From Skermanella pratensis (lineage in GTDB: Bacteria; Pseudomonadota; Alphaproteobacteria; Azospirillales; Azospirillaceae): a stretch of DNA of 64,000 nucleotides. Location of the stretch: positions 62,001 to 126,000 of the forward strand of contig NZ_CP030265.1 in assembly GCF_008843145.1 (NCBI RefSeq). Direction: 5' to 3'. The position numbers and the translations under genes were made by a program. Under the pieces are notes generated by a model that had not been told where the DNA came from, ran no database searches, and saw nothing but the letters and a program-made list of their open reading frames with translations. The stretch's first letter is position 1, and each line of letters starts with the position of its first letter. Of the stretch, positions 1 to 64,000 are shown one piece after another.

Positions 1-2481
<2,481 letters not shown>

Positions 2482-2552
2482 AGGGATCGAGGCTCCCGGC
2501 GCGGCTGATCTGGCCGCGCCGCAGTCTTCTTCAGCGTCGAGTGGACCGGGAA

Positions 2553-3026
2553 ATGGAAAAAGTTCCAATGACGGCGGCGGGCTACAACCGCCTCCAAGAG
2601 GAGTTAAGGCACCTGAAAACGATCGAGCGGCCGGCGGTCATCAAGGCCATCGCGGAAGCGCGGGAGCACGGCGATCTATCCGAGAACGCCGAGTACCATG
2701 CGGCGCGCGAGCGGCAGAGCTTCATCGAAGGACGGGTGCTCGAGCTTGAGGACAAGATCAGCCGCGCGGAGGTGATCGACGTCTCCAAGCTTTCGGGTGA
2801 CGCCGTCAAGTTCGGCGCGACGATCACGGTCGCGGACGAGGACACCGACGAGGAGACCACGTACCAGATCGTGGGCCAGGACGAGAGCGACATCAAGCAG
2901 GGCCTGCTGTCGGTCAGCTCCCCGCTGGCCCGGGCGCTGATCAACAAGACCGTGGGCGACATGGTCGAAGTCCCGACCCCCGGCGGTTCGAAAAGCTACG
3001 AGGTCGTGAAGGTCGAGTTCCGCTGA
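2553..3026 (+). CDS. greA: Transcription elongation factor GreA
   Basis: GreA enters the RNA polymerase secondary channel and stimulates cleavage of backtracked transcripts. The ATG at 2553 gives 157 residues, the normal family size; a GTG at 2541 would add four residues and is less likely. The N-terminal coiled coil carries the conserved tip loop [12 protein letters not shown], which places Asp41 and Glu44 where they are known to assist catalysis. The C-terminal half is the FKBP-like domain ([23 protein letters not shown]). A strong terminator 65 bases after the stop suggests that greA ends the transcription unit shared with carB. Confidence 0.97.
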
Positions 3027-3090
3027 GGCGCCTCGACGCTTGACGTCCGATTGCCGGAAGATCGACTGCCCTAGATATTGACTGACATGA

Positions 3091-3121
3091 AAAATGCGGG
3101 CGAAAGCCCGCATTTTCTTTT
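3091..3121 (+). terminator. Rho-independent terminator after greA
   Basis: A perfect stem (aaaatgcgggc / gcccgcatttt) with a GAAA loop is followed by a T-rich tract. The A-run on the other side could let it also serve the convergent Lrp gene that ends at 3149. Confidence 0.9.
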
Positions 3122-3148
3122 ATCCGGCATCCCTTGGAGGCGGAGCGT

Positions 3149-3667
3149 CTAATCCTCCTCCTCCAGTTCCTCCTCGTCCGGCAGGTCGCCGATCTCGGTG
3201 TCGATGGGAACGCCGGGCAGGGCCTTGGAGGTGCGGATCGCCAGCGCCGACTTGACATGGCTGACATTCGGAGCGCTGGTCAGCTTGGTTGTGAGGAAGC
3301 GCTGGTACGAGTCCCAGTCCTCCGCCACGATCTTCAGCAGGAAATCCGTCTCGCCCGCGAGCATGTTGCACTCGCGCACCAGCGGCCAGCTATTGACCAG
3401 CTCCTCGAATTTCTTTAGGTCCGCTTCGGCTTGGCTGGTCAGCCCCACATGGGCGAAAACGGTCACGCCGTAACCGAGAGCTTCGGGGTTGATGTCGGCA
3501 TGGTAGCCACGAATGAATCCGGCCTCTTCCAGGGCGCGGACGCGCCGAAGACAGGGCGGCGCCGAGATGCCCGCGCGGCGCGCGAGTTCGACGTTGGTCA
3601 TGCGACCGTCGGCTTGAAGGTCGCGCAGGATGCGCCGGTCAATCCGGTCGAGTTTGACTCGCCGCAT
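3149..3667 (-). CDS. Lrp/AsnC-family transcriptional regulator
   Basis: This DNA-binding regulator of the feast/famine family probably responds to an amino acid. The chosen ATG (cat at 3665-3667) gives 172 residues starting MRRVKLDRIDRRILRDLQ, the canonical N-terminus of the helix-turn-helix, with an agagaag ribosome site just upstream; an upstream in-frame start at 3721 would add an unconserved leader. The wHTH covers about residues 1-55 and the RAM effector domain about 65-145 (GETDFLLKIVAEDWDSYQRF). The C-terminal tail is unusually acidic (DLPDEEELEEED). It is convergent with greA and divergent from the ELM1-like gene. The ligand cannot be read from the sequence. Confidence 0.92.
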   Translation of the reverse strand: MRRVKLDRIDRRILRDLQADGRMTNVELARRAGISAPPCLRRVRALEEAGFIRGYHADINPEALGYGVTVFAHVGLTSQAEADLKKFEELVNSWPLVRECNMLAGETDFLLKIVAEDWDSYQRFLTTKLTSAPNVSHVKSALAIRTSKALPGVPIDTEIGDLPDEEELEEED

Positions 3668-3816
3668 GGTCTTCTCTTGTAGCCTCTCGGGATGAATTGG
3701 AAAGGATATTACACAGAGCACTGGTTTACGCCAAGACAGAGCCGTCTTACAAGTGCGAAACTTTATAATAGGCGGATTGTGCTATCGACGTCCCCGGTCA
3801 GCAACCACGAAGGCCC

Positions 3817-4815
3817 GTGATCGTGCAAAATCTCACCTGCTGGGTCGTCACAGACGGCAAGGCCGGCATGGAAAACCAGTGCATCGGACTGGCCGAGGCG
3901 GTGGGACTCCCGCCCATCGTCAAGCGCGTGACCTTGCGCAGCCCCTGGCGCCAGCTCAGCCCCTTCTTCCGGCTGGGGCCGAGGCATTCGACCGCACCCG
4001 GCAGCGATGCGCTGGAGCCGCCGTGGCCCGACCTGCTGATCACGTCCGGGCGGGCCAGCGTCACGCCGGCCCTGGGCGTGCGCCGGGCCAGCCGGGGCAA
4101 GACCTTCGCGGTGCATATCCAGGATCCCCAGATCCCGCCCCGCCTGCTCGATCTGGTGGTGGTGCCGCAGCACGACAAGCTGCGCGGCCCCAACGTGATC
4201 ACGACCCGCGGCGCGCTCCACATGATCACTCCGCGGAAGCTGGCCGACGCGGCGGCCCGCCTGGGACCGGCCTACGGGCATCTGCCCCACCCACGCATCA
4301 CGGTGCTGATCGGCGGGACCAACAAGCTGTTCCGGATGACCCCGGTGATCATGGGCGACGTGGCGGAGAAGCTGGCCAACCTCGCCAAGCGCCACGGCGC
4401 CGGGCTGCTGGTGACGCCGTCGCGCCGGACCGGCGCCGACAACGAGGCGATCCTGCGCGCCCGCATGGCCGACGTGCCCTCGGTCGTCTGGGACGGGCAG
4501 GGCGAGAACCCCTATTTCGCTTTCCTGGCGCTGGCCGACGTGATCGTCGTGACCAGCGACAGCGTGTCCATGGTGTCGGAGGCCTGCTCGACCGGCAAGC
4601 CGGTCTACATCATCGAGCTGGACGGAGGCTCGCCCAAGTTCCAGACCTTCCACCAGGCCCTGAAGGACGCCGGCATCATCCGGACCTTCACCGGCGAGCT
4701 CGATCATTGGACCTATCCGCCGCTCGACGACACCGCCGTGGTCGGCGCCGAGATCCGCCGCCGGATAGAGGCCCGGACCGGCCAGCGGATCGACCCGCCC
4801 CACCCCGCCGGTTGA
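3817..4815 (+). CDS. ELM1-like protein (mitochondrial fission ELM1 family)
   Basis: The 332-residue product starts at GTG 3817 and matches, by its motifs, the bacterial family named after plant ELM1 (DUF1022). Recognisable stretches are WVVTDGKAGMENQCIGLAEA at the N-terminus, VHIQDPQIPPRLLDLVVVPQHD in the middle, and the GT-B-like C-terminal half LADVIVVTSDSVSMVSEACS with GKPVYIIEL. The fold resembles nucleotide-sugar glycosyltransferases, but the bacterial substrate is not established. It lies 68 bases before trxB on the same strand, so the two may be co-transcribed. Confidence 0.8.
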   Translation: MIVQNLTCWVVTDGKAGMENQCIGLAEAVGLPPIVKRVTLRSPWRQLSPFFRLGPRHSTAPGSDALEPPWPDLLITSGRASVTPALGVRRASRGKTFAVHIQDPQIPPRLLDLVVVPQHDKLRGPNVITTRGALHMITPRKLADAAARLGPAYGHLPHPRITVLIGGTNKLFRMTPVIMGDVAEKLANLAKRHGAGLLVTPSRRTGADNEAILRARMADVPSVVWDGQGENPYFAFLALADVIVVTSDSVSMVSEACSTGKPVYIIELDGGSPKFQTFHQALKDAGIIRTFTGELDHWTYPPLDDTAVVGAEIRRRIEARTGQRIDPPHPAG

Positions 4816-4883
4816 CGCTGGAGCGGCTCCGGCCCATGTTCAGCCGGATACAGCGAACCCATTCCAGCCGAGGCCAGCAGCGC

Positions 4884-5897
4884 ATGCCCGCTCACCATCA
4901 CTCCAAGGTCCTGATCATCGGCGCCGGCCCGGCCGGCTACACCGCCGCGATCTATGCCGCCCGCGCCAACCTGAAGCCGATCCTGGTGCAGGGGCTTCAG
5001 CCGGGCGGCCAGCTCACGATCACGACCGACGTGGAGAATTATCCCGGGTTCGCCGACGTCATCCAGGGTCCCTGGCTGATGGAGCAGATGCAGCGCCAAG
5101 CCGAGCATGTCGGGACCGAGATGTTCTTCGACGTGATCACCGAGGTCGATTTCACCCAGCGCCCGTTCCGGGCCAAGGCCGACAGCGGCGATCTCTATAC
5201 CGGCGACACCGTGATCATCGCGACCGGCGCCCAGGCGCGCTGGCTGGGGCTGGAGAGCGAGCGCACCTTCGCCGGCGCCGGCGTCTCCGCCTGCGCCACC
5301 TGCGACGGCTTCTTCTTCCGCGGCAAGGAGATAGCGCTGGTCGGCGGCGGCAACACCGCGGTCGAGGAAGCGCTGTACCTGACCAATCACGCGTCCAAGG
5401 TCACCGTGATCCACCGCCGCGACGCGTTCCGCGCGGAGAAGATCATGCAGGAGCGGCTGTTCCGCAATCCCAAGATCCAGGTGATCTGGGACACCGTGGT
5501 GGACGAGATTTTGGGCGAGGGCGGCGGGGGCGCGCCCAAGGCGGTGACCGGGCTGAAGCTGCGCAACGTCAGGACCGGCGAGGTCTCGACGCTGCCGGTC
5601 GAGGGAGTGTTCATCGCGATCGGCCATGATCCGGCGACCAAGGTCTTCCAGGGCAAGGTCAATACCGATCCGGAAGGCTATATCCTGACCGCCCCCGACT
5701 CGACCGCCACCAACGTGCCCGGCGTGTTCGCCGCCGGCGACGTGAAGGACAAGGTCTACCGCCAGGCGGTCACGGCGGCCGGGATGGGCTGCATGGCGGC
5801 GCTGGAGGCGGAGAAGTTCCTGGCCCAGTTCGAGGGATCGCCCGAGGAGGCGCTCCGCGAGGCGACGACCACGCAGATGATCGGCGCCTGGGACTGA
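4884..5897 (+). CDS. trxB: Thioredoxin-disulfide reductase
   Basis: TrxB transfers electrons from NADPH through FAD to thioredoxin in the cytoplasm. The open frame extends far upstream, but the family N-terminus starts at ATG 4884 (MPAHHHSKVLIIGAGPAGYTAAIYA after trimming), giving 337 residues. FAD-binding motif GAGPAG lies near residue 13, the redox pair CATC (Cys136/Cys139) sits in SACATCDGFFF, and the NADPH motif GGGNTAVEEAL follows. The C-terminal ATNVPGVFAAGDVKD is the second FAD contact. Length and motif order are normal. Confidence 0.97.
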   Translation: MPAHHHSKVLIIGAGPAGYTAAIYAARANLKPILVQGLQPGGQLTITTDVENYPGFADVIQGPWLMEQMQRQAEHVGTEMFFDVITEVDFTQRPFRAKADSGDLYTGDTVIIATGAQARWLGLESERTFAGAGVSACATCDGFFFRGKEIALVGGGNTAVEEALYLTNHASKVTVIHRRDAFRAEKIMQERLFRNPKIQVIWDTVVDEILGEGGGGAPKAVTGLKLRNVRTGEVSTLPVEGVFIAIGHDPATKVFQGKVNTDPEGYILTAPDSTATNVPGVFAAGDVKDKVYRQAVTAAGMGCMAALEAEKFLAQFEGSPEEALREATTTQMIGAWD

Positions 5898-6103
5898 GTC
5901 CCCTTCCAAGGTGGCCGCCGCCTGGAAATGCCCTCCCGATCCGGTATTTTTGCGGCGGTTGCCCGTTATTCGCGCTCTTTCGATCCTAACGACCGTGGCC
6001 TTGATGTACGTCGCGGTATATCATCGCAGCGTCGGCGCATTCCGCCGACCAAGATGACGCGACGGACGGACATCATTCCGCCCGCCGATGAACGGGACGA
6101 TTC

Positions 6104-6994
6104 ATGGACTGGGATAAGCTTCGGGTCTTCCACGCCGTGGCCGAAGCCGGCAGCTTCACTCATGCCGGTGAAAGCCTGAACTTAAGTCAATCGGCGGTCA
6201 GCCGTCAGATCAGCGCGCTCGAGGAGAGCCTGAACGTGCCGCTGTTCCATCGGCACGCCCGCGGCCTGATCCTGACCGAGCAGGGCGATCTGCTCTATCA
6301 GACCGCGCGCGACGTCTTCGCCAAGCTGTCGATGACCGAGGCGATGCTGACGGAAAGTCGCGAGCACCCCAAGGGACCGCTGAAGATCACCACCACGGTG
6401 GCCTTCGGGACGACCTGGCTGACTCCGCGCGCCCGCGAGTTCCTGCAGATCTACCCGGAGATCCAGCTTTCCCTGCTGCTGGACGATACCGAGCTGGACC
6501 TGGGCATGCGCGAGGCGGACATCGCGATCCGCATGACCTCGCCTCGCCAGCCCGACCTGATCCAGCGTCACCTGATGACCATACGGTTCCATGTCTACGG
6601 CCATGTCAGCTACCTCAAGCGGAAGGGCGTGCCCAAGACGGTCCAGGAGTTGGACAACCATGACCTGATCGCCTATCCGTCGGACATGCGGGCGCCCATC
6701 ACCAACATCAACTGGCTGCTGGACGCCGGCGACCCGCCCCAGGGGACCCGCAGTCCCATCATGCGCGTCAACAATGTATACGCGATCTTCAAGGCGGTGG
6801 AGAGCGGTCTGGGCATGGCCGCCCTGCCGGATTACATGGTCGAGGGCAGCCGAGACATCGTGCGGGTGCTGCCCGAGCTGAACGGGCCCACGGTCGAGAC
6901 CTATTTCGTCTACGCCGAGGAACTGCGCCATTCCAAGCGCATCGCCGTGTTCCGTGACTTCCTGGTGCGCAAAGTGGCCGAGACGACGTTCTGA
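6104..6994 (+). CDS. LysR-family transcriptional regulator
   Basis: The 296-residue product starts at ATG 6104. The N-terminal winged helix-turn-helix is clear (FHAVAEAGSFTHAGESLNLS, then QSAVSRQISALEESLNVPLF), followed by the linker helix and a periplasmic-binding-like effector domain from about residue 90. The small-molecule ligand and regulon cannot be inferred: the next gene downstream was displaced by the integrated element that starts 167 bases later. The 206 bases before it hold no other gene. Confidence 0.93.
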   Translation: MDWDKLRVFHAVAEAGSFTHAGESLNLSQSAVSRQISALEESLNVPLFHRHARGLILTEQGDLLYQTARDVFAKLSMTEAMLTESREHPKGPLKITTTVAFGTTWLTPRAREFLQIYPEIQLSLLLDDTELDLGMREADIAIRMTSPRQPDLIQRHLMTIRFHVYGHVSYLKRKGVPKTVQELDNHDLIAYPSDMRAPITNINWLLDAGDPPQGTRSPIMRVNNVYAIFKAVESGLGMAALPDYMVEGSRDIVRVLPELNGPTVETYFVYAEELRHSKRIAVFRDFLVRKVAETTF

Positions 6995-7121
6995 ACAGAT
7001 CGTTGCATATCAAAGCCATGCGGCGGTTGCATGGGCGCTTCCTCAAATCGTGCATGGAAACTGGGCAGCGCATGACCAAATAATCATCTGGCGGTGTTGC
7101 GATGCAATATCCGCTGTTTCG

Positions 7122-7227
7122 CCCCGGACTCCGGTCCGGGGTTGGGTCTTCGGACCCGCGTCTCCCAGACGTGAAGCCTCCCTGTTCAACTCGCCCGCAA
7201 GTCTTTCGATTTGCGGGCGTTCTTTTT
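7122..7227 (+). ncRNA. Candidate structured small RNA with intrinsic terminator
   Basis: Three back-to-back perfect hairpins precede an intrinsic terminator. The first is an 8-bp stem ccccggac/gtccgggg with a four-base loop (7122-7141). The second is gggtc-ttcg-gaccc (7144-7157). The third is cgtct-ccc-agacg (7159-7171). An unpaired stretch containing gcctccctg follows, then the stem cgcccgcaa/ttgcgggcg and a T-tract. No open frame explains this. The 3' part is the integration target of the 33-kb element, as is common for tRNA and sRNA genes. No promoter could be assigned with confidence, so the 5' end is approximate. Confidence 0.5.
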
Positions 7228-7240
7228 GCGGGGAGGGGCG
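7162..7240. repeat. Left attachment repeat (attL)
   Basis: This repeat matches 40158-40236 at 78 of 79 positions; the only mismatch is C at 7229 against T at 40225. Identity begins inside the third hairpin of the candidate sRNA and runs through its terminator. Sequence left of 7162 is chromosomal and sequence right of 7240 belongs to the element. Confidence 0.9.
7192..7227 (+). terminator. Intrinsic terminator in attL
   Basis: A 9-bp perfect stem (7192-7200 with 7211-7219), a 10-base loop and the T-tract ttcttttt form a standard terminator. The same structure occurs at 40188-40223 in the right repeat, so the element restores it on integration. Confidence 0.85.
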
Positions 7241-7263
7241 ACTCAGGCTGGTTAGTGGATGCG

Positions 7264-7282
7264 GGGTACCAAACAGGGTACC
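7264..7282. promoter_or_regulatory. Paired GGGTACC motifs, possible integrase arm sites (left)
   Basis: Two direct copies of gggtacca lie 12 bases apart, 24 bases inside attL. A matching pair is found inside attR. Arm-type binding sites for tyrosine integrases usually have this form; the role here is inferred. Confidence 0.45.
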
Positions 7283-7418
7283 AGCGGCAACGATTTCATT
7301 TTGTTCAATTTGATCCGACTGCCTTGATTTGCCGCGGGAGCCGACGCAACCCGCCACTCCAGCCGCCTGTTTGACTTCCCAGCACCGCCAGAGAGGTCAG
7401 GGAGCCCTCAGCAGTTGC

Positions 7419-7880
7419 TGCCGGGCACACCGGCGGGCACATCGTCAACCTCTCCTCTGTCAGCGGCTTCGTCGGATTTCCGGGCTCCGGCTACTACGCG
7501 GCGACGAAGCATGCCGTCGAAGGCCTTTCGGACGCTCTGGTACGAGAGGTCGAGCCGCTTGGGGGCGAGGTCCTGTGCGTCGAGCCTGGTCCCTTCCGCA
7601 CCGACTGGGCCGGCCGCTCGCTGAAGCAGACCCTAAGCCGGATCGCGACTATGCCGACACCGCCATTGCCCGCATGCAGGCGACCTCCGGTATCAGCGGC
7701 AAGCAGCCCGGCGATCCGGTGCGCGCCTGCGCCGCCATCATCCAGACTGTAGAGGACGAGATCCGGCCGCGCCATCTCGTCCTAGGTGCCTTCGGTGTGG
7801 AAACCGTGTGCGGCAAGCTCGCCGGGGTGGTCGAAAATCAATGCCTGGAGGGCGACCAACCTCGGCGCGGACTTTCCCGA
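7419..7880 (+). pseudogene. Short-chain dehydrogenase remnant, frameshifted
   Basis: The middle of an SDR oxidoreductase can be read in one frame: GHIVNLSSVSGFVGFPGSG followed by YYAATKHAVEGLSDAL, containing the catalytic Ser and the YxxxK pair, then CVEPGPFRTDWAGRSL. At about 7630 the homologous reading jumps frame and continues as DYADTAIARMQATSGISGKQ and PGDPVRACAAIIQTVEDE. The N-terminal nucleotide-binding Rossmann part is missing. The gene is therefore truncated at 5' and frameshifted, and is not functional. Confidence 0.8.
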
Positions 7881-7944
7881 GAGTGAGCGCTGAACCGGAC
7901 CTGCGCCGCACTCGCCCGATCCGGATCCTCAGGGGAATGGGGCA

Positions 7945-8530
7945 GCACTCCGGCTGTACGCGGCGCTGCTGGTCGGCAGCCGGCGCGACCACGGCGTCGC
8001 GCTCGAGGGGCCGGTGCGCGGCGTGGCGAACTGGCAGGCCCGCGCCGGGCAAGGCTACGACCTGCTCCATTTCACGATCGACTGGAACCGCGAGCGGGTC
8101 ACCTGCCCGCAGGGCAAGGTTTCGGTGTCCTGGCGCCCGGCCCGGAACACCGACGGCAGCCCGCGCATCCACGCCCAGTTCAGCCGGTCGGACTGCGGGG
8201 CCTGTGCACCTAGACCAAGAGGCCACGCCGCCACGTCTACTTCCATCCGCGCGAGGAGCACGAGGCGCTCACCGCGGCGCGGGCGCGGATGTCCGATCCC
8301 GCCTGGGAGCAGCGCTACGAGGTCCGGGCCGGGGTGGGGGCACGCTCTCACAGGGCGTCCGCGCCTTCGGAATGCGCCGGAGCCGCTACATCGGGCTGGC
8401 GAAGACCGGGCTTCAGCAGATCTGTATCGCCACCGCGATGAACGTATCGCGGATCGTCAACTGGATCGATGGCCGGCCACGCGCCAAGACGCGCGTCACG
8501 CGCTTCGCTTCCCTGGCACCGGCCGCCTGA
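7945..8530 (+). pseudogene. IS1182-family transposase remnant
   Basis: C-terminal parts of an IS1182-type DDE transposase are spread over frames: NWQARAGQGYDLLHFTIDWN and CPQGKVSVSWRPARNTDG in one frame, with a CGAC cysteine pair, then GTLSQGVRAFGMRRSRYIGL and AKTGLQQICIATAMNVSRI in another. The N-terminal half is absent and at least two frameshifts separate the pieces, so this is a dead insertion sequence. Confidence 0.8.
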
Positions 8531-8539
8531 ATTCGCCGA

Positions 8540-8960
8540 CAGTATCACCGATTCGTCGAGATGCCAGTGCCCGAATATCGGCTTTGGTCGAGGCTGCCGG
8601 AGGCGCCGGCAATGGACGACCCCAATTTGAGTTCCCAGCGCCGGATCGTCTTATAAGATACCTTGAGCCCGCGCTCCGTCAGCAATTCCTCGACGTCCTG
8701 GTAGCCTCAGGGATCCCCTCATTTTTTGCCTTGGTATTCCAACATGTTAGCGGATACCCGACAATAAGGTTGTAAAACTTTACCTTTTTGCCCCCCTTTA
8801 AGTTCGGCGGTTTTACGAGGGCGAAGGTGACTCAAGCACGAGCCTGCCTCATGCCAAAGCGTTCGCCAAGGATTGCAAAGTAAAAAATGAGGGGATCCCT
8901 GAGCCTGGTAGCTCACGATAAACCGGAATCAAAGTTAAAGGGCCCGCCGATGACTACGGA
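8540..8960 (-). pseudogene. IS6-family transposase remnant split by a MITE
   Basis: Read on the minus strand and skipping 8706-8903 plus one target-duplication copy, the sequence encodes RFIVSYQDVEELLTERGLKV then SYKTIRRWELKLG, followed after a frameshift by WHLDESVILSAN. This is the typical start of IS6/IS26-type transposases, with the first catalytic Asp in WHLDE. The rest of the catalytic core is absent. Confidence 0.75.
8706..8903. mobile_element. 198-bp MITE with 9-bp target duplication
   Basis: Perfect 22-bp terminal inverted repeats (ctcagggatcccctcatttt... at the left, its reverse complement at the right) enclose about 150 bases with no gene. The 9-mer cctggtagc flanks both ends (8697-8705 and 8904-8912). 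Removing the element and one copy restores a readable IS6 transposase segment. The parent transposase is not in the window. Confidence 0.85.
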
Positions 8961-9239
8961 TAAGAACCGATGGCAGGTTAGGAGATCGATAGCATCCGAG
9001 CAGGTTTCGTCACCGCTCGCCTATCGCCATCAGTTCCTGTGACAGTGCCGGGAGCGCCCATCCTATCCAGTCCTGCACACACTCGCAATTACAGCGCACT
9101 TGCACCAGACCAATGATCATCTCCTATTGTCTCCTGGTTGGAAAAAGCGTGATGCCTTATAATGCTTCACCGGGATATGCTTTGATTTAGCTCAATGCGC
9201 TTGGAAGAGGTACGAGAAACTCCGAGCAGGGAGTAGAGC
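8913..9239. other. Intergenic stretch before the cyclase fusion gene
   Basis: The first 50 bases are the end of the IS6 remnant. The rest is moderately AT-rich and shows no gene. It must hold the promoter of the 9240 gene; gcagggagtag before the ATG is a plausible ribosome site. Confidence 0.5.
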
Positions 9240-12200
9240 ATGGAAGTGCCGATTTGGCTGCGGAACCTGAACCTCGAGCGCTATGAGGCAACCTTTCTCG
9301 AGAACGAAATCGATGCCGACGTTCTGCCAAAGCTCACGGCTGAGGACCTCATAGAACTCGGAGTAAAGGCGATTGGACATCGCCGCAAGCTGCTCGACGC
9401 CATCGCAGCGCTCCAGGAGGGTGTTGCGCCTGTCGAGTCACCCTCCACCCCACCGCCGGCAGATGAACCGCGCGCACGTGTCAGTTTGGTCAGCGCCGAG
9501 CCCGAACGCCGCCAGTTGACGGTGCTGCTGTGCGACCTCGTCGGCTCGACGGCCTTGTCCGCGCGACTGGATCCAGAGGATCTGCGGGAGGTGGTTTCGG
9601 CCTACCAGCGACGCTGCGCCGAAGTCATCACCCGTTACGAAGGGCATGTCGCCAAATATATGGGCGACGGCGTGCTGGCTTATTTCGGCTATCCTCACGC
9701 TCACGAGGATGATGCCGAGCGCGCCGTGCGCGCTGGATTGGGTCTGGTCGAGGCAATCGACGAACTGAGGCTGGGAGATGACCTGTTGCTTCAGATCCGG
9801 GTCGGCATCGCCACAGGTCTGGTCGTGGTCGGCGATCTGATTGGCGAGGGGGCAGGGCGAGAGGAGGCGGTCGTGGGGGAAACGCCGAACCTTGCTGCCC
9901 GCCTTCAGACCCTTGCGGAGCCCGGCAGCGTGGTGATCGCATCGAGCACGCGGAGGCTCGTCGGCCGTCTCTTTGACCTTACCGATCTGGGCATGCAGAA
10001 CTTGAAGGGCTTCTCCGCGCCGGTGCGGGCCTGGACCGTGCTCGGCTGTAGCAGCAGCACAGAGGGCCGTTTCGAGGCTTTACATGGGCAGGGTCTGACC
10101 GCCCTGGTGGGTCGCGAGCACGAGGTCGGTCTCCTGATGGACAGGTGGGAGCAGACCAGAGAGGGCGAGGGACAGGTGGTCTTGCTCTCAGGTGAACCTG
10201 GTATCGGCAAATCCCGCCTGCTGCTGGCGCTTCGCGACAAGCTCGCCAGTGAGGTTTATACGCCCCTTAGCCATTACTGCTCGCCCTATCACCAGAGCAC
10301 CGCATTTTTCCCAATTATCGGTCTCCTCGAGCGTGCCGCCAACCTGGGCCGGAACGAGACACCGGCGCGGCAGATCGAGAAGCTCGAGGCGCTACTAGCC
10401 TTTTCAACGGAAAACCTCACGGAGGTCGTGCCGCTGCTAGCGGACCTTCTCTCCATCCCAGTCGATGCCCGCTATCCGCCGCTTTATCTCACACCGCAAC
10501 GGCAGAAGCAGCGCACGCTTGAGATCCTGACCGAGCAGCTCGCCGGCCTTGCCGCGAAACAGCCGGTTCTCGCGATCTACGAGGACGTGCACTGGGCCGA
10601 TCCGTCAACCCTCGAACTGCTCGGAATGGTAATCGATCGCGTTCAGCACCTGCCGGTCCTGATAGTGGTGATCTTCCGTCCAGAGTTCACGCCGCCCTGG
10701 GCCGGTTTCGGCCATGTCACCGCCCTGACGCTCAGCCGCCTCGCGCAGCGGCGAGGAGCGGCCATGATCGAGCGGCTGACCGCCGGCAGGCCGCTGCCGC
10801 CCGAGGTGGTCGAGCAGATCCTCGATAAAACGGACGGCATTCCCCTGTTTGTCGAGGAGTTGACCAAGGCCGTCATGGAGTCCGGCCTCCTGCGGGACGA
10901 GGGCGGGCAGTTTGTGCTGACCGGACCGTTGCAGCCGCTCGCCATTCCTGCGACCCTGCACGACAGTCTCATGGCGCGCCTGGACCGCTTGGCGCCGGTC
11001 AAGGAGGTCGCGCAGATCGGCGCAGTCATTGGCCGGGAATTCTCACACGAACTACTCACCGCCATCGCCGACCGGCCAGAAAGCCAGTTGCAGGCAGCCC
11101 TCGATCAACTGATCTCGTCTGAGCTTATTTTCCGCCACGGTATGCCGCCAAGGGCGCGTTACAGTTTCAAGCACGCCCTGGTGCAGGATGCCGCTTACGA
11201 GTCGATGCTCAAGAGCCGGCGGCGCCAGCTTCACGCCCGGATCGGCCAGACGCTCTGCTCACGAGGAGTCAACCAGACCGAGTCCTCCCCGGAGCTGATT
11301 GCGGAGCATTTCACGAGAGCCGGCATGGGGCTTGAGGCGGCGCAATACTGGCTCAAGGCCGGCGAGCGGGCAAAGGCAGCCTACGCCAATCGGGAGGCTT
11401 CATCGCACCTTTCCAAGTGCCTGACTGCCCTCTCGGACGGCAGTACTGCACCGGACCGTCGGGGAGCGGCCGAACGGTTTGAGATGACCGCATTGGCACT
11501 ACTCGGCGATCTGGCGGGCCTTGCCGGCGATCTGCATGCCGCAAATCGTCATTATGATCAGGCGCTGGCCAAGTGCAAGGACCAAGACCTGCGAATCTGG
11601 ATCTCGAACAAGCGCCACCATGCCCGTAGCACGCATCGAAATGGCGCTAAGATTATGTTCTACACGCACGGCGGTGGCAGCGAAACCCTCCTGCTGGTCA
11701 ATCCGCTGGTGTACGGGCTGGCGTTGTTCCAGCCGCTTCTTGAAAGCTTGTGCCAGGATTTCCGGATCATCACCATAGACTGCCGTGGCACCGGCGGCTC
11801 CGACCCGCTGACACGTCCATTCCCGTTGCGGGAGCACGCCGAGGATGTGGCTGCAGTGATCAAAGAGTTGGGGGGCAAGCCGGTGATCGGGGTGGGCCTT
11901 TCCCGTGGGAGCAACCTACTGATCAGACTGGCCGCCTCGCGTCCGGATCTGATCAGTAAGCTGGTGACAGTGGGCTGTCCGCTGGTACCGGGTGGGTTTG
12001 ACAACCTGGCCACGTTCTCCGGCTACTGGCGGCAGTGCCCGGAGGCGCACGAGAGGGGCGATGTCGAGGCGCTGCTGCGCATCCTGGGCTCGTTCATGTA
12101 CTCTGAGCCGGGAACGGAGGAACTGAAGAGGCTCCTCATCGAGCGGGGCTTGCGGCTCTCGCCCGAGACGGTGCTCAGCTTCTACGACCCCGATCCGGAT

Positions 12201-12425
12201 GTGGATGTCAGCCCTCTCCTCGGACGCGTCATGGTGCCAACTCTGGTCATGCATGGCACCGCGGAGCAACTGATTCCCTTCACAGCCGCCGAGTATCTGG
12301 TTCGAGAGTTGCCGGATGCCCAGCTTTATGCCTTCAAGGGCAAAGGGCACCTGCCAATTTTCACCGCAACCGACGAATTCTGCAGTGTTCTTCGCCGCTT
12401 CGTGCGCGAAGCGCCACATGGTTAA
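9240..12425 (+). CDS. SAM domain / class III cyclase / AAA ATPase / alpha-beta hydrolase fusion
   Basis: The product has 1,061 residues and four parts. A SAM domain spans about 1-60 (WLRNLNLERYEATFLENEID). A class III nucleotide cyclase domain spans about 92-270, with metal-binding Asp in LLCDLVGSTALSARLD and in YMGDGVLAYFG, and VVGETPNLAARLQ. An AAA/STAND-type ATPase starts about 290 (Walker A GEPGIGKS near 318; YEDVHWADPSTLELL as Walker B) and runs into a helical region. The last 250 residues are an alpha/beta hydrolase with nucleophile GLSRG, a Glu in HGTAEQLIP where Asp is usual, and GKGHLPIF for the His. Relatives normally end in TPR repeats, so the hydrolase end is unusual. It probably makes or senses a cyclic nucleotide; the substrate is unknown. 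Confidence 0.85.
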   Translation: MEVPIWLRNLNLERYEATFLENEIDADVLPKLTAEDLIELGVKAIGHRRKLLDAIAALQEGVAPVESPSTPPPADEPRARVSLVSAEPERRQLTVLLCDLVGSTALSARLDPEDLREVVSAYQRRCAEVITRYEGHVAKYMGDGVLAYFGYPHAHEDDAERAVRAGLGLVEAIDELRLGDDLLLQIRVGIATGLVVVGDLIGEGAGREEAVVGETPNLAARLQTLAEPGSVVIASSTRRLVGRLFDLTDLGMQNLKGFSAPVRAWTVLGCSSSTEGRFEALHGQGLTALVGREHEVGLLMDRWEQTREGEGQVVLLSGEPGIGKSRLLLALRDKLASEVYTPLSHYCSPYHQSTAFFPIIGLLERAANLGRNETPARQIEKLEALLAFSTENLTEVVPLLADLLSIPVDARYPPLYLTPQRQKQRTLEILTEQLAGLAAKQPVLAIYEDVHWADPSTLELLGMVIDRVQHLPVLIVVIFRPEFTPPWAGFGHVTALTLSRLAQRRGAAMIERLTAGRPLPPEVVEQILDKTDGIPLFVEELTKAVMESGLLRDEGGQFVLTGPLQPLAIPATLHDSLMARLDRLAPVKEVAQIGAVIGREFSHELLTAIADRPESQLQAALDQLISSELIFRHGMPPRARYSFKHALVQDAAYESMLKSRRRQLHARIGQTLCSRGVNQTESSPELIAEHFTRAGMGLEAAQYWLKAGERAKAAYANREASSHLSKCLTALSDGSTAPDRRGAAERFEMTALALLGDLAGLAGDLHAANRHYDQALAKCKDQDLRIWISNKRHHARSTHRNGAKIMFYTHGGGSETLLLVNPLVYGLALFQPLLESLCQDFRIITIDCRGTGGSDPLTRPFPLREHAEDVAAVIKELGGKPVIGVGLSRGSNLLIRLAASRPDLISKLVTVGCPLVPGGFDNLATFSGYWRQCPEAHERGDVEALLRILGSFMYSEPGTEELKRLLIERGLRLSPETVLSFYDPDPDVDVSPLLGRVMVPTLVMHGTAEQLIPFTAAEYLVRELPDAQLYAFKGKGHLPIFTATDEFCSVLRRFVREAPHG

Positions 12426-12569
12426 GAGTCTGTTTATAGTGGGTATGCACCGGCTGGAACACTACTTAAGGCTGAACAAGGGGTCGGCTGTCGGTGGGCA
12501 GAGAGCCCACTCTGGGGCTTTTGAGAGCAACCACTGATCAGGGCAGTAATGCCGCCGGCGGCGCGGTTC

Positions 12570-12967
12570 GTCTGCGTCGAGAGACGAGACCCGCAGATAC
12601 GCTGCTCGGGCGCAGGCTTTCTTCGTTGCTTGGCGCGACCTGCATGCTGCTGCGCAGTTCGTCCGTGAGCGGCTGGAGGGGTTCGATGGGCGTGATTACG
12701 TCACATTGGGGGCGGCGGCCGGGGCGCTCACCAGCAAGCATCCGGTTTCGGCGACGCTGCTCTACCACTTGATGATCGAGAGCATTCTCAACCGGGCCAG
12801 CGCCAACCAGTACAGCTACGCGGTTCGCGACGTGCGGAACTGCGAGAGCTTAGCCGGTCAACTTCCCGAGGATCCCCGATCGAAGGGCATGACACCTTCA
12901 TGGCACGCCTGCGCAAGGAGCACCGCCGCAAGTCCAAGTTCTGGGAACTCGTTCGTGAAGGCGCCTG
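12570..12967 (+). pseudogene. DUF6880-type protein remnant
   Basis: The sequence reads QAFFVAWRDLHAAAQFVRER, then ALTSKHPVSATLLYHLMIES, and after a frameshift near 12890 HDTFMARLRKEHRRKSKFWE, ending in a stop. This matches the C-terminal part of a DUF6880-like family. The N-terminal part is lost. The remaining bases of the 12426-13124 gap show no gene. Confidence 0.55.
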
Positions 12968-13124
12968 AACCGGAGTCGCCGGCGCCCACTCTTGTCTCCA
13001 ATCGTTACACCTGAGACATCGAGAAACAGCGTCGTCGCGATGGTAGTCTGCTCGACGGCAACGTCATCGTGTGACATGCCAACACCCCTGATGCCGACCA
13101 GAGACCATTTACCCGTCTATTGTC

Positions 13125-14180
13125 ATGCCGCTGCTTGCTTATGGAATTGATGAGGCCGTTTACCACGCCTGGGCAATGTCACCCTCGGCTTGGCAGGAGT
13201 TGAAGGCCAGCTACCGGCATCGGGGTCTCACCGCCCCGTGCTGCGGGGCGGCAGTCGTTCCTGTCCGCTCACCAACCGGCTGGCAATTCTTCCGCCACAA
13301 GCCGAATACGGTCTGCACCATTCGCGAGAGCCTGGCGCATATCGTCTGCAAGTCGATCATGGCGCGTGCGGCAGCCCGGCTGGGCCTGGACGTTACCACC
13401 GAGGCGCGTGCGGGCGACGGAACCTGGGTTGCCGATGTGCTCGTGCGGCATCCGGATTGGACGGTGGCTCTGGAAGCCCAACTCTCCCGCATTCCGTTGG
13501 CGGCCATTCAGGATCGCCAGGAGCGTTACCGGGAAGCCGGTATTCGCGGCGCCTGGCTGATCGGCTACGACATCGCCAGACTTGAACCTCAGCGCGGTCT
13601 TCCACTGTTCCGTCTGGAGGTGAAGCAGGCCGAGCGCCTCGCACCGGCGGTGATCGACTCCGCGACGGATGGCGCGCCAGCACGAACTGATCTGGCGACA
13701 TTTACTGATAGACTGCTGACCGGACGTGTCCGGTTCGAGGGACCACCTCCCCAGGCCGGTGCACCATCCGTGGCGACCGTGCCATCCGTATGCTGGAAGT
13801 GCTGCCGCGACATCGATCTGATCGTGGCTCTGGTCAATCTTCCGACGCACACCGTTTTCGCGCCCCACGGCATTCTGCCGGCGCGCGATCTTGGCAAGCT
13901 TCCCGAGGCGTTGGCCATCTATCAGAGAGCCATTCCTACGCTGCATGGAGCGTGCGAGTCGCTCACCGCGCTGCGCCGTCCGCCGCCCTCCCGCATCGCG
14001 GCCGGCATGCGCGCGCACTGCCCCTGGTGTGATGCGGCCATCTCCCTACAGAGGGTACCCGAAACAACCCTGACATCCTGCAGATGGCATCTCTGCTGGA
14101 CGCTCGCCGGCCAACCCTGGGCACCGTCAAAGCTGCACTCATCACGCTGGACCTGGACCTGGAGCGGGTCAGCGGACTGA
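13125..14180 (+). CDS. CoiA-like nuclease-fold protein
   Basis: The 351-residue product starts at ATG 13125. It resembles competence protein CoiA: a Cys-rich start (APCCGAAV), then WQFFRHKPNTVCTIRESLAH with an HxxxK helix, then a PD-(D/E)xK-like core VTTEARAGDGTWVADVLVRH with VALEAQLSRI, the usual D...ExQ pattern. Two CxxC pairs further on (CWKCC and CPWC) suggest zinc binding. The last 40 residues are Trp/Ser-rich and look as if read in a wrong frame from about 14060, so the 3' end may be frameshifted. CoiA proteins act on incoming or recombining DNA; the role here is not known. Confidence 0.65.
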   Translation: MPLLAYGIDEAVYHAWAMSPSAWQELKASYRHRGLTAPCCGAAVVPVRSPTGWQFFRHKPNTVCTIRESLAHIVCKSIMARAAARLGLDVTTEARAGDGTWVADVLVRHPDWTVALEAQLSRIPLAAIQDRQERYREAGIRGAWLIGYDIARLEPQRGLPLFRLEVKQAERLAPAVIDSATDGAPARTDLATFTDRLLTGRVRFEGPPPQAGAPSVATVPSVCWKCCRDIDLIVALVNLPTHTVFAPHGILPARDLGKLPEALAIYQRAIPTLHGACESLTALRRPPPSRIAAGMRAHCPWCDAAISLQRVPETTLTSCRWHLCWTLAGQPWAPSKLHSSRWTWTWSGSAD

Positions 14181-14358
14181 GGCAGGCGGCGCAAGATTGT
14201 GGGGGGTATCTCCGGTGGCTGGATATGCCGGACTCTCATAGGGAGGATGTGATCATTCATCGCACCCATGGCAGATTCGGGCATTCAGAAAAGGGCCAAA
14301 TCCGCTATTGAACTGTAGTAATGGTCCGCAATGCTCGTTTTTGAGGACAGGAGGAATC

Positions 14359-15132
14359 ATGCCCATAACACGACGCCGTTTCATGTCCACCATACAACGT
14401 AGCCTGATCGGGGCGCTGACGGCTCTGATGCTGCTCGGTGGGAACGCCGCGCAGGCGGCTGACGGCGCAACCAAGCGCATTATGGTTTACGGCGATTCCA
14501 ATACCTGGGGCTATGTTCCCGTCGAAAGCGGTCCGACTACGCGCTACCCCCAGGACGTGCGTTGGCCGGGTGTGCTCAGGGTGGCGCTCGGGCCGGGCTA
14601 TGAGATCATTGACGAGGGGCTAAGCGCGCGCACGACTGACCTGCCTGACCCGACGCTGCCGCACATCTCCGGGGCCGGTCTCGACGGGTCGGCCTATCTG
14701 CCGGCCGCCATCGCTACGCACCTGCCGCTCGATCTCGTCGTGATCATGCTCGGCACCAACGACTTGAAGAAGATGTTCAACCGGTCGCCATTGCGGATCG
14801 CGCTGGGAGTGGGCAAGTTGGCCGACATCGTGAACCAGGCCAAGGGCGGGGTCGGCACATCCTATCCCGCTCCCAAGGTCTTGATCCTCTGTCCGCCTCC
14901 GCTCGGCACGGTGGCGCCCCCGGAGCGGGCCGAAAGGTTCGCGGGCGGCATCGACAAGTCGGAGGCGCTGCCGGCCTACTACGAGGGGATCGCGGCTGCA
15001 GCCGGGGCCGGGTTCCTGGACGTCGGCAAGCTGACCACCACCGATGGGGTGGACGGCATCCACCTCACTGCGGCCGCCCATAAGGCGATCGGCAATGGTG
15101 TTGCAGAAAAGGTCAAGGCGATCCTGAAGTAA
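14359..15132 (+). CDS. Secreted SGNH/GDSL hydrolase (arylesterase-like)
   Basis: The ATG at 14359, preceded by an aggaggaa ribosome site, gives 257 residues. The N-terminus TRRRFMSTIQRSLIGALTAL then LMLLGGNAAQA is a signal peptide with a possible twin-arginine motif, so the enzyme is probably periplasmic. Block I is YGDSNTWG with the catalytic Ser, block III is MLGTNDLKK, and block V is DGIHLT with the Asp and His. Similar enzymes hydrolyse aryl or acyl esters. The next gene starts 115 bases downstream on the same strand. Confidence 0.85.
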   Translation: MPITRRRFMSTIQRSLIGALTALMLLGGNAAQAADGATKRIMVYGDSNTWGYVPVESGPTTRYPQDVRWPGVLRVALGPGYEIIDEGLSARTTDLPDPTLPHISGAGLDGSAYLPAAIATHLPLDLVVIMLGTNDLKKMFNRSPLRIALGVGKLADIVNQAKGGVGTSYPAPKVLILCPPPLGTVAPPERAERFAGGIDKSEALPAYYEGIAAAAGAGFLDVGKLTTTDGVDGIHLTAAAHKAIGNGVAEKVKAILK

Positions 15133-15247
15133 ATTGGACCGAAGCGCACGGACCACTTCCTGCTGGTCAAGCCATGCTACTGCCACGATGTGGTCGGCGT
15201 GCGCTCGAGGATCCAGGGATGCTTTAGGGCACCGTGGGGCGAGAAAG

Positions 15248-16675
15248 ATGACACACATGGGGCCCGTGCTCTACTTTCGCGGCGCCGAAGCTGGTGCATG
15301 GCGTCTATCGGTCCTGATGGTGGCGCAGGTAGAGCCGCCGCCGTTGCTGACCAGCACCTGCCGTGTGATGCCGTTGCGCCTCGCCCAATGGCGCGGCTGC
15401 AGCCTCTGGCGATACGACTTCGCCTTACCGACAGGCGAGGCGCCATGCTGTCACGAATACAGGGTCGGAGATCAGAGCTGGCGAGTTCATCTGCCGGCCA
15501 AAGGTGCCCTTCGGATGGCCTACTTGGCATGCAATGGGACGGAGGTGAGAAACGTCTGGACATGCGGGCGGGAGCGCAACGAGCGCTGGCTGCACCTGGC
15601 GGCGGAGCATGCGAGAAATCCCTTTCACCTGCTGCTGCACGGTGGCGATCAACTCTATGCCGATGCCCTATGGCACGATGTTCCGGCATTCGCCGAGTGG
15701 CGGCGAGAGCCCTGGCGTCGGCGTCGAAAGGCTTCTTTCACGCCCGAAATGGCCGAAGCAGCGCGGGAATTCTTCTTCGACAGCTACTGTCACCTGTGGA
15801 GCCAGCCGGAGTTGGCGCCGATCCTGTCGGTTATTCCGTCGCTGATGATGTGGGACGACCATGACATCATCGACGGGTGGGGCAGCTACGCTGCGGATTG
15901 GCTGGAAAGCGCGATGCTCCAGGGGCTTTGGTCCGCGGCCCGGGAGCATTTCGCCCTGTTCCAGCTAGCCGCGCGTGCCCACGACTTGCCGGAGGGATTT
16001 GCCGACCGCTGCGGGAAACAGTTCGGTTGGGCCTACCGGTTGGGCGAGATCGGCATCCTGGCGCCGGATCTGCGCTCCGAACGCACGCGTGAACGGGTCA
16101 TGGGCAAGGCGGGATGGCGCGCCTTGAAGGCAAGCCTCGAGCGCATGGCGGACTGCCGCCACATCCTTCTCCTCTCCAGTGTGCCGCTGGTGCACGTGCA
16201 ACTCCATGTGCTCGAACGGCTGTTTGGCCACATTCCCGGCCACCAGGAATGGCAGGACGACCTGATCGATCAGTGGCCGAGCCTTGCGCACTGGGACGAA
16301 TGGACTTGCCTGCTGCGCACCTTGCTTCGCTTCTCGGCGGAGCGGGGTGTACGGATCACGTCGCTGTCGGGCGAGATCCATCTAGGATCATGGGGCGTGA
16401 TTGAGAGTAGCACGACGGAGATCCACCAGCTTACCTCTTCGGGTATCGTTCACCCGCCGCCATCGGCCTTGTCCGTCGCCGTACTCGAGCAGGTCGGCGC
16501 CAAGCCATTGCAGCCTGCCGCAGATTTCTCGGCAAGACTGCTGCCGCTGCCCGGACTGGGCCGGCGCTTCCTACGCGCCCGTAACTGGCTGGAAATCGAG
16601 TTCACCGGCGGCAACCTCGCTGCAACGTGGCATGGTGCAGGGGCGACGAGCTGCCTAAGCATTCCGGGCCAGTAG
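15248..16675 (+). CDS. PhoD-like metallophosphatase
   Basis: The ATG at 15248 gives 475 residues; a second in-frame ATG at 15257 is possible. Metal-ligand motifs of the PhoD group of calcineurin-like phosphoesterases appear in order: YLACNGTE, HGGDQLYADALWHD, MMWDDHDIIDGWG and SLSGEIHLGSWG. There is no signal peptide, unlike classic PhoD, so the protein is probably cytoplasmic. The substrate may be a phosphodiester or phosphomonoester and cannot be told from the sequence. It and the upstream esterase are the most intact metabolic genes of the left half of the element. Confidence 0.82.
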   Translation: MTHMGPVLYFRGAEAGAWRLSVLMVAQVEPPPLLTSTCRVMPLRLAQWRGCSLWRYDFALPTGEAPCCHEYRVGDQSWRVHLPAKGALRMAYLACNGTEVRNVWTCGRERNERWLHLAAEHARNPFHLLLHGGDQLYADALWHDVPAFAEWRREPWRRRRKASFTPEMAEAAREFFFDSYCHLWSQPELAPILSVIPSLMMWDDHDIIDGWGSYAADWLESAMLQGLWSAAREHFALFQLAARAHDLPEGFADRCGKQFGWAYRLGEIGILAPDLRSERTRERVMGKAGWRALKASLERMADCRHILLLSSVPLVHVQLHVLERLFGHIPGHQEWQDDLIDQWPSLAHWDEWTCLLRTLLRFSAERGVRITSLSGEIHLGSWGVIESSTTEIHQLTSSGIVHPPPSALSVAVLEQVGAKPLQPAADFSARLLPLPGLGRRFLRARNWLEIEFTGGNLAATWHGAGATSCLSIPGQ

Positions 16676-16864
16676 TTGTTTATACCTAACTCCCTATTTA
16701 GAAGAGGTTTTCACTGATGCGATAAGTTGTTGAACCTTTGGCCGGTTTGATGGGGTCGCTGTTATGCAGTAAGCGTCCGCCGAGGGCCGCCTTGATAGTC
16801 GGTTGAGGTTAGCTGCAGTTTGCGGGCCGCGTCATCGCGTGGACGCAAACGAGTGGTAAACGTC

Positions 16865-17063
16865 ATGGCCTATCAGCGCGTCGAGATCCTCACGGGATTG
16901 GGGCGCCGTCGGAACTACACGTCGGCGGAAAAGAGGCGGATTGTGGAAGAGGCATTCCGTCCCGGCATCATCGTGAAGGACATAGCCCGGCGGCTCGGGA
17001 TCCATGAGAGCCTGCTGTATCGTTGGTGCCGGTTGATGAAGGCAGCCTCTCCGACAGGCGGCC
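16865..17063 (+). pseudogene. IS66 TnpA fragment
   Basis: The N-terminal 60 or so residues of an IS66 orfA protein are intact: TSAEKRRIVEEAFRPGIIVK then DIARRLGIHESLLYRW, a helix-turn-helix. The reading is broken at about 17060, where phage terminase sequence begins in another frame. The other IS66 accessory genes are absent here. The fragment has cut off the 5' half of the terminase gene. Confidence 0.75.
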
Positions 17064-17799
17064 TGGCGGCGAGTTCCCGAAGCAGGATGACGACGTTCTC
17101 ATTCCGCTGGAGCACACCGAGGCCGCCGCTGCGCGCGATGACGCTGACGTGGGCGAGGATCGCCGGCTCGGCGTCGACGTCGCGCGCTTCGGCACCGACC
17201 GGACCGTATTCACCCTGCGCAGCGGTGCGCGGGTCGAGTACGTCGAGGTCCAGGCCAAGAAAGACACCATGGAGGTCGCGGCGCGCGCCAAGGTGCTCGC
17301 CGAGCGCCTGAACGCCAGCGCCGTCTACGTCGACGTGATCGGCGTCGGCGCCGGCGTGGTCGACAAGCTCAAGCTAGACGGCGTCGAGGTCGTGGCGGTC
17401 AACGCCGCCGAGGTGGCGCCCAACCGGAGCGCCAACAAGGACGACGCCCAGGGCCGGATCATGCGCGACTATCTCTGGATCGAGATGGCGCGGTGGCTGC
17501 GCGAGGACGAGCCGGCCTTCCTGATCGACAAGGACCTCGCCGAGGACCTGGCCGGCGAGCCGGCGTCCGTGAAGTACGGCATCGACGGCAAGGGCTACCT
17601 GACCGTCGAGATGAAGGACCAGATGCGCAAGCGCCTCGGCCGGTCACCTGACTTGGCCGACAGCCTGGCGCTGACCTTCGCCCCGAAGCTCGGCTTCGGC
17701 ATCCTGGACTACTACCGACAAATGTTCGAGGAGCGCGAGCAGGCCAAGGCCGACCGCGCCGATCAGGTGATGAACCAGGAGATCCCGCAGGTCTCCTGA
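17064..17799 (+). pseudogene. Phage terminase large subunit, C-terminal nuclease part
   Basis: About 245 residues correspond to the RNase H-like nuclease domain of a phage terminase: GEFPKQDDDVLIPLEHTEAA, then LGVDVARFGTDRTVFTLRSG with the first catalytic Asp, VYVDVIGVGAGVVDKL, and RSPDLADSLALTFAPK with the last acidic residue. The ATPase half is missing because the IS66 fragment abuts it. The open frame can start at TTG 17023, but that start lies in IS sequence. DNA packaging by this protein is not possible as it stands. Confidence 0.85.
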
Positions 17800-17846
17800 T
17801 CTTCTGGAGCTGGGGGAATCAATGCCTTTCATGCGTACTCTGCGCG

Positions 17847-19567
17847 GGACTTGGTCAGTTTCGTCGGCGGATAGCGGCCACGGCGGTTTGCTGTGGACTA
17901 CGCTGAGGCGTTTTGGCGGATGAGATCGGGGAGCCAGGGCACGCGGTCGGCGTCCGGGATATTTAGCCGGGCCCCGAGGTAGTCCCAGAACGAGATGGCG
18001 AGCTTGGAGCAGGTTTTCAGCAGGCTGAGAAAGGTGTCCCGCGCCTGCTTGCCGGCCGCGGAGCGGGTCTCGCCGGAGATCCTGCGTTTGGTGACGAAGC
18101 TGCGGACATCGTTCTCCGAGCCGTTGGTGTGCAGCGGGATATCTGGCCGGTCGAGGACAAGCAGCAGCTCGTCCTTGTTGGCAAGGGTCCGGGCGACGGC
18201 CTCATCGAGTTCGGCAAAGCCGGTGACCCGGGTGAAGATCCGATCGAAGCGCCGCCTCAACGCCGTTCGGCGGATGGCGTTCGGGTCGTCCTTGTAGAGT
18301 TTGAGATCGGCGTAGAACCACCAGACCAGCTGGCGCTGCAGCGCGACCTGGCGCTGCTGCTCGTTGGTCACGCAGACGATCCGGCGGAGATGGCGCTCGG
18401 CGTGGATCCAACACAAGGCGTGCTGGAAAACGTCGAACTGACCGGCATCATCGGAGATGATCACGGTGTCGGTCAGCAGGCCGCGGGCGACGATGGCTCC
18501 GACCATGGCCGCCTCGGTGACCCGCCGACGATGACCGGCGCCGAAGCCGAAGCTGTCCAGCTGGGCCTGCCACGCCGCATCGTCGGCAAAGCTCCGGGGT
18601 CCGGCGGCGAGCAGAGCGGCGACGATGCTTTCCGGCACGCCGTGTTCGACCAGGTAGGCCAGCGCCGTGGCATTGATCACGTAGTCGGGATGGCCGGCAC
18701 GGAGTAGGTCGAGGAAGTTCAGTCGGCTCTTCGACGGCCGGGTAGCGAACCAGGCGAAGCGGTCATTGCCAATGTGCGTCGTGTACTCGTTGGCCCCAGC
18801 GTGGCGGGCGCCGGTATCATCGACCGTCACCCAGGCGGCAGTTGCCAGCCCGGCCTCCAGGATGGCGTCCTTCTCGGCATGGAAAGCATCCTTGTTGGCC
18901 GTCAGGAGGGTGATAATCTGACCCTTGGAAATGCGCACGCCCAGGCCTCTCAGCTGGGCGCGCAGGCGCTCCACCGTCACCTGCCCCTGGACGTGCTGCA
19001 TCAGCACGAAGCGCACGATCCCGGGGCCAAAGTGGCCGCGCACCTCGGGCGGCAGCGGTGCGATGATCTCCTGGCCGTCCGGTGTCACCCAGCGCTCGCG
19101 GCGGAAGCGGATGACCTGCGGCGCCAGGATCAGATCCTGCACGGTGAAGGGCTCGAAGCCGCGCCGGCGCGAGCCCGCCGGGGCCTCGATGACAAGGGTG
19201 CGCTCCGTGGTCACCGGCGGGGTGCGCCGGCCACTCTGCCGGTTGCGCCGCTGCCGGCGCGCCTCCTTGGTCCTGGCCCGCCTGTCCGGCTCTGTCGCCT
19301 TGTCCATGCCGCCCGGTGCCAGCTTCGGTTTCTTCGGTAGATCCTTCAGCTGGGCGTTCTCTGCCCGCAGCTGCTGGTTCTCCTCTTCCAATGTCGATAC
19401 GCGAACCAGCAGCTCGACCACCAGCTTCTTCAGCTCGGCGAGAGACAGGGCGTCCAAGTCTGGAAGCGGCGCTACGGACATGGCTTAGACAACCATGTCC
19501 ACCCTCATCATGGGAAGCCCTCACATCACCTCGACACACCCGCCGACCGGGGAAACTGACCAAGTCC
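17847..19567. mobile_element. IS66-type insertion sequence with 9-bp target duplication
   Basis: Terminal inverted repeats begin ggacttggtcagttt and end with the complement gaccaagtcc. The 9-mer ctctgcgcg flanks both ends (17838-17846 and 19568-19576). The single large gene resembles IS66 TnpC and no tnpA or tnpB accompanies it, as in the ISBst12 subgroup. It is inserted near the 5' end of the phage SGNH gene. Ends and frame are intact, so the copy may be active. Confidence 0.88.
17898..19481 (-). CDS. IS66-family (ISBst12-like) transposase
   Basis: The 527-residue product starts at cat 19479-19481. The N-terminal leucine-zipper-like helix (LVVELLVRVSTLEEENQQLR) is followed by a basic linker, a zinc-finger-like region and the DDE core, with candidate catalytic residues in WVTVDDTGARHAG, VIISDDAGQFDVF with LCWIHAERHLRR, and HTNGSENDVRSF. 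Length is typical for IS66 TnpC. It fills nearly the whole insertion sequence. Confidence 0.9.
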   Translation of the reverse strand: MSVAPLPDLDALSLAELKKLVVELLVRVSTLEEENQQLRAENAQLKDLPKKPKLAPGGMDKATEPDRRARTKEARRQRRNRQSGRRTPPVTTERTLVIEAPAGSRRRGFEPFTVQDLILAPQVIRFRRERWVTPDGQEIIAPLPPEVRGHFGPGIVRFVLMQHVQGQVTVERLRAQLRGLGVRISKGQIITLLTANKDAFHAEKDAILEAGLATAAWVTVDDTGARHAGANEYTTHIGNDRFAWFATRPSKSRLNFLDLLRAGHPDYVINATALAYLVEHGVPESIVAALLAAGPRSFADDAAWQAQLDSFGFGAGHRRRVTEAAMVGAIVARGLLTDTVIISDDAGQFDVFQHALCWIHAERHLRRIVCVTNEQQRQVALQRQLVWWFYADLKLYKDDPNAIRRTALRRRFDRIFTRVTGFAELDEAVARTLANKDELLLVLDRPDIPLHTNGSENDVRSFVTKRRISGETRSAAGKQARDTFLSLLKTCSKLAISFWDYLGARLNIPDADRVPWLPDLIRQNASA

Positions 19568-20844
19568 CTCTGCGCGCGCCTGCCGGCGGCGTGTCCACTC
19601 TTCAATTGGCGAACGGCAAGACGATCTCCCCGGACGGTTCCGGCTTCGTCCGGGTGCCGTCCGACCTGGTCGATGATCTGGTCGGCGCCGGCTACACGCT
19701 GTCGGAGACGCACCCGCGCCTGGTGCCGGTCACCACCCGCTGCGGGATGGCCTACATCAACCAGTCCTCGGGCACGCAGCAGACCGTCACGTACCGCCAG
19801 CGGTACACCACGGTCAAGCACAGCCGCGCCGCCGGCCTGCGCCTGGTCTACTCAAACACCGAGCTGACCGCGACCGGCGAGTTCGACGGCCCGGCCGCCT
19901 ACACGCTGAAGGCCTCGGTCGAGATCGGCGGCACGCTGTTCCCGGTGTGGTTCGGCGGCAAGCGCGAGGTTCTGGTCGAGCGCGGCGCCTTCGTGATCTC
20001 CGATCCGGTCGGCGTCTCGCTGCCGGCCGGCTCCGAGTTCTACGTCCGCTCCCGCCCCAGCGCCGGCACCCTGGGCGAGAAGTGGCCCACCGGCGACGCG
20101 CTGGTCTCCGCCTACGGCGAGTCCTTCACCGCCGGCGACGTCGTCGACAGCGGCACGCTCGGCAGCAGCACCGCCCAGGGCTTCGGCCCGGTCGCGATCC
20201 TCGGCATGGTGCAGAGCACCGCGCCGTCCTGCGTGATCATCGGCTCCAGCTCGGCCGCCGGCCAGGGCGACACCGCGAACACCTTCGACCGCGACCTCGG
20301 CTACCTGTCGCGCATGCTGTCGTCCAACACCGGCTACTTCCGCCTGGTGCGCGCCTCGCAGACCGCGGAGCACTGGCTCCAGGACAGCCGGCGCCGGATG
20401 GCGCTGATCGGCGCCATTCAGCCGACCCACGCGATCTTCCAGCTCGGCACCAACGACGTCAGCAACGGCGCCTCGTTCGAGGTCGTGCAGGACCGCCTCG
20501 GCCAGTGCTTCTCGCAGCTCGCCGGCATGGGCATCCGCGTGATCGGCACGACCTTCACGCCCTGGACGTCCAGCACGGACACCTTCGCGACGGTCGAGAA
20601 CCAGACCAAGACCGCCTCCAACGCGGTGCGTATCAAGGTCAACAACTGGCTGCGCACCGTTCCGGCCCCGCTCTCCGGCGTGCTGGAGATCGCGGACCAC
20701 GTCGAGACGGCGCGGGACAGTGGCCTGTGGAAGGCCGACGGCACCGCGCAGAAGTGGACCCCGGACGGGCTGCACCTCAGCCAGTTCGGCCACGAATACG
20801 TGGCGGCCAAGATCGCCCCCGATCTGGCGCACTTTACCCTGTAA
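19495..20844 (+). CDS. Phage-associated SGNH hydrolase, 5' end rebuilt by an IS
   Basis: The 449-residue frame has an SGNH hydrolase in its C-terminal half: IGSSSAAGQGD (catalytic Ser block), LGTNDVSNG, and DGLHLSQFGHEY with Asp and His. The N-terminal part is rich in beta strands and may be a virion domain. The first 28 or so residues are encoded by the IS end. Without the IS, the gene joins ATG 17822 in frame: MPFMRTLRAPAGGVSTL. The insertion therefore swapped the first codons but left an open frame with a new ATG; whether it is translated is unknown. The portal gene starts 10 bases after its stop. Confidence 0.75.
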   Translation: MSTLIMGSPHITSTHPPTGETDQVPLRAPAGGVSTLQLANGKTISPDGSGFVRVPSDLVDDLVGAGYTLSETHPRLVPVTTRCGMAYINQSSGTQQTVTYRQRYTTVKHSRAAGLRLVYSNTELTATGEFDGPAAYTLKASVEIGGTLFPVWFGGKREVLVERGAFVISDPVGVSLPAGSEFYVRSRPSAGTLGEKWPTGDALVSAYGESFTAGDVVDSGTLGSSTAQGFGPVAILGMVQSTAPSCVIIGSSSAAGQGDTANTFDRDLGYLSRMLSSNTGYFRLVRASQTAEHWLQDSRRRMALIGAIQPTHAIFQLGTNDVSNGASFEVVQDRLGQCFSQLAGMGIRVIGTTFTPWTSSTDTFATVENQTKTASNAVRIKVNNWLRTVPAPLSGVLEIADHVETARDSGLWKADGTAQKWTPDGLHLSQFGHEYVAAKIAPDLAHFTL

Positions 20845-20854
20845 GGACTGACCC

Positions 20855-22951
20855 ATGGCCCCTCACGACGGAAAGATTGACCCGATCCAGCCCGGCTTCA
20901 TCCGGAATGTGATCGCGGGTGTCCGCACCGTCGTGTCGGGCGTCAATCCGAACAACTGGTTTGGCCCCTCCCAGCCGATGGCGCCCCAGGCGCCGGAGAG
21001 CGTGAAGGGCCGGGCCTTCGACTACCAGCCGGGCTGGAACCTCCACACCCGGCCCCGGCAGGACGAGGCTGTCACCTTCGAGCACCTGCGGGCGCTCGCC
21101 GACAGCTACGACCTGCTGCGCTTGGTGATCGAGACCCGCAAGGACCAGGTCTCCAAGCTCGACTGGACGATCCAGCCGCGCCGCAAGACCGGCTCGGCCG
21201 ACCGGCCGAAGTCGGACGAGCGGGTGGACGAGATCACCCGGCTGCTGCGCCGTCCTGACGGGATCAACTCCTGGCAGAACTGGCTGCGGATGCTGATGGA
21301 GGATTGCTTCGTCCTCGACGCGGCGACGATCTACCCCCGGTTCAACCACGACGGCCACCTCCATGTGATCGAGGTGATCGACGGCGCCACCATCAAGCGG
21401 GTGCTTGATGAGTCCGGCCGCACGCCGATGCCGCCGGATCCGGCTTTCCAGCAGATCCTGAAGGGTCTGCCGGCGGTGAACTACACCGTCGATGAACTGC
21501 TCTACTGCGTGCGGAACCCCCGTCCTCATAAGGTTTACGGGTTCTCGCCGGTCGAGCAGATAATAATGACCGTTAATATGGCGCTTCGCCGACAGGCTGC
21601 ACAGTTGCAGTATTACAGCGAGGGCAATATTCCGGAGGCCATTATTGGTGTCCCGGAGACTTGGACGCCTCAGCAGATCAGCGAGTTCCAGAATTACTGG
21701 GACGCTATGCTTGAAGGTAACACGGCGGAGCGCCGTCATGCCAAGTTTATTCCTGGCGGCCTGACCTTCCAGCAGACGCGCGAGCCGATGCTGACCGACA
21801 CGTTCGACGAATGGCTCGCCCGAGTCGTTTGCTATGCGTTCTCGGTTCCTCCGCTTCCGTTCATCCAGCAGCAGAACCGCGCCACCGCCGAGTCCGCCAA
21901 AGAGGCGGCGCTCTCCGAGGGCCTGGCGCCGCTGATGAACTGGATCAAGGATATTGTCGACCTGCTGATCGAGCGGTTCTGGAACTACCCGGACCTCGAG
22001 TTCTGCTGGGGCGACCACAAGGAGGTCGATCCGGCCTCGATGGCCTCGATCAACTCCACATACGTCCGCATGGGCATCAAGTCGATCGACGAGGCCCGCG
22101 CCGAGCTGGGCCTCGACCCGCTCGGCATGGAGCACGCGATCTTCACCGGCAACGGCGCGCTGCTGATCAAGGAGCTGGCGGACGACGACTTCCGCCACGC
22201 CATGATGGGCATCCAGACCGGGCCGGACGGCAAGCCGATCCTGCCGGGCCAGCAACCTGGTATGCCGGGCCAGCAGGGCATGATGCCCGGTCAGCCGGGC
22301 GGTCCCGGGATGCCGATGGGCGACGACGGCTCGTGGATGCCGGACTTCCGCGCGGCCCTCAAGCCGCAGTGGGTTCCCGACTTCCGCCAGGCGCTCACGC
22401 CCGAATGGCTCCAGGGGATCCGGGAGGCGCTGCTCGCCGGCGCCCAGCAGCAGGGCGGCGACGTCCAGCCGGACATCCGGGGTGCGCTGGGCCTCGGCGA
22501 TCGCGAGACGCCGAACATCCGGGGCGCCCTGGGGGTGCCGGAGCGCACCGCGGACGGCATGCCGGACTTCCACTCGATCCTGGGCGGCGCCGGCGGCTCC
22601 TACACCTCGGACGAGTCGATGGCCGCGATGAACGTCCGGTCGGCCGATCCGACCTCCAAGGACGACGAGCGCCGCAACGTGGTGCTCGACCTGGACGGCG
22701 ACGAGGGTGCCGTTGACGGCAACCTGTCGGACAATCTCGACGACCCGATGAAGGAGGTTGAGAAGTTCGACCGCCCTTTCGTGGGTTCGGGTTCGCCGCC
22801 GACATTCGGGCAGCTCTACAAAAGAGACGGTAGAGCGGGCCGCGATGCCGACGGCGACGGGCTGGTGAACGAGCGCGAGCGGCCATCGCCGGTCACGCCG
22901 GCACGCCCCGTCCGCGGAAGCAGATGGGCGAGACGCCGACCAAGATCGTAG
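20855..22951 (+). CDS. Phage portal protein with repeat-bearing C-terminal extension
   Basis: The 698-residue product forms, in its family, the dodecameric ring through which DNA enters the capsid. Portal features are the N-terminal RPRQDEAVTFEHLRALADSY, VIETRKDQVSKLDWTI, VYGFSPVEQIIMTVNMALRR and YAFSVPPLPFIQQQNRATAE. From about residue 460 the protein leaves the family core and becomes Pro/Gly/Gln-rich, with imperfect repeats MPDFRAALKP and VPDFRQALTP, then DIRGALG and NIRGALG. The next gene overlaps its end by 28 bases. A short stretch around 21550-21780 is clearly less GC-rich than the rest. Confidence 0.88.
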   Translation: MAPHDGKIDPIQPGFIRNVIAGVRTVVSGVNPNNWFGPSQPMAPQAPESVKGRAFDYQPGWNLHTRPRQDEAVTFEHLRALADSYDLLRLVIETRKDQVSKLDWTIQPRRKTGSADRPKSDERVDEITRLLRRPDGINSWQNWLRMLMEDCFVLDAATIYPRFNHDGHLHVIEVIDGATIKRVLDESGRTPMPPDPAFQQILKGLPAVNYTVDELLYCVRNPRPHKVYGFSPVEQIIMTVNMALRRQAAQLQYYSEGNIPEAIIGVPETWTPQQISEFQNYWDAMLEGNTAERRHAKFIPGGLTFQQTREPMLTDTFDEWLARVVCYAFSVPPLPFIQQQNRATAESAKEAALSEGLAPLMNWIKDIVDLLIERFWNYPDLEFCWGDHKEVDPASMASINSTYVRMGIKSIDEARAELGLDPLGMEHAIFTGNGALLIKELADDDFRHAMMGIQTGPDGKPILPGQQPGMPGQQGMMPGQPGGPGMPMGDDGSWMPDFRAALKPQWVPDFRQALTPEWLQGIREALLAGAQQQGGDVQPDIRGALGLGDRETPNIRGALGVPERTADGMPDFHSILGGAGGSYTSDESMAAMNVRSADPTSKDDERRNVVLDLDGDEGAVDGNLSDNLDDPMKEVEKFDRPFVGSGSPPTFGQLYKRDGRAGRDADGDGLVNERERPSPVTPARPVRGSRWARRRPRS

Positions 22952-24051
22952 AGACCGCGGCGGCCGCCACCGCCGGCGTGACAGCGGCGGCAACGATGGT
23001 GGCCCGCTCGTTGATGCGCTCTCCCCGCCCGGCGATCCGGGCGGCCGGCATGGCGACGGCCGGCGTCGCGGCACTGACCGGTGCCACGACCGCCGGCCTC
23101 GCCACCACGTTTGCCGCCAACGACCTCGCCTACCAGCGGCGCATGGAGGAGGCGGGGCGGAAGTTCGGCTTCACCCCGAAGACGCGCGGTGAGCGGATCC
23201 AGCGGGAGATCGCCGACACCCGCAAGAAGCTCCGCAGCGAACGGGCGAACTACGACCGCCCGATCGACGGCAAGCCGATCGAGGAAGCCGGCCTGCCGAA
23301 GTTCGAGCAGGTCAGCAGCTTCGCCAAGGCGACGCAGGCGGCGTTCCCGGAAGGGACGCAGTTCACGGTCAAGGTCCGGCGCCAGAGCATCCCGGAGATC
23401 GACGCCAAGGGCGAGGAGATCGTCATTGATCACTCGGTTGTCGAGACGCGCTTCGTCAAGGGCGGCATGACCGGGCGCAACGCCCGGAGCTTCCTGCGCG
23501 ACCCGAACGGGGATCTGGTGGTCAGCCACGACGCCTTCGTGATCCAGGGCGACGGCCAGGGCGGCGGCATCGGCCGCCAAGTCCTGAAAGCGCAGTTCGA
23601 CGAGTACGAGAAGATGGGCGTGGCCAGGGTGGCAGTTCACGCCAACATCGACGTCGGTGGCTACGCCTGGGCACGGTTCGGCTTCGTGCCGACCCAGAAG
23701 TCCTGGGACTCGATGCGGAAGTCGCTCAAGGCGACGATCAGCCTCTCGCAGTACGAGCCGATCGACAACCCGAAGACCGACGAGGAGCGCGACTACAACG
23801 CTCAGGTCAAGCGGGCACGCGAGCTGCTGGACAACGGGCCGGTCAAGCTGTCGGACTGGCACAAGCGCCGGGTCATGAAGATGCTCAACGATCCTGACCC
23901 GAAGGCGATCTGGAAGGTCGCGGACGCCCGGATCGGCGGCCGCAACATCGGCAAGGAACTGCTGATGAACACTTACTGGAACGGCGAGATCAGGCTCGCC
24001 GATCCCGACGCCATGGCACGTTTCAACCACTACACCGGCCGATCAAAATGA
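22924..24051 (+). CDS. Phage protein with GNAT-like domain
   Basis: The 375-residue product starts at ATG 22924 inside the portal gene, with ggaag upstream. The first 65 residues are Ala/Thr-rich and hydrophobic (MATAGVAALTGATTAGLATT), resembling membrane-active or flexible segments. Residues 200-260 look like an acetyltransferase fold: HDAFVIQGDGQGGGIGRQVL is an acetyl-CoA loop, then VHANIDVGGYAWARFGFVP. The C-terminal NTYWNGEIRLADPDAMARF is not recognised. It lies between portal and MuF-like genes, where virion proteins carrying enzymatic domains occur. Its target is unknown. Confidence 0.6.
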   Translation: MGETPTKIVETAAAATAGVTAAATMVARSLMRSPRPAIRAAGMATAGVAALTGATTAGLATTFAANDLAYQRRMEEAGRKFGFTPKTRGERIQREIADTRKKLRSERANYDRPIDGKPIEEAGLPKFEQVSSFAKATQAAFPEGTQFTVKVRRQSIPEIDAKGEEIVIDHSVVETRFVKGGMTGRNARSFLRDPNGDLVVSHDAFVIQGDGQGGGIGRQVLKAQFDEYEKMGVARVAVHANIDVGGYAWARFGFVPTQKSWDSMRKSLKATISLSQYEPIDNPKTDEERDYNAQVKRARELLDNGPVKLSDWHKRRVMKMLNDPDPKAIWKVADARIGGRNIGKELLMNTYWNGEIRLADPDAMARFNHYTGRSK

Positions 24052-24875
24052 CGATCATCTTCGACGGCCCGCCCGGCACCAGGCTCGGGGAGGGCGAAAC
24101 CGACGGCATGCACGAGCTGCTGGCGGACGACGACCTCCCGACCTACGAGCTGCCGGACGAGCCGGACGAGGACGAGCTGGTGGAGCTTGCCAAGGCAGCC
24201 GGCCCGACCCTGTCGGCGGCCGACGCCGCCGAGCGCAAGGTGGCGGATCGGATCTACACGGCACTCCGGGCAGCGGTCGCCGCGGCCGACGGCATCGTGG
24301 ACGCCGCCCACAGCGCGCACAGCCCCGACGCCGCGGCGTCCGGCCTCAAGCGGTCGGGTCTCGCCCGGCTGTACGGCCTGGCGATCGACCGCCTGCTCCC
24401 CGTCATGGAAGCGGGCGGTCGCGCCGCGATCGACGGCGCCGACGTGCTGGAGAAGGCCGAGCCGGCGCGGCTCAAGGTCGATCTCAGCCAGCGCAACGGC
24501 AAGATAGCTTCCTTCCTGGAAACCTCCCGGATGGACAAGATCCGGGAGATCACCGCCGAGCAGGAACAGCTCGTCCGCGACGTGGTGACGACCGGCATGG
24601 CGGCGGGCCACCCCCCGGCCAAGATCGCCTCTCTGCTGAGAGAACACATCGGCCTGACGCCCTACCAGACGCAGCAGGTCCAGAACTACCGCGCCGATTT
24701 GGAAGGAGTCGTCCAGATGGTATCACGCCATGAGGGGCTCGAATTGCCAGTTGCCGATGGGAAGCTGATACATTGGCTTCTCGTTGGAAGGCATCATTCA
24801 AGTCGGTCGTTGGTAGCCGTTGGGGAAGCGACAGCGGCAGTGAAAATTCCAGACCTTTTGTGTTTGTGCGCTTAA
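24048..24875 (+). CDS. Truncated phage head morphogenesis (MuF-like) protein
   Basis: The start overlaps the previous stop as ATGA. About 220 residues look phage-derived: acidic start (PDEPDEDELVELAK), helical middle, and EHIGLTPYQTQQVQNYRADL, which is typical of MuF/Gp7 minor head proteins just before their core. From about 24715 the sequence changes to low GC and the remaining 50 residues (HEGLELPVADGKLIHWLLVG) look like foreign readthrough. The conserved MuF core is therefore lost. The 3' end also overlaps the convergent gene 24798-25469. Confidence 0.6.
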   Translation: MTIIFDGPPGTRLGEGETDGMHELLADDDLPTYELPDEPDEDELVELAKAAGPTLSAADAAERKVADRIYTALRAAVAAADGIVDAAHSAHSPDAAASGLKRSGLARLYGLAIDRLLPVMEAGGRAAIDGADVLEKAEPARLKVDLSQRNGKIASFLETSRMDKIREITAEQEQLVRDVVTTGMAAGHPPAKIASLLREHIGLTPYQTQQVQNYRADLEGVVQMVSRHEGLELPVADGKLIHWLLVGRHHSSRSLVAVGEATAAVKIPDLLCLCA

Positions 24876-25469
24876 GAAATCCTTATCGTTATCGACTTTG
24901 TATCCAAGCCGATCAGCTACAATGAAGAAATTTTCCGGCGGCATTGATGCCATAGAATTCGTTCGTCGCGCGAGTGCCGGTAGCAACATCGAGTATTCAT
25001 CATGAGTCTCTTTGCAGAGAGACTCGATGATCTTACTTAGAATTCGTTTGTCGCCAGTCACTTGATAAGTCAAACCGGCAGCTTCTGCAAGGTGTCTGTA
25101 GGTTGCGATGCTCCGCCTACGCGCAGCGTTTTCTAAGACATTTCTGGCAGCTTCGACTTGTTTTTCATAAGACTTCCTTATGAGAAGCAACGATTTGTGA
25201 GGAATCAATCTTTCCCCACCATGTTCAATGACGGGGACTTTATTTAATGCTACTACCTTTTCGACGATCGCCTCCGTAACGTCACACGAAACAACGGCTG
25301 CCCTGATTGGAACCAGGGATAGATCAGAGTAGTTCAGCCATGCTTCAGGTGCGCCGTGAACTGTTTCACGTTCGATCATATTTGCTTCCATATTTAAGGT
25401 GACTAGGGACCAAACGGCAGCACTATGCCTTGCCGTCACACAAAAGATGTCCAGGTGAACCCCAGCCAT
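24798..25469 (-). CDS. Orphan AT-rich gene, possible winged-helix-like domain
   Basis: The 224-residue frame is not firmly recognised. Base composition is far lower in GC than its neighbours, a sign of recent transfer. The segment RSIATYRHLAEAAGLTYQVT and MPPENFFIVADRLGYKVDND resembles a small winged-helix-like domain found at the end of some mobile-element and restriction-linked proteins, with low confidence. The N-terminal half (LVPIRAAVVSCDVTEAIVEK) predicts alpha/beta structure. The start is uncertain: ATG 25469, 25388 and 25376 are all possible. Confidence 0.45.
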   Translation of the reverse strand: MAGVHLDIFCVTARHSAAVWSLVTLNMEANMIERETVHGAPEAWLNYSDLSLVPIRAAVVSCDVTEAIVEKVVALNKVPVIEHGGERLIPHKSLLLIRKSYEKQVEAARNVLENAARRRSIATYRHLAEAAGLTYQVTGDKRILSKIIESLCKETHDEYSMLLPALARRTNSMASMPPENFFIVADRLGYKVDNDKDFLSAQTQKVWNFHCRCRFPNGYQRPT

Positions 25470-25472
25470 CAA

Positions 25473-25803
25473 CTGGCAGGTTAGGTCTGGCCGAAAAAAG
25501 TCATAAGTGTTAATCGGTACGTTTGAGAGAGGAATGAAAAGCGTTAATACTACGCGAAAATTTATTTTAAATTCGATGAGCTATTGCCATATCCTTGTGG
25601 CGCATAACACAAATGGCGCTAATTGATTTTTCATATTAAGTGCATATAAATTATTATAGTTTCTTGCCTTCCCGAAAACCTACGTTTTTGACAGGTGGCG
25701 TAGGGGAGGAACAACAACAGCAGCTACTCTGAACGAACGCCTTGCCAAAAACCTCTTTCAAAATCAAACTTCTCAAAACGGACCGTGAGAGGTTTTTGGG
25801 ATC
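25473..25803. other. AT-rich intergenic region before the serine recombinase
   Basis: No gene is visible. The region has the lowest GC of the window around 25555-25670. Its right end carries a perfect 12-bp inverted repeat that abuts the recombinase start. Confidence 0.6.
25745..25799. promoter_or_regulatory. 12-bp inverted repeat next to the serine recombinase
   Basis: ccaaaaacctct (25745-25756) and agaggtttttgg (25788-25799) are exact inverted copies separated by 31 bases, ending 4 bases before the ATG. Serine recombinases act at such dyads, so this may be its res or crossover site and its own operator. It could also be one end of a transposon. Confidence 0.5.
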
Positions 25804-26400
25804 ATGCTGATCGGCTACGCACGGGTGTCCACAACGGACCAGAACTCGGACCTCCAGATCGACGCCTTACTGAAGGCCGACGTTGACCGGCGGCACATCT
25901 TCGAGGATCGGATGAGCGGCATACGTGCGGACCGTCCCAAGCTAAATGAGGTATTGGAGTATCTGGCAGAGGGCGACGTGCTGGTGGTCTGGAAGCTGGA
26001 TCGCTTGGCCCGCTCCTTACCGCACCTGATCGAGATTGTCGCCGGTCTCGACCGGCGCGGCATCGGTTTCCGGTCGCTGACAGAGAGCATCGACACGACC
26101 ACCGCCGGTGGGCGACTGACCTTCCACATCTTCGGCGCCCTCGCCCAGTTCGAGCGCGACATCATCCGAGAGCGCACAGTAGCTGGGCTTGAGGCCGCCG
26201 CTGCGCGGGGGCGGAAAGGTGGAAGGCCTAAGGCGATGAGCGAGGCCAAAATCGAGGCGGCGCGGCGGCTTCTCGCCGGCGGTATGCCGATCAAGGATGT
26301 CGCCACGACGCTGGAGGTGGGGATCAGCACGCTTTATCGTTATGGCTTGGCTGGTACTGCCGTCGCCCCGCAAGCTGCGCGAGAGATGCCCGACTTGTAA
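25804..26400 (+). CDS. Serine recombinase (resolvase/invertase family)
   Basis: The 198-residue product starts at ATG 25804. The catalytic domain starts MLIGYARVSTTDQNSDLQ with Ser10 as the nucleophile, followed by VLVVWKLDRLARSLPHLIEI with the conserved Arg residues and FGALAQFERDIIRERT for the long E helix. The C-terminal helix-turn-helix is AARRLLAGGMPIKDVATTLE. Length and order match Tn3-type resolvases and invertases. No transposase of a Tn3 transposon is seen nearby, so it may be an orphan from a decayed transposon. Confidence 0.93.
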   Translation: MLIGYARVSTTDQNSDLQIDALLKADVDRRHIFEDRMSGIRADRPKLNEVLEYLAEGDVLVVWKLDRLARSLPHLIEIVAGLDRRGIGFRSLTESIDTTTAGGRLTFHIFGALAQFERDIIRERTVAGLEAAAARGRKGGRPKAMSEAKIEAARRLLAGGMPIKDVATTLEVGISTLYRYGLAGTAVAPQAAREMPDL

Positions 26401-26745
26401 TGCCTTTTACTGTCGCACCTTTTGGTTGTGTAAATGTGTGCAGTCCTCGCCTATGCACCCCCCCCCCGGCGCTCCGGATTGAGGAACCGATTTTACAGAA
26501 GGCGCATACCCCGTCTCGGAAACCGATCATAAAAAAATCGGTGGATTTTCGGCTGTAACCATAAGCTGTAAACCGAGAGTTAAACCAATCCAGGGTCAGT
26601 CAAGCTTATCCAATCGAGATAATACCTCGATCCAAGCTTACGGAAAGAAATGCAAATGTGTTACAAGGCGCGTAGCCGACATTTTTGTCCACTTAGTTGA
26701 TAAAAGCCTCATAGTTGAGGTGCCTTTGGGATCTAAGGAGTACGC
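26401..26745. other. Intergenic region with poly-C tract and diverged repeat
   Basis: No gene is seen. A run of ten C (26458-26467) precedes a segment that is repeated in diverged form at 29772-29876. The last 100 bases must hold the promoter of the kinase; aaggag precedes its ATG. Confidence 0.5.
26466..26570 (+). repeat. Diverged intergenic repeat, copy 1
   Basis: It shares ctccggat, then accccgtctcggaaaccgat followed by cat and ggattttcggctg, with 29772-29876 at many positions despite substitutions and small gaps. Both copies lie downstream of a gene on the plus strand and together they bracket the split kinase. Confidence 0.4.
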
Positions 26746-27954
26746 ATGAGTCTTCTTCAGCGTCTTATGCTGCTCATTCTACTACTCATCATTCTTGTCC
26801 TGGGCGTCGAAACCGTCAATAGCATTTACTTGAAGAACGAGCGTGTGGCTGCCGTCCACAACCAAGCGGAACGGCTTGCCGGGCTGGTTGACGACGAGCA
26901 CGCCAGAACGTTCGAGGGGATGCACCAGCTTCTCAGCACCTGGGCCGAGTCCCCAGTCCTGCGCACGCGGGATATGGCGGGGTGTCAGGAGATGGCCGAA
27001 CGGCTCCGCGTGAAATATCCCACCTATCTGGTCCTCGGTGCGACCGATGAAGCGGGCTTGGTTCAATGCGCCACTTCGCCCACCGCGCTCGGCCTGCCGA
27101 TCGGCGATCGTCTCCATATCCGTCTTGCCAGGGAGGCCGGCGGCTTTGCGGTCGGGGAGTACATCCGCAGCCGGAACCACGACCGACCAGCCTTGTCCTT
27201 TGCGTTGCCCTATCACGACCAGACGGGTGCCTTGGCCGGCTTCATCACCGCGCTGGTCGATCTGAGCTGGCTGGAGGATTTTCTGGTCAACAAGCTGCTG
27301 CCTCCTGGTGCCTCTATCACCATTGCCGACCAACAGGGAACCGTGCTCGCCCGCGTTCCTGAGGTGCCCGGCGTGGTCGGCAAGCCCCTGCCTGAAGCCT
27401 ATCGGCCGCTGCTGGAAGCGGCAGACGGCGGCAGCGTAGAACTGACCGGCCTCGATGGTGTCGTGCGGGTGCAGGGCTATGCCCCGCCAGCCGTGGGTAC
27501 GCGGGGATTGTTCATCATGGCCGGCCTTGACAAGGCCGCAGCCCTGGCGCCGATCCATGCGACCCTGTGGCGCTCCCTGGGCATCCTCGGCGCTGCCACA
27601 CTGCTGGCGCTGATTGCTCTATGGTGGGGTGCACGGCGCTATTTACGTGATCCCGTGCGGGCTCTGGTGGCCGCGACCGAACGCTGGCGCGCTGGCGACT
27701 ACGCAGCCCGGGCAAACCTCGGAAGCGGCAGCTCGGAGTTGGTCGCGCTTGGAAACGCCTTCGACGCCATGGCCGAGAGCCTGGAGGCCTATAATCGAGC
27801 GCGCGAGGAAGCCCATGTGGCGACACGCAAGGTTGCCGAGGTGTTCAACTGCATGACCGACAGCGTGTTCGAGGTTGACCGCGACTGGCGCATCACCTTC
27901 ATGAACGAGCGCGCCCGGCACGACGTCGCGCGGGGCAGGATCAGGTCGGCCTGA
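26746..27954 (+). CDS. Sensor kinase, N-terminal half (split by frameshift)
   Basis: The 402 residues form the input half of a hybrid histidine kinase: a first membrane helix (RLMLLILLLIILVLGVETV), a periplasmic double-Cache-type sensor, a second helix (LGILGAATLLALIALWWG), a HAMP linker (RDPVRALVAATERWRAGDY) and the start of a PAS domain (DSVFEVDRDWRITFMNERAR). The PAS is cut at 27954 by a frameshift; homologous reading resumes in the +2 frame from about 27935 (QDQVGLNLWETYPEGVNT). By itself this half would be a membrane protein without a kinase domain. Confidence 0.8.
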   Translation: MSLLQRLMLLILLLIILVLGVETVNSIYLKNERVAAVHNQAERLAGLVDDEHARTFEGMHQLLSTWAESPVLRTRDMAGCQEMAERLRVKYPTYLVLGATDEAGLVQCATSPTALGLPIGDRLHIRLAREAGGFAVGEYIRSRNHDRPALSFALPYHDQTGALAGFITALVDLSWLEDFLVNKLLPPGASITIADQQGTVLARVPEVPGVVGKPLPEAYRPLLEAADGGSVELTGLDGVVRVQGYAPPAVGTRGLFIMAGLDKAAALAPIHATLWRSLGILGAATLLALIALWWGARRYLRDPVRALVAATERWRAGDYAARANLGSGSSELVALGNAFDAMAESLEAYNRAREEAHVATRKVAEVFNCMTDSVFEVDRDWRITFMNERARHDVARGRIRSA

Positions 27955-27980
27955 ACCTTTGGGAGACTTACCCAGAAGGT

Positions 27981-29672
27981 GTGAACACCCAGATGTGGGC
28001 CGGTTATCACCAAGCCATGGCCGAGCGGGTGCCGATCGAGGTCGAGGACTACTACCCGCCGCACCGGCGATGGTACCGGTTCCGCGCCTTCCCATCGCGC
28101 GAGGGCTTGGCCTTCTATGGCCAGGACGTCACCGCGCAGCGGACGCTCCAGGAGAACTTGGAGCGTCAGCGAATGTTGCTGGAGACCATCATCGAGAGCG
28201 CGCCTGATCCGATCTTCGCCAAGGACCGGGAGGGGCGGTGCATCACCCTGAACTCGGCAGCCGCCCGCGTTCTCGGTTATGCGCGCCACGCCGTCATTGG
28301 GCTCACCGAAACCGATATGTTTCCCCCGGAGATCGCCGCCGCGATGCGGGACCAGGAAACGCGCATCATGGAGGCCGGCGTGACCGAGGTTCTGGAGGAA
28401 ATCATCACGGACCGGCACCGCGGCGAGCACCGGGTGTTCCTGACCACCAAGACGCCGCTGCGCGATCCGGCCGGCGCCATCGTCGGGATCATCGGCGTCG
28501 CCCGCGACATCACCGAGCGCAAAGCCCGGGAGGAGGCACTACGCCGGGCCAAGGAAGAGGCGGAGCGCGCCAACCTCGCCAAGTCCAAGTTCCTGGCGGC
28601 GGCCAGCCACGACCTGCGCCAGCCCCTTCAGTCGCTGATCCTGTTTGCCGGTGTGCTCAAGGGCTACGTTCAGGGCCCAAGAGGCGAGCAGGCGCTGAAG
28701 CAGTTGGAGAACGGGCTTGGCGCCCTGAAGGCACTGTTGGATAGCCTCCTTGATGTATCCCAACTGGACGCCGGCATTGTAAAGCCGGAGATCACCGATT
28801 TCCCGGTCTCAGGGGTGCTTGACGGGATCGCCGCCAGCTACGCCCCGGTCGCATCGGCTAAGGGGCTGGGCTGGCAGCTCGAGTCCTGCACCGATGGGGT
28901 TCGCAGCGATACGACACTGCTCGGACGCATGCTCCGAAACCTGGTCGAGAATGCGATCCGCTATACCACGACCGGACACATTCGGATTATCTGCCATCGG
29001 ATCGAGGATCGGCTGCGGATCGAGGTCGAGGATACCGGCATCGGTATTCCTCCCGAACAGTTGGACCATATCTTCGAGGAGTTCCACCAAGTGGGCAACC
29101 ATGCGCGCGATCGGCGTCAGGGCCTTGGTCTTGGCCTGGCGATCGTCCGACGCATCGCGGATCTGCTGGGGCACCGGGTTGAGGTGCGCTCGCGGCCCAG
29201 AGAAGGCTCCACCTTCAGCATCGAACTGCCGCTCGCTATGATGGGGGCGGCAGGACTACCGGTCCCGAGGGACGCAGGCTCGGACCAGAACGGCCAGGGC
29301 CGGCTGGTCGTGGTGATCGACGATGACGCCCTGGTGCTGGAGAGCCTGGAAGTGATCCTGACGGAGTGGGGCTACCAGGCGATTGCCGCCGTCAGCGCCG
29401 AGGAGGCCGTTGCTCAGGTCCGGAAGTTCGGACGCCGGCCCGACATCGTGATGGCCGACTACCGGCTGCAGGATGGGCGCACCGGTACCGAGGCCATTCT
29501 CGCCATTCGCGCCCTCTTTAACTATCCCATTCCCGGCCTGATCCTGACCGGGGAAACGGATCCGAAGTTCCTGCGCGAGTGCACCGGGCACGACGTTGGC
29601 ATCGCGCACAAGCCGGTGATGCCGTCGCAGCTCGGCCGCGCGCTCGAACAACAGCTCAATGCCGCGGCATGA
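27981..29672 (+). CDS. Hybrid histidine kinase, C-terminal half (split by frameshift)
   Basis: These 563 residues hold the rest of the broken PAS, a second PAS (SAPDPIFAKDREGRCITLNS), a HisKA domain with phosphoacceptor His in AASHDLRQPLQSLILFAG, an ATPase domain (MLRNLVENAIRYT, VEDTGIGIPPEQL, GLGLGLAIVRRI) and a receiver domain (RLVVVIDDDALVLESLEVIL, phospho-Asp in VMADYRLQDG, Lys in AHKPVMP). The chain is soluble and lacks the sensor half encoded upstream. Only the GTG at 27981 opens this frame. If the frameshift is a sequencing error, the full kinase would be about 975 residues. Confidence 0.85.
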   Translation: MNTQMWAGYHQAMAERVPIEVEDYYPPHRRWYRFRAFPSREGLAFYGQDVTAQRTLQENLERQRMLLETIIESAPDPIFAKDREGRCITLNSAAARVLGYARHAVIGLTETDMFPPEIAAAMRDQETRIMEAGVTEVLEEIITDRHRGEHRVFLTTKTPLRDPAGAIVGIIGVARDITERKAREEALRRAKEEAERANLAKSKFLAAASHDLRQPLQSLILFAGVLKGYVQGPRGEQALKQLENGLGALKALLDSLLDVSQLDAGIVKPEITDFPVSGVLDGIAASYAPVASAKGLGWQLESCTDGVRSDTTLLGRMLRNLVENAIRYTTTGHIRIICHRIEDRLRIEVEDTGIGIPPEQLDHIFEEFHQVGNHARDRRQGLGLGLAIVRRIADLLGHRVEVRSRPREGSTFSIELPLAMMGAAGLPVPRDAGSDQNGQGRLVVVIDDDALVLESLEVILTEWGYQAIAAVSAEEAVAQVRKFGRRPDIVMADYRLQDGRTGTEAILAIRALFNYPIPGLILTGETDPKFLRECTGHDVGIAHKPVMPSQLGRALEQQLNAAA

Positions 29673-30196
29673 GTCCCCGAAGGTCAGCTCGGCGGCACGA
29701 TGAAGCAGAGGATGAAAATGAGCCAGAAGCCGAGTAAGCCCATGACTGAAGCAGCTCCTCTGCAGATTCCCCAGGGTGCTCCGGATCGGAAATCCGGCTT
29801 CGCCGCGGTGCAAACCCCATCTCAGAAATCGATCATGACAACTGGAAATTTTTCGTCTGCAGCTATAGGTTAGGGTACGCTTGATCGGTGCTCAGGTGCG
29901 AGTCTGCCGCTTGCTACCTCTGCAGCACTACTCAATTCGCCGCCTGTGTATAATGGCAGGTCAGATGATGTTTCATCGCGATTTCAACTTGAGCAGAGGC
30001 TCGCGACGTATGGCTTATGACATTGAGCGGTGCTCAGGTACTCAAAAAGGAAGATACCAGATACATTGGTTTGTACGTGGGGCAAGGGCAATCGTCGCAC
30101 CAAGATGACGAGCCGCGCCTCTCTGAACGTCTCTCTCATCTTTGGGTTCAGCCGCTTGCTGGACGGCGCCGCTGCCTCCGAACAGGTGAACGGCGG
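29673..30196. other. Intergenic region between the two kinase genes
   Basis: No convincing gene is seen; the open frame upstream of the next kinase shows no family sequence before residue MSGTSTEK. The stretch contains copy 2 of a diverged repeat (29772-29876). Confidence 0.5.
29772..29876 (+). repeat. Diverged intergenic repeat, copy 2
   Basis: It aligns with 26466-26570 through ctccggat, accccatctcagaaatcgat and the following cat, with small gaps. Its position after the kinase stop matches that of copy 1 after the recombinase stop. Confidence 0.4.
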
Positions 30197-33007
30197 ATGA
30201 GCGGCACGTCCACGGAGAAGCCCCCGTATGCCCACTTCTTCACGGAGAGCAGCGAGGTGGGCGCGCTGATGCGAGCGCATGACTGGTCTTCCTCATCGCT
30301 TGGGCTTCCCGAGGGCTGGGCCATACCTCTGCGCACGCTGGTCGCCGTTATGCTGGGCTCGCACCAGCCCATGTTCGTGGTCTGGGGGCCGGCACGCACT
30401 CTGATCTACAACGACGCCTATGCCGAGATCCTCGGGCGGAAGCACCCCGAAGCGCTCGGCCGTTCGTTCCTCGATGTCTGGTCCGAGATCCGGGACGATC
30501 TCATGCCCATCGTGGAGGAGACTTACGCGGGCAGGGCTCTTCACATGGACGACATTATGCTCGTCATGCACCGCAAGGGCTACCCGGAGGAAACCCACTT
30601 CGCCTTCTCCTACACGCCCGTACGCGATGAGGATGGCGCGGTCGCTGGTCTGTTCTGCGCTTGCACCGAGACCACAGAGGAGTTCCACGCCAAGCGCCGG
30701 CTCGCGGCCGAGGGGGAGCGCCTGCGCGACCTGTTCCGCCAGGCGCCCGGGTTCTTCTATGTCTGGCGCGGTCCCGAGCACGTTTACGAGATGGCCAACG
30801 ACGCCTACTTACAACTCGTCGGCCACCGCGACATCATTGGCAAGCCGGTTCGTGAGGCCCTGCCCGAGATCGAGGGTCAGGGCTTCTTCGAGTGGGCGGA
30901 CCAAGCCTTTGCGACCGGCGAACCCTATGTCGGCCGCGGCGTGCCGGCCAAACTTCAGCGCCACCCCGGAGCCCCCCTGGAAGAGCGTTTCGTCACCTTT
31001 GTCTTCCAGCCGATCCGCGGTCCCGACGGACAGGTGACTGGGCTCTTCGTTCAGGGCAGCGACGTCACCGAGGAGAAGAGGGCTGAGGCGGCGCTGCGCG
31101 CCAGCGAGGAGCGCCTCCGGGCCGCACTGGAGATCAAGACGGTTGGAGCCATCTACCTCGACATGCAGGGCCGCATCACCGATGCCAACGATGCCTTCCT
31201 TGCGATGGCCGGCTATAGCCGTGAGGACCTGAACTCAGGTCTTCTGAGCTGGCAGCGGCTGACCCCGCCGGAATGGATGGAGATCTCCGAGAGGGCCGTC
31301 GCGGAGCTGAATGAGACTGGGCAGACGACGCCGTACGAGAAGGAGTACATCCGCAAAGACGGCTCAAGCTGGTGGGCGCTGTTTGCGGCGAAGATGCTCG
31401 GGGATGGCACTTGCTTCGAGTTCGTCGTGGACATCACTCAGGCCAAGCGGGCCGAAGAGGCTCTGCGGGAGCTTAACGCCACTTTGGAAAAACGCGTCGC
31501 TGAGCGTACAGCCGACCGGAACCGCATGTGGCGGCTCTCCACCGACATTATGGTCGTACACCGTCTCGATTCGACGATCACGGCGGTCAATCCGGCTTGG
31601 GAGTGTGTACTGGGCTGGCCGGAGGAGGAACTGCTGGGGAGGGCATGTCTTGACCTCATCCATCCGGCCGACCGGGAGGCGACCCTTGCGGAAAACCGCC
31701 GACTGGCGGCGGGGCGCACCACGCGACGGTTCCTGAACCGCTTCCGGCACAAGGACGGCTCGTACCGCTGGATCTCGTGGACAGCGGTGCCGGACGGAGA
31801 CCTCGTTCACGCAGTAGGCCGCGATGTCACAGCCGAGAAGGAACACGAGGCGGCCTTGCACGAGGCCGAGAACCAGCTTCGGCAGGCGCAGAAGCTTGAG
31901 GCGGTGGGCCAACTCACGGGCGGGGTGGCGCACGACTTCAACAACCTGCTGCAGGCGTTGGGCGGGTGCCTGACCATGATCGGCCGGCGCACCGACGATC
32001 CGAAAGTTCGGCCATTGCTGGACGCGGGGCAGCAGGCGGTCGACCGCGGGGCCAAGCTGGTGCAGCAGCTTATGGCTTTTGCCCGGCCGGAGGGCTTGCG
32101 TCCGGAGACGATCGACCTGCGTGATCGAGTGCTTGCCATGTCGGGGCTTCTGGAACGCGCTCTGCGCGCCGACATCCGCCTCGTGACCAGGTTTGCGGCC
32201 GACCTCTGGCCTATTGAGGCGGACCCGACCCAGTTCGAGCTTGCCCTCATCAACCTGGCCGTCAACGCCCGTGACGCCATGCCCGGCGGCGGTGAGTTGA
32301 CCATCGAGGCGGCCAATGTCACCCTGGCTCCCGACGATCCCACCAGGCTGGAGGGCGACTTCGTGCGGCTTTCGGTGGCGGATACCGGCTGCGGCATGAC
32401 GCCGGAGGTGCTGACCAAGGCTTTCGACCCGTTCTTCACTACCAAGGAGGTAGGCAGGGGCAGCGGCCTCGGGCTGGCCCAGGTCTACGGGTTGGCGCGT
32501 CAGGCCGGCGGGACCGCGTGGGTCGAGAGTGGGTCGTCCCACGGCACCACCGTGCATCTGCTGATGCGGCGCTCGGTCGCGTCAGTCCGAGCCGCGGAGG
32601 AAATGCCTGCGTCAACGCTGGCGGCGCGCCGGAGCGGTTTGGTTCTGCTGGTGGAGGACGACGCCATAGTGGCGTCAACCGTCGCCGCCGCCCTGGAGGA
32701 GGCGGGATACCACGTCGTCCAAGTCGCGACGGCTGACGAAGCGTTGCCGCTGTTGGCGGGAGAGGGGCGTATCGACCTACTATTCTCCGATGTCGTGATG
32801 CCCGGCCGGCTCAGCGGGGTGGATCTGGCACGCGAGGCCCGCCGCCTCCGGCCCGACCTGCCGGTGGTGCTGACCACCGGCTACAGCGAAGTGGCGACGC
32901 AGGCGGAGGGGGTGCGCGTGCTGGCCAAACCTTACCGCATCGACGAACTCGTCCGCCTGCTTGACGCGGCATTGCCTGAGACGGGATGTGCGGCGAAGAC
33001 GACGTGA
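30197..33007 (+). CDS. Soluble hybrid histidine kinase with four PAS domains
   Basis: The ATG at 30197 (ggtgaa upstream) gives 936 residues; the frame runs on to 30017 but the leader is not conserved. Four PAS-like sensors follow one another: FVVWGPARTLIYNDAYAEIL, FFYVWRGPEHVYEMANDAYL, GAIYLDMQGRITDANDAFLA and MVVHRLDSTITAVNPAWECV. They precede a HisKA (VGQLTGGVAHDFNNLLQAL), an ATPase domain (INLAVNARDAMPGGGELTI, GRGSGLGLAQVYGLA) and a receiver domain (LVLLVEDDAIVASTV, phospho-Asp in LLFSDVVMPG). No membrane helix is seen, so it senses a cytoplasmic signal. Its partner regulator is not in the window. Confidence 0.92.
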   Translation: MSGTSTEKPPYAHFFTESSEVGALMRAHDWSSSSLGLPEGWAIPLRTLVAVMLGSHQPMFVVWGPARTLIYNDAYAEILGRKHPEALGRSFLDVWSEIRDDLMPIVEETYAGRALHMDDIMLVMHRKGYPEETHFAFSYTPVRDEDGAVAGLFCACTETTEEFHAKRRLAAEGERLRDLFRQAPGFFYVWRGPEHVYEMANDAYLQLVGHRDIIGKPVREALPEIEGQGFFEWADQAFATGEPYVGRGVPAKLQRHPGAPLEERFVTFVFQPIRGPDGQVTGLFVQGSDVTEEKRAEAALRASEERLRAALEIKTVGAIYLDMQGRITDANDAFLAMAGYSREDLNSGLLSWQRLTPPEWMEISERAVAELNETGQTTPYEKEYIRKDGSSWWALFAAKMLGDGTCFEFVVDITQAKRAEEALRELNATLEKRVAERTADRNRMWRLSTDIMVVHRLDSTITAVNPAWECVLGWPEEELLGRACLDLIHPADREATLAENRRLAAGRTTRRFLNRFRHKDGSYRWISWTAVPDGDLVHAVGRDVTAEKEHEAALHEAENQLRQAQKLEAVGQLTGGVAHDFNNLLQALGGCLTMIGRRTDDPKVRPLLDAGQQAVDRGAKLVQQLMAFARPEGLRPETIDLRDRVLAMSGLLERALRADIRLVTRFAADLWPIEADPTQFELALINLAVNARDAMPGGGELTIEAANVTLAPDDPTRLEGDFVRLSVADTGCGMTPEVLTKAFDPFFTTKEVGRGSGLGLAQVYGLARQAGGTAWVESGSSHGTTVHLLMRRSVASVRAAEEMPASTLAARRSGLVLLVEDDAIVASTVAAALEEAGYHVVQVATADEALPLLAGEGRIDLLFSDVVMPGRLSGVDLAREARRLRPDLPVVLTTGYSEVATQAEGVRVLAKPYRIDELVRLLDAALPETGCAAKTT

Positions 33008-33036
33008 CAACATTACGGGTATCTTCTGGTGACCGT

Positions 33037-33891
33037 ATGCTGAGGCGCCTCGTCGTCGTGGCTGCTCTTGTGTTATGCCTGACCTTTGGCATGACGACTG
33101 TTTCCCTGGCCGCCCCGACCGGGTGCCCGCAGTTCTTCCCACACGACAGCGCGCCGGACCTAGTCAACCCGAAGCTCCGCCCCAAGACCCGGGCGTTGTG
33201 CTACTCGGCCTTCGCCGTGCTGCATTCCGGCATCACGCGTACCCCACTCTGGGCGGCCGAGCACCTGACCCGGAAAGGGCTCGACGCGGCAGTGGCTACT
33301 GTGCGCAAGGACACCTTCCATGAGGAGACCAAGCTGCCCCTCGGTGAGCGCGCCGATCTCGATGATTACGCGCGTTCCGGCTTCGACCGTGGCCACCTCG
33401 CGCCGGCCGCCGATATGCCGAACGATCAGGCGCAGCACGAGAGCTTCTCCCTGGCCAATATCATCCCGCAGGATCCGCAGAGCAACCGCGGCCTGTGGTC
33501 GGGCATCGAGTCCGCCGCGCGTGGCCTCGCGCGCAAGTCAGGGGAGTTGTACGTCGTCAGCGGCCCGGGCTTCCAGGGCGCGACCCTGCAGCGCCTGCGC
33601 GGACGGGTGCTGGTGCCCACCCACATCTTCAAGGCCGTCTACGATCCCAAGCGCAAACAGGCGGCCGCCTATCTCGTGGAAAATGCCGATGGCGATCAGT
33701 GGCGAGGTGTATCGATCGCCGAGCTTCAGCAGATCACCGGGATCGATCCGTTCCCGGGGCTTGCATCGTCGGTCAAGAATCACGCGATGGCTCTGCCGGA
33801 CCCGAAGCTGCCGGGCAGGCGCCAGAAGCAGACCGAGAGCCCTTGGAACGTGGACACGATCCTGGACAGACTGATGCAGTTTATGCGTTGA
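33037..33891 (+). CDS. Secreted DNA/RNA non-specific endonuclease
   Basis: The ATG at 33037 gives 284 residues with a signal peptide MLRRLVVVAALVLCLTFGMT followed by TVSLAAPTG, so it is exported. The nuclease motif DRGHLAPAADMPN contains the general-base His of the NUC1/Serratia nuclease family, and SLANIIPQDPQSNRGLW has the metal-binding Asn. Such enzymes degrade DNA and RNA for nutrient gain or defence. It starts 29 bases after the kinase stop and may be co-transcribed with it; a small gene follows by 10 bases. Confidence 0.92.
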   Translation: MLRRLVVVAALVLCLTFGMTTVSLAAPTGCPQFFPHDSAPDLVNPKLRPKTRALCYSAFAVLHSGITRTPLWAAEHLTRKGLDAAVATVRKDTFHEETKLPLGERADLDDYARSGFDRGHLAPAADMPNDQAQHESFSLANIIPQDPQSNRGLWSGIESAARGLARKSGELYVVSGPGFQGATLQRLRGRVLVPTHIFKAVYDPKRKQAAAYLVENADGDQWRGVSIAELQQITGIDPFPGLASSVKNHAMALPDPKLPGRRQKQTESPWNVDTILDRLMQFMR

Positions 33892-33901
33892 GGTAACCGC
33901 C

Positions 33902-34159
33902 ATGAACAAGACCATCTCCCCCTTCGCGAACGAAAGCGAGGCGCTCGCAATCGGCGATCTGACGATCGAGAACCGGACGGACCGCGTGTCGCTCCATGGC
34001 AGCATCGATCTGACCCGCGACAAGGCCGGGCTCGAACATGCCCGGATCCTGAAGGCGGTGCTCGACGAGGTGGTCCAGGTCCTGGAGAACGAGAAGAGCC
34101 TGCCAGATAAGATCGCGCCACCCGATATGCCGGATGAGGTAGCAAACCCATTCCGATAG
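33902..34159 (+). CDS. Small conserved protein of unknown function
   Basis: The 85-residue product starts at ATG 33902. The sequence NRTDRVSLHGSIDLTRDKAG followed by a helix HARILKAVLDEVVQVLENEK looks well ordered and similar to small proteins found on mobile elements of other Proteobacteria. There is no signal peptide or membrane helix. It lies 10 bases after the nuclease gene, so it may be an inhibitor or a companion, but nothing in the sequence shows this. Confidence 0.7.
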   Translation: MNKTISPFANESEALAIGDLTIENRTDRVSLHGSIDLTRDKAGLEHARILKAVLDEVVQVLENEKSLPDKIAPPDMPDEVANPFR

Positions 34160-34317
34160 AGTCGGCTGCGGATAGATGGCAAAACGCCTCGCAGGCGCTG
34201 ATCGCATCAGACGATCCTCATTTCCGGAGCGGCATTTCACCGACCGATTTGTTGCCTTCCTTTCCTCACCACGACGCGACTTTCAATCCGTGCCGGCGCG
34301 GCATCTGTCCAGGGTTG

Positions 34318-37300
34318 TCACGAAACTGGCTCTGTCGGGACATCGCGGGTTTCATGCTCCGCCAGAACCTCAAAATCTGCTAGGGGACCGAGGCGATCCG
34401 TCAGCCATGCTCGCAGATCATTTATCACCATTTGGTTGAACCAAGCGTTCCGGTCCTTCTGGCCGGCTCCGGCAAGCCGATAGCGAACGAGGAATGGGAC
34501 AAACTCCTTTATATATATACCATTATAGGCGTTTGTCCCATTCCTCTGTCTTGCCTTCCTCGCCGCTTCGTGGCTTTCCCAGAGATCGGGATATGCCCGC
34601 GCCATGTCGGCCGCGTTCTCCAGCACCGCGCCGCGTAGCGCCATCTCGTCGAAGCGATCCGGCGCTTCCCAAGGCACCACCTCATGGACCGCAATGGGCA
34701 GCGGCAGGTCGGTGGCGATGATGATCTCGCAGGGATCGGCTGCTGTGCGGTTCACGCCGCGGGCGCGGCCGATGGTTTGTATGACTTCGCCCTCGCAAAT
34801 TGCCCAGCGGATCGCCTCTGCCACTGGGTGCCAGTGCCGGTCCAATGTCACCCCATAGGTCGTGCCATCTGCCATTGCGATGCCGCCGGGTACTTGCTGG
34901 TACCACCCGTCCTGATCTGACAATTGGACCGCCTGTCCGGTCAGCGCCGCCGCCATGAACTCCACCTCCTGAGGTCCTGGAAGGGTGCGGCCATAGGTCT
35001 GAAGCTGATCGATCGCCTTCCAGCTATCAATGCCCGCCGTAGCGTTGAAGTGCGTCGTCTCCATCGTCGCCGGCAGCCCTATCGCGTTCAAGCGCGCCTC
35101 GACCTTCTTCTGCGCGACCAGCAAGACTTGGTTCTTGCCGCGAGCGGCTATACGCGCGAAGCGATGGATTGCTGTCTGGTGATTGGCGGCGGTCGTTTTG
35201 TCCTTGGGTCGGCGGCGGTCATCGTCGATCAGCTTGTGCGCCGAAACAGGAGCGCCAACCACCTGCCGCACCGTGACGTGTGGCATGGTGACGGCCGGCG
35301 TGCAATTGACCATCACCCAGGGGAAATAGGGCTTGATCAGTTCCTCGCGCATGGTCGCATCCAGGAGCAGCGTCGGCCCATGCCAATCGGTGTGGATGTT
35401 GTTGCGGTACAGCAGCCGGACACCGATGATCTCGCCACCGTCCCGGTCGCGATCGACAACGCCGCAATGGATGTTTCCCGTGGCTCCCCGGCCGGCGGCG
35501 AACATCTCGACAATGGCATTCCAGGCGGCTTTCGCCTTCTTGCAGAATTGATTGATCTCGCGGGTGGCTTCGGATTGCCTGCGCCGCTTCTGCGGGTCCA
35601 TTCCCGGGGTGATGCCTGGGTCCACCCGCAACCGCAAGGCCAAGTGGGAAGCCGCTTCAGCGATTTCCTCGGTGATGCCGGCGGCCTCAATCGCCGAACG
35701 GGTCAACCACCCCTCACCGTTGCTGCTGATCGCCGACGCCAACCGACGAGCGTAGGTGTTCCAATCGTTGGTGGCTCCGTCATCAACTCGGCCGCCTCTG
35801 GCGTGGATATACCGTGTCTCCCGCAGTCCAGCGCAGCTCAGCGTGATGCGAGCCTTGCCAAGACCCATAAGGCCAGCCTGCCAGAAGCTCTCGTCAATGA
35901 CAACGAGAGAGACGTCGCCGATGAAGCCGAACTTCGGGTGGAACAGGTACTGGTGCGCCATGTAGATGACGTCCGCCTGCTCGGCTTCGCTTTTCTGGGC
36001 TTGATATCGGCATCTCTCGAAGAGCGAACACCGAAGCTCGGCTCCGCCGACGACGCGGATGCAGGCGGACTTCTCGATCGCAACGCCTGCATCCTTGCAG
36101 TCTTGGACCGCATCGGGGTCTCCGCACATGCGAGGCGCCTTATCGCTATCGGGACCTGACCTCCAACCGGGTACAGGCTGATCACGCCCGCGGATGGCAA
36201 CGGCTTTCAGGCCCATAGCGCGTGCATCTGATGCGGCTTTCTCGGCCAATTCGACGGTCGGCGTGGCAACGATCACCTTGGAGCCCGGTCTTCCCTGCAG
36301 CATGGTATCAGTCAGCGCACGAGTGATCTTCGACTTGCCAATACCGCAGTCGGCCCGTAGAGCTATCTCGGTAGGAGTTCCCCGATAAAGTCCGCGCAGG
36401 TTCCCGCCCGGCACCGGCAACCCGGCCTCCCGCAGCGCTCTGGCGAGCAGGTAGTCGTCGTAAAATTTCCAATATGCCAGCGCCTCGCCGAGCATGTGCT
36501 CCACGGTCGCTCTGACCCTGGCACGTACGTCGGCGACGTCAGTGACGGGTAACGGATAGGTCGGAGCGGACGCGGTTGCGGACCGCGCATCAGCATGGCC
36601 GCGGCTCTCGCGCTCCCAACCAACTATCCTGGTGATCAGAGGGTCGAGGAATTCATCGCTGGCATATCGGGCCACGTCGGCACCACGGTCGGGCCGCTTT
36701 GGGGCCTTCTCGATAGCAACGCGGATTCGTGCCTTCAATCCTTCCTGATCCAGATCCGGTCCGAGGAGCCGAACCGCCGACGCGACCGCCCGCTTGATCG
36801 GCTGATGGAAGCCATCCAGTCCGTCACCGTCCCCCATGCGGGCGAGATAGCCTTCAACGCCGCCGGTATCGCGATAGCTTCCCGCCCCGTCGGTTTGCCG
36901 TTGTCGTGTCCTATCCGGCGGTTGGGGCAGCACAATCGCAACTTCATCCTCCAGTCCTTGGCGGCGCCCAAAGCGGCGAGGTAGCGGATCCACCATACCG
37001 TCGAAGATTGGGCCTGCGGTGTAATGGGGCTGCACGGGATTGAACAATGCCGGGTCGATCAGCTTGCAGCCAGCCTCGGCATTGACATGTTCAGCCCACC
37101 GGTGCAGCTCCTTGTCGCCTACTGGAAAGGGAAGCCAGAACCAGAATCGGGCATTGAGAGTGTCTGGCTTGAAGCCTTGCGATGCTGTCCATTGCCATGA
37201 GCAGCTTACATCGTGGAACTCGGGCGGTAACAACCCAATCAGATACTCGACGGCGTCCTCTGGATCGATGACTGGATCGGTCCCGGCTGGTGCGGGAATG

Positions 37301-37650
37301 GCGTCGAAATCGATTGCGATCCAGCGGCGGTTAACGGTTCTAAATGGGTCAGACGGACCTTTGGAGCGACGCATGACAGTCGCATATATGTTGTCGCCGA
37401 TATTTGCTTCCACGTCTTCACGCAACGTGCCACGTATGACGAAGCAATCAGGACGAGATGCCAAGTTCTCCAGCGCGGTCGCCATGTCATTGAAGCTGTT
37501 GACAGAGACAACGCGCGGCATGAACCACTTGCCGGCATGGTAAGGGATCGACCTCCGCACGCCCTTTTCGTTGAGAATGAACTGCTTTGCTGCACGACCG
37601 GAGCCGGTGCAGATCAGGATTTGGAGGTTGTCAGGCCCATGATCGGCCAT
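34318..37650 (-). CDS. Primase-helicase replication protein
   Basis: The 1,110-residue protein has a primase-like N-terminal half: WIAIDFDAIPAPAGTDPV near residue 113 gives a DxD metal site as in archaeo-eukaryotic primases, followed by WQWTASQGFKPDTLNARFWF. A helicase follows with Walker A ADCGIGKSKITRAL near 435, Walker B LVVIDESFWQ near 585 and QTIGRARGVNRTA near 960, a motif VI typical of superfamily 2. This differs from P4 alpha, whose helicase is superfamily 3. It probably starts replication of the excised element. It is the largest gene of the right end and is transcribed toward the cargo. Confidence 0.75.
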   Translation of the reverse strand: MADHGPDNLQILICTGSGRAAKQFILNEKGVRRSIPYHAGKWFMPRVVSVNSFNDMATALENLASRPDCFVIRGTLREDVEANIGDNIYATVMRRSKGPSDPFRTVNRRWIAIDFDAIPAPAGTDPVIDPEDAVEYLIGLLPPEFHDVSCSWQWTASQGFKPDTLNARFWFWLPFPVGDKELHRWAEHVNAEAGCKLIDPALFNPVQPHYTAGPIFDGMVDPLPRRFGRRQGLEDEVAIVLPQPPDRTRQRQTDGAGSYRDTGGVEGYLARMGDGDGLDGFHQPIKRAVASAVRLLGPDLDQEGLKARIRVAIEKAPKRPDRGADVARYASDEFLDPLITRIVGWERESRGHADARSATASAPTYPLPVTDVADVRARVRATVEHMLGEALAYWKFYDDYLLARALREAGLPVPGGNLRGLYRGTPTEIALRADCGIGKSKITRALTDTMLQGRPGSKVIVATPTVELAEKAASDARAMGLKAVAIRGRDQPVPGWRSGPDSDKAPRMCGDPDAVQDCKDAGVAIEKSACIRVVGGAELRCSLFERCRYQAQKSEAEQADVIYMAHQYLFHPKFGFIGDVSLVVIDESFWQAGLMGLGKARITLSCAGLRETRYIHARGGRVDDGATNDWNTYARRLASAISSNGEGWLTRSAIEAAGITEEIAEAASHLALRLRVDPGITPGMDPQKRRRQSEATREINQFCKKAKAAWNAIVEMFAAGRGATGNIHCGVVDRDRDGGEIIGVRLLYRNNIHTDWHGPTLLLDATMREELIKPYFPWVMVNCTPAVTMPHVTVRQVVGAPVSAHKLIDDDRRRPKDKTTAANHQTAIHRFARIAARGKNQVLLVAQKKVEARLNAIGLPATMETTHFNATAGIDSWKAIDQLQTYGRTLPGPQEVEFMAAALTGQAVQLSDQDGWYQQVPGGIAMADGTTYGVTLDRHWHPVAEAIRWAICEGEVIQTIGRARGVNRTAADPCEIIIATDLPLPIAVHEVVPWEAPDRFDEMALRGAVLENAADMARAYPDLWESHEAARKARQRNGTNAYNGIYIKEFVPFLVRYRLAGAGQKDRNAWFNQMVINDLRAWLTDRLGPLADFEVLAEHETRDVPTEPVS

Positions 37651-37740
37651 AGTTTGCCCCTGCGATGGGACAGCGTAAAGGGATCGGCAAGACCGAATAC
37701 ACCTATAATGAACGCTGTATTTGAGGTTTGATGGTTGGAG

Positions 37741-37766
37741 CCCGTCACGGCTTACGCCATGACGGG
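37741..37766 (-). terminator. Hairpin between alpA and the primase gene
   Basis: cccgtcacgg and ccatgacggg form a 10-bp stem with one mismatch and a six-base loop. There is no T-tract, so it may be an attenuator or RNA structure, not a terminator. Confidence 0.35.
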
Positions 37767-37843
37767 AATTGGCTTTAGAGGCGGCGCCTACTGGATCAGG
37801 ATTTTGACCGTCCTGATCAGGGCCATCGCGGTAAGGCTGACCT

Positions 37844-38026
37844 CTACCTACCGGTCACGCGAGAAGAGCACCACCGATCGATTTCATCTTTCGGCCATGC
37901 GCGGGTATTCGGACCAAGCTTCACGCCAACTGGAAACCCCTCCTTCTTGATCCATCGAGATAAGGTGACCCGATTGTTGACGATCCCTGCCTTTGCGAGA
38001 TCATCGAAGCGATAATAAATACTCAT
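37844..38026 (-). CDS. AlpA-like excisionase/regulator
   Basis: The chosen ATG (cat 38024-38026) gives 60 residues, the usual size of AlpA proteins. The sequence YYRFDDLAKAGIVNNRVTLS, then WIKKEGFPVGVKLGPNTRAW and PKDEIDRW, is the MerR-like helix-turn-helix of the family. AlpA proteins of P4-like elements control integrase expression and excision. A 32-base dyad upstream (38072-38103) is a likely binding site. The gene lies between integrase and primase and reads toward the primase. Confidence 0.88.
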   Translation of the reverse strand: MSIYYRFDDLAKAGIVNNRVTLSRWIKKEGFPVGVKLGPNTRAWPKDEIDRWCSSRVTGR

Positions 38027-38071
38027 TGCACAAATCCTTGTTCTCTCATGTCTTATGGTGGTAATACATAT

Positions 38072-38103
38072 GATAAACCAAGGCTGCAACAAAAAGGTTT
38101 ATC
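38072..38103. promoter_or_regulatory. Inverted repeat upstream of alpA
   Basis: gataaacc and ggtttatc are exact inverted copies separated by 16 bases, 46 bases upstream of the alpA start in an AT-rich promoter region. A regulator may bind here; which one is not known. Confidence 0.4.
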
Positions 38104-38773
38104 AATAACTCAATTGAGGTAGATCCTTAACGGAGAAACTAGCTAGTTAACCTTGACAGTTAATTTCCTATACTTGGCTTGGTTAAGTTTTCTTTTGAGT
38201 GATCCGCATCGGCAGGAAATTGGCTGTCGAACATCTGACCGAGTCGAGAAAGCTCGGATGAATCGGAGGATCATACCGATAGCAAGGGATCCTTTCACTG
38301 AAGTGAATTTAAGACATATTGCATCTATCATGGCGACTCTGCTTGCAGTGCGACCAGGGCGTCCGTCATCGCTGCCGCTGGCCGCGCAGGTCGCACACTA
38401 TCAGAAGCACCGCATCAAGAAGCTCCGGCAACAGGGCGGAGCCTCAGTTTTGCAACGGGCATGGGATTGCCACGTGCTCGACATATCACAGACCCTGTAC
38501 TTGGCCGCGCAAGGCCGACGCCAGAGCGGGAGCGCCCGTACAAGGCCGCCGGCTCCGCCATCGAGCACCGCCTTCTTCGCGTCATCTGGCTTCTGTCACT
38601 CGGCTTCACCGCCAAGCTGATGACTGACGTCATCTGCCTCACGCCGCGCTGGCTCCAGCGAGTTGGGCGGCCGGTACAATCGACCCGGTCTGGACGGGTT
38701 GGCGATCGCCGCCACTTCATGAAAGACGCAAGACCAGCGTTCAACTGAGACCGCTGATTTGCTTTCCACTTGG
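38104..38773. other. Control region and decayed transposase-like segment
   Basis: The first 170 bases are AT-rich and may hold promoters. From about 38310 the GC rises and no frame is convincing. The frame 38461-38748 contains IEHRLLRVIWLLSLGFTAKL, then TPRWLQRV, and ends VGDRRHFMKDARPAFN, which resembles the DNA-binding start of IS630-type transposases with frameshifts between the pieces. This is a tentative reading. Confidence 0.35.
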
Positions 38774-39988
38774 CTACACGTCAAGCGACGGACTAGCCAA
38801 ATTCAGGATGTGCTGCGCCCACGCTTCCAATGCGTCGCGTTTGGACGCGCTGTGATCCGCCCGCGCATACCGGGAGGTGACGCCAGCAATGGCGCGTTCG
38901 CTATGGTTCAGCACGCGCGCGATCGTCTCGCCGCTGACGCCCAGCTCGCCCATACCTGTCGCGGCCGTGCGCCGAAGATCATGCAGCGTCCACCCGGTAA
39001 CGCCCGTAATTCGGTCAATGGCGCCCTTCGGCTTCTGGAGGTTTGTGTAGCAGCAGCCGCTGCCCCTGGCGGAAAACACGTAATCAACACCAGGAAAGCG
39101 CGGCACCTCGCCCAGCACCTCCCGTGCGACAGTTGAGAGCGGGATCGGGTGCGCGACACCGTTCTTGGACCGATCGGCTGGAAGCGTCCAGACCTCCTTC
39201 TGGAAGTCGATTTCCGACCACCGCATCTCTCTGACCTCGTCACGTCGGGCAGCGGTCAAGATCAGCAGCTTGAACAACGGACCTGCAGGATAGCCAAGCC
39301 CATCGATGGCGTTCCAGACGGCGCGGAACTCATTATTGGTGAGGACCCGGTCCCGGGCCTTTTCTTTGGTCTGGCGGCGCAGCCCGGCCGCCGGATTGAT
39401 CTCGATGATTTCCCGCCCGACCGCCCAGACCAGCAAGGCGTGGGTCGCGGCCTGGACGCGGTTGGCCTGGACAGGCTTACCGGCGTCGATGATCCCGTCG
39501 ATCAGGTCGCGTATGTCGCGCCGCGTCACCGTGGTGATGTCACGGTCACCCAATGTCGGCACCAGATACAGCCGGAACAGCCGCTCAACCTCTTCAGGCC
39601 GGCGAGTATTCCGCTGCGCGTGCCGCTCGACATATTCAGCCGCAACCGAGGCAACGGTGTCCGGTGGCCGTACCTGAGCCGCTGTGGAGTCTCTGAGCTT
39701 TGCGGCGGCCTTCTCGGCCACCGGATCAATGCCGCGCTCGACCTTTTGCAGCGCATCACCAGCCGCTTGGCGCGCTTCAGCCAGAGGCAACATGGGAAAA
39801 GTACCCAACGTCATCCGCCTTTTCGGTCCTCCGCCGGACATGCGATACATAAGGACCCAAGACCGCGTACCCTTGTCGGTGATGCGGATGCCGAATCCGG
39901 GAAGCGATGAGTCCCACCACTCATCCCGGCCGGCCGCAGGAGGCTTGAGTGTCTCGACCGTCCGCGCGGTCAGTTTGATGGTTGGCAT
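38774..39988 (-). CDS. Tyrosine integrase with DUF4102 arm-binding domain (P4-type)
   Basis: The ATG at cat 39986-39988 starts MPTIKLTARTVETLKPPAAG, the standard N-terminus of P4-type integrases, and gives 404 residues; an upstream start at 40072 adds an unconserved leader. The DUF4102 domain covers about 1-95, the SAM-like core-binding domain 115-200, and the catalytic domain carries TAARRDEVREM (first Arg near 248), LHDLRRTAATGMGELGVS (His/Arg near 334) and VTSRYARADH (Tyr near 372). It lies 170 bases inside attR and should catalyse integration into the sRNA terminator site. Confidence 0.95.
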   Translation of the reverse strand: MPTIKLTARTVETLKPPAAGRDEWWDSSLPGFGIRITDKGTRSWVLMYRMSGGGPKRRMTLGTFPMLPLAEARQAAGDALQKVERGIDPVAEKAAAKLRDSTAAQVRPPDTVASVAAEYVERHAQRNTRRPEEVERLFRLYLVPTLGDRDITTVTRRDIRDLIDGIIDAGKPVQANRVQAATHALLVWAVGREIIEINPAAGLRRQTKEKARDRVLTNNEFRAVWNAIDGLGYPAGPLFKLLILTAARRDEVREMRWSEIDFQKEVWTLPADRSKNGVAHPIPLSTVAREVLGEVPRFPGVDYVFSARGSGCCYTNLQKPKGAIDRITGVTGWTLHDLRRTAATGMGELGVSGETIARVLNHSERAIAGVTSRYARADHSASKRDALEAWAQHILNLASPSLDV

Positions 39989-40007
39989 GACGTGAAACCT
40001 GACCTTC

Positions 40008-40025
40008 GGGTACCAATCGGGTACC
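40008..40025. promoter_or_regulatory. Paired GGGTACC motifs, possible integrase arm sites (right)
   Basis: Two direct copies of gggtacca lie 11 bases apart, 20 bases upstream of the integrase start, and a third inverted copy is at 40055-40061. Their position would let integrase both bind arms and control its own promoter (inference). Confidence 0.45.
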
Positions 40026-40157
40026 AAAAACTGAGTTGCTCGGGCGTTATCCCCGGTACCCCAATGTAACACGGAAGTGGTGAAATCAATATTAAAACAG
40101 GGTCCTACAGCCTCTGGCTTTACGTCAAGAAACCACTTGGAACTACAGTTCCCAAGC

Positions 40158-40236
40158 CTCCCAGACGTGAAGCCTCCCTGTTCAACTCGCCCGCAAGTCT
40201 TTCGATTTGCGGGCGTTCTTTTTGTGGGGAGGGGCG
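40158..40236. repeat. Right attachment repeat (attR)
   Basis: The second copy of the 79-bp repeat lies 170 bases upstream of the integrase start and directly before the Cache-domain gene. It carries the terminator stem but not the first two sRNA hairpins, as expected if the crossover is in the RNA's 3' part. Confidence 0.9.
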
Positions 40237-40249
40237 GCGTCCCGCCGCC

Positions 40250-40735
40250 CTACTCGTAGATGCCGATATAGGCCACCAGGTCCTTGCCCGGAACGCGCTT
40301 CACGAAGGAGTTCTTGGGCTCGATTCGGTTGGAGACGGGGTTGAGCCAGCGGTAGCTGACCCAGCCCTGGCCGCTCTCCGTCGCGACCTTCAGGATGTCC
40401 TTGACCATGAAGCGGCCGTCGGCGTCCTTCAGGTTGATCACGTTCTGGCCGACTCCGGCCGGGCGGGGCGGATAGGCCAGCCACGTCCCGGTGAAATCGA
40501 TCACGTTGACATAGATCTCTCCGAAGCGGAATTCGCCGGCTTGGTTGAAGACCTCCCGCGCGGCTTCGATCCCCCGCGAATCGATCAGCGTCGCCGCCTT
40601 CAGCGTCAGCGCCTCCACCTCCTCCCGCGTCGGCTTGGCGGGGTCGGCTCCGGCGGCGCATGTCAGCATCAGGACGATGGCCCCGACCAGGGCTATCCTG
40701 CCGCTCCATCCCCCGATGAACAGGCGCATCATCAT
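40250..40735 (-). CDS. Periplasmic Cache-domain protein
   Basis: The 161-residue product starts at cat 40733-40735 and has a signal peptide (RIALVGAIVLMLTCAAGADP). The rest is a single Cache module: IDSRGIEAAREVFNQAGEFR, YVNVIDFTGTWLAYPPRP, VKDILKVATESGQGWVSYRW and KRVPGKDLVAYIGIYE at the end. Such free-standing Cache proteins bind small ligands in the periplasm. It is the first chromosomal gene right of the element; its stop lies 14 bases from attR, so the attR terminator read backwards could not end it. Confidence 0.85.
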   Translation of the reverse strand: MMMRLFIGGWSGRIALVGAIVLMLTCAAGADPAKPTREEVEALTLKAATLIDSRGIEAAREVFNQAGEFRFGEIYVNVIDFTGTWLAYPPRPAGVGQNVINLKDADGRFMVKDILKVATESGQGWVSYRWLNPVSNRIEPKNSFVKRVPGKDLVAYIGIYE

Positions 40736-40736
40736 T

Positions 40737-41058
40737 CTCCCGGTCGGAATAGCTGCAAAACGCGAGCACAGCTATTAATACAAACGATATGGTTGTCAAT
40801 GGAGATGAATGCCCGGTCGCGGGGGTAAGAATAGACAGAACATTTGGTATAGTTTGCAAAAGGTATCGCCGGCGCGCGGGACTGTCGCACCACTTCGGCG
40901 GTGCAGCATGTTCTTTTTCATGGACAGTCATCGGCGGCGGGAGGACGATCGATCGTACCGATACGGTAGCGGGTCGACGACGTCCACGGCCGTCGTTTCA
41001 AGACAGGCCGAACCCGCGGACGCCCCCGATCCGTCAGAACGGTACTGGGAGGTTCCGA
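40737..41058. other. Divergent intergenic region before the EF-G-like gene
   Basis: No gene is seen in these 320 bases, although a long frame runs through them. Promoters for both flanking genes must lie here. No motif could be assigned firmly. Confidence 0.5.
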
Positions 41059-43104
41059 ATGCCAAGCACCAGAATTGCGGGGCCACGTTGCGCCGCCCTC
41101 GTCGGCCCCTATCTCAGCGGCAAGACCACCTTGATGGAAAGCCTGCTGTTCGCGGCGGGCGCCGTCACCCGGAAAGGCTCCGTCAAGGACGGCAACACGG
41201 TCGGCGACAGCGCGCCGGAAGCGCGCGCCCGCAAGATGAGCGTCGAGGTCGGCCTGGCCAGCGCCGACTACCTCGGCGAGCGCTGGACGTTCCTCGACTG
41301 TCCCGGCTCGGTCGAGCTGTCCGCCGAGGGCCAGGCCGCGCTGATGGTCGCCGACGTCGCGGTCGTCGTGTGCGAGCCGACGGCGGACAAGGCGCCGATG
41401 CTGGCACCCCTGTTCAAGTACCTCGACGACAACGGCATCCCGCACATGCTGTTCGTCAACAAGGTGGATGCCATGGGCACTCAGGACGTTCGGGTGCGCG
41501 ACCTGATGCAGGCTCTCCAGACCGCGTCGGCCCGCCCCCTGGTGCTTCGCCAAGTGCCGATCCGCGAGGGCGACACCGTCACCGGCTGCGTCGACCTGGT
41601 CAGCGAGCGGGCCTACCACTACAACCCCCACGCCCCGTCCAACCTGGTCCAGGTGCCCGACACGGTGCGCGAGCGCGAGCAGGCGGCCCGGCAGGAATTG
41701 CTGGAGGCGCTGGCCGATTTCGACGACAGCCTGCTTGAGCAGCTTCTGGAGGACGTGGCGCCGGACAAGGAGGAGGTTTATCGGCAGCTCGCCAAGGACC
41801 TCGCGTCCGACCTGATCGTCCCGGTCTTCATCGGATCGGCGGAGAACGACAACGGCGTCCGGCGCCTGCTGAAGGCCTTGCGCCACGAGACGCCCGAGGC
41901 CGCGGCGACGGCGGCCCGGCTGGAGATCCCCGGGGCCGCGGGCGTGGTGGCGCAGGTCTTCAAGACCTACCATGCGCCGCACGCCGGCAAGCTCAGCTTC
42001 TCGCGGGTCTGGAAGGGCGAGGTCACCGACGGCTTGACTCTGGGCGGCGACCGGGTCAGCGGCATCTACCGCATGCACGGGCACGAGCAGCACAAGCAGC
42101 AGGCGGCAGGAGCCGGCGAGGTCGTGGCGTTCGGGCGGATGGACCATGTGGTGACCGGCGACCTGCTCGACGACCAGGGCGGCCGGACCAGGGCGCCGCT
42201 GTGGCCGGCGCCGCCTTCGCCGGTCTACTCCGCCGCGATCTCGGCCGAGCAGCGCAACGACGAGGTCAAGCTGAGCGCCGCATTGGCCAAGCTGACCGAG
42301 GAGGATCCGTCCCTGTCGGTCAACCAGAACGCCGATACCGGCGAGATCGTGCTGTGGGGGCAGGGCGACATCCATCTCCAGCTCGCGATGGACCGCCTGC
42401 GCACCAAGTACAACCTGCCGGTCCGGTCGCGGGCGCCGCAGGTGGCCTACCGGGAGACGATCCGAAAGGGAACGGCCCAGCATGCCCGCTTCAAGCGGCA
42501 GACCGGCGGCCACGGCCAGTTCGCCGACGTGCATGTGGAGGTCAGGCCGCTGCCGCGCGGCAGCGGGTTCGTGTATGACGACAAGGTGGTCGGCGGCGTG
42601 GTGCCGCGCCAGTTCATCCCGGCGGTGGAGGCCGGCGTGCGGGAATACCTGGCGCAAGGGCCCCTGGGCTTCCCGGTGGTCGACGTCGCGGTGACCCTGA
42701 CCGGCGGCCAGTTCCACGCCGTGGACAGCAGCGAGCAGGCCTTCAAGACGGTCGGCCGCATGGCCATGGCCGAGGCGATGCCGAAATGCGACCCCGTGCT
42801 GCTGGAGCCGATCCTGCAGGTGACCATCGCGGCTCCTACGGAGTTCACGGCCAAGGTGCAGCGGCTGATCACCGGCCGCCGGGGCCAGATCCTGGGCTTC
42901 GACGGGCGCGCCGGCTGGGACGGCTGGGACGAGGTCAAGGCCCTGATGCCGGAAGCGGAACTTCGCGACCTGATCGTCGAGCTTCGCTCGCTGACCCTGG
43001 GCCTCGGCATCTTCACCACCAGCTTCGACCATCTGGCGGAGCTGACCGGCCGGCTGGCCGACCGGGCGGTCGAGATGCGGCAGGCGCTGGTCGCGGCGCA
43101 GTGA
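41059..43104 (+). CDS. EF-G-like translational GTPase paralog
   Basis: The ATG at 41059 gives 681 residues; the open frame extends to 40789, but family similarity starts here. GTPase motifs are G1 GPYLSGKTTL, G3 FLDCPGSVEL, G4 LFVNKVDAM and G5-like FIGSAENDNG. Domains II-V follow (RIWKGEV-like SFSRVWKGEVTDGLTL, QGDIHLQLAMDRL, RFKRQTGGHGQFADVHVEVR). The switch I region (KMSVEVGLA) differs from canonical EF-G (RGITI), so this is a divergent second EF-G-type factor, not the main fusA. Its ribosomal role is unknown. Confidence 0.82.
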   Translation: MPSTRIAGPRCAALVGPYLSGKTTLMESLLFAAGAVTRKGSVKDGNTVGDSAPEARARKMSVEVGLASADYLGERWTFLDCPGSVELSAEGQAALMVADVAVVVCEPTADKAPMLAPLFKYLDDNGIPHMLFVNKVDAMGTQDVRVRDLMQALQTASARPLVLRQVPIREGDTVTGCVDLVSERAYHYNPHAPSNLVQVPDTVREREQAARQELLEALADFDDSLLEQLLEDVAPDKEEVYRQLAKDLASDLIVPVFIGSAENDNGVRRLLKALRHETPEAAATAARLEIPGAAGVVAQVFKTYHAPHAGKLSFSRVWKGEVTDGLTLGGDRVSGIYRMHGHEQHKQQAAGAGEVVAFGRMDHVVTGDLLDDQGGRTRAPLWPAPPSPVYSAAISAEQRNDEVKLSAALAKLTEEDPSLSVNQNADTGEIVLWGQGDIHLQLAMDRLRTKYNLPVRSRAPQVAYRETIRKGTAQHARFKRQTGGHGQFADVHVEVRPLPRGSGFVYDDKVVGGVVPRQFIPAVEAGVREYLAQGPLGFPVVDVAVTLTGGQFHAVDSSEQAFKTVGRMAMAEAMPKCDPVLLEPILQVTIAAPTEFTAKVQRLITGRRGQILGFDGRAGWDGWDEVKALMPEAELRDLIVELRSLTLGLGIFTTSFDHLAELTGRLADRAVEMRQALVAAQ

Positions 43105-43350
43105 CGGAACGGCGGGTCCGGCTCCCGGCAGGGGGCTGGCCCGCCCGGCCCGCCTGCGGCGATCCGCGACCGCGTCAAATGTGCCGGGTCACGGCACCTT
43201 TTCCCCGATTTCTCGTTGAAACAGGGAATCCCGCCTGCCCCGAGCCCAATGCGGCGGCTGTGCCGCGTCAGGGTTGACTTGGCCGCGGTGCGGCCAAGTT
43301 TGGATTGGCAGGGTGGACAAGTGAATCCACGATGTTTCAAGGAGAGAACC

Positions 43351-43857
43351 ATGGCGTTCGAAAGTTCGACCGAGCAGTCCCATGAGCCGATGGCCGTCCA
43401 TACCGGTATCGCCGAAGACCAGCGGAAGGCCCTGTCCGACGGCTTGGCGAAGGTGCTGGCCGATACTTACACGCTGCTGGGCAAGACACATGGCTTTCAC
43501 TGGAACGTAACGGGTGCCCAGTTCCATAGCCTGCACGAGATGTTCGAGACGCAGTATACGGACCTGACCACCGCGGTCGATGAAATCGCGGAGCGCATCC
43601 GCGCCCTGGGCTATTTCGCGCCGGGCAGCCTCAGCCAGTTCCTGAAGCTGAGCACGATCGAGGACGAGCACGGCGTACCCGACGCGCGCGGCATGCTGGA
43701 GCAGCTGGTGCGTGACAACGAGACCGTCACCCAGGCCTGCCGCGCCGTCGTCCAGATCTGCGACGAGGCCAACGACACCGTCACCGAAGACCTGATGAAC
43801 CATCGCATGGACGCCCACGAGAAGGCGGCCTGGATGCTTCGCTCCTCCATGAGCTGA
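43351..43857 (+). CDS. dps: Dps-family ferritin-like protein (first copy)
   Basis: The ATG at 43351 (aaggagag upstream) gives 168 residues. Dps proteins store iron and protect DNA against oxidants as 12-mers. The ferroxidase ligands lie in KTHGFHWNVTGAQFHSLHEM and FETQYTDLTTAVDEIAERIR, followed by RALGYFAPGSL. The end HEKAAWMLRSSMS is typical. The N-terminal extension of about 20 residues is longer than that of the second copy. A small gene lies between the two copies. Confidence 0.93.
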   Translation: MAFESSTEQSHEPMAVHTGIAEDQRKALSDGLAKVLADTYTLLGKTHGFHWNVTGAQFHSLHEMFETQYTDLTTAVDEIAERIRALGYFAPGSLSQFLKLSTIEDEHGVPDARGMLEQLVRDNETVTQACRAVVQICDEANDTVTEDLMNHRMDAHEKAAWMLRSSMS

Positions 43858-43941
43858 TTGGGCGAGCTGATCGGGCGAGCCTAACCCCCCACTGCCGCCG
43901 GGGGCATCCAGCCGCCGGCGGCCGAAGGAACAGACGATCCG

Positions 43942-44223
43942 ATGCCGTTCTTCGTTCTGGAACCCGTGCTCCCCCTGGCCCGCAAATGGGAGCATTACCG
44001 CAAGACCCGCCGGCTGATCGTCCGCGCGCCGGACGAGGCGGGAGCGCGCAAGGTCGCCGCCGACCAGGCCGAACTGGCCGGGCGCGAAGGGATGCATCTG
44101 CTGCTGCCCGAGGCCGACGAAGGCGAGGTCCTGGCGAATCCCTGGCTCGACCATGAACTGGCCACCTGCACGCCGATCGATCCGGACGGGCCTGCCGAAG
44201 TGCTGAGCGCGCAAGTCGACTGA
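43942..44223 (+). CDS. Hypothetical 93-residue protein
   Basis: The product starts at ATG 43942 and has no recognised domain. The sequence HYRKTRRLIVRAPDEAGARK with VAADQAELAGREG suggests a small alpha/beta protein with a basic and an acidic face; there is no signal peptide. It lies between two Dps genes on the same strand. Confidence 0.6.
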   Translation: MPFFVLEPVLPLARKWEHYRKTRRLIVRAPDEAGARKVAADQAELAGREGMHLLLPEADEGEVLANPWLDHELATCTPIDPDGPAEVLSAQVD

Positions 44224-44413
44224 CGCTTTCGCGATGGGGCGAAACGCGGCAGGCCGGGCCGGAAGGCATCCGGCCTGAATCGTTACGCCATGCGATTCGT
44301 GCAGGTCACAAACTTTGGAACCATTCTAAAAAGACCGTTTGCCGGTTCGTGTCCGGACCCCCACATCTGTGCTACGGATCAGGTTCTGATCCGAGTTTCC
44401 AGGGGGACGAATA

Positions 44414-44884
44414 ATGCAGATCGATATTGGCATCGCCGAAAACGACCGCCGCGAGATTGCCGAGGGCCTGTCCCGGCTGCTGGCCGACACCTACACGCTT
44501 TACCTGAAGACCCACAGCTTCCACTGGAACGTGACCGGGCCGATGTTCAACACGCTGCATCTCATGTTCGAGACGCAGTACAACGAGTTGGCGCTGGCCG
44601 TGGACCTGATCGCCGAGCGCATCCGCGCCCTCGGCTTCCCGGCTCCCGGCAGCTACGCCCAGTACTCGGCCCTGACCTCGATCCAGGAGGCGACCGACGT
44701 GCCCAAGGCGGAGGAGATGATCCGCCAGTTGGTCGCCGGGCAGGAAGCCGTGGTGCGGACCGCGAGGTCGGTCTTCCCCGCCGCCGAGAAGGTCGGCGAC
44801 GAGCCGACGGCCGACCTGCTGACCCAGCGCATGCAACTCCACGAGAAGACCGCCTGGATGCTGCGCAGCATGCTGGAAGGCTGA
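44414..44884 (+). CDS. Dps-family ferritin-like protein (second copy)
   Basis: The ATG at 44414 (agggggacg upstream) gives 156 residues, with ferroxidase ligands in [20 protein letters not shown] and [20 protein letters not shown]. It resembles the first copy over its whole length but is clearly diverged, so this is an old duplication or separate acquisition. The 190 bases upstream hold a GC-rich dyad (caggccgg/ccggcctg) and probably its own promoter. Confidence 0.93.
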
Positions 44885-45033
44885 GGTCCGCAAGTCCGGG
44901 TGATCGCGGCCCCGGTGATTGCGCCATCACGGCGCGATCACCCGAACTTGATTTGCACGCGCACCGCTCCAAGGTCAAATCTATCGGCGACAGGGTCCCG
45001 CACCCGACCGAAGATTGCCGAGGAAGGAATGCC

Positions 45034-46014
45034 ATGCTGATCCGATCCAGACGGGGATGGGAACTGCCGGAATCGGCGGCGACCCCCGAAGACGTCTTCC
45101 TGAACCGGCGCAGCCTGCTGAAGGCCGCCGTGGCAGCGCCGGCCATCGCGGCGGCCGGCTCCGTCTTCGGCGGACCGGCGTTCGGACAGACGGAAGTGGC
45201 GGCGGACGATCCGACCGCCGGCCTCTACCCGGTGCCGCGCAACGAGCGTTTCGCGCTGGACCGGCCGGTCACCGACCCGGCGGAGTCCACCACCTATACC
45301 AATTTCTACGAGTTCGGATCCCAGAAGAACATCTGGCGGGCGGCGCAGAAGCTCAAGCTGCGGCCCTGGACCGTGACGTTCGACGGCATGGTCGAGCAGG
45401 AGAAGACCGTCGATATCGACGCGCTGCTGAAGCAGATGCCGCTGGAGGAGCGCCTCTACCGCCTCCGCTGCGTCGAGGCCTGGTCCATGGCGGTGCCCTG
45501 GAGCGGCTTTCCCATGAAGGCGCTGGTCGATTTCGCCCGGCCGCTCGGCTCCGCGAAATACGTGGCGATGCGGACTTTCCAGGATCCCGGGATGGCGAGC
45601 GGGCAGCGCCAGTTCTGGTACCCTTGGCCCTATATGGAGGGGCTGACCATGGCCGAGGCGACCAACGAGCTGGCCTTCATGGTGACCGGCATGTACGGCA
45701 AGCCGGTGCCCAAGCAGAATGGCGCGCCGCTGCGACTCGCGGTGCCCTGGAAGTACGGGTTCAAGTCGATCAAGTCGATCGTCAGCTTCACCTTCACCGA
45801 CCAGCGCCCGGTCAGCTTCTGGGAACAGATCCAGGCCGCCGAATACGGATTCTGGGCCAACGTCAACCCCGAGGTGCCCCACCCCCGCTGGAGCCAGGCC
45901 AAGGAGCGGGTGCTGGGCACGGGCGAGATGGTGCCGACCCAGCTCTACAACGGATACGGCGAGTACGTCGCGGATCTCTACAAGGATCTTGAGGGAGAGC
46001 GGCTGTACCTCTGA
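45034..46014 (+). CDS. msrP: Protein-methionine-sulfoxide reductase catalytic subunit MsrP
   Basis: MsrP (YedY) repairs oxidised methionines of periplasmic proteins with a molybdopterin cofactor. The ATG at 45034 follows aggaagg and gives 326 residues. The N-terminus has a Tat signal (LNRRSLLKAAVAAPAIAAAG). The molybdenum-binding Cys is in YRLRCVEAWSMAVPWSGFP near residue 146. The end PTQLYNGYGEYVADLYKDL is typical. The heme partner msrQ, usually next to it, is not seen here: the next gene lies on the other strand. Confidence 0.93.
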   Translation: MLIRSRRGWELPESAATPEDVFLNRRSLLKAAVAAPAIAAAGSVFGGPAFGQTEVAADDPTAGLYPVPRNERFALDRPVTDPAESTTYTNFYEFGSQKNIWRAAQKLKLRPWTVTFDGMVEQEKTVDIDALLKQMPLEERLYRLRCVEAWSMAVPWSGFPMKALVDFARPLGSAKYVAMRTFQDPGMASGQRQFWYPWPYMEGLTMAEATNELAFMVTGMYGKPVPKQNGAPLRLAVPWKYGFKSIKSIVSFTFTDQRPVSFWEQIQAAEYGFWANVNPEVPHPRWSQAKERVLGTGEMVPTQLYNGYGEYVADLYKDLEGERLYL

Positions 46015-46045
46015 GCGGGGGCTCGGTCAGGATCACGATCCGCCG

Positions 46046-46447
46046 TCACTCCGTCCCGGCCTCGACGCGGACCGCGTCCAGGCAGGCCAGGATGGCGTCG
46101 CTGTCCTCGGCCATCGCCTCGGCGGCTCGGGCGGCCGGTCCGTCCGGCTCCAGTCCGTTGTCGGGAGCGCCCTCGACCAGAAGCTGGGCGCCGCCCTTGA
46201 TCGCGTTCAGGCAGTTGCGGATGGCGTGCCGGTGCGGCCGGCTCAGCAGGTCGGCGGGGGTGCCGGTGCCGGTCAGGTCCTGGAGCGACGCGATCGAGAC
46301 CGTGATGTAGCCCAGCATCTTGACGTCGTCCTCGTCCGTGATCGAGGGCTCGGCCGCCTTCACGCGGGCGCCGTGGCCGGCGATGCTCCCGGTCAGCCGC
46401 TTCAGTTCGCCGTGGGCCGCCTCGATGGTGAGCTGAACATCGCTCAT
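46046..46447 (-). CDS. Small protein with a histidine-kinase-like dimerization helix
   Basis: The ATG (cat 46445-46447) overlaps the stop of the response regulator as ATGA, so the two are coupled. The 133 residues include RPHRHAIRNCLNAIKGGAQL, which has the form of a phosphoacceptor helix (H-x-x-R-N-x-L-N-x-I), but there is no ATPase domain. It may be a histidine phosphotransfer protein or an adaptor. Residue His in RHAIRN is the best candidate for phosphorylation. Confidence 0.6.
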   Translation of the reverse strand: MSDVQLTIEAAHGELKRLTGSIAGHGARVKAAEPSITDEDDVKMLGYITVSIASLQDLTGTGTPADLLSRPHRHAIRNCLNAIKGGAQLLVEGAPDNGLEPDGPAARAAEAMAEDSDAILACLDAVRVEAGTE

Positions 46448-46830
46448 GACCTGCTCACCGCGGGAAAGCGGGTCAGCAGAGCCTCGATCTTCGCCAACAG
46501 GCGGTCGATGTCGACCGGCTTGGTCTCGAACTCGTCGCAACCGGCCGCCATGGCGCGCTCCCGGTCTTCCGTCATGGCATGGGCGGTCAGGGCCATCACC
46601 GGGATCGCCGAGGTCGCCGGATCGGCCTTGATGGTGCGGGTCGCCTGCCACCCGTCCATCACCGGCAGGCTCATGTCCATCAGGACGAGGTCGGGATGCT
46701 CGCGGATCGTCGTCTCGACTCCGGCAGCGCCGTCGATCGCCACGATCACCCGGAACCCGCGCCGTGTCAGGCGGCGCGACAGCATGTCGCGGTTCAGGTC
46801 GTTGTCCTCGACGATCAGGATACAAGTCAA
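46444..46830 (-). CDS. Single-domain response regulator
   Basis: A TTG start at 46830 with gggagg upstream gives 128 residues. The receiver domain shows the acidic pair in ILIVEDNDLNRDML, the phospho-Asp in LVLMDMSLPVMDG, Thr in ALTAHAMT and Lys in FETKPVDID. There is no output domain. It lies 13 bases after the hybrid kinase gene and overlaps the next one, so it is probably the middle step of a phosphorelay. Confidence 0.9.
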   Translation of the reverse strand: MTCILIVEDNDLNRDMLSRRLTRRGFRVIVAIDGAAGVETTIREHPDLVLMDMSLPVMDGWQATRTIKADPATSAIPVMALTAHAMTEDRERAMAAGCDEFETKPVDIDRLLAKIEALLTRFPAVSRS

Positions 46831-46843
46831 TCAAGGCCTCCCG

Positions 46844-49800
46844 TCACGGTCCCGCAAGATCGGCAAGTTCGCGATCGGCCCGCTCTCCGACGATCAGCCG
46901 GCGGACCGTCCTGACCAGATCGTCCCGTTCATATGCACCTTTACGTAACACACGATCAACCTGCCCGTCCATTCGGACAACCTGCTCCTCGTCCAGGTCC
47001 AGCGCGGTCACCACGACGATGGGAATGCCGTTGAGCCGGCCGTCCCCGCGCATCATCTCCAGCACCTGGAAGCCGTCGGGCACCGGCATGTCTAGGTCAA
47101 GGACCACGGCGAGCGGCCGGCCGGTCTGCATGCGGTCGAGTGCCGCCAGCCCGTCCTCGGCCTCGGCGACGGTGAAGCCGGCGCGTTCCAGCGTCCGGCG
47201 CAGCACGTCTCGGGCGGCGGCGTCGTCATCGACCACCAGCACGTCGCAGGCGCTGGCGACCTGCGCCGCGGGCATCGGGGCGTCGGCGCCGGCGACGCGG
47301 CGGATCGCCTCGACGATGGCGTCGGCGGAAGCGGGCTTGGCCAGGCATTCGGCGGCGTCGGCCAGAAGGTTGAACGGGATCGGTTCCGAGCCCGACGGCA
47401 CCAGCAGGACCTGCGGCGGACAGGCCATGCCGAACTCCGCGATCAGGTTTTCCGGCAGCGACCGGCCGTCGCGGCAGCGCAGTTCCGCGTCCAGCACCAG
47501 GATATCCGGGCGTAGCGCGCGGGCCATCCGCAGCCCCTCGGTCCCGCCGAAGGCATGGAGAACCATCAGCGTGCCGGCCAACGAGCCGGCCAGGCGATCG
47601 GCGGTACGGTGGCGCTCCACGGCGCCGTCGACCGCGTCGTGCAGGTCGGGGTCGTCGTCGATCATCAGCACCCGGACCGTCCGGCCGGGCGCCGCCGGAC
47701 CCGGATCGTCCGCCGGACCGGATACCGCGGCGTCCGGCCGGGGTTCCTCCGCGGCCGTTCCGGGCGGCGCGGCCGCCGCGTCCCTGGATTCCACCGGCAG
47801 GGTTATGGTGAAGGTGCTTCCCTTGCCCGGTTCGCTCGACACGTTGATCCGGGCGCCCAGCATGTCGGCGAAATGCCGGCTGATCGCCAGTCCCAGCCCG
47901 GTCCCGCCGTAGCGCCGCGTGGTCGAGGCGTCGGCCTGGGTGAAGCGGCGGAACAGCCGGCTGAGCTGCTCCGGCGTCATGCCGATGCCGGTGTCGCTGA
48001 CCGTGAACTCCACGGCATGGGCGGGCGCCCGGATGCAGCGGGAGGAAATGCGGATGACTCCCCCCGAGGTGAACTTGCAGGCGTTCCCCACCAGGTTCAG
48101 CAGCATCTGCCGAAGCTTGGTCTGGTCCGACAGGACGATCCCCAGGCGGGATCGGCCTTCGACCTCGATCCGGTTGCCGTTGGCGTCCGCCAGGGGACCC
48201 GAGATCGCCCGCACCTCCTCGACCAGCAGGTCGGCGTCGAACGGGGCGATGTCGACCGACATGCGGCCCGCCTCGATCTTGGACAGGTCGAGGATGTCGT
48301 TGATCAGGGAAAGCAGGTGCTTGCCGCTGGAGCGGATCTTCTCCAGGTCGGGAACGTAGGCCTCGTCGCCCCGGTCCTCGGCGTCCTCGGCCAGCATCTC
48401 GGCGTAGCCGATGATGGCGTTCAGCGGCGTGCGCAGCTCGTGGCTCATGTTCGCCAGGAACTCCGACTTGCTGCGATCCGCCGCCTCGGCCTGCTCCTTG
48501 GCGCGGCGCAGGGTGTCGGCGGCGCGCTGCGCGTCGGTCACGTCGAAGAAGGTGCCGACCATGCCGGCGTCGGCGCCGTCGGCCCCGCGGAAGCCGGCCT
48601 CGCCGACCATCACCGTGCGATCCTCGCCCTCCGCCGCGTTGTGCAGCACCGCCTCGTACTGCCGGATCCCGCCGCCGCCCGAGCCGGTGCTCGCCGTCGT
48701 GCCCGAGGCGTCCCGCGCGAACTGCGCCGCCGCTCCGCCGAACAGGTCGGCCGGCGTCCGCCCCGCCACCCGGTCGCGCGGCACCCCGGCGAACTCGGCG
48801 AAATGGCCGTTGCAGCCGATGTAGCGGCCGGACGGGTCGAGCATGAACAGGGGCACCGGGACGGTATCGAGCATGGTCGCCAGCAGGCGGTTGCGCGCCT
48901 CCAGCGCGTCGGTGGTCGCCGTGATGGCCCGCCGGTGGTCGGCCAGCCGGTGTCCCATCGCGACGATTCGGTCGGCGGTCCGCTCCAGCTCCAGGATGCC
49001 GAAGCGGGGCGCCTGTTCCAGGTCCTGGCCGGCGCCGATCCGGTCGGTGATCGCGTCGACCTCGCCCAGCGGGCGGGAGATCGCCCGGCTCATGCCTTGG
49101 GCGCGGCGGTACAGCAGGGCGAAGAACCCGGCATAGAACAGGGTCACCGCCGCGATCAGCATCAGGCCGATGCGGTCGAACCGGTCCTTCAGCGCCGTCG
49201 CGTCGGCGAAGATGCTGCTTTCCGGCGCCAGCACCAGCAGCCTCCAGCCGGTCTCGCCGATGGTCGCCCAGGATGCCAGGCGCGATCCGCCATCGTTTAT
49301 TCCACCCCGGGCGGCACCGTCGAGCGCCAGGGTGCCGGCCCCGGCGGCGGAGGTCCCGACCAGGGCCGCCAGCGGCTTCAGGTCCGGCCGCCGGAAGATG
49401 TTGAAGTCGTCCGGCTTGAAGGTGTCGGCCATGATGGCCTTGTCGTAATGGTGCTCGGTCAGTTCGGTCAGCCCGAAGTCGCGCTCGGCGGCGGGCGGCA
49501 AGGCGAGGAGCACGCCGTCGCGGTTGAGCAGGACGGCATAGCCGTCCCAGGGTAGTTCCAGCCCGGCGATCCGCTCGACGAACCGGCCCACCGTGACGTC
49601 CACGCCGACCACGCCTTCCAGCACGCCGTCCAGATAGGCCGGCGCTATGGCCGACGCCATCCAGCCGCTGCCCGCCGGATCGACGTAGACGTCCGTCCAG
49701 ACCGTCCGGCGGTCGGGATTATGGGCGGCGTCCGCCTCGTAGTAGAAGTTGAAGGACGGTATGTCCATCAGCTCGGCATATTGGCCGGAAACGTCGAAAT

Positions 49801-50371
49801 ACGGGTAGATCCGGTTGAGGCTGTCCCGGGTGTTGAGATAGGCCTGGACGATCAGCGGGTTGGTCCGCTGAAGGTTCTTCAGGAACGGATCGAGCTGGGA
49901 CAGCCGGAGCGCCTTGGCCCGCTCCGTCTCGCCCACCGGCACGATGCCGCTGTAGAAGGCGGCTCCCTGACCGATGTCGCGCGTGGTGTACCACGATCCC
50001 CGCGGCCCGTAGGCGTAGCGTTCGACCTCCTCCGGCGATGGCTGCCAGGGCGTGCGGTAGGCCAGCTCGGCCTGGCGCGCGAGCAGGGACGTCGCTGAGC
50101 TTATCCCGGCCAGCGTCGCGTTCAGCGTCTCCGCCTCCTGCCGGGCGGTGCGCGTCAGCTGGTCTCGGGCGACGGTGCGCATCGCCTCCAGGTTCTCATC
50201 CCGGATCAGGGCGTTGGAGAAGAGATAGACCCCGATCAGCGCCAGTTCGACGAAGAGCAGCGGTATCAGGGCGGCGCGCAGGTAGGAGCGCCAGATCCAG
50301 CTCAGCAGCGACTGCGGAGCGGCTTGCGCCTCCCCGGCGGACGGCACCGGGATCTGGCTGGCGTGAGGCAT
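46844..50371 (-). CDS. Membrane hybrid histidine kinase with two receiver domains
   Basis: The ATG (cat 50369-50371) gives 1,175 residues; an upstream start would add 147 unconserved residues. It has a membrane helix ([19 protein letters not shown]), a large double-Cache-type periplasmic sensor, a second helix near 402 ([20 protein letters not shown]), a HAMP-like linker, a PAS domain ([20 protein letters not shown]), a HisKA with [20 protein letters not shown], an ATPase domain ([19 protein letters not shown]) and two receivers. The first receiver has [10 protein letters not shown] and an insertion, and the second [13 protein letters not shown] with [11 protein letters not shown]. It starts a three-gene operon. 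Confidence 0.93.
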
Positions 50372-50534
50372 GTCGGTGATCCTGGCCGCGGGCGTGGAGC
50401 TGAAAAGGTTAATCCGAAAGATCCGGAGCGACAATTTCTCCAAATTGCCGGGACTCCGCAAGGCGTGATTGATAGACAGCGTAGCAAGGGCACGCGAACC
50501 GGCCCCGAGGGGCCGGCAGAAAAGAGGAAACGTC

Positions 50535-51971
50535 ATGACTTCCCAGGACCTGTGCGATCTGGATGCCGTCACCCTCCGGCAGATGATCGGACGCAAGGAG
50601 ATTTCCCCGCGCGAGCTGGTGGATGCCTGCATCCGCCGAGTCGAGGCCGTGGACCCCACCGTGAACGCCCTGGTCAGCCGCTGCTTCGACCGGGCGCGCA
50701 TGGAGGCCGCCGAGGCCGAGGCGGCCGTCATGGGCGGCGGTCCGCTGGGTCTCCTGCACGGGCTGCCGATCGGCATCAAGGACCTGAGCGACGCCGGCGG
50801 AGTGCGCACCACCTACGGTTCCGAACTCTTTGCCGACCACGTCCCGGCCGAGGACGAGCGGGTCGTCGCCGCGGTGCGCCGGGCCGGCGCCATCGTGCTG
50901 GGCAAGACCAACACGCCGGAATTCGGCACCGGCGCCAATACCCGGAACGCGGTGTTCGGGGCGACCCGCAACCCGTTTGACTCCGCCCGCACCTGCGGCG
51001 GCTCGTCCGGTGGCTCCGCGGTGGCGCTGGCCTGCGGCATGGTTCCGCTCGCCACCGGTTCCGACCATGGCGGCAGCCTGCGCACGCCGGCCGCCTTCTG
51101 CGGCATCACCGGCTACCGCCCGTCGCCCGGCATGGTCCCCAGCGACCGCCGGGGCATGGCCTGGTCGCCGTCCTCGGTGGACGGCCCCATGGGCAGGACC
51201 GTCGCCGACGCCGCCCTGCTGATGTCGGCCATGGCCGGCACCGATCCGCGCGATCCGCTGCCCGGCTGCGCCGACCCGTCGGCCTTCCTGAACCTGCCGG
51301 AGGTGGACACGGCGTCGCTGCGCGTGGCGGTGTCGGAGGACCTGGGCTTCGCCCCGGTCGACGACGGCATCCGGGCGACGTTCCGGGCCGCGGTCGGGCG
51401 GATGTCCGGCGCGTTCGGCAGCGTGGCGGAGGAGGGGCCGGACCTCGCCGGGATCGACACGGTGTTCGAGATCCTGCGCTCGGTCATCTTCGTGGGGTCC
51501 CACCGGGAGAAGTTCGAGAAGCACCGTGACGCCCTGGGCCCGAACGTGATCGCCAACATGGAAGCCGCCCTGCGGTTGGACATCAGGGACATCGCTTGGG
51601 CCATGTCCGAGCAGACGCGGTACTTCAACCGGTTCGTCACCTTCATGGAAGGGGCGGACGTGCTGATCTGCCCCGCCGTGGCGGTCCCGCCCTTCCCGGT
51701 CGAGCAGTGGTATCCGGAGACCATCAACGGGGCGCCGACCCGGAACTACATGCACTGGCTCGCCATCACCTATGGATTGACCGTGCTGAGCCATCCGGTC
51801 GTCGTGGTTCCCTGCGGGCTGGACGCGACCGGAACGCCGTTCGGCATCCAGATCTGCGGCCGGTACGGCGCCGACCGGGCGGTGCTCGGCGTTGCCCGGG
51901 CGATCGAGCGGCTGCTGGCCGGAATTCCCGGGCTGGAGCGGCCGGTGCCGGACTTGGCAAAGACCCCATAG
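50535..51971 (+). CDS. Amidase (amidase-signature family)
   Basis: The ATG at 50535 gives 478 residues. The amidase-signature triad is visible: Lys in [13 protein letters not shown], cis-Ser in [16 protein letters not shown] and the nucleophile Ser in [20 protein letters not shown]. Family members hydrolyse amides or transfer ammonia to tRNA; this one is not gatA, because the context is unrelated. Substrate unknown. The SDR gene follows 65 bases downstream. Confidence 0.9.
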
Positions 51972-52036
51972 CTCCGTATGGTTCCTTCGGCCGCCCGGCC
52001 CCCATGCCTTTGGCCTGAAGCCGCAAGGAGAACGCC

Positions 52037-52816
52037 ATGACGGAAGAAACCCGCGTCGCCCTGGTGACCGGAGCCAGCCGGGGGATCGGCAAGGCCATCG
52101 CCACGGCGCTGGCCGAGGCCGGTTTCGACCTGCTGATCACCGCCAGGACGGCCACCGCGCTTGAAACCGTGGCGAGCCACCTGGCCCGCGAGACCGGGCA
52201 GCGGATCGAGATCCTGCACGGCGACCTGCGGGAGCCCGAGCTTGCCGAGACGCTGGTCGAGACCGCGGTGGACCTGTTCGGCCGGCTCGACCTGCTGGTC
52301 AACAATGCCGGGGCGACCAAGCGCGGACCGTTCCTGGACCTGGCCGAGGACGACTGGCAGGACGGCTTCGCGCTGAAGTTCTTCGGCGCGGTCCGACTGT
52401 CGCGGGCGTCCTGGCTGCACCTGAAGCGAACCGGCGGACAGGTGATCAACATCATCGGCGCGGGCGGGCGCACCCCGACGGCCGAGTTCACCATCGGCGG
52501 CTCGGTCAATGCCGGCCTGATGAACTTCACCAAGGCGCTGGCCGACCAGGGGCTGGCCGACGGCGTCCGGGTCAACGGCATCAATCCCGGACCGATCCGG
52601 ACCGAGCGGCTGGAAACCCGCATCCGCCAGTTCGCCCAGTCCCAGGGCATCGACACGGAGGAGGCGGCGAGCCGGATGGTGCAGGCGCAGAAGGTCATGC
52701 GGTTCGGCGAGCCGGACGAGATCGCCGCGGTCGTGGAGTTCCTGGCCGGGGAGGGCGGCGAGTTCATCCACGGCGCACTGATCGACGTGGACGGCGGATC
52801 GACCAAGGGCCTCTGA
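52037..52816 (+). CDS. SDR-fold oxidoreductase lacking the usual Tyr/Lys pair
   Basis: The ATG at 52037 (aaggagaa upstream) gives 259 residues with a Rossmann start VALVTGASRGIGKAIATALA and NNAG. The active-site stretch reads IIGAGGRTPTAEFTIGGSVN then AGLMNFTKALAD, where the YxxxK of classical SDRs has no equivalent. NPGPIRTERL and IDVDGGSTKG are normal. It may bind a nucleotide cofactor without classical catalysis, or use another residue. Upstream is an amidase and downstream a TPR gene, all on one strand. Confidence 0.82.
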   Translation: MTEETRVALVTGASRGIGKAIATALAEAGFDLLITARTATALETVASHLARETGQRIEILHGDLREPELAETLVETAVDLFGRLDLLVNNAGATKRGPFLDLAEDDWQDGFALKFFGAVRLSRASWLHLKRTGGQVINIIGAGGRTPTAEFTIGGSVNAGLMNFTKALADQGLADGVRVNGINPGPIRTERLETRIRQFAQSQGIDTEEAASRMVQAQKVMRFGEPDEIAAVVEFLAGEGGEFIHGALIDVDGGSTKGL

Positions 52817-52836
52817 GCCGGCCGGGGAAGGGTTCC

Positions 52837-54168
52837 ATGAGGGACCGGCGGGGCGAACCCCTTTCGACCGACGACCCCGCGGCGGTCGAGCGGTTCGACG
52901 CGGCGGTCACCCTGATGAACGGCTACTTCACCGATCCGCTGGCGGTGATCGACCGGGCGCTGGAGGAGCGCCCCGACTTCGTCATGGGCTACTGCTTCCG
53001 CGCCGGGCTGCTGCTGATCGCGGCGCAGAAGTCCGTGGAGCCGGAACTTCGCCGCAGCGTCGAGGCGGCGGAGGCTCTGGCGGGCCGCGGCGCCGGCTGG
53101 GCCAACGACAGGGAGCGCGGCCATATAGCCGCGGCGCGGGCCTGGCTGGACGGCGATTTCCATCGCACGCCCGAACTTTACGGGCGCGTGCTGGAGCGGC
53201 ATCCCGGCGACCTGGCGGCCCTCCAGTTCGCCCACCAGTGCGATTTCTTCGTCGGAGACGCCGCGGCGCTCCGCGACCGGCCTGCCAGCGTGCTGGCGCG
53301 GTGCGATCCGGAACTGCCCGGCCACGGTTTCGTGCTGGGCATGCATGCCTTCGGGCTGGAGGAGAACGGGGATTTCGCGGCGGCGGAGGAAATCGGGCGC
53401 CGGGCGGTCGGGCTGATCCCGCGCAATCCCTGGGCGATCCATGCCGTCGCCCATGTGATGGAGATGCAGGGCCGCTCCGACGAGGGCATCGCCTGGATGG
53501 CCGGCCGCGAGGCGGACTGGGCGCCGGATAACCTGCTGGCCGTCCATAACTGGTGGCATCTGGCGCTCCACCATCTCGACCGCTGCGAAACCGGGGCCGT
53601 GCTGGACATCTACGACCGCCATGTCCGGCCCCGGCCGGAGGCGATCGGGCTGGAACTGTCCGACGCGACGGCGCTGCTGTGGCGGCTGCACCTCGCCGGG
53701 ATCGACGCCGGAGACCGCTGGCGCGAGGTCGCCGACGGGTGGGAGCCGATGGCCGGGGACGGCTACTACGCCTTCAACGACATGCACGCCATGATGGCTT
53801 TCGTCGCGGCCGGGCGGGAGCCTGCCGCCGCCCGGCTGGCGGCGACCCTGGCCCGCCGGGCGGCCGGGACCGGCGCCAACGCCGCCATGACGCGGGAGGT
53901 CGGGCTGCCGGCCTGCCTGGGGTTGCTGGCGTTCGGCCGGGGCGACCATGCCGCCGCGACGGACCTGCTGCTGCCCCTGCCGGCCACGGCCCGCCGCTTC
54001 GGCGGCAGCAACGCACAGCGCGACGTCATAGCATTGACCCTCCTGGAAGCGGCGCTGCGGGCGGGCCGTGTGGAGATCGCGCGGGACCTGGCGGCACGGC
54101 GGATCGAGCTGAAGCCCCGCAGCCCGTTCAACCGTCTGCTCACGGAAAAACGCCTGAACCTTGGGTGA
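52837..54168 (+). CDS. TPR protein of the TTC38 type
   Basis: The 443-residue product starts at ATG 52837, 20 bases after the SDR stop. It is helical with TPR-like repeats and the family signature NPWAIHAVAHVMEMQGRSDE followed by AVHNWWHLALHHLDRCETG. Its function is unknown in bacteria; such proteins have no signal peptide and probably serve as scaffolds. Position suggests an operon with the SDR and maybe the amidase. Confidence 0.85.
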   Translation: MRDRRGEPLSTDDPAAVERFDAAVTLMNGYFTDPLAVIDRALEERPDFVMGYCFRAGLLLIAAQKSVEPELRRSVEAAEALAGRGAGWANDRERGHIAAARAWLDGDFHRTPELYGRVLERHPGDLAALQFAHQCDFFVGDAAALRDRPASVLARCDPELPGHGFVLGMHAFGLEENGDFAAAEEIGRRAVGLIPRNPWAIHAVAHVMEMQGRSDEGIAWMAGREADWAPDNLLAVHNWWHLALHHLDRCETGAVLDIYDRHVRPRPEAIGLELSDATALLWRLHLAGIDAGDRWREVADGWEPMAGDGYYAFNDMHAMMAFVAAGREPAAARLAATLARRAAGTGANAAMTREVGLPACLGLLAFGRGDHAAATDLLLPLPATARRFGGSNAQRDVIALTLLEAALRAGRVEIARDLAARRIELKPRSPFNRLLTEKRLNLG

Positions 54169-54211
54169 GCATGCCCGTTCCCAGGAGGATCGGACACACA
54201 GGACCTCTCCC

Positions 54212-54697
54212 ATGCTCGCGGCCTGCCTGCTTGTTTACAGCCTATTCGGCGCCTCCGCGGCGCATGCCCAGGAGGCCGGAGGCTTCCTGTCCGAGTCCCG
54301 CGGCACGATCGCCCATTTGGCAGAACTTGTCACGAGCGGGATCGAACTGGTAGGGATCGCCGTGATCGTCCTGGGTGCTGCCATCGCCACCGGTCTTTTC
54401 CTGCGGGACGGCTTCGGCACGGCCGGCTGGACCAGCGCCTACGATCGGTACCGGGCCAATCTCGGCCGCGGCATCCTGATCGGGCTCGAACTACTGGTCG
54501 CGGCCGACATCATCGCGACGGTCGCGGCACCCCTGGATTTCCGGACCGTCGGTGCCCTCGGCGTGATCGTCCTGATCCGGACCTTCCTCAGCTTCTCCCT
54601 GGAAGTCGAGATCAAGGGTCACTGGCCCTGGCAGGAGAGCCGGATCAGGAACCGGGGAACCGATCGGGGCGGCAAAGCGGGAATGACGCAATTGTGA
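54212..54697 (+). CDS. DUF1622 membrane protein
   Basis: The ATG at 54212 gives 161 residues; a longer start at 54161 is possible. The N-terminal MLAACLLVYSLFGASAAHAQ is a signal-like segment, and hydrophobic helices follow (IELVGIAVIVLGAAIATGLF, ILIGLELLVAADIIATVAAP, GALGVIVLIRTFLSFSLEVE). This is the pattern of DUF1622 inner-membrane proteins. Function unknown. Confidence 0.8.
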   Translation: MLAACLLVYSLFGASAAHAQEAGGFLSESRGTIAHLAELVTSGIELVGIAVIVLGAAIATGLFLRDGFGTAGWTSAYDRYRANLGRGILIGLELLVAADIIATVAAPLDFRTVGALGVIVLIRTFLSFSLEVEIKGHWPWQESRIRNRGTDRGGKAGMTQL

Positions 54698-54708
54698 TTC
54701 AAGTTCTT

Positions 54709-54776
54709 GCCACAGATTACGGTGATGGACAAAGATACGACCTGGATGATCTGAGGATATCGCAGTAATCTGTGGC
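54709..54776. repeat. CCACAGATTA inverted repeat
   Basis: gccacagatta and taatctgtggc are exact inverted copies around 46 bases. The same ccacagat word forms the next repeat. Confidence 0.7.
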
Positions 54777-54828
54777 CAACCCTCTTCCTCCCGGCCCAGC
54801 ATCGTCCAGGGCAGGAATCATTATTTAT

Positions 54829-54899
54829 CCACAGATACACGCAGATGGACACAGATACTTATCAATATCTTATCTGCGTCCATCTGCGTGCATCTGTGG
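54829..54899. repeat. CCACAGAT long hairpin repeat
   Basis: A nearly perfect palindrome of about 29 bases per arm (ccacagatacacgcagatgg against ccatctgcgtgcatctgtgg, with further pairing inside) encloses a short AT-rich loop. Intergenic repeats with this word occur in many bacteria. It lies between convergent genes and may act as a bidirectional terminator. Confidence 0.75.
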
Positions 54900-54930
54900 C
54901 CAATTTCTCTTCCTCCCGCCCCGGCGACAT

Positions 54931-55602
54931 CTATGGCAGGCCGAACCGGGCGATGATCCGGAACAAGGCGCCGCGGGTGTCCTGCTTGAAGACGGACAGG
55001 GCGTCGATCTCCAGCGGGTCGCGGGTGAAGGGTGCCACCGCCGGTTCCAGCAGGGTCCTGGCGGCGGCCCTGGCATCGTCGTCCAGGCTGCCGGTCAGGG
55101 TCATGTGGAAGCGGAACTCCTCGAAGACATAAGCGTAGCCCCAGCGCCGGAGATAATCGTCCTGGCGGGGCGTCAGGCCGTGGGCGCGGCGCTTCTCCAG
55201 TTCGGACGGGGGAGGAGGGGCGCGGAAGGGGTCGAAGGCGCGCACGCAATCGGCGGCGAACGCATCGAGATTCCCGGAGGAGGCGGAGGGGACCAGGGCG
55301 AGGAAGCGGCCCAGCTCCGCCAGCTTCAGAGGGGGTATGGCGAAACGGCGGCGGCTCGCGGCGAAGTCCGCCACGGCCGAGAGTAGTCCTGACTCCGAAC
55401 TGCCCGGGGCCAGCGCCATCGGCGGCTTCAGGGTGGCGTGGAACCCGTAACGGCACGGATCGGCGGTCCAGTCCGGATGCACGCCGTCCGGGGGATCGAG
55501 GGTTTCGCCCGTCGCCGCGTCGCGGCCGAGCCAGCGGCTGGCGAACTTCCACAGGGCGCTGTCCGGGGGCGGAGCGAAATAGAGGGCGTAGCGGGCGGTC
55601 AT
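54931..55602 (-). CDS. DUF1045 protein, 2H-phosphoesterase type
   Basis: The ATG (cat 55600-55602) overlaps the previous stop as ATGA. The 223 residues contain two HxT motifs, YGFHATLKPPMALA and FRFHMTLTGSLDDD, which define the 2H phosphoesterase fold. Family members are mostly found in phosphonate operons, where they process ribose cyclic phosphates. Here the gene ends a carotenoid/polyketide operon, which is unusual; its substrate is unclear. Confidence 0.85.
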   Translation of the reverse strand: MTARYALYFAPPPDSALWKFASRWLGRDAATGETLDPPDGVHPDWTADPCRYGFHATLKPPMALAPGSSESGLLSAVADFAASRRRFAIPPLKLAELGRFLALVPSASSGNLDAFAADCVRAFDPFRAPPPPSELEKRRAHGLTPRQDDYLRRWGYAYVFEEFRFHMTLTGSLDDDARAAARTLLEPAVAPFTRDPLEIDALSVFKQDTRGALFRIIARFGLP

Positions 55603-56702
55603 GGGATGGCTTGTTCGGGGACGCGGGTAGCATATGCTATCGCCTTCAGCACTCCCGGCGCCAGCCGCACGGCGCCGGCGGCGAAACCCTGGAGCGCCGG
55701 CTGGCGGATCGCCCGCGCCAGCAGCGTGGCGGTTCGGATCTGCCCGGCGAACGGCGATCCGTCGAGCGCCGCCTGCCCGGCGAGCACCCGGTCGGACGCC
55801 AGGAAGGCCGAGTGGAGGGCGATCGCCATGCCGTCGCCGCAGAACGACGGGATCACCGCGAGCTGGTCGCCCAGCCTGTGCAGCCGCCGGGACGGGGCGC
55901 CGGCCCGATGCACGAAGCCGTAGGGGATGCCGTAGATCGACAGGGGCCGTTCCCAGCAGGCGGCGGCACCGGCCAGCCGGTCCGCGAAGGCGGGGGACTC
56001 CTCGCGGAGATGGTCCAGCAGGCTTTCCCACCGACGCCCGACCCGGTCGTAGACCGGTTTGGCAACCACCAGGCACAGGTTGGCCCGGCCGTCCGCCGCC
56101 GGCTGCAACCCGGCATAGCCGCCGGCGAACAGCAGCACTTCCACATGGCCGGCGAGGCGCGCCGCCTGTTCCGGTGCCAGCGTGAGATACTGCTTGAACC
56201 CGATCAGGTCGTTGATGGAGCCGGGGGGCCGGCGGTGGCCGCGCAGGTCGTGCTTGCCCGTCGCCAGGAGGGCCGCGCGGGCGGCGACCGGCCCGTCCGC
56301 CTGGAGGGTCACGCGGTCCCCGGTCTCGGCCAGGGAGCGGACCGTCACGCCGCGCCGGATCTCGGCGCCCCTGTCCGCAGCCGCCCGGAGAAGCGCCTCG
56401 TCCATAACCTCGCGCGACAGGCTGAAAGCCGGGAAGGGCAGGCGGGCGGTCGTTTCCGACCTCCCCCGGACCAGTCGGACGGAATGGATCGGCAGCGCGC
56501 CGAGGCGGGGCAGGTCCAGCCCCAGCTTTCCCAGATAGCCCGCGGCCTCGACGCTGACGAACTCGCCGCAGACCTTATGGTGCGGACCGGTCTCGCGTTC
56601 GAAAAGAACGACGGAGCGGCCGGCTTCCGCCAGGCGGCAGGCCGCCGCGGCACCGGCCGGCCCGCCGCCGACGATCACGGCGTCGTGGATCGCCGGGTTC
56701 AT
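55599..56702 (-). CDS. Geranylgeranyl-reductase-like FAD oxidoreductase
   Basis: The ATG (cat 56700-56702) overlaps the methyltransferase stop. The 367-residue flavoprotein has the FAD motif AVIVGGGPAGAAAACRLAEA, then HHKVCGEFVS and FCGDGMAIALHSAFLASD, as in the geranylgeranyl reductase and aromatic hydroxylase group. Homologs often sit next to type III polyketide synthases and oxidise or reduce their products. It is coupled with both neighbours. Confidence 0.85.
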   Translation of the reverse strand: MNPAIHDAVIVGGGPAGAAAACRLAEAGRSVVLFERETGPHHKVCGEFVSVEAAGYLGKLGLDLPRLGALPIHSVRLVRGRSETTARLPFPAFSLSREVMDEALLRAAADRGAEIRRGVTVRSLAETGDRVTLQADGPVAARAALLATGKHDLRGHRRPPGSINDLIGFKQYLTLAPEQAARLAGHVEVLLFAGGYAGLQPAADGRANLCLVVAKPVYDRVGRRWESLLDHLREESPAFADRLAGAAACWERPLSIYGIPYGFVHRAGAPSRRLHRLGDQLAVIPSFCGDGMAIALHSAFLASDRVLAGQAALDGSPFAGQIRTATLLARAIRQPALQGFAAGAVRLAPGVLKAIAYATRVPEQAIP

Positions 56703-57415
56703 TTGATCCGCCCGACGCCGTAGCGGAACGGCGTGAACCATTCGACCGAGACCTCTCCCGGCGTGAATCCCGCCTCGGCGATCACCCGGTCCCAGTCTGC
56801 CCTGGTGAAGGCGCGCGCCACCGAAAGCGGGGCGTCATGGACCACCAGCCGATTGACCGGCAGCGTGCTCACCATCACGCGGGCGAAAGCGTGGGAGATC
56901 GCGTGGCGGTGCAGGTCGTTGCTGAACCAGCCGAGGCCGGCGCGGGCTTCCATCCAGCGCAGGAAGCGGACCAGGGACTCGTCCTCCAGGTGGTGGGTGA
57001 AGAGCGCGCTGATCACCACGTCGGTCCGGTGGTCATCGGGCAGGTCGAAGAGATTGCCGACCCGATAGTCGATCCCGGCGTCCGGAGGCGTCGCCAGATC
57101 GGCCGCCCGGGCGGACCAGGGGTTCAGGTCCACCCCGGACAGGTCGACCTCGACGCCGCGCCGTCCGGCCCATCGGTGGATTTCCCGCAGCATGTCGCCG
57201 TAGCCGAACCCCACGTCCAGGATGCGTAGCCTCCGCCGTCCCGTCCGTTTCACCACCCGGTCCAGCCATGACAAGGTCGGGCGGTACGCCAGCGTGCACA
57301 GGTTGATCCGGCGCAGGTCCCGCAGGCAGTGCTGGAACTCCTCGAAGCTGACTTCCTCCGTGTCCATCAGCTCCGGCCGGGTGCTCCGCCGGGATAGGTC
57401 CGTCATGGTTTCCAT
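56699..57415 (-). CDS. Class I SAM-dependent methyltransferase
   Basis: The 238-residue product starts at cat 57413-57415. The SAM-binding motif is LRILDVGFGYGDMLREIHRW, followed by SGVDLNPWSARAADLA and VISALFTHHLEDES. In clusters with a type III PKS it probably methylates the phenolic product or the carboxylate. It starts 10 bases after the PKS stop and overlaps the next gene by four bases. Confidence 0.88.
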   Translation of the reverse strand: METMTDLSRRSTRPELMDTEEVSFEEFQHCLRDLRRINLCTLAYRPTLSWLDRVVKRTGRRRLRILDVGFGYGDMLREIHRWAGRRGVEVDLSGVDLNPWSARAADLATPPDAGIDYRVGNLFDLPDDHRTDVVISALFTHHLEDESLVRFLRWMEARAGLGWFSNDLHRHAISHAFARVMVSTLPVNRLVVHDAPLSVARAFTRADWDRVIAEAGFTPGEVSVEWFTPFRYGVGRIK

Positions 57416-57425
57416 ATCGCCGGGC

Positions 57426-58508
57426 TCATGCCGCGGCGAGGCGGAACAGCATGCTTTCCGCCGTCAGTCCCGGCCCGAAGGCCATCGCGCAGCCCAGCCC
57501 GTTGCCGCCCATGCCGGTTTCGCGGAAGCGGTCGAGCATGCGTTTCAGCACGAACATGACCGTCGCCGACGACATGTTGCCGTAGTCGCGCAGGATCGCC
57601 CGCGAGTCGGCGAGTTGGTCGCCCTGTCCCTCTATCGCCCCGGCGACCGCGTCCAGGATCGAGCGCCCGCCGGGATGGACCGCCCACAGTTCCACGTCGG
57701 ACGGGCTGCGGCCCTGGAGGATCGACGGCAATGCTTCGGGAAGCCCCTGGCCGATGGTGCCGGGAACGGTTCCGGCCAGCCGCATGTCGAAGCCGTGGCG
57801 GCCGATATGCCACGTGATCTGGTCGGCGCTGCCGGGGATCACGGTGGCCCGGAAGCCCTGAAGCTCGATCCCGTCGGGCTCGGCGCTGACCAGGCAGGCG
57901 GAACAGCCGTCGGCGAAGATCAGGAAGCTAAGCACCTCCTCGATATCCGCGGTTTCCTGAAGATGCAGGGTGCATAGCTCCAGGTTGACGATCGCGACCT
58001 TGGAGGCGGGTTCCGACCGGACGATGTGCCGCGCCGCCTTCAGAGCGTTCATGGCGGCGTAGCAGCCCATGAAGCCGATGATCGTCCGCTCGATCGACGG
58101 GTCCAGGCCGAAGTGCCGCGCCAGTTCAAGATCCAGCCCGGGGGCGTAGAAGCCGGTGCAGGAGGTCACGATCAGATGGGTGATCCCGTCGCGGTGCCGT
58201 TCGATCCCGGCCGCCTCCAGGCTGCCGGCGGCGAGGCCGAGAGCGTGGCGCTCGTAGAACTTCATCCGGGTGGCGGTGTCGGGAAAGGCGCCGCGCGTGA
58301 AGAAACCGCCGGCGTCCAGGATCTCCGGGTCGGGGTCCGGCTCGAAGAAGGAATAGCGGTGCTCGATCTGGCACCGTTCCGCCATGCGGCGGAACAGCTT
58401 GCGCAGGCGCTCGTCGGTCAGCAGGGCCGGCGCGTAGCTGACGAACTTGTCGTGGACGTCATGGGCTGGAACGGCGGTTCCGATCGCGTTGATATAGGCG
58501 GCAGGCAT
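57426..58508 (-). CDS. Type III polyketide synthase
   Basis: The 360-residue product (cat 58506-58508) is a chalcone-synthase-like enzyme. The catalytic triad is complete: Cys in IIGFMGCYAAMNALKAAR near 150, His in LWAVHPGGRSILDA near 275 and Asn in LRDYGNMSSATVMF near 307. Bacterial relatives make alkylresorcinols, alkylpyrones or phloroglucinols from acyl-CoA starters and malonyl-CoA. The product cannot be read from the sequence. It lies 54 bases after the glycosyltransferase gene on the same strand. Confidence 0.93.
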   Translation of the reverse strand: MPAAYINAIGTAVPAHDVHDKFVSYAPALLTDERLRKLFRRMAERCQIEHRYSFFEPDPDPEILDAGGFFTRGAFPDTATRMKFYERHALGLAAGSLEAAGIERHRDGITHLIVTSCTGFYAPGLDLELARHFGLDPSIERTIIGFMGCYAAMNALKAARHIVRSEPASKVAIVNLELCTLHLQETADIEEVLSFLIFADGCSACLVSAEPDGIELQGFRATVIPGSADQITWHIGRHGFDMRLAGTVPGTIGQGLPEALPSILQGRSPSDVELWAVHPGGRSILDAVAGAIEGQGDQLADSRAILRDYGNMSSATVMFVLKRMLDRFRETGMGGNGLGCAMAFGPGLTAESMLFRLAAA

Positions 58509-58562
58509 CCGGGGCTCCGGTCAAACGGTATTTGCAGGTGCAACAGTCGGGCGGGCCGAACA

Positions 58563-59702
58563 TCATGACTCTCCGGTGGGATAGGCCCGCCCGCGCCAGG
58601 TGGACGGCCGGCCGCGCAGCGCCGTCCACAGGGCCGACCACTGGATCGCCAGCATGATCGCGACGCCGACGGGATGCAGGAGGGCGCTGGCGATGCTCTG
58701 GTCGAAGCGGAACGCCAGGGCCAGCCGGGTGCCGAGCGCCACGGCGATCCCGACGCAGGCCGGGAAAAGCGCCTCGGGCGGCCCCCCGAACAGAAACAGG
58801 CCGAGCAGGAGCAGGAACGGCAGGATATGGCCGCCGGCCAGCAGGGCGGTCCAGACCGGCAGCCCCATGGGAGTCGCCATCCCCTCGGTCGCGTTCTTCG
58901 TGAAGCCCTGCCAGACCTCGGTCCCGCTGCGATACATGCGGCAGGTGGCGACGTCGTCGGCGTCGAACAGCTCGGTATGGATGCCGGCGCGGCGGAAGGC
59001 GCGCGGCAGCTTTATCCCGTCGTGGAGCGACTGCTTGATCTCGGCATGGCCCCCGGCGCGGACATAGGCGTCGGTGCGGGCGATGAAGAGCTGGCCGCAT
59101 CCCGCCCCCAGTCCCGGCGCCGCGGACAGCCGCATGCCGACGAACGGCAGGTAGCCCAGCAGCAGGAAATGGATCATCGGGATGACCAGCCGCTCCGGCC
59201 ATGTCCCGGTTTCCTGGCGCGGGAATCCGCTGGCGAGGCCGGCTCCGGGGTGCTTCGCCATGAAGGCCGCCATGCGGGCGAGGCCGTCGGGCGCAAGCCG
59301 GACGTCGGCATCGACGAAGACCAGCAGCGGATGGCGTGCCAGCTTCGCCAGATGCCAGCAGGCATGCTGCTTGCCCGACCATCCCGGGGGAAGGGCGGGG
59401 GCCTGCTCGACCCGCACGCGCGGATCGCCGATCGCGCGCACCACGTCGGCCGTGCCGTCGGTGGAATGGTCGTCCAGCACGACCACTTCCAGGTCCGCGC
59501 CGGTGTTCGCCAGCGCCGCCCGGACGGAAGCCTCGATCTTGTCCGCCTCGTTGCGGGCCGGGATCAGCACCGATACCGCGGCCCATCCGCCGCCCGCCGC
59601 TTCCTCCCGCTTCGGCGGCGGGCGGTAGAGCAGCAGGTTCCACACCGTCATCACGGCAGGAATCATGGCGAGCCAGGCGCAGAACCAGGCGAAACTTTCC
59701 AT
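58563..59702 (-). CDS. GT2 membrane glycosyltransferase (CrtQ-like)
   Basis: The ATG (cat 59700-59702) overlaps the acyltransferase stop by one base (TAATG) and gives 379 residues. An N-terminal membrane helix is followed by the GT-A core: VSVLIPARNEADKIEASVRA, VVVLDDHSTDGTAD, LLVFVDADVRLAPDG and the acceptor region. C-terminal helices (ALLAGGHILPFLLLLGLFLF) anchor it. Next to two CrtI-type desaturases and an acyltransferase, it is the expected carotenoid glycosyltransferase of C30 pathways such as staphyloxanthin (inference). Confidence 0.82.
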   Translation of the reverse strand: MESFAWFCAWLAMIPAVMTVWNLLLYRPPPKREEAAGGGWAAVSVLIPARNEADKIEASVRAALANTGADLEVVVLDDHSTDGTADVVRAIGDPRVRVEQAPALPPGWSGKQHACWHLAKLARHPLLVFVDADVRLAPDGLARMAAFMAKHPGAGLASGFPRQETGTWPERLVIPMIHFLLLGYLPFVGMRLSAAPGLGAGCGQLFIARTDAYVRAGGHAEIKQSLHDGIKLPRAFRRAGIHTELFDADDVATCRMYRSGTEVWQGFTKNATEGMATPMGLPVWTALLAGGHILPFLLLLGLFLFGGPPEALFPACVGIAVALGTRLALAFRFDQSIASALLHPVGVAIMLAIQWSALWTALRGRPSTWRGRAYPTGES

Positions 59703-60487
59703 TACGGGTGTTCCCTGCCATGTTCGGGGTGGAAACGTTCGCCGCGGGCCAGCGCCTTGGCGCGGCGCCACAGGTCGTAGACTCCGCCGACACCGGCGGC
59801 GCCCCGCATCAGCGGTTCGAAGCGGGCGGGGTCGCGGGTCATGGCGTCGGCGGCAAGGGCGTCCATGGTGCCGGCCAGCGCCGTCTCCAGCCGGGTCTGC
59901 CATTCCTCGACCGTGCCGCCGCCGCTGGGCATCACCGGGCCAAAGCGGCAGAGCGCCTCGGGCGTTCGCTCGTCCCAGAACGGGTATTCCAGCGCCAGCG
60001 GCACGACGGAGGCGCCCTCGACCCGGCGCGCCAGGTGGGCGATGCCGGGACGCAGGGAGACCGGCCGGATCCGCGGGTCGGTAAAGATTCCCTCCGCCGT
60101 GATCCACAGCATGGTGCGGGGGTCTTCGAGCAGCCCGGTGCAGACCTTCAGGAAGGTCGCCGCACCGCGCGGCGTGCCGGGCTCGATCCCGAACAGGCCG
60201 ATCCGGCGCATGAAGCCGTACTGCTCCAGCGCCTTCGCCTCCATCGGGCCGTAACCGAAGCGCTCTGGGAAGCGCAGCGTCGCCAGCACCATGAACATCG
60301 CCGGGTCCCACCATGAGGGGTGGTTGGAGCAGACGATCACCGGCCGGTCGGGGGGCAGGTCGGGAAGCGTGCCGCGCGCCAGCCGCACGCCGTGGAAGCG
60401 GCGCGCGACGTAGCGGCACATGTAGGGGCCGAACAGCCGGACGATGCGGGGCGACCGTGACGAGCGCACCGCCTCGGCGGGCGTCAT
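59702..60487 (-). CDS. PlsC-type acyltransferase (CrtO-like)
   Basis: The ATG (cat 60485-60487) overlaps the stop of the desaturase as ATGA. The 261 residues carry the acyltransferase HX4D motif in IVCSNHPSWWDPAMF and a second block with WITAEGIFTDPRIRPVSLRP. In C30 carotenoid clusters the acyltransferase esterifies the sugar of the glycosylated pigment; the same role is proposed here. Confidence 0.83.
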   Translation of the reverse strand: MTPAEAVRSSRSPRIVRLFGPYMCRYVARRFHGVRLARGTLPDLPPDRPVIVCSNHPSWWDPAMFMVLATLRFPERFGYGPMEAKALEQYGFMRRIGLFGIEPGTPRGAATFLKVCTGLLEDPRTMLWITAEGIFTDPRIRPVSLRPGIAHLARRVEGASVVPLALEYPFWDERTPEALCRFGPVMPSGGGTVEEWQTRLETALAGTMDALAADAMTRDPARFEPLMRGAAGVGGVYDLWRRAKALARGERFHPEHGREHP

Positions 60488-62028
60488 GCCACGCTGGCCG
60501 TCGGCCGGGGAGCCGTCTCGAACTCTGCCGGCTGCACGGCGCCGCCCATGTCCTGGTCCAGCGTGTCGGCAGCGATCCAGCCCGACATCATGACCATCGG
60601 CATGCCCGGACCCGGATGGGCGGCACCCCCCGCCAGGTAGAGGCCGGCCAGCTCGCGGCTTCTGTTGCCCGGCTTGAAGGCGCCGAAGAACCTGCCGTGG
60701 CTGGCCAAGCCGTAGATGGCGCCGTTCAGCACGCGGTAGCGGTCATGGATATCCTGGGGCGTCAGCCAGCGTTCGACCTTGATGCGGCTTTCCAGGTCCT
60801 TCATCCCGCCGGTCCGCGCCAGCTTGTCCAGGATCACCCGGCGGTACGCCGGAAGCATCTTCGACCAGTCGTGGTGCGGGCGCAGGTAGGGGGTGTGGAC
60901 CAGGACGTAGAGCGCCTCGCCGCCGGGCGGGGCGACGCCCGGCTCGGTCCGGGCGGGGGCCGCGACGTAGCAGGTCGGGTCCGGCGCCGGCTCGCCCTTG
61001 TGGTAGATCCAGTCGAACTCCTCCTCCGCGTCGCGGGAGAAGACGAAGTCGTGGTGGGCCAGATGCTCGTAGGCGCGGTCGAGCCCCAGATACAGCACGA
61101 CGCCGGAACAGGCCGGCTCCGGCTTCCGCTTCCGTTCGAAGTTGGCGCCCACCTCGCCGCCGACCAGCTCGCGGTATGTCCGGACCGAGTCCATGTTGGA
61201 CACGACGGCATCCAGCCCGACGGTCTCGCCCGACGCGGTCTCGACTCCGGTGGCGCGGCCCTGGGACGTGATGATCTTCCGGACCCCGGTGTTCAGCCGG
61301 AACTCGACGCCCAGCTCGCGGGCCAGCTTCTCCAGCGCCATGGGCACGGCGCGGGTGCCGCCCATGGGGTACCAGACGCCTCCGTCCGTCTGCATATGCG
61401 CGATCGAGCACAGCACCGCCGGAGCACCATAGGGGGACGAGCCGACATATTGGACGAAATGGTCCAGCATCTGGGCGATCCGGGCGTCGGGCACATGCTT
61501 GCGCACCGTGCCGGCGACGGTGGAGCCCATGCGCAGGCTCAGCACGTCGGACAGGGTCGAGGCGTTGAGGTTGGCCTTGAAGTTCAGCGTGTCCTTGATG
61601 TCCTCCACCGACTTCCAGAAGAAGAACCGGTCCGACACCTCGTGCAGCCGCTTGGACCGTGCGATGAAGTCGCGGTAACCCGAGCCGGAATTGCTGCCCG
61701 GCGCGTAGCGGTCCAGCTCGGCCGCCATGGTCTCGACGTCCTCGACCAGGTCCAGGACGGAACCGTCCTCGAAGAAGCAGCGCCATTGCGGGTCGAGCCG
61801 CACAAGGTTCAATTCCTGGTCCAGGTCGCGCCCGGCCTCGGCGAAGATCCGCCGGAGCACCCGCGGCACCGTCAGGATGGTCGGCCCCATGTCGAAGCGG
61901 AAGCCGCCCTCCTCCAGTACCGCCGCCTTGCCGCCGGCCCAGGCGTTCGCCTCGAACAGCACGACCTTGTGGCCGCGCGCCGCCAGCGTGCAGGCGGCGG
62001 CAAGCCCGCCCAGCCCGCCGCCGATCAC
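60484..62028 (-). CDS. CrtI-family desaturase/oxidase, second copy (start frameshifted)
   Basis: The open frame starts at GTG 62028 and gives 514 residues: the first beta strand of the FAD domain is cut to IGGGLGGLAAACTLAARGHK. Upstream, an ATG at 62069 overlaps the previous stop as ATGA and reads MSGRNESQTGEG before ending; one extra G in the ggggaagg stretch would join it to GRIGVIGGGLGG. The body is typical of CrtN/CrtP flavoenzymes, ending GLYLAGGAAHPGPGMPMVMM. By order it matches CrtP-like oxidases of C30 pathways. Confidence 0.85.
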   Translation of the reverse strand: MIGGGLGGLAAACTLAARGHKVVLFEANAWAGGKAAVLEEGGFRFDMGPTILTVPRVLRRIFAEAGRDLDQELNLVRLDPQWRCFFEDGSVLDLVEDVETMAAELDRYAPGSNSGSGYRDFIARSKRLHEVSDRFFFWKSVEDIKDTLNFKANLNASTLSDVLSLRMGSTVAGTVRKHVPDARIAQMLDHFVQYVGSSPYGAPAVLCSIAHMQTDGGVWYPMGGTRAVPMALEKLARELGVEFRLNTGVRKIITSQGRATGVETASGETVGLDAVVSNMDSVRTYRELVGGEVGANFERKRKPEPACSGVVLYLGLDRAYEHLAHHDFVFSRDAEEEFDWIYHKGEPAPDPTCYVAAPARTEPGVAPPGGEALYVLVHTPYLRPHHDWSKMLPAYRRVILDKLARTGGMKDLESRIKVERWLTPQDIHDRYRVLNGAIYGLASHGRFFGAFKPGNRSRELAGLYLAGGAAHPGPGMPMVMMSGWIAADTLDQDMGGAVQPAEFETAPRPTASVA

Positions 62029-62065
62029 GCCGATCCTTCCCCGGTCTGGCTCTCGTTCCGGCCGC

Positions 62066-63619
62066 TCATGATGCGCGCTCCTCGATCAGGGCGGACTGGC
62101 CGGCCGCCATGCGGGTCCCGGCCTCCCAGTCGTGCGACAGCCCCAGCTGGTCGGCCATCAGGCGGCTGGTGATGCGGGCGCTCTCGAAGATCACCGGCAG
62201 GCCGCTGCCGGGATGGGTCCCGCCGCCGACGAGATAGACGCCCTCCAGGTCCTCGAAGCGGTTCCGGGGCCGCAGATGGAGCATCTGGTCCAGCGAGTGG
62301 GCCAGGTTGAAGGTGGCGCCGCGATAGATCTGCATGTCGTTCTCCCAACCCTCGGGCGTCAGCACTTTCTCGTACCGGATGCGCTTCTCAATGTCCTTCA
62401 GGCCGATCCGTTCCAGGCGCTTCAGCACCAGTGACCGGTAGCGCGCCTTTTCCCGCTGCCAGTCGATCACGCCGGTGCGGTGGGCGACGGGGACCAGCAC
62501 ATAGAGCGTGCTGTGGCCCCGGGGCGCCAGCTCCGGGTCGGTCACGCAGGCGTTCTGGACATAGAAGCTGGGTTCCGCCGGAAGTTCCAGCCCGTCCTCG
62601 ATCTCCTTGATGTTCCGGGCATAGTCCTTGGTCAGGTAGATCGTGTGGTGGGCCAGGTCGGGCAGCTCGCCCTCGAGCCCGAGATAGAGCATGAAGGTCG
62701 AGCAGGAGAACTTCTTGCGTTCGATCTTCTCGTCGGTCCAGCGCCGGCGCAGGTGGTTGGGCACCAGCCGGCTCATGGTCTGGGCGAAGTCTGAATTCAG
62801 CACCAGCGCGTCGGCCTTGTACTCGCCGGCGGGCGTTCGGACGCCGACCGCCTTCCGGCCCTCGAACAGGATCTCCTCGACCGGTTCGGACAGGCGGATG
62901 CGGACACCCATGTCGGTCGCGGCCCGGGCCATCGCCGCCATCACCGCCCCGGTGCCGCCGCGCGGATGGAACACGCCGAACTCGTATTCCATGAAGGACA
63001 GGATGGTGAAAAGGCTGGGGCAGCGGAACGGCGACATGCCCAGGTACTTGCTCTGGAACGAGAAGGCCAGACGCACCCGCGGGTCCGAGAAATAGCGCCC
63101 CAGGTCGGCATCCACCGACTGGTGCGGCCGCATCAGCGGCAGCGACTTCAGCAGCGCCGGGTCGAGCAGGTCGAGCGCGCTGGAGAACGCCTTTTCCAGA
63201 ATAGGGCGGAATGCCGCCAGCTTGCGCCTGTTGTCGGCCATGAAGCGCGGCAGGTTGGCGGCGTCGGCCGGGCACAGCTTGGCGACCTGTTCCGCCATGG
63301 TGGCCGGGTTGCCGGAAGCCTTCAGCTCGCCGCCGGACTCGAAGACCAAGTGGTATTGGGGATCGAGCCGGATCAGGTCCACCTCCCGGTCCAGGTCCTT
63401 GCCGCAGGCGGCGAAGATGTCCTTCAGGACGCGGGGGTACAGGAAGAAGGTCGGGCCCATGTCGAAACGGTAGCCGCCCTCCGCCTCTATGGTGGACGAA
63501 CGGCCGCCGGTCCGGTCGAGCCGTTCAACGACGGTGACGTCGGCTCCCGTCTTGGCCAGCAGCATGGCTGACGCGAGACCTCCCGGTCCCGCACCGACGA
63601 TCACGATCCGGCGGCTCAT
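62066..63619 (-). CDS. CrtI-family carotenoid desaturase, first copy
   Basis: The ATG (cat 63617-63619) gives 517 residues. The FAD motif is RIVIVGAGPGGLASAMLLAK, followed by DRTGGRSSTIEAEGGYRFDM; the C-terminal carotenoid signature GVYLVGGGTHPGSGLPVIFE is clear. It starts the eight-gene operon. In relatives with this gene order it removes hydrogens from a C30 precursor made from the hopanoid/squalene branch; the synthase for that precursor is outside the window. Confidence 0.9.
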   Translation of the reverse strand: MSRRIVIVGAGPGGLASAMLLAKTGADVTVVERLDRTGGRSSTIEAEGGYRFDMGPTFFLYPRVLKDIFAACGKDLDREVDLIRLDPQYHLVFESGGELKASGNPATMAEQVAKLCPADAANLPRFMADNRRKLAAFRPILEKAFSSALDLLDPALLKSLPLMRPHQSVDADLGRYFSDPRVRLAFSFQSKYLGMSPFRCPSLFTILSFMEYEFGVFHPRGGTGAVMAAMARAATDMGVRIRLSEPVEEILFEGRKAVGVRTPAGEYKADALVLNSDFAQTMSRLVPNHLRRRWTDEKIERKKFSCSTFMLYLGLEGELPDLAHHTIYLTKDYARNIKEIEDGLELPAEPSFYVQNACVTDPELAPRGHSTLYVLVPVAHRTGVIDWQREKARYRSLVLKRLERIGLKDIEKRIRYEKVLTPEGWENDMQIYRGATFNLAHSLDQMLHLRPRNRFEDLEGVYLVGGGTHPGSGLPVIFESARITSRLMADQLGLSHDWEAGTRMAAGQSALIEERAS

Positions 63620-63829
63620 GGTGCGTCACCATGGCTTCGCGACACTGGATACGGGGACCCGTTCGGCATTCTGCAATCCGCTCCCTGTTTGTTGAATGAG
63701 GCAAGGTTCGACGTATCTGCCCATTTCCAGCCCGGTTAAGAGCGTTTCGCGAGCGAATGGGGGAACTCTTTCGATTGGTTTTAATCGATGGGGAGTTTGG
63801 CGAGAGTCCGCCGGAAGGAATAGGGCATA

Positions 63830-64000
63830 ATGGATCGTCATGGCACGACAGATACTGGATTGATGGTTCCCGAAGTCCAGCACCCTCTCGGCATCGCCGA
63901 GATTATTCCGGAGGTCCGGTCCGCCCAGGTCTCCTGGGAACGGACCGCCGTGGCCGGCCGGCTGGACGTGGTCGCCTGGCTGCGCCGCCTGATCGCGGGC
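63830..64000 (+). CDS. Aldehyde dehydrogenase family, N-terminal fragment
   Basis: The gene is cut by the window end; 57 residues are visible from ATG 63830 (ggaagg upstream). VRSAQVSWERTAVAGRLDVV then AWLRRLIAG resembles the N-terminal helix region of aldehyde dehydrogenases. C30 carotenoid clusters contain such an enzyme for making the carboxylic acid, which fits the divergent position. The short length keeps the call tentative. The 210-base gap to the desaturase must hold both promoters. Confidence 0.45.
   Translation, partial: MDRHGTTDTGLMVPEVQHPLGIAEIIPEVRSAQVSWERTAVAGRLDVVAWLRRLIAG

Follow-up and report, generated by a model that had tools for sequence, protein, structure and literature searches.

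Is the 33-kb segment found in the 64,000-nt stretch of Skermanella pratensis DNA analyzed here (the window) a site-specifically integrated element and, if so, what did it integrate into? The first-pass annotation had described an island of this size bounded by a 79-bp direct repeat with one mismatch, and comparison of the two copies agrees with this: positions 7162–7240 match 40158–40236 except at offset 67, with identity ending at offset 79 and already lost 1 base upstream of the repeat start. A plus-strand self-comparison of the 64-kb window (≥85 % identity, E≤1e-5) revealed no other direct repeats. The GC content in 2-kb windows is 0.56–0.69 in the island and 0.63–0.72 outside it. There are no tRNA genes at the junctions, the sole tRNA call of the window (13883–13972) being away from both ends. 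The main features of the island and of its right border are:

7162–7240, + strand, left copy of the 79-bp repeat (attL), from comparison of both copies
9240–33891, both strands, cargo genes, from profile searches
34318–37650, − strand, primase/helicase-like protein (PHROG DNA primase, E=6e-19; PADLOC typeIV_DinG, E=3e-10)
37844–38092, − strand, AlpA-like small protein, possible excisionase (PF05930, E=3.6e-4, 0.2 bit below the Pfam cut-off)
38774–39988, − strand, P4-type tyrosine integrase (Pfam; PHROG integrase), in an ORF spanning 38774–40072, with a likely ATG at 39988
40158–40236, + strand, right copy of the repeat (attR), interpreted as the former 3′ end of the sRNA gene, now displaced
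40250–40735, − strand, chromosomal gene of the right flank, situated directly after the sRNA in genomes G001 and G002

From its likely start codon, the integrase lies 170 bases inside the right repeat, as first annotated. It contains the Pfam domains Arm-DNA-bind_3, Phage_int_M and Phage_integrase, and the R, HxxR, H and Y columns, which we take to be the catalytic residues, are invariant in all 10 rows of our integrase alignment (A1). P4- and PICI-like satellites carry together an integrase, an AlpA-type regulator and a primase; candidates for all three are present in the island, the AlpA match being just below the cut-off. The cargo includes enzymes (a cyclase/AAA/hydrolase fusion, a CoiA-like nuclease, GDSL lipases, a PhoD-like phosphatase and an endonuclease), as well as IS66, a phage portal and head gene, a serine resolvase and sensor kinases. 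Because it carries an IS, a resolvase and transposase remnants, the island may now be immobile.

The search for an uninterrupted attB suggested by the first-pass annotation was successful in two genomes of the same genus. When the flanks of the window were joined in a script, they aligned without a break over the junction, at 95.8 % over 1095 bp for G002 and 90.9 % over 1168 bp for G001, and one continuous alignment across the joined flanks indicates that the site is uninterrupted in both. Two further genomes, G003 and G004, contain extra DNA downstream of the sRNA; no second core was found nearby and no integrase was found there, and they were not counted as occupied sites.

The left repeat falls in what appears to be a regulatory RNA gene, arranged with its neighbours as follows:

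4851–5897, + strand, trxB, thioredoxin reductase gene of the left flank (NCBIfam TIGR01292, 415 bits, above cut-off)
6104–6994, + strand, LysR-type regulator gene beside the sRNA, in the LsrB/VtlR position (tblastn)
7016–7034, + strand, CCATGC-N7-GCATGG, possible LysR-type box preceding the sRNA (motif match; predicted binding)
7090–7227, + strand, sRNA gene reconstituted by the element (covarying structure, with consensus helices from ~7120; 5′ end estimated and start inferred)
7160–7191, + strand, core GTCTCCCAGACGTGAAGCCTCCCTGTTCAACT, of which 7162–7191 is common to attL and attR
7192–7227, + strand, terminator hairpin with its T-run at attL, which the element is taken to supply (fold of −22.1 kcal/mol, equal in both copies)

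As had been proposed, the repeat begins within a hairpin of the candidate sRNA, cutting the stem at 7159–7171 between CGT and CTCCCAGACG, and includes the terminator hairpin (7192–7219) and its T-run (7223–7227). An alignment (A2) was built with 47 of 51 loci, leaving out L023 and L024 (near-copies of L022), L125 (same place as L114) and L112, which has one extra base in the core. The 32-nt core was identical in the 47 aligned loci, which had been picked by core match. The consensus contains four helices, not the three hairpins counted previously; three of them show covariation, and the helix within which the repeat begins is nearly constant. In total, 188 cells changed on both sides of a helix, compared to 65.5 ± 7.5 in shuffles. 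A LysR gene was identified by tblastn, with 64–100 % identity, in 30 of 33 sRNA loci (of the remaining three, one is the attR copy, one is a paralogue and one is at the end of a contig), and the sequence ATGC-N7-GCAT occurs in 42 of 51 loci (raw count). The covarying helices and the nearly invariant core indicate that the target has the features expected of a conserved sRNA gene, as far as can be predicted from an alignment. Three loci of the same genus, L003 (third match of G000) and L123 and L124 (second matches of G003 and G004), look like paralogous sRNAs. In G001 and G002, the second match spans the query bases that L003 also covers.

No Rfam family reached its gathering threshold in the window, and permissive scans at the sRNA returned only sub-threshold matches, mostly to MmgR and SorX and more rarely to SorY, with one to anti-hemB and one to a betaproteobacterial sRNA. 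The scores for suhB/MmgR (RF00519) were 19.2 of 41 bits in the window and up to 30.8 in relatives, and those for SorX (RF02784) were 18.5 of 46.6 bits and up to 30.6, respectively. Rfam holds an AbcR-type model, for which there was no match in the window (E≤5) or in 19 loci (E≤1). The position is that of an AbcR (αr15) RNA, downstream of trxB and of a LysR gene at the LsrB/VtlR place; the Rfam search did not recover the sequence and structure of this family. The gene order trxB-vtlR-abcR is described for Agrobacterium in the accessible text of PMC7486931. AbcR1 and AbcR2, as described in the available portions of PMC7486931, PMC5461406 and PMC8844928, resemble the sRNA found here in this location, in having CUCCCA in the loop of a hairpin and in an anti-Shine-Dalgarno stretch between hairpins; their primary sequence is different. 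In our case, however, CUCCCA is at the loop of the consensus third helix, instead of the first-hairpin loop as AbcR motif M1, and the second seed is CCUCCCU, compared to GUUCCC in AbcR (M2, between hairpins). Searches of plasmid and phage collections with the sRNA yielded no match; among five viral contigs sharing a 25-mer, no ORF of ≥150 aa in their examined DNA matched the integrase profile. No such RNA appears in the passages searched of an Azospirillum sRNA study (PMC7685610).

Alternatively, the target could be only the terminator or 3′UTR of the LysR gene, with no separate sRNA gene; this would agree with the lack of an Rfam family at gathering score, with an sRNA expression that is here predicted from sequence, and with one of the weak matches, SorX, being itself derived from a 3′UTR (PMC9438474, as far as its accessible text goes). 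We consider this unlikely, given the three covarying helices, the near invariance of a core containing CUCCCA and CCUCCCU, and the candidate LysR-type box that separates the LysR gene from the RNA in most loci; besides, a 3′UTR-derived RNA would still be a regulatory RNA target.

We found a doubled heptamer on each side of the core:

7264–7283, + strand, left arm candidate, doubled GGGTACCA with a spacing of 12 (0 of 100 shuffles as good)
40008–40026, + strand, right arm candidate, doubled GGGTACCA with a spacing of 11 (motif search with shuffles)

A third, inverted copy of GGGTACC is situated at 40055–40061. The same doubled 7-bp word was present on both core sides in 10 of the 11 integrase-bearing cases with both ends, matched by 0 of 100 shuffles in each of the ten; the exception is G140, whose left and right words differ and whose two copies are on separate contigs. 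A right-arm pair was also found in all 6 additional attR loci, which belong to 5 genomes. G018, G008 and G336 have pairs like those of the left arm, but these were not accompanied by a second core at ≤2 mismatches in 20, a pattern that also misses the degraded copy of G020. The word differs from element to element, and the distances vary little, being, by our own arithmetic, about 70–92 and 150–183 bp from the core centre. These doubled motifs are as expected of attP arms, and we regard them as candidates for this role. The available text of PMC10111431 describes in HE-PICI satellites a likewise co-oriented doubled attP motif flanking the core, at 81 bp from its centre on one side and 132 bp on the other, although there it is one sequence, and these satellites disrupt phage late genes without replacement, whereas here the target is restored.

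All 11 cases have a hairpin terminator followed by a T-run at attL. In six genomes (G072, G092, G059, G396, G185 and G404) the hairpin at attL is clearly unlike that at attR and no identity resumes further on, indicating an exchange within the core; in addition, G059 has at attR the same hairpin as G028, where the site is present in single copy. In the window both terminators are identical, so that replacement is visible in relatives and not in the window itself. These comparisons support that the element would supply a terminator to the sRNA, in several relatives as a different hairpin. Integration would then proceed through an integrase bound to the doubled arm motifs that flank the core, with strand exchange inside this conserved core, probably at the 7-bp CCTCCCT situated between the imperfect inverted repeats GACGTGAAG and GTTCAACTC. 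The attP of the element would carry the remainder of the core and a complete terminator; the sRNA gene at attL would retain its seeds and regain a terminator, and the original 3′ end would be pushed to attR.

The att-like repeat, the two empty sites, the conserved target and the putative element-supplied terminator uphold the initial proposal of an island within an sRNA gene whose terminator is restored. Repeats bounding the segment with a matching uninterrupted site, together with an integrase gene adjoining one of the att sites and candidate arm motifs flanking the core, are what characterizes a site-specific integrative element. We are therefore confident, within what sequence comparisons allow, that the 33 kb is an integrative element, and that a regulatory sRNA gene, conserved and LysR-linked, received it in its 3′ half through the action of the P4-type tyrosine integrase encoded by the element.

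Comparison of insertions in relatives, also suggested initially, showed that the same sRNA core is occupied in other genomes of the family and the class. Of 82 family genomes, 7, counting that of the window, have a second copy of the core with a P4-type integrase immediately inside it. Class-wide, at least 4 further genomes of 385 (G396, G185, G404 and G140) have a second core and a P4-type integrase, a lower bound since at most two candidates were scored per genome (E≤1e-6). Ten of 80 named integrase loci have a core beside the integrase, 157–220 bp before the integrase match in all ten, with 4 of them already counted. Among the matches listed, 12 class-wide genomes besides G000 have two places, with an integrase in four and none in G355, G290, G379, G346, G384, G284, G133 and G324; G020 and G355 have second core copies without an integrase there. 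In an 84-row tree, built without L216 (partial), L190 (identical row) and the integrase of G140, 12 of 15 site integrases form one clade (support 98/94); the integrase of the window is not firmly placed and has no relative above 42 % among family matches at E≤1e-60. As judged from these counts, the site is used recurrently across several alphaproteobacterial families, mostly by related integrases.

The recurrence could also reflect one element lineage inherited vertically, without repeated insertion, as might be argued from the clade of twelve and from near-identical site integrases, such as those of G072 and of record L175 from G092; this is, however, very improbable, because the examined islands are unlike in selected cargo genes, size and arm word, most family genomes have one core match only (among the matches listed), and the site is common to several families. 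That the repeat is a mere duplication of the sRNA gene, with 33 kb of ordinary variable DNA in between, is scarcely credible in spite of the paralogues of the genus and of the variable, apparently integrase-free DNA downstream of the sRNA in G003 and G004, because the second copies at islands lack the 5′ hairpins and start at about the same stretch each time, an integrase and doubled motifs occur at similar distances, and G001 and G002 have an uninterrupted site.

The integrated element resembles the islands and prophages of tRNA and tmRNA genes (Islander, PMC4383910, in its accessible text), with a tyrosine integrase, a split target that is restored and a fragment displaced to the far end; the target here is, in contrast, a regulatory sRNA with its terminator. 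The claim that such sites are less described than tRNA and tmRNA genes holds only in part: the available portions of the literature document sRNA genes as attachment sites in other bacteria, and contain no precedent that we found for this sRNA. PhiW104 integrates at ryeA/ryeB in Salmonella using the last 23 bp of ryeB, and the same review, as accessible, names sRNA genes as one of the preferred targets of prophages and describes the sites as conserved in E. coli, in Salmonella and more widely (PMC7380047); pneumococcal prophages occupy csRNA3 and the SRP RNA gene (PMC8637289, in its accessible text). Those are other sRNAs in other bacteria, whereas here one alphaproteobacterial sRNA is used in several families by mostly related P4-type integrases. 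The event is therefore known in kind, and its target, the spread of this target and the attP anatomy appear new in the searchable part of the literature.

It is also conceivable, although we rate it as somewhat short of probable, that a lineage of P4-type integrases uses a LysR-controlled, AbcR-type sRNA throughout the Alphaproteobacteria as a safe harbour comparable to tRNA genes, with the exchange occurring in a conserved anti-Shine-Dalgarno seed that the host can hardly change; each insertion would swap the sRNA terminator for that of the element and may thereby adjust how much is made of a global regulator of nutrient uptake. A doubled motif with a variable word and a steady place bears on the question, raised in the accessible text of PMC10111431, of whether it is bound by the arm domain of the integrase. 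With a named site, core, candidate arm motifs and integrase group, it becomes possible to map islands at base resolution in Azospirillum and its relatives, and the question arises of whether terminator replacement alters the regulon of the sRNA. One conserved regulatory RNA gene can, like a tRNA gene, be a shared integration site across bacterial families.

The 33-kb island is bounded, as the first-pass annotation had described, by a 79-bp direct repeat with one mismatch and an adjoining P4-type integrase:

7162-7240, attL, left copy of the repeat
40158-40236, attR, right copy of the repeat
start at about 39988, leftward-reading, integrase gene, 170 bases from attR

At 85 % identity or more and E ≤ 1e-5, no direct repeat besides these two copies is listed for the window. 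The uninterrupted join that the annotation had proposed to seek in relatives was found in two genomes of the same genus, G001 and G002, in which the LysR gene, the sRNA and the genes of the right flank follow one another without a break; once joined, the window flanks align over the junction at 90.9 % and 95.8 %, respectively. The repeat pair, the adjoining integrase and the uninterrupted site bear out its main claim, an island integrated into an sRNA terminator.

Each of the 11 attL copies tested has a hairpin (folding energy −20.0 to −23.3 kcal/mol) and four or more consecutive T. In G072, G092, G059, G396, G185 and G404 the attL and attR hairpins are clearly unlike and identity never resumes beyond them, which places the exchange within the core, the conserved 32-nt stretch around the start of the repeat. 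Both hairpins are identical in the window, G078 and G085, which are therefore uninformative on this point. The attR of G404 diverges within CCCAGACG, leaving GACGTGAAGCCTCCCTGTTCAACT as the remaining common stretch; the crossover would be placed near CCTCCCT. G059 and G072 (loci L082 and L078) share the same attL terminator hairpin despite their different integrases and arm words; it may be a relic of an earlier element.

Counting the window's own genome, a 181-base query around the left repeat had matches in 34 of 59 relatives, and a 91-base query in 73 of the 82 Azospirillaceae genomes and, class-wide (E ≤ 1e-6), in 111 of 385 alphaproteobacterial genomes. The core, GTCTCCCAGACGTGAAGCCTCCCTGTTCAACT, is invariant across 47 aligned loci, which were chosen by core similarity; L112, with one extra base in the core, was omitted. 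In the consensus structure 91.3 % of the cells pair, and the cells changed on both sides number 188, versus 65.5 ± 7.5 in shuffles (0 of 500 as high); 18 of 25 base pairs changed on both sides, equalled on the same measure by 4 of 500 shuffles. Sliding the partners lowered every measure. The helix in which the repeat begins is almost invariant and hence uninformative for or against pairing. We take this covariation as good evidence that the target is a structured RNA. Of 33 loci, 30 are preceded by a LysR gene and 22 also show the end of trxB within the 1.5 kb of flank covered. An ATGC-N7-GCAT box, counted without a chance control, occurs 5′ of the core at 42 of 51 loci, the upstream sequence being too short in three of the nine misses.

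More than one core match was listed in 12 of the 82 family genomes, and in seven of these (G000, the window's own genome, G059, G070, G072, G078, G085 and G092) a second core without the 5′ hairpins is found next to a P4-type integrase, the two copies of G085 being on separate contigs. In G020 the extra copy is degraded and 5.7 kb distant; this genome keeps a left-arm pair, and no integrase was found at the site. Class-wide, G396, G185 and G404 have the same layout as the family islands, and in G140 the contig with core and integrase is separate from that with the sRNA. A contig scan with ten site integrases gave 478 loci; in 10 of the best 80, those closest to the window's integrase, the core precedes the integrase match by 157–220 bp and has the same polarity, Paramagnetospirillum caucaseum being among them. 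Four of the ten (G085, G070, G092 and G396) are already counted, and L188 and L190 come from one MAG. A tRNA gene was present in the stretch starting 700 bases upstream in 8 of the same best 80 of 478.

Three side observations concern the core copies. In G078 there is a third copy just under 1 kb past attR (L084:356, L084:1326), as if a tandem second element had inserted and then been lost. Both copies of G140 (L235, L236) carry the same change (CTGTAACTAGCC), and because it is common to both, the core of this element may follow its host's sRNA. Viral contigs L137, L140 and L136 contain the core, with clear 5′ hairpins absent upstream.

In 10 of the 11 integrase-bearing cases with both ends, the same 7-bp word is doubled on both sides of the core with a spacing of 11–12, one pair following the attL terminator, at about +76 to +99 relative to the core, and the other preceding the core of attR, at about −144 to −176; none of 100 single-base shuffles gave as good a match in any of the ten. 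In the eleventh case, G140, there is a pair on either side, each of a different word. The right pair was present in all six attR-only loci, and the four-fold match was not seen in G020 and G355, both without an integrase. The word varies from element to element: that of the window is GGGTACC, and other elements have GGGTCCC, GGGTCTC, GTTACTA and further words. The doubled words are read as arm-type sites that the integrase would bind in attP, and a comparable doubled motif is described for HE-PICI satellites (PMC10111431).

The integrase tree (84 rows, 15 from this site, sampled by similarity to the window's integrase) holds 12 of the 15 site integrases in one clade with support of 98/94. The site label needs one change on the tree, against an average of 14.0 in shuffles (0 of 500 as low); the single split for it has support of only 35/97, however, and 38 % of bootstrap trees contain it. 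The position of the window's integrase is uncertain, and that of G059 pairs with that of G078 outside the 12-member clade. A single origin of the site integrases is possible.

The surroundings of the sRNA recall the AbcR RNAs. The gene order in Agrobacterium is trxB, vtlR, abcR1, abcR2 (PMC7486931, in part); according to excerpts of PMC5461406, the first hairpin of the Brucella AbcR sRNAs contains the motif M1, CUCCCA, while the motif M2, GUUCCC, lies between hairpins, and part of PMC8844928 reports two anti-SD motifs used by AbcR1/2 of S. meliloti. In the window RNA, CUCCCA spans the loop of a small hairpin (7162-7167) and CCUCCCUGUU lies at 7178-7187, between hairpin and terminator. Judged by place and layout, the window RNA may work like an AbcR RNA. 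It is not filed as AbcR, since no AbcR model gave a match; its sub-threshold Rfam matches are led by MmgR and SorX. Apparent paralogous sRNAs with the same seed (L003 at G000:C1:1502197, L123 and L124) occur elsewhere in the window's genome and in same-genus relatives.

The window island carries an AlpA-like protein and a primase/helicase near the integrase and, as further cargo, IS66, a serine resolvase, sensor kinases and two features of note:

9240-12425, cyclase fusion ORF, with SAM, nucleotide cyclase, AAA ATPase and alpha/beta hydrolase domains, the cyclase part with Pycsar cyclase matches in PADLOC
19495-24875, phage fragment, with a portal protein, a gene for head morphogenesis and, close to them, an esterase of GDSL type that is related to a phage family

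Genes selected from other islands matched an AbiU model in G072 and a type IIG restriction enzyme in G092; those from G078 and G404 matched UvrD-type helicases of defence systems and a TonB receptor, respectively.

sRNA genes are already known as attachment sites: according to the portions available, PhiW104 attaches at ryeA/ryeB and sRNA genes are listed among favoured prophage sites (PMC7380047), and csRNA3 and SRP RNA are sites of pneumococcal prophages (PMC8637289). The open-access literature matches listed include no earlier report of this sRNA as an integration site. As far as we have searched, what is new is the recurrent use of one sRNA in several alphaproteobacterial families, by mostly related integrases, with a similar motif geometry and with replacement of the terminator.
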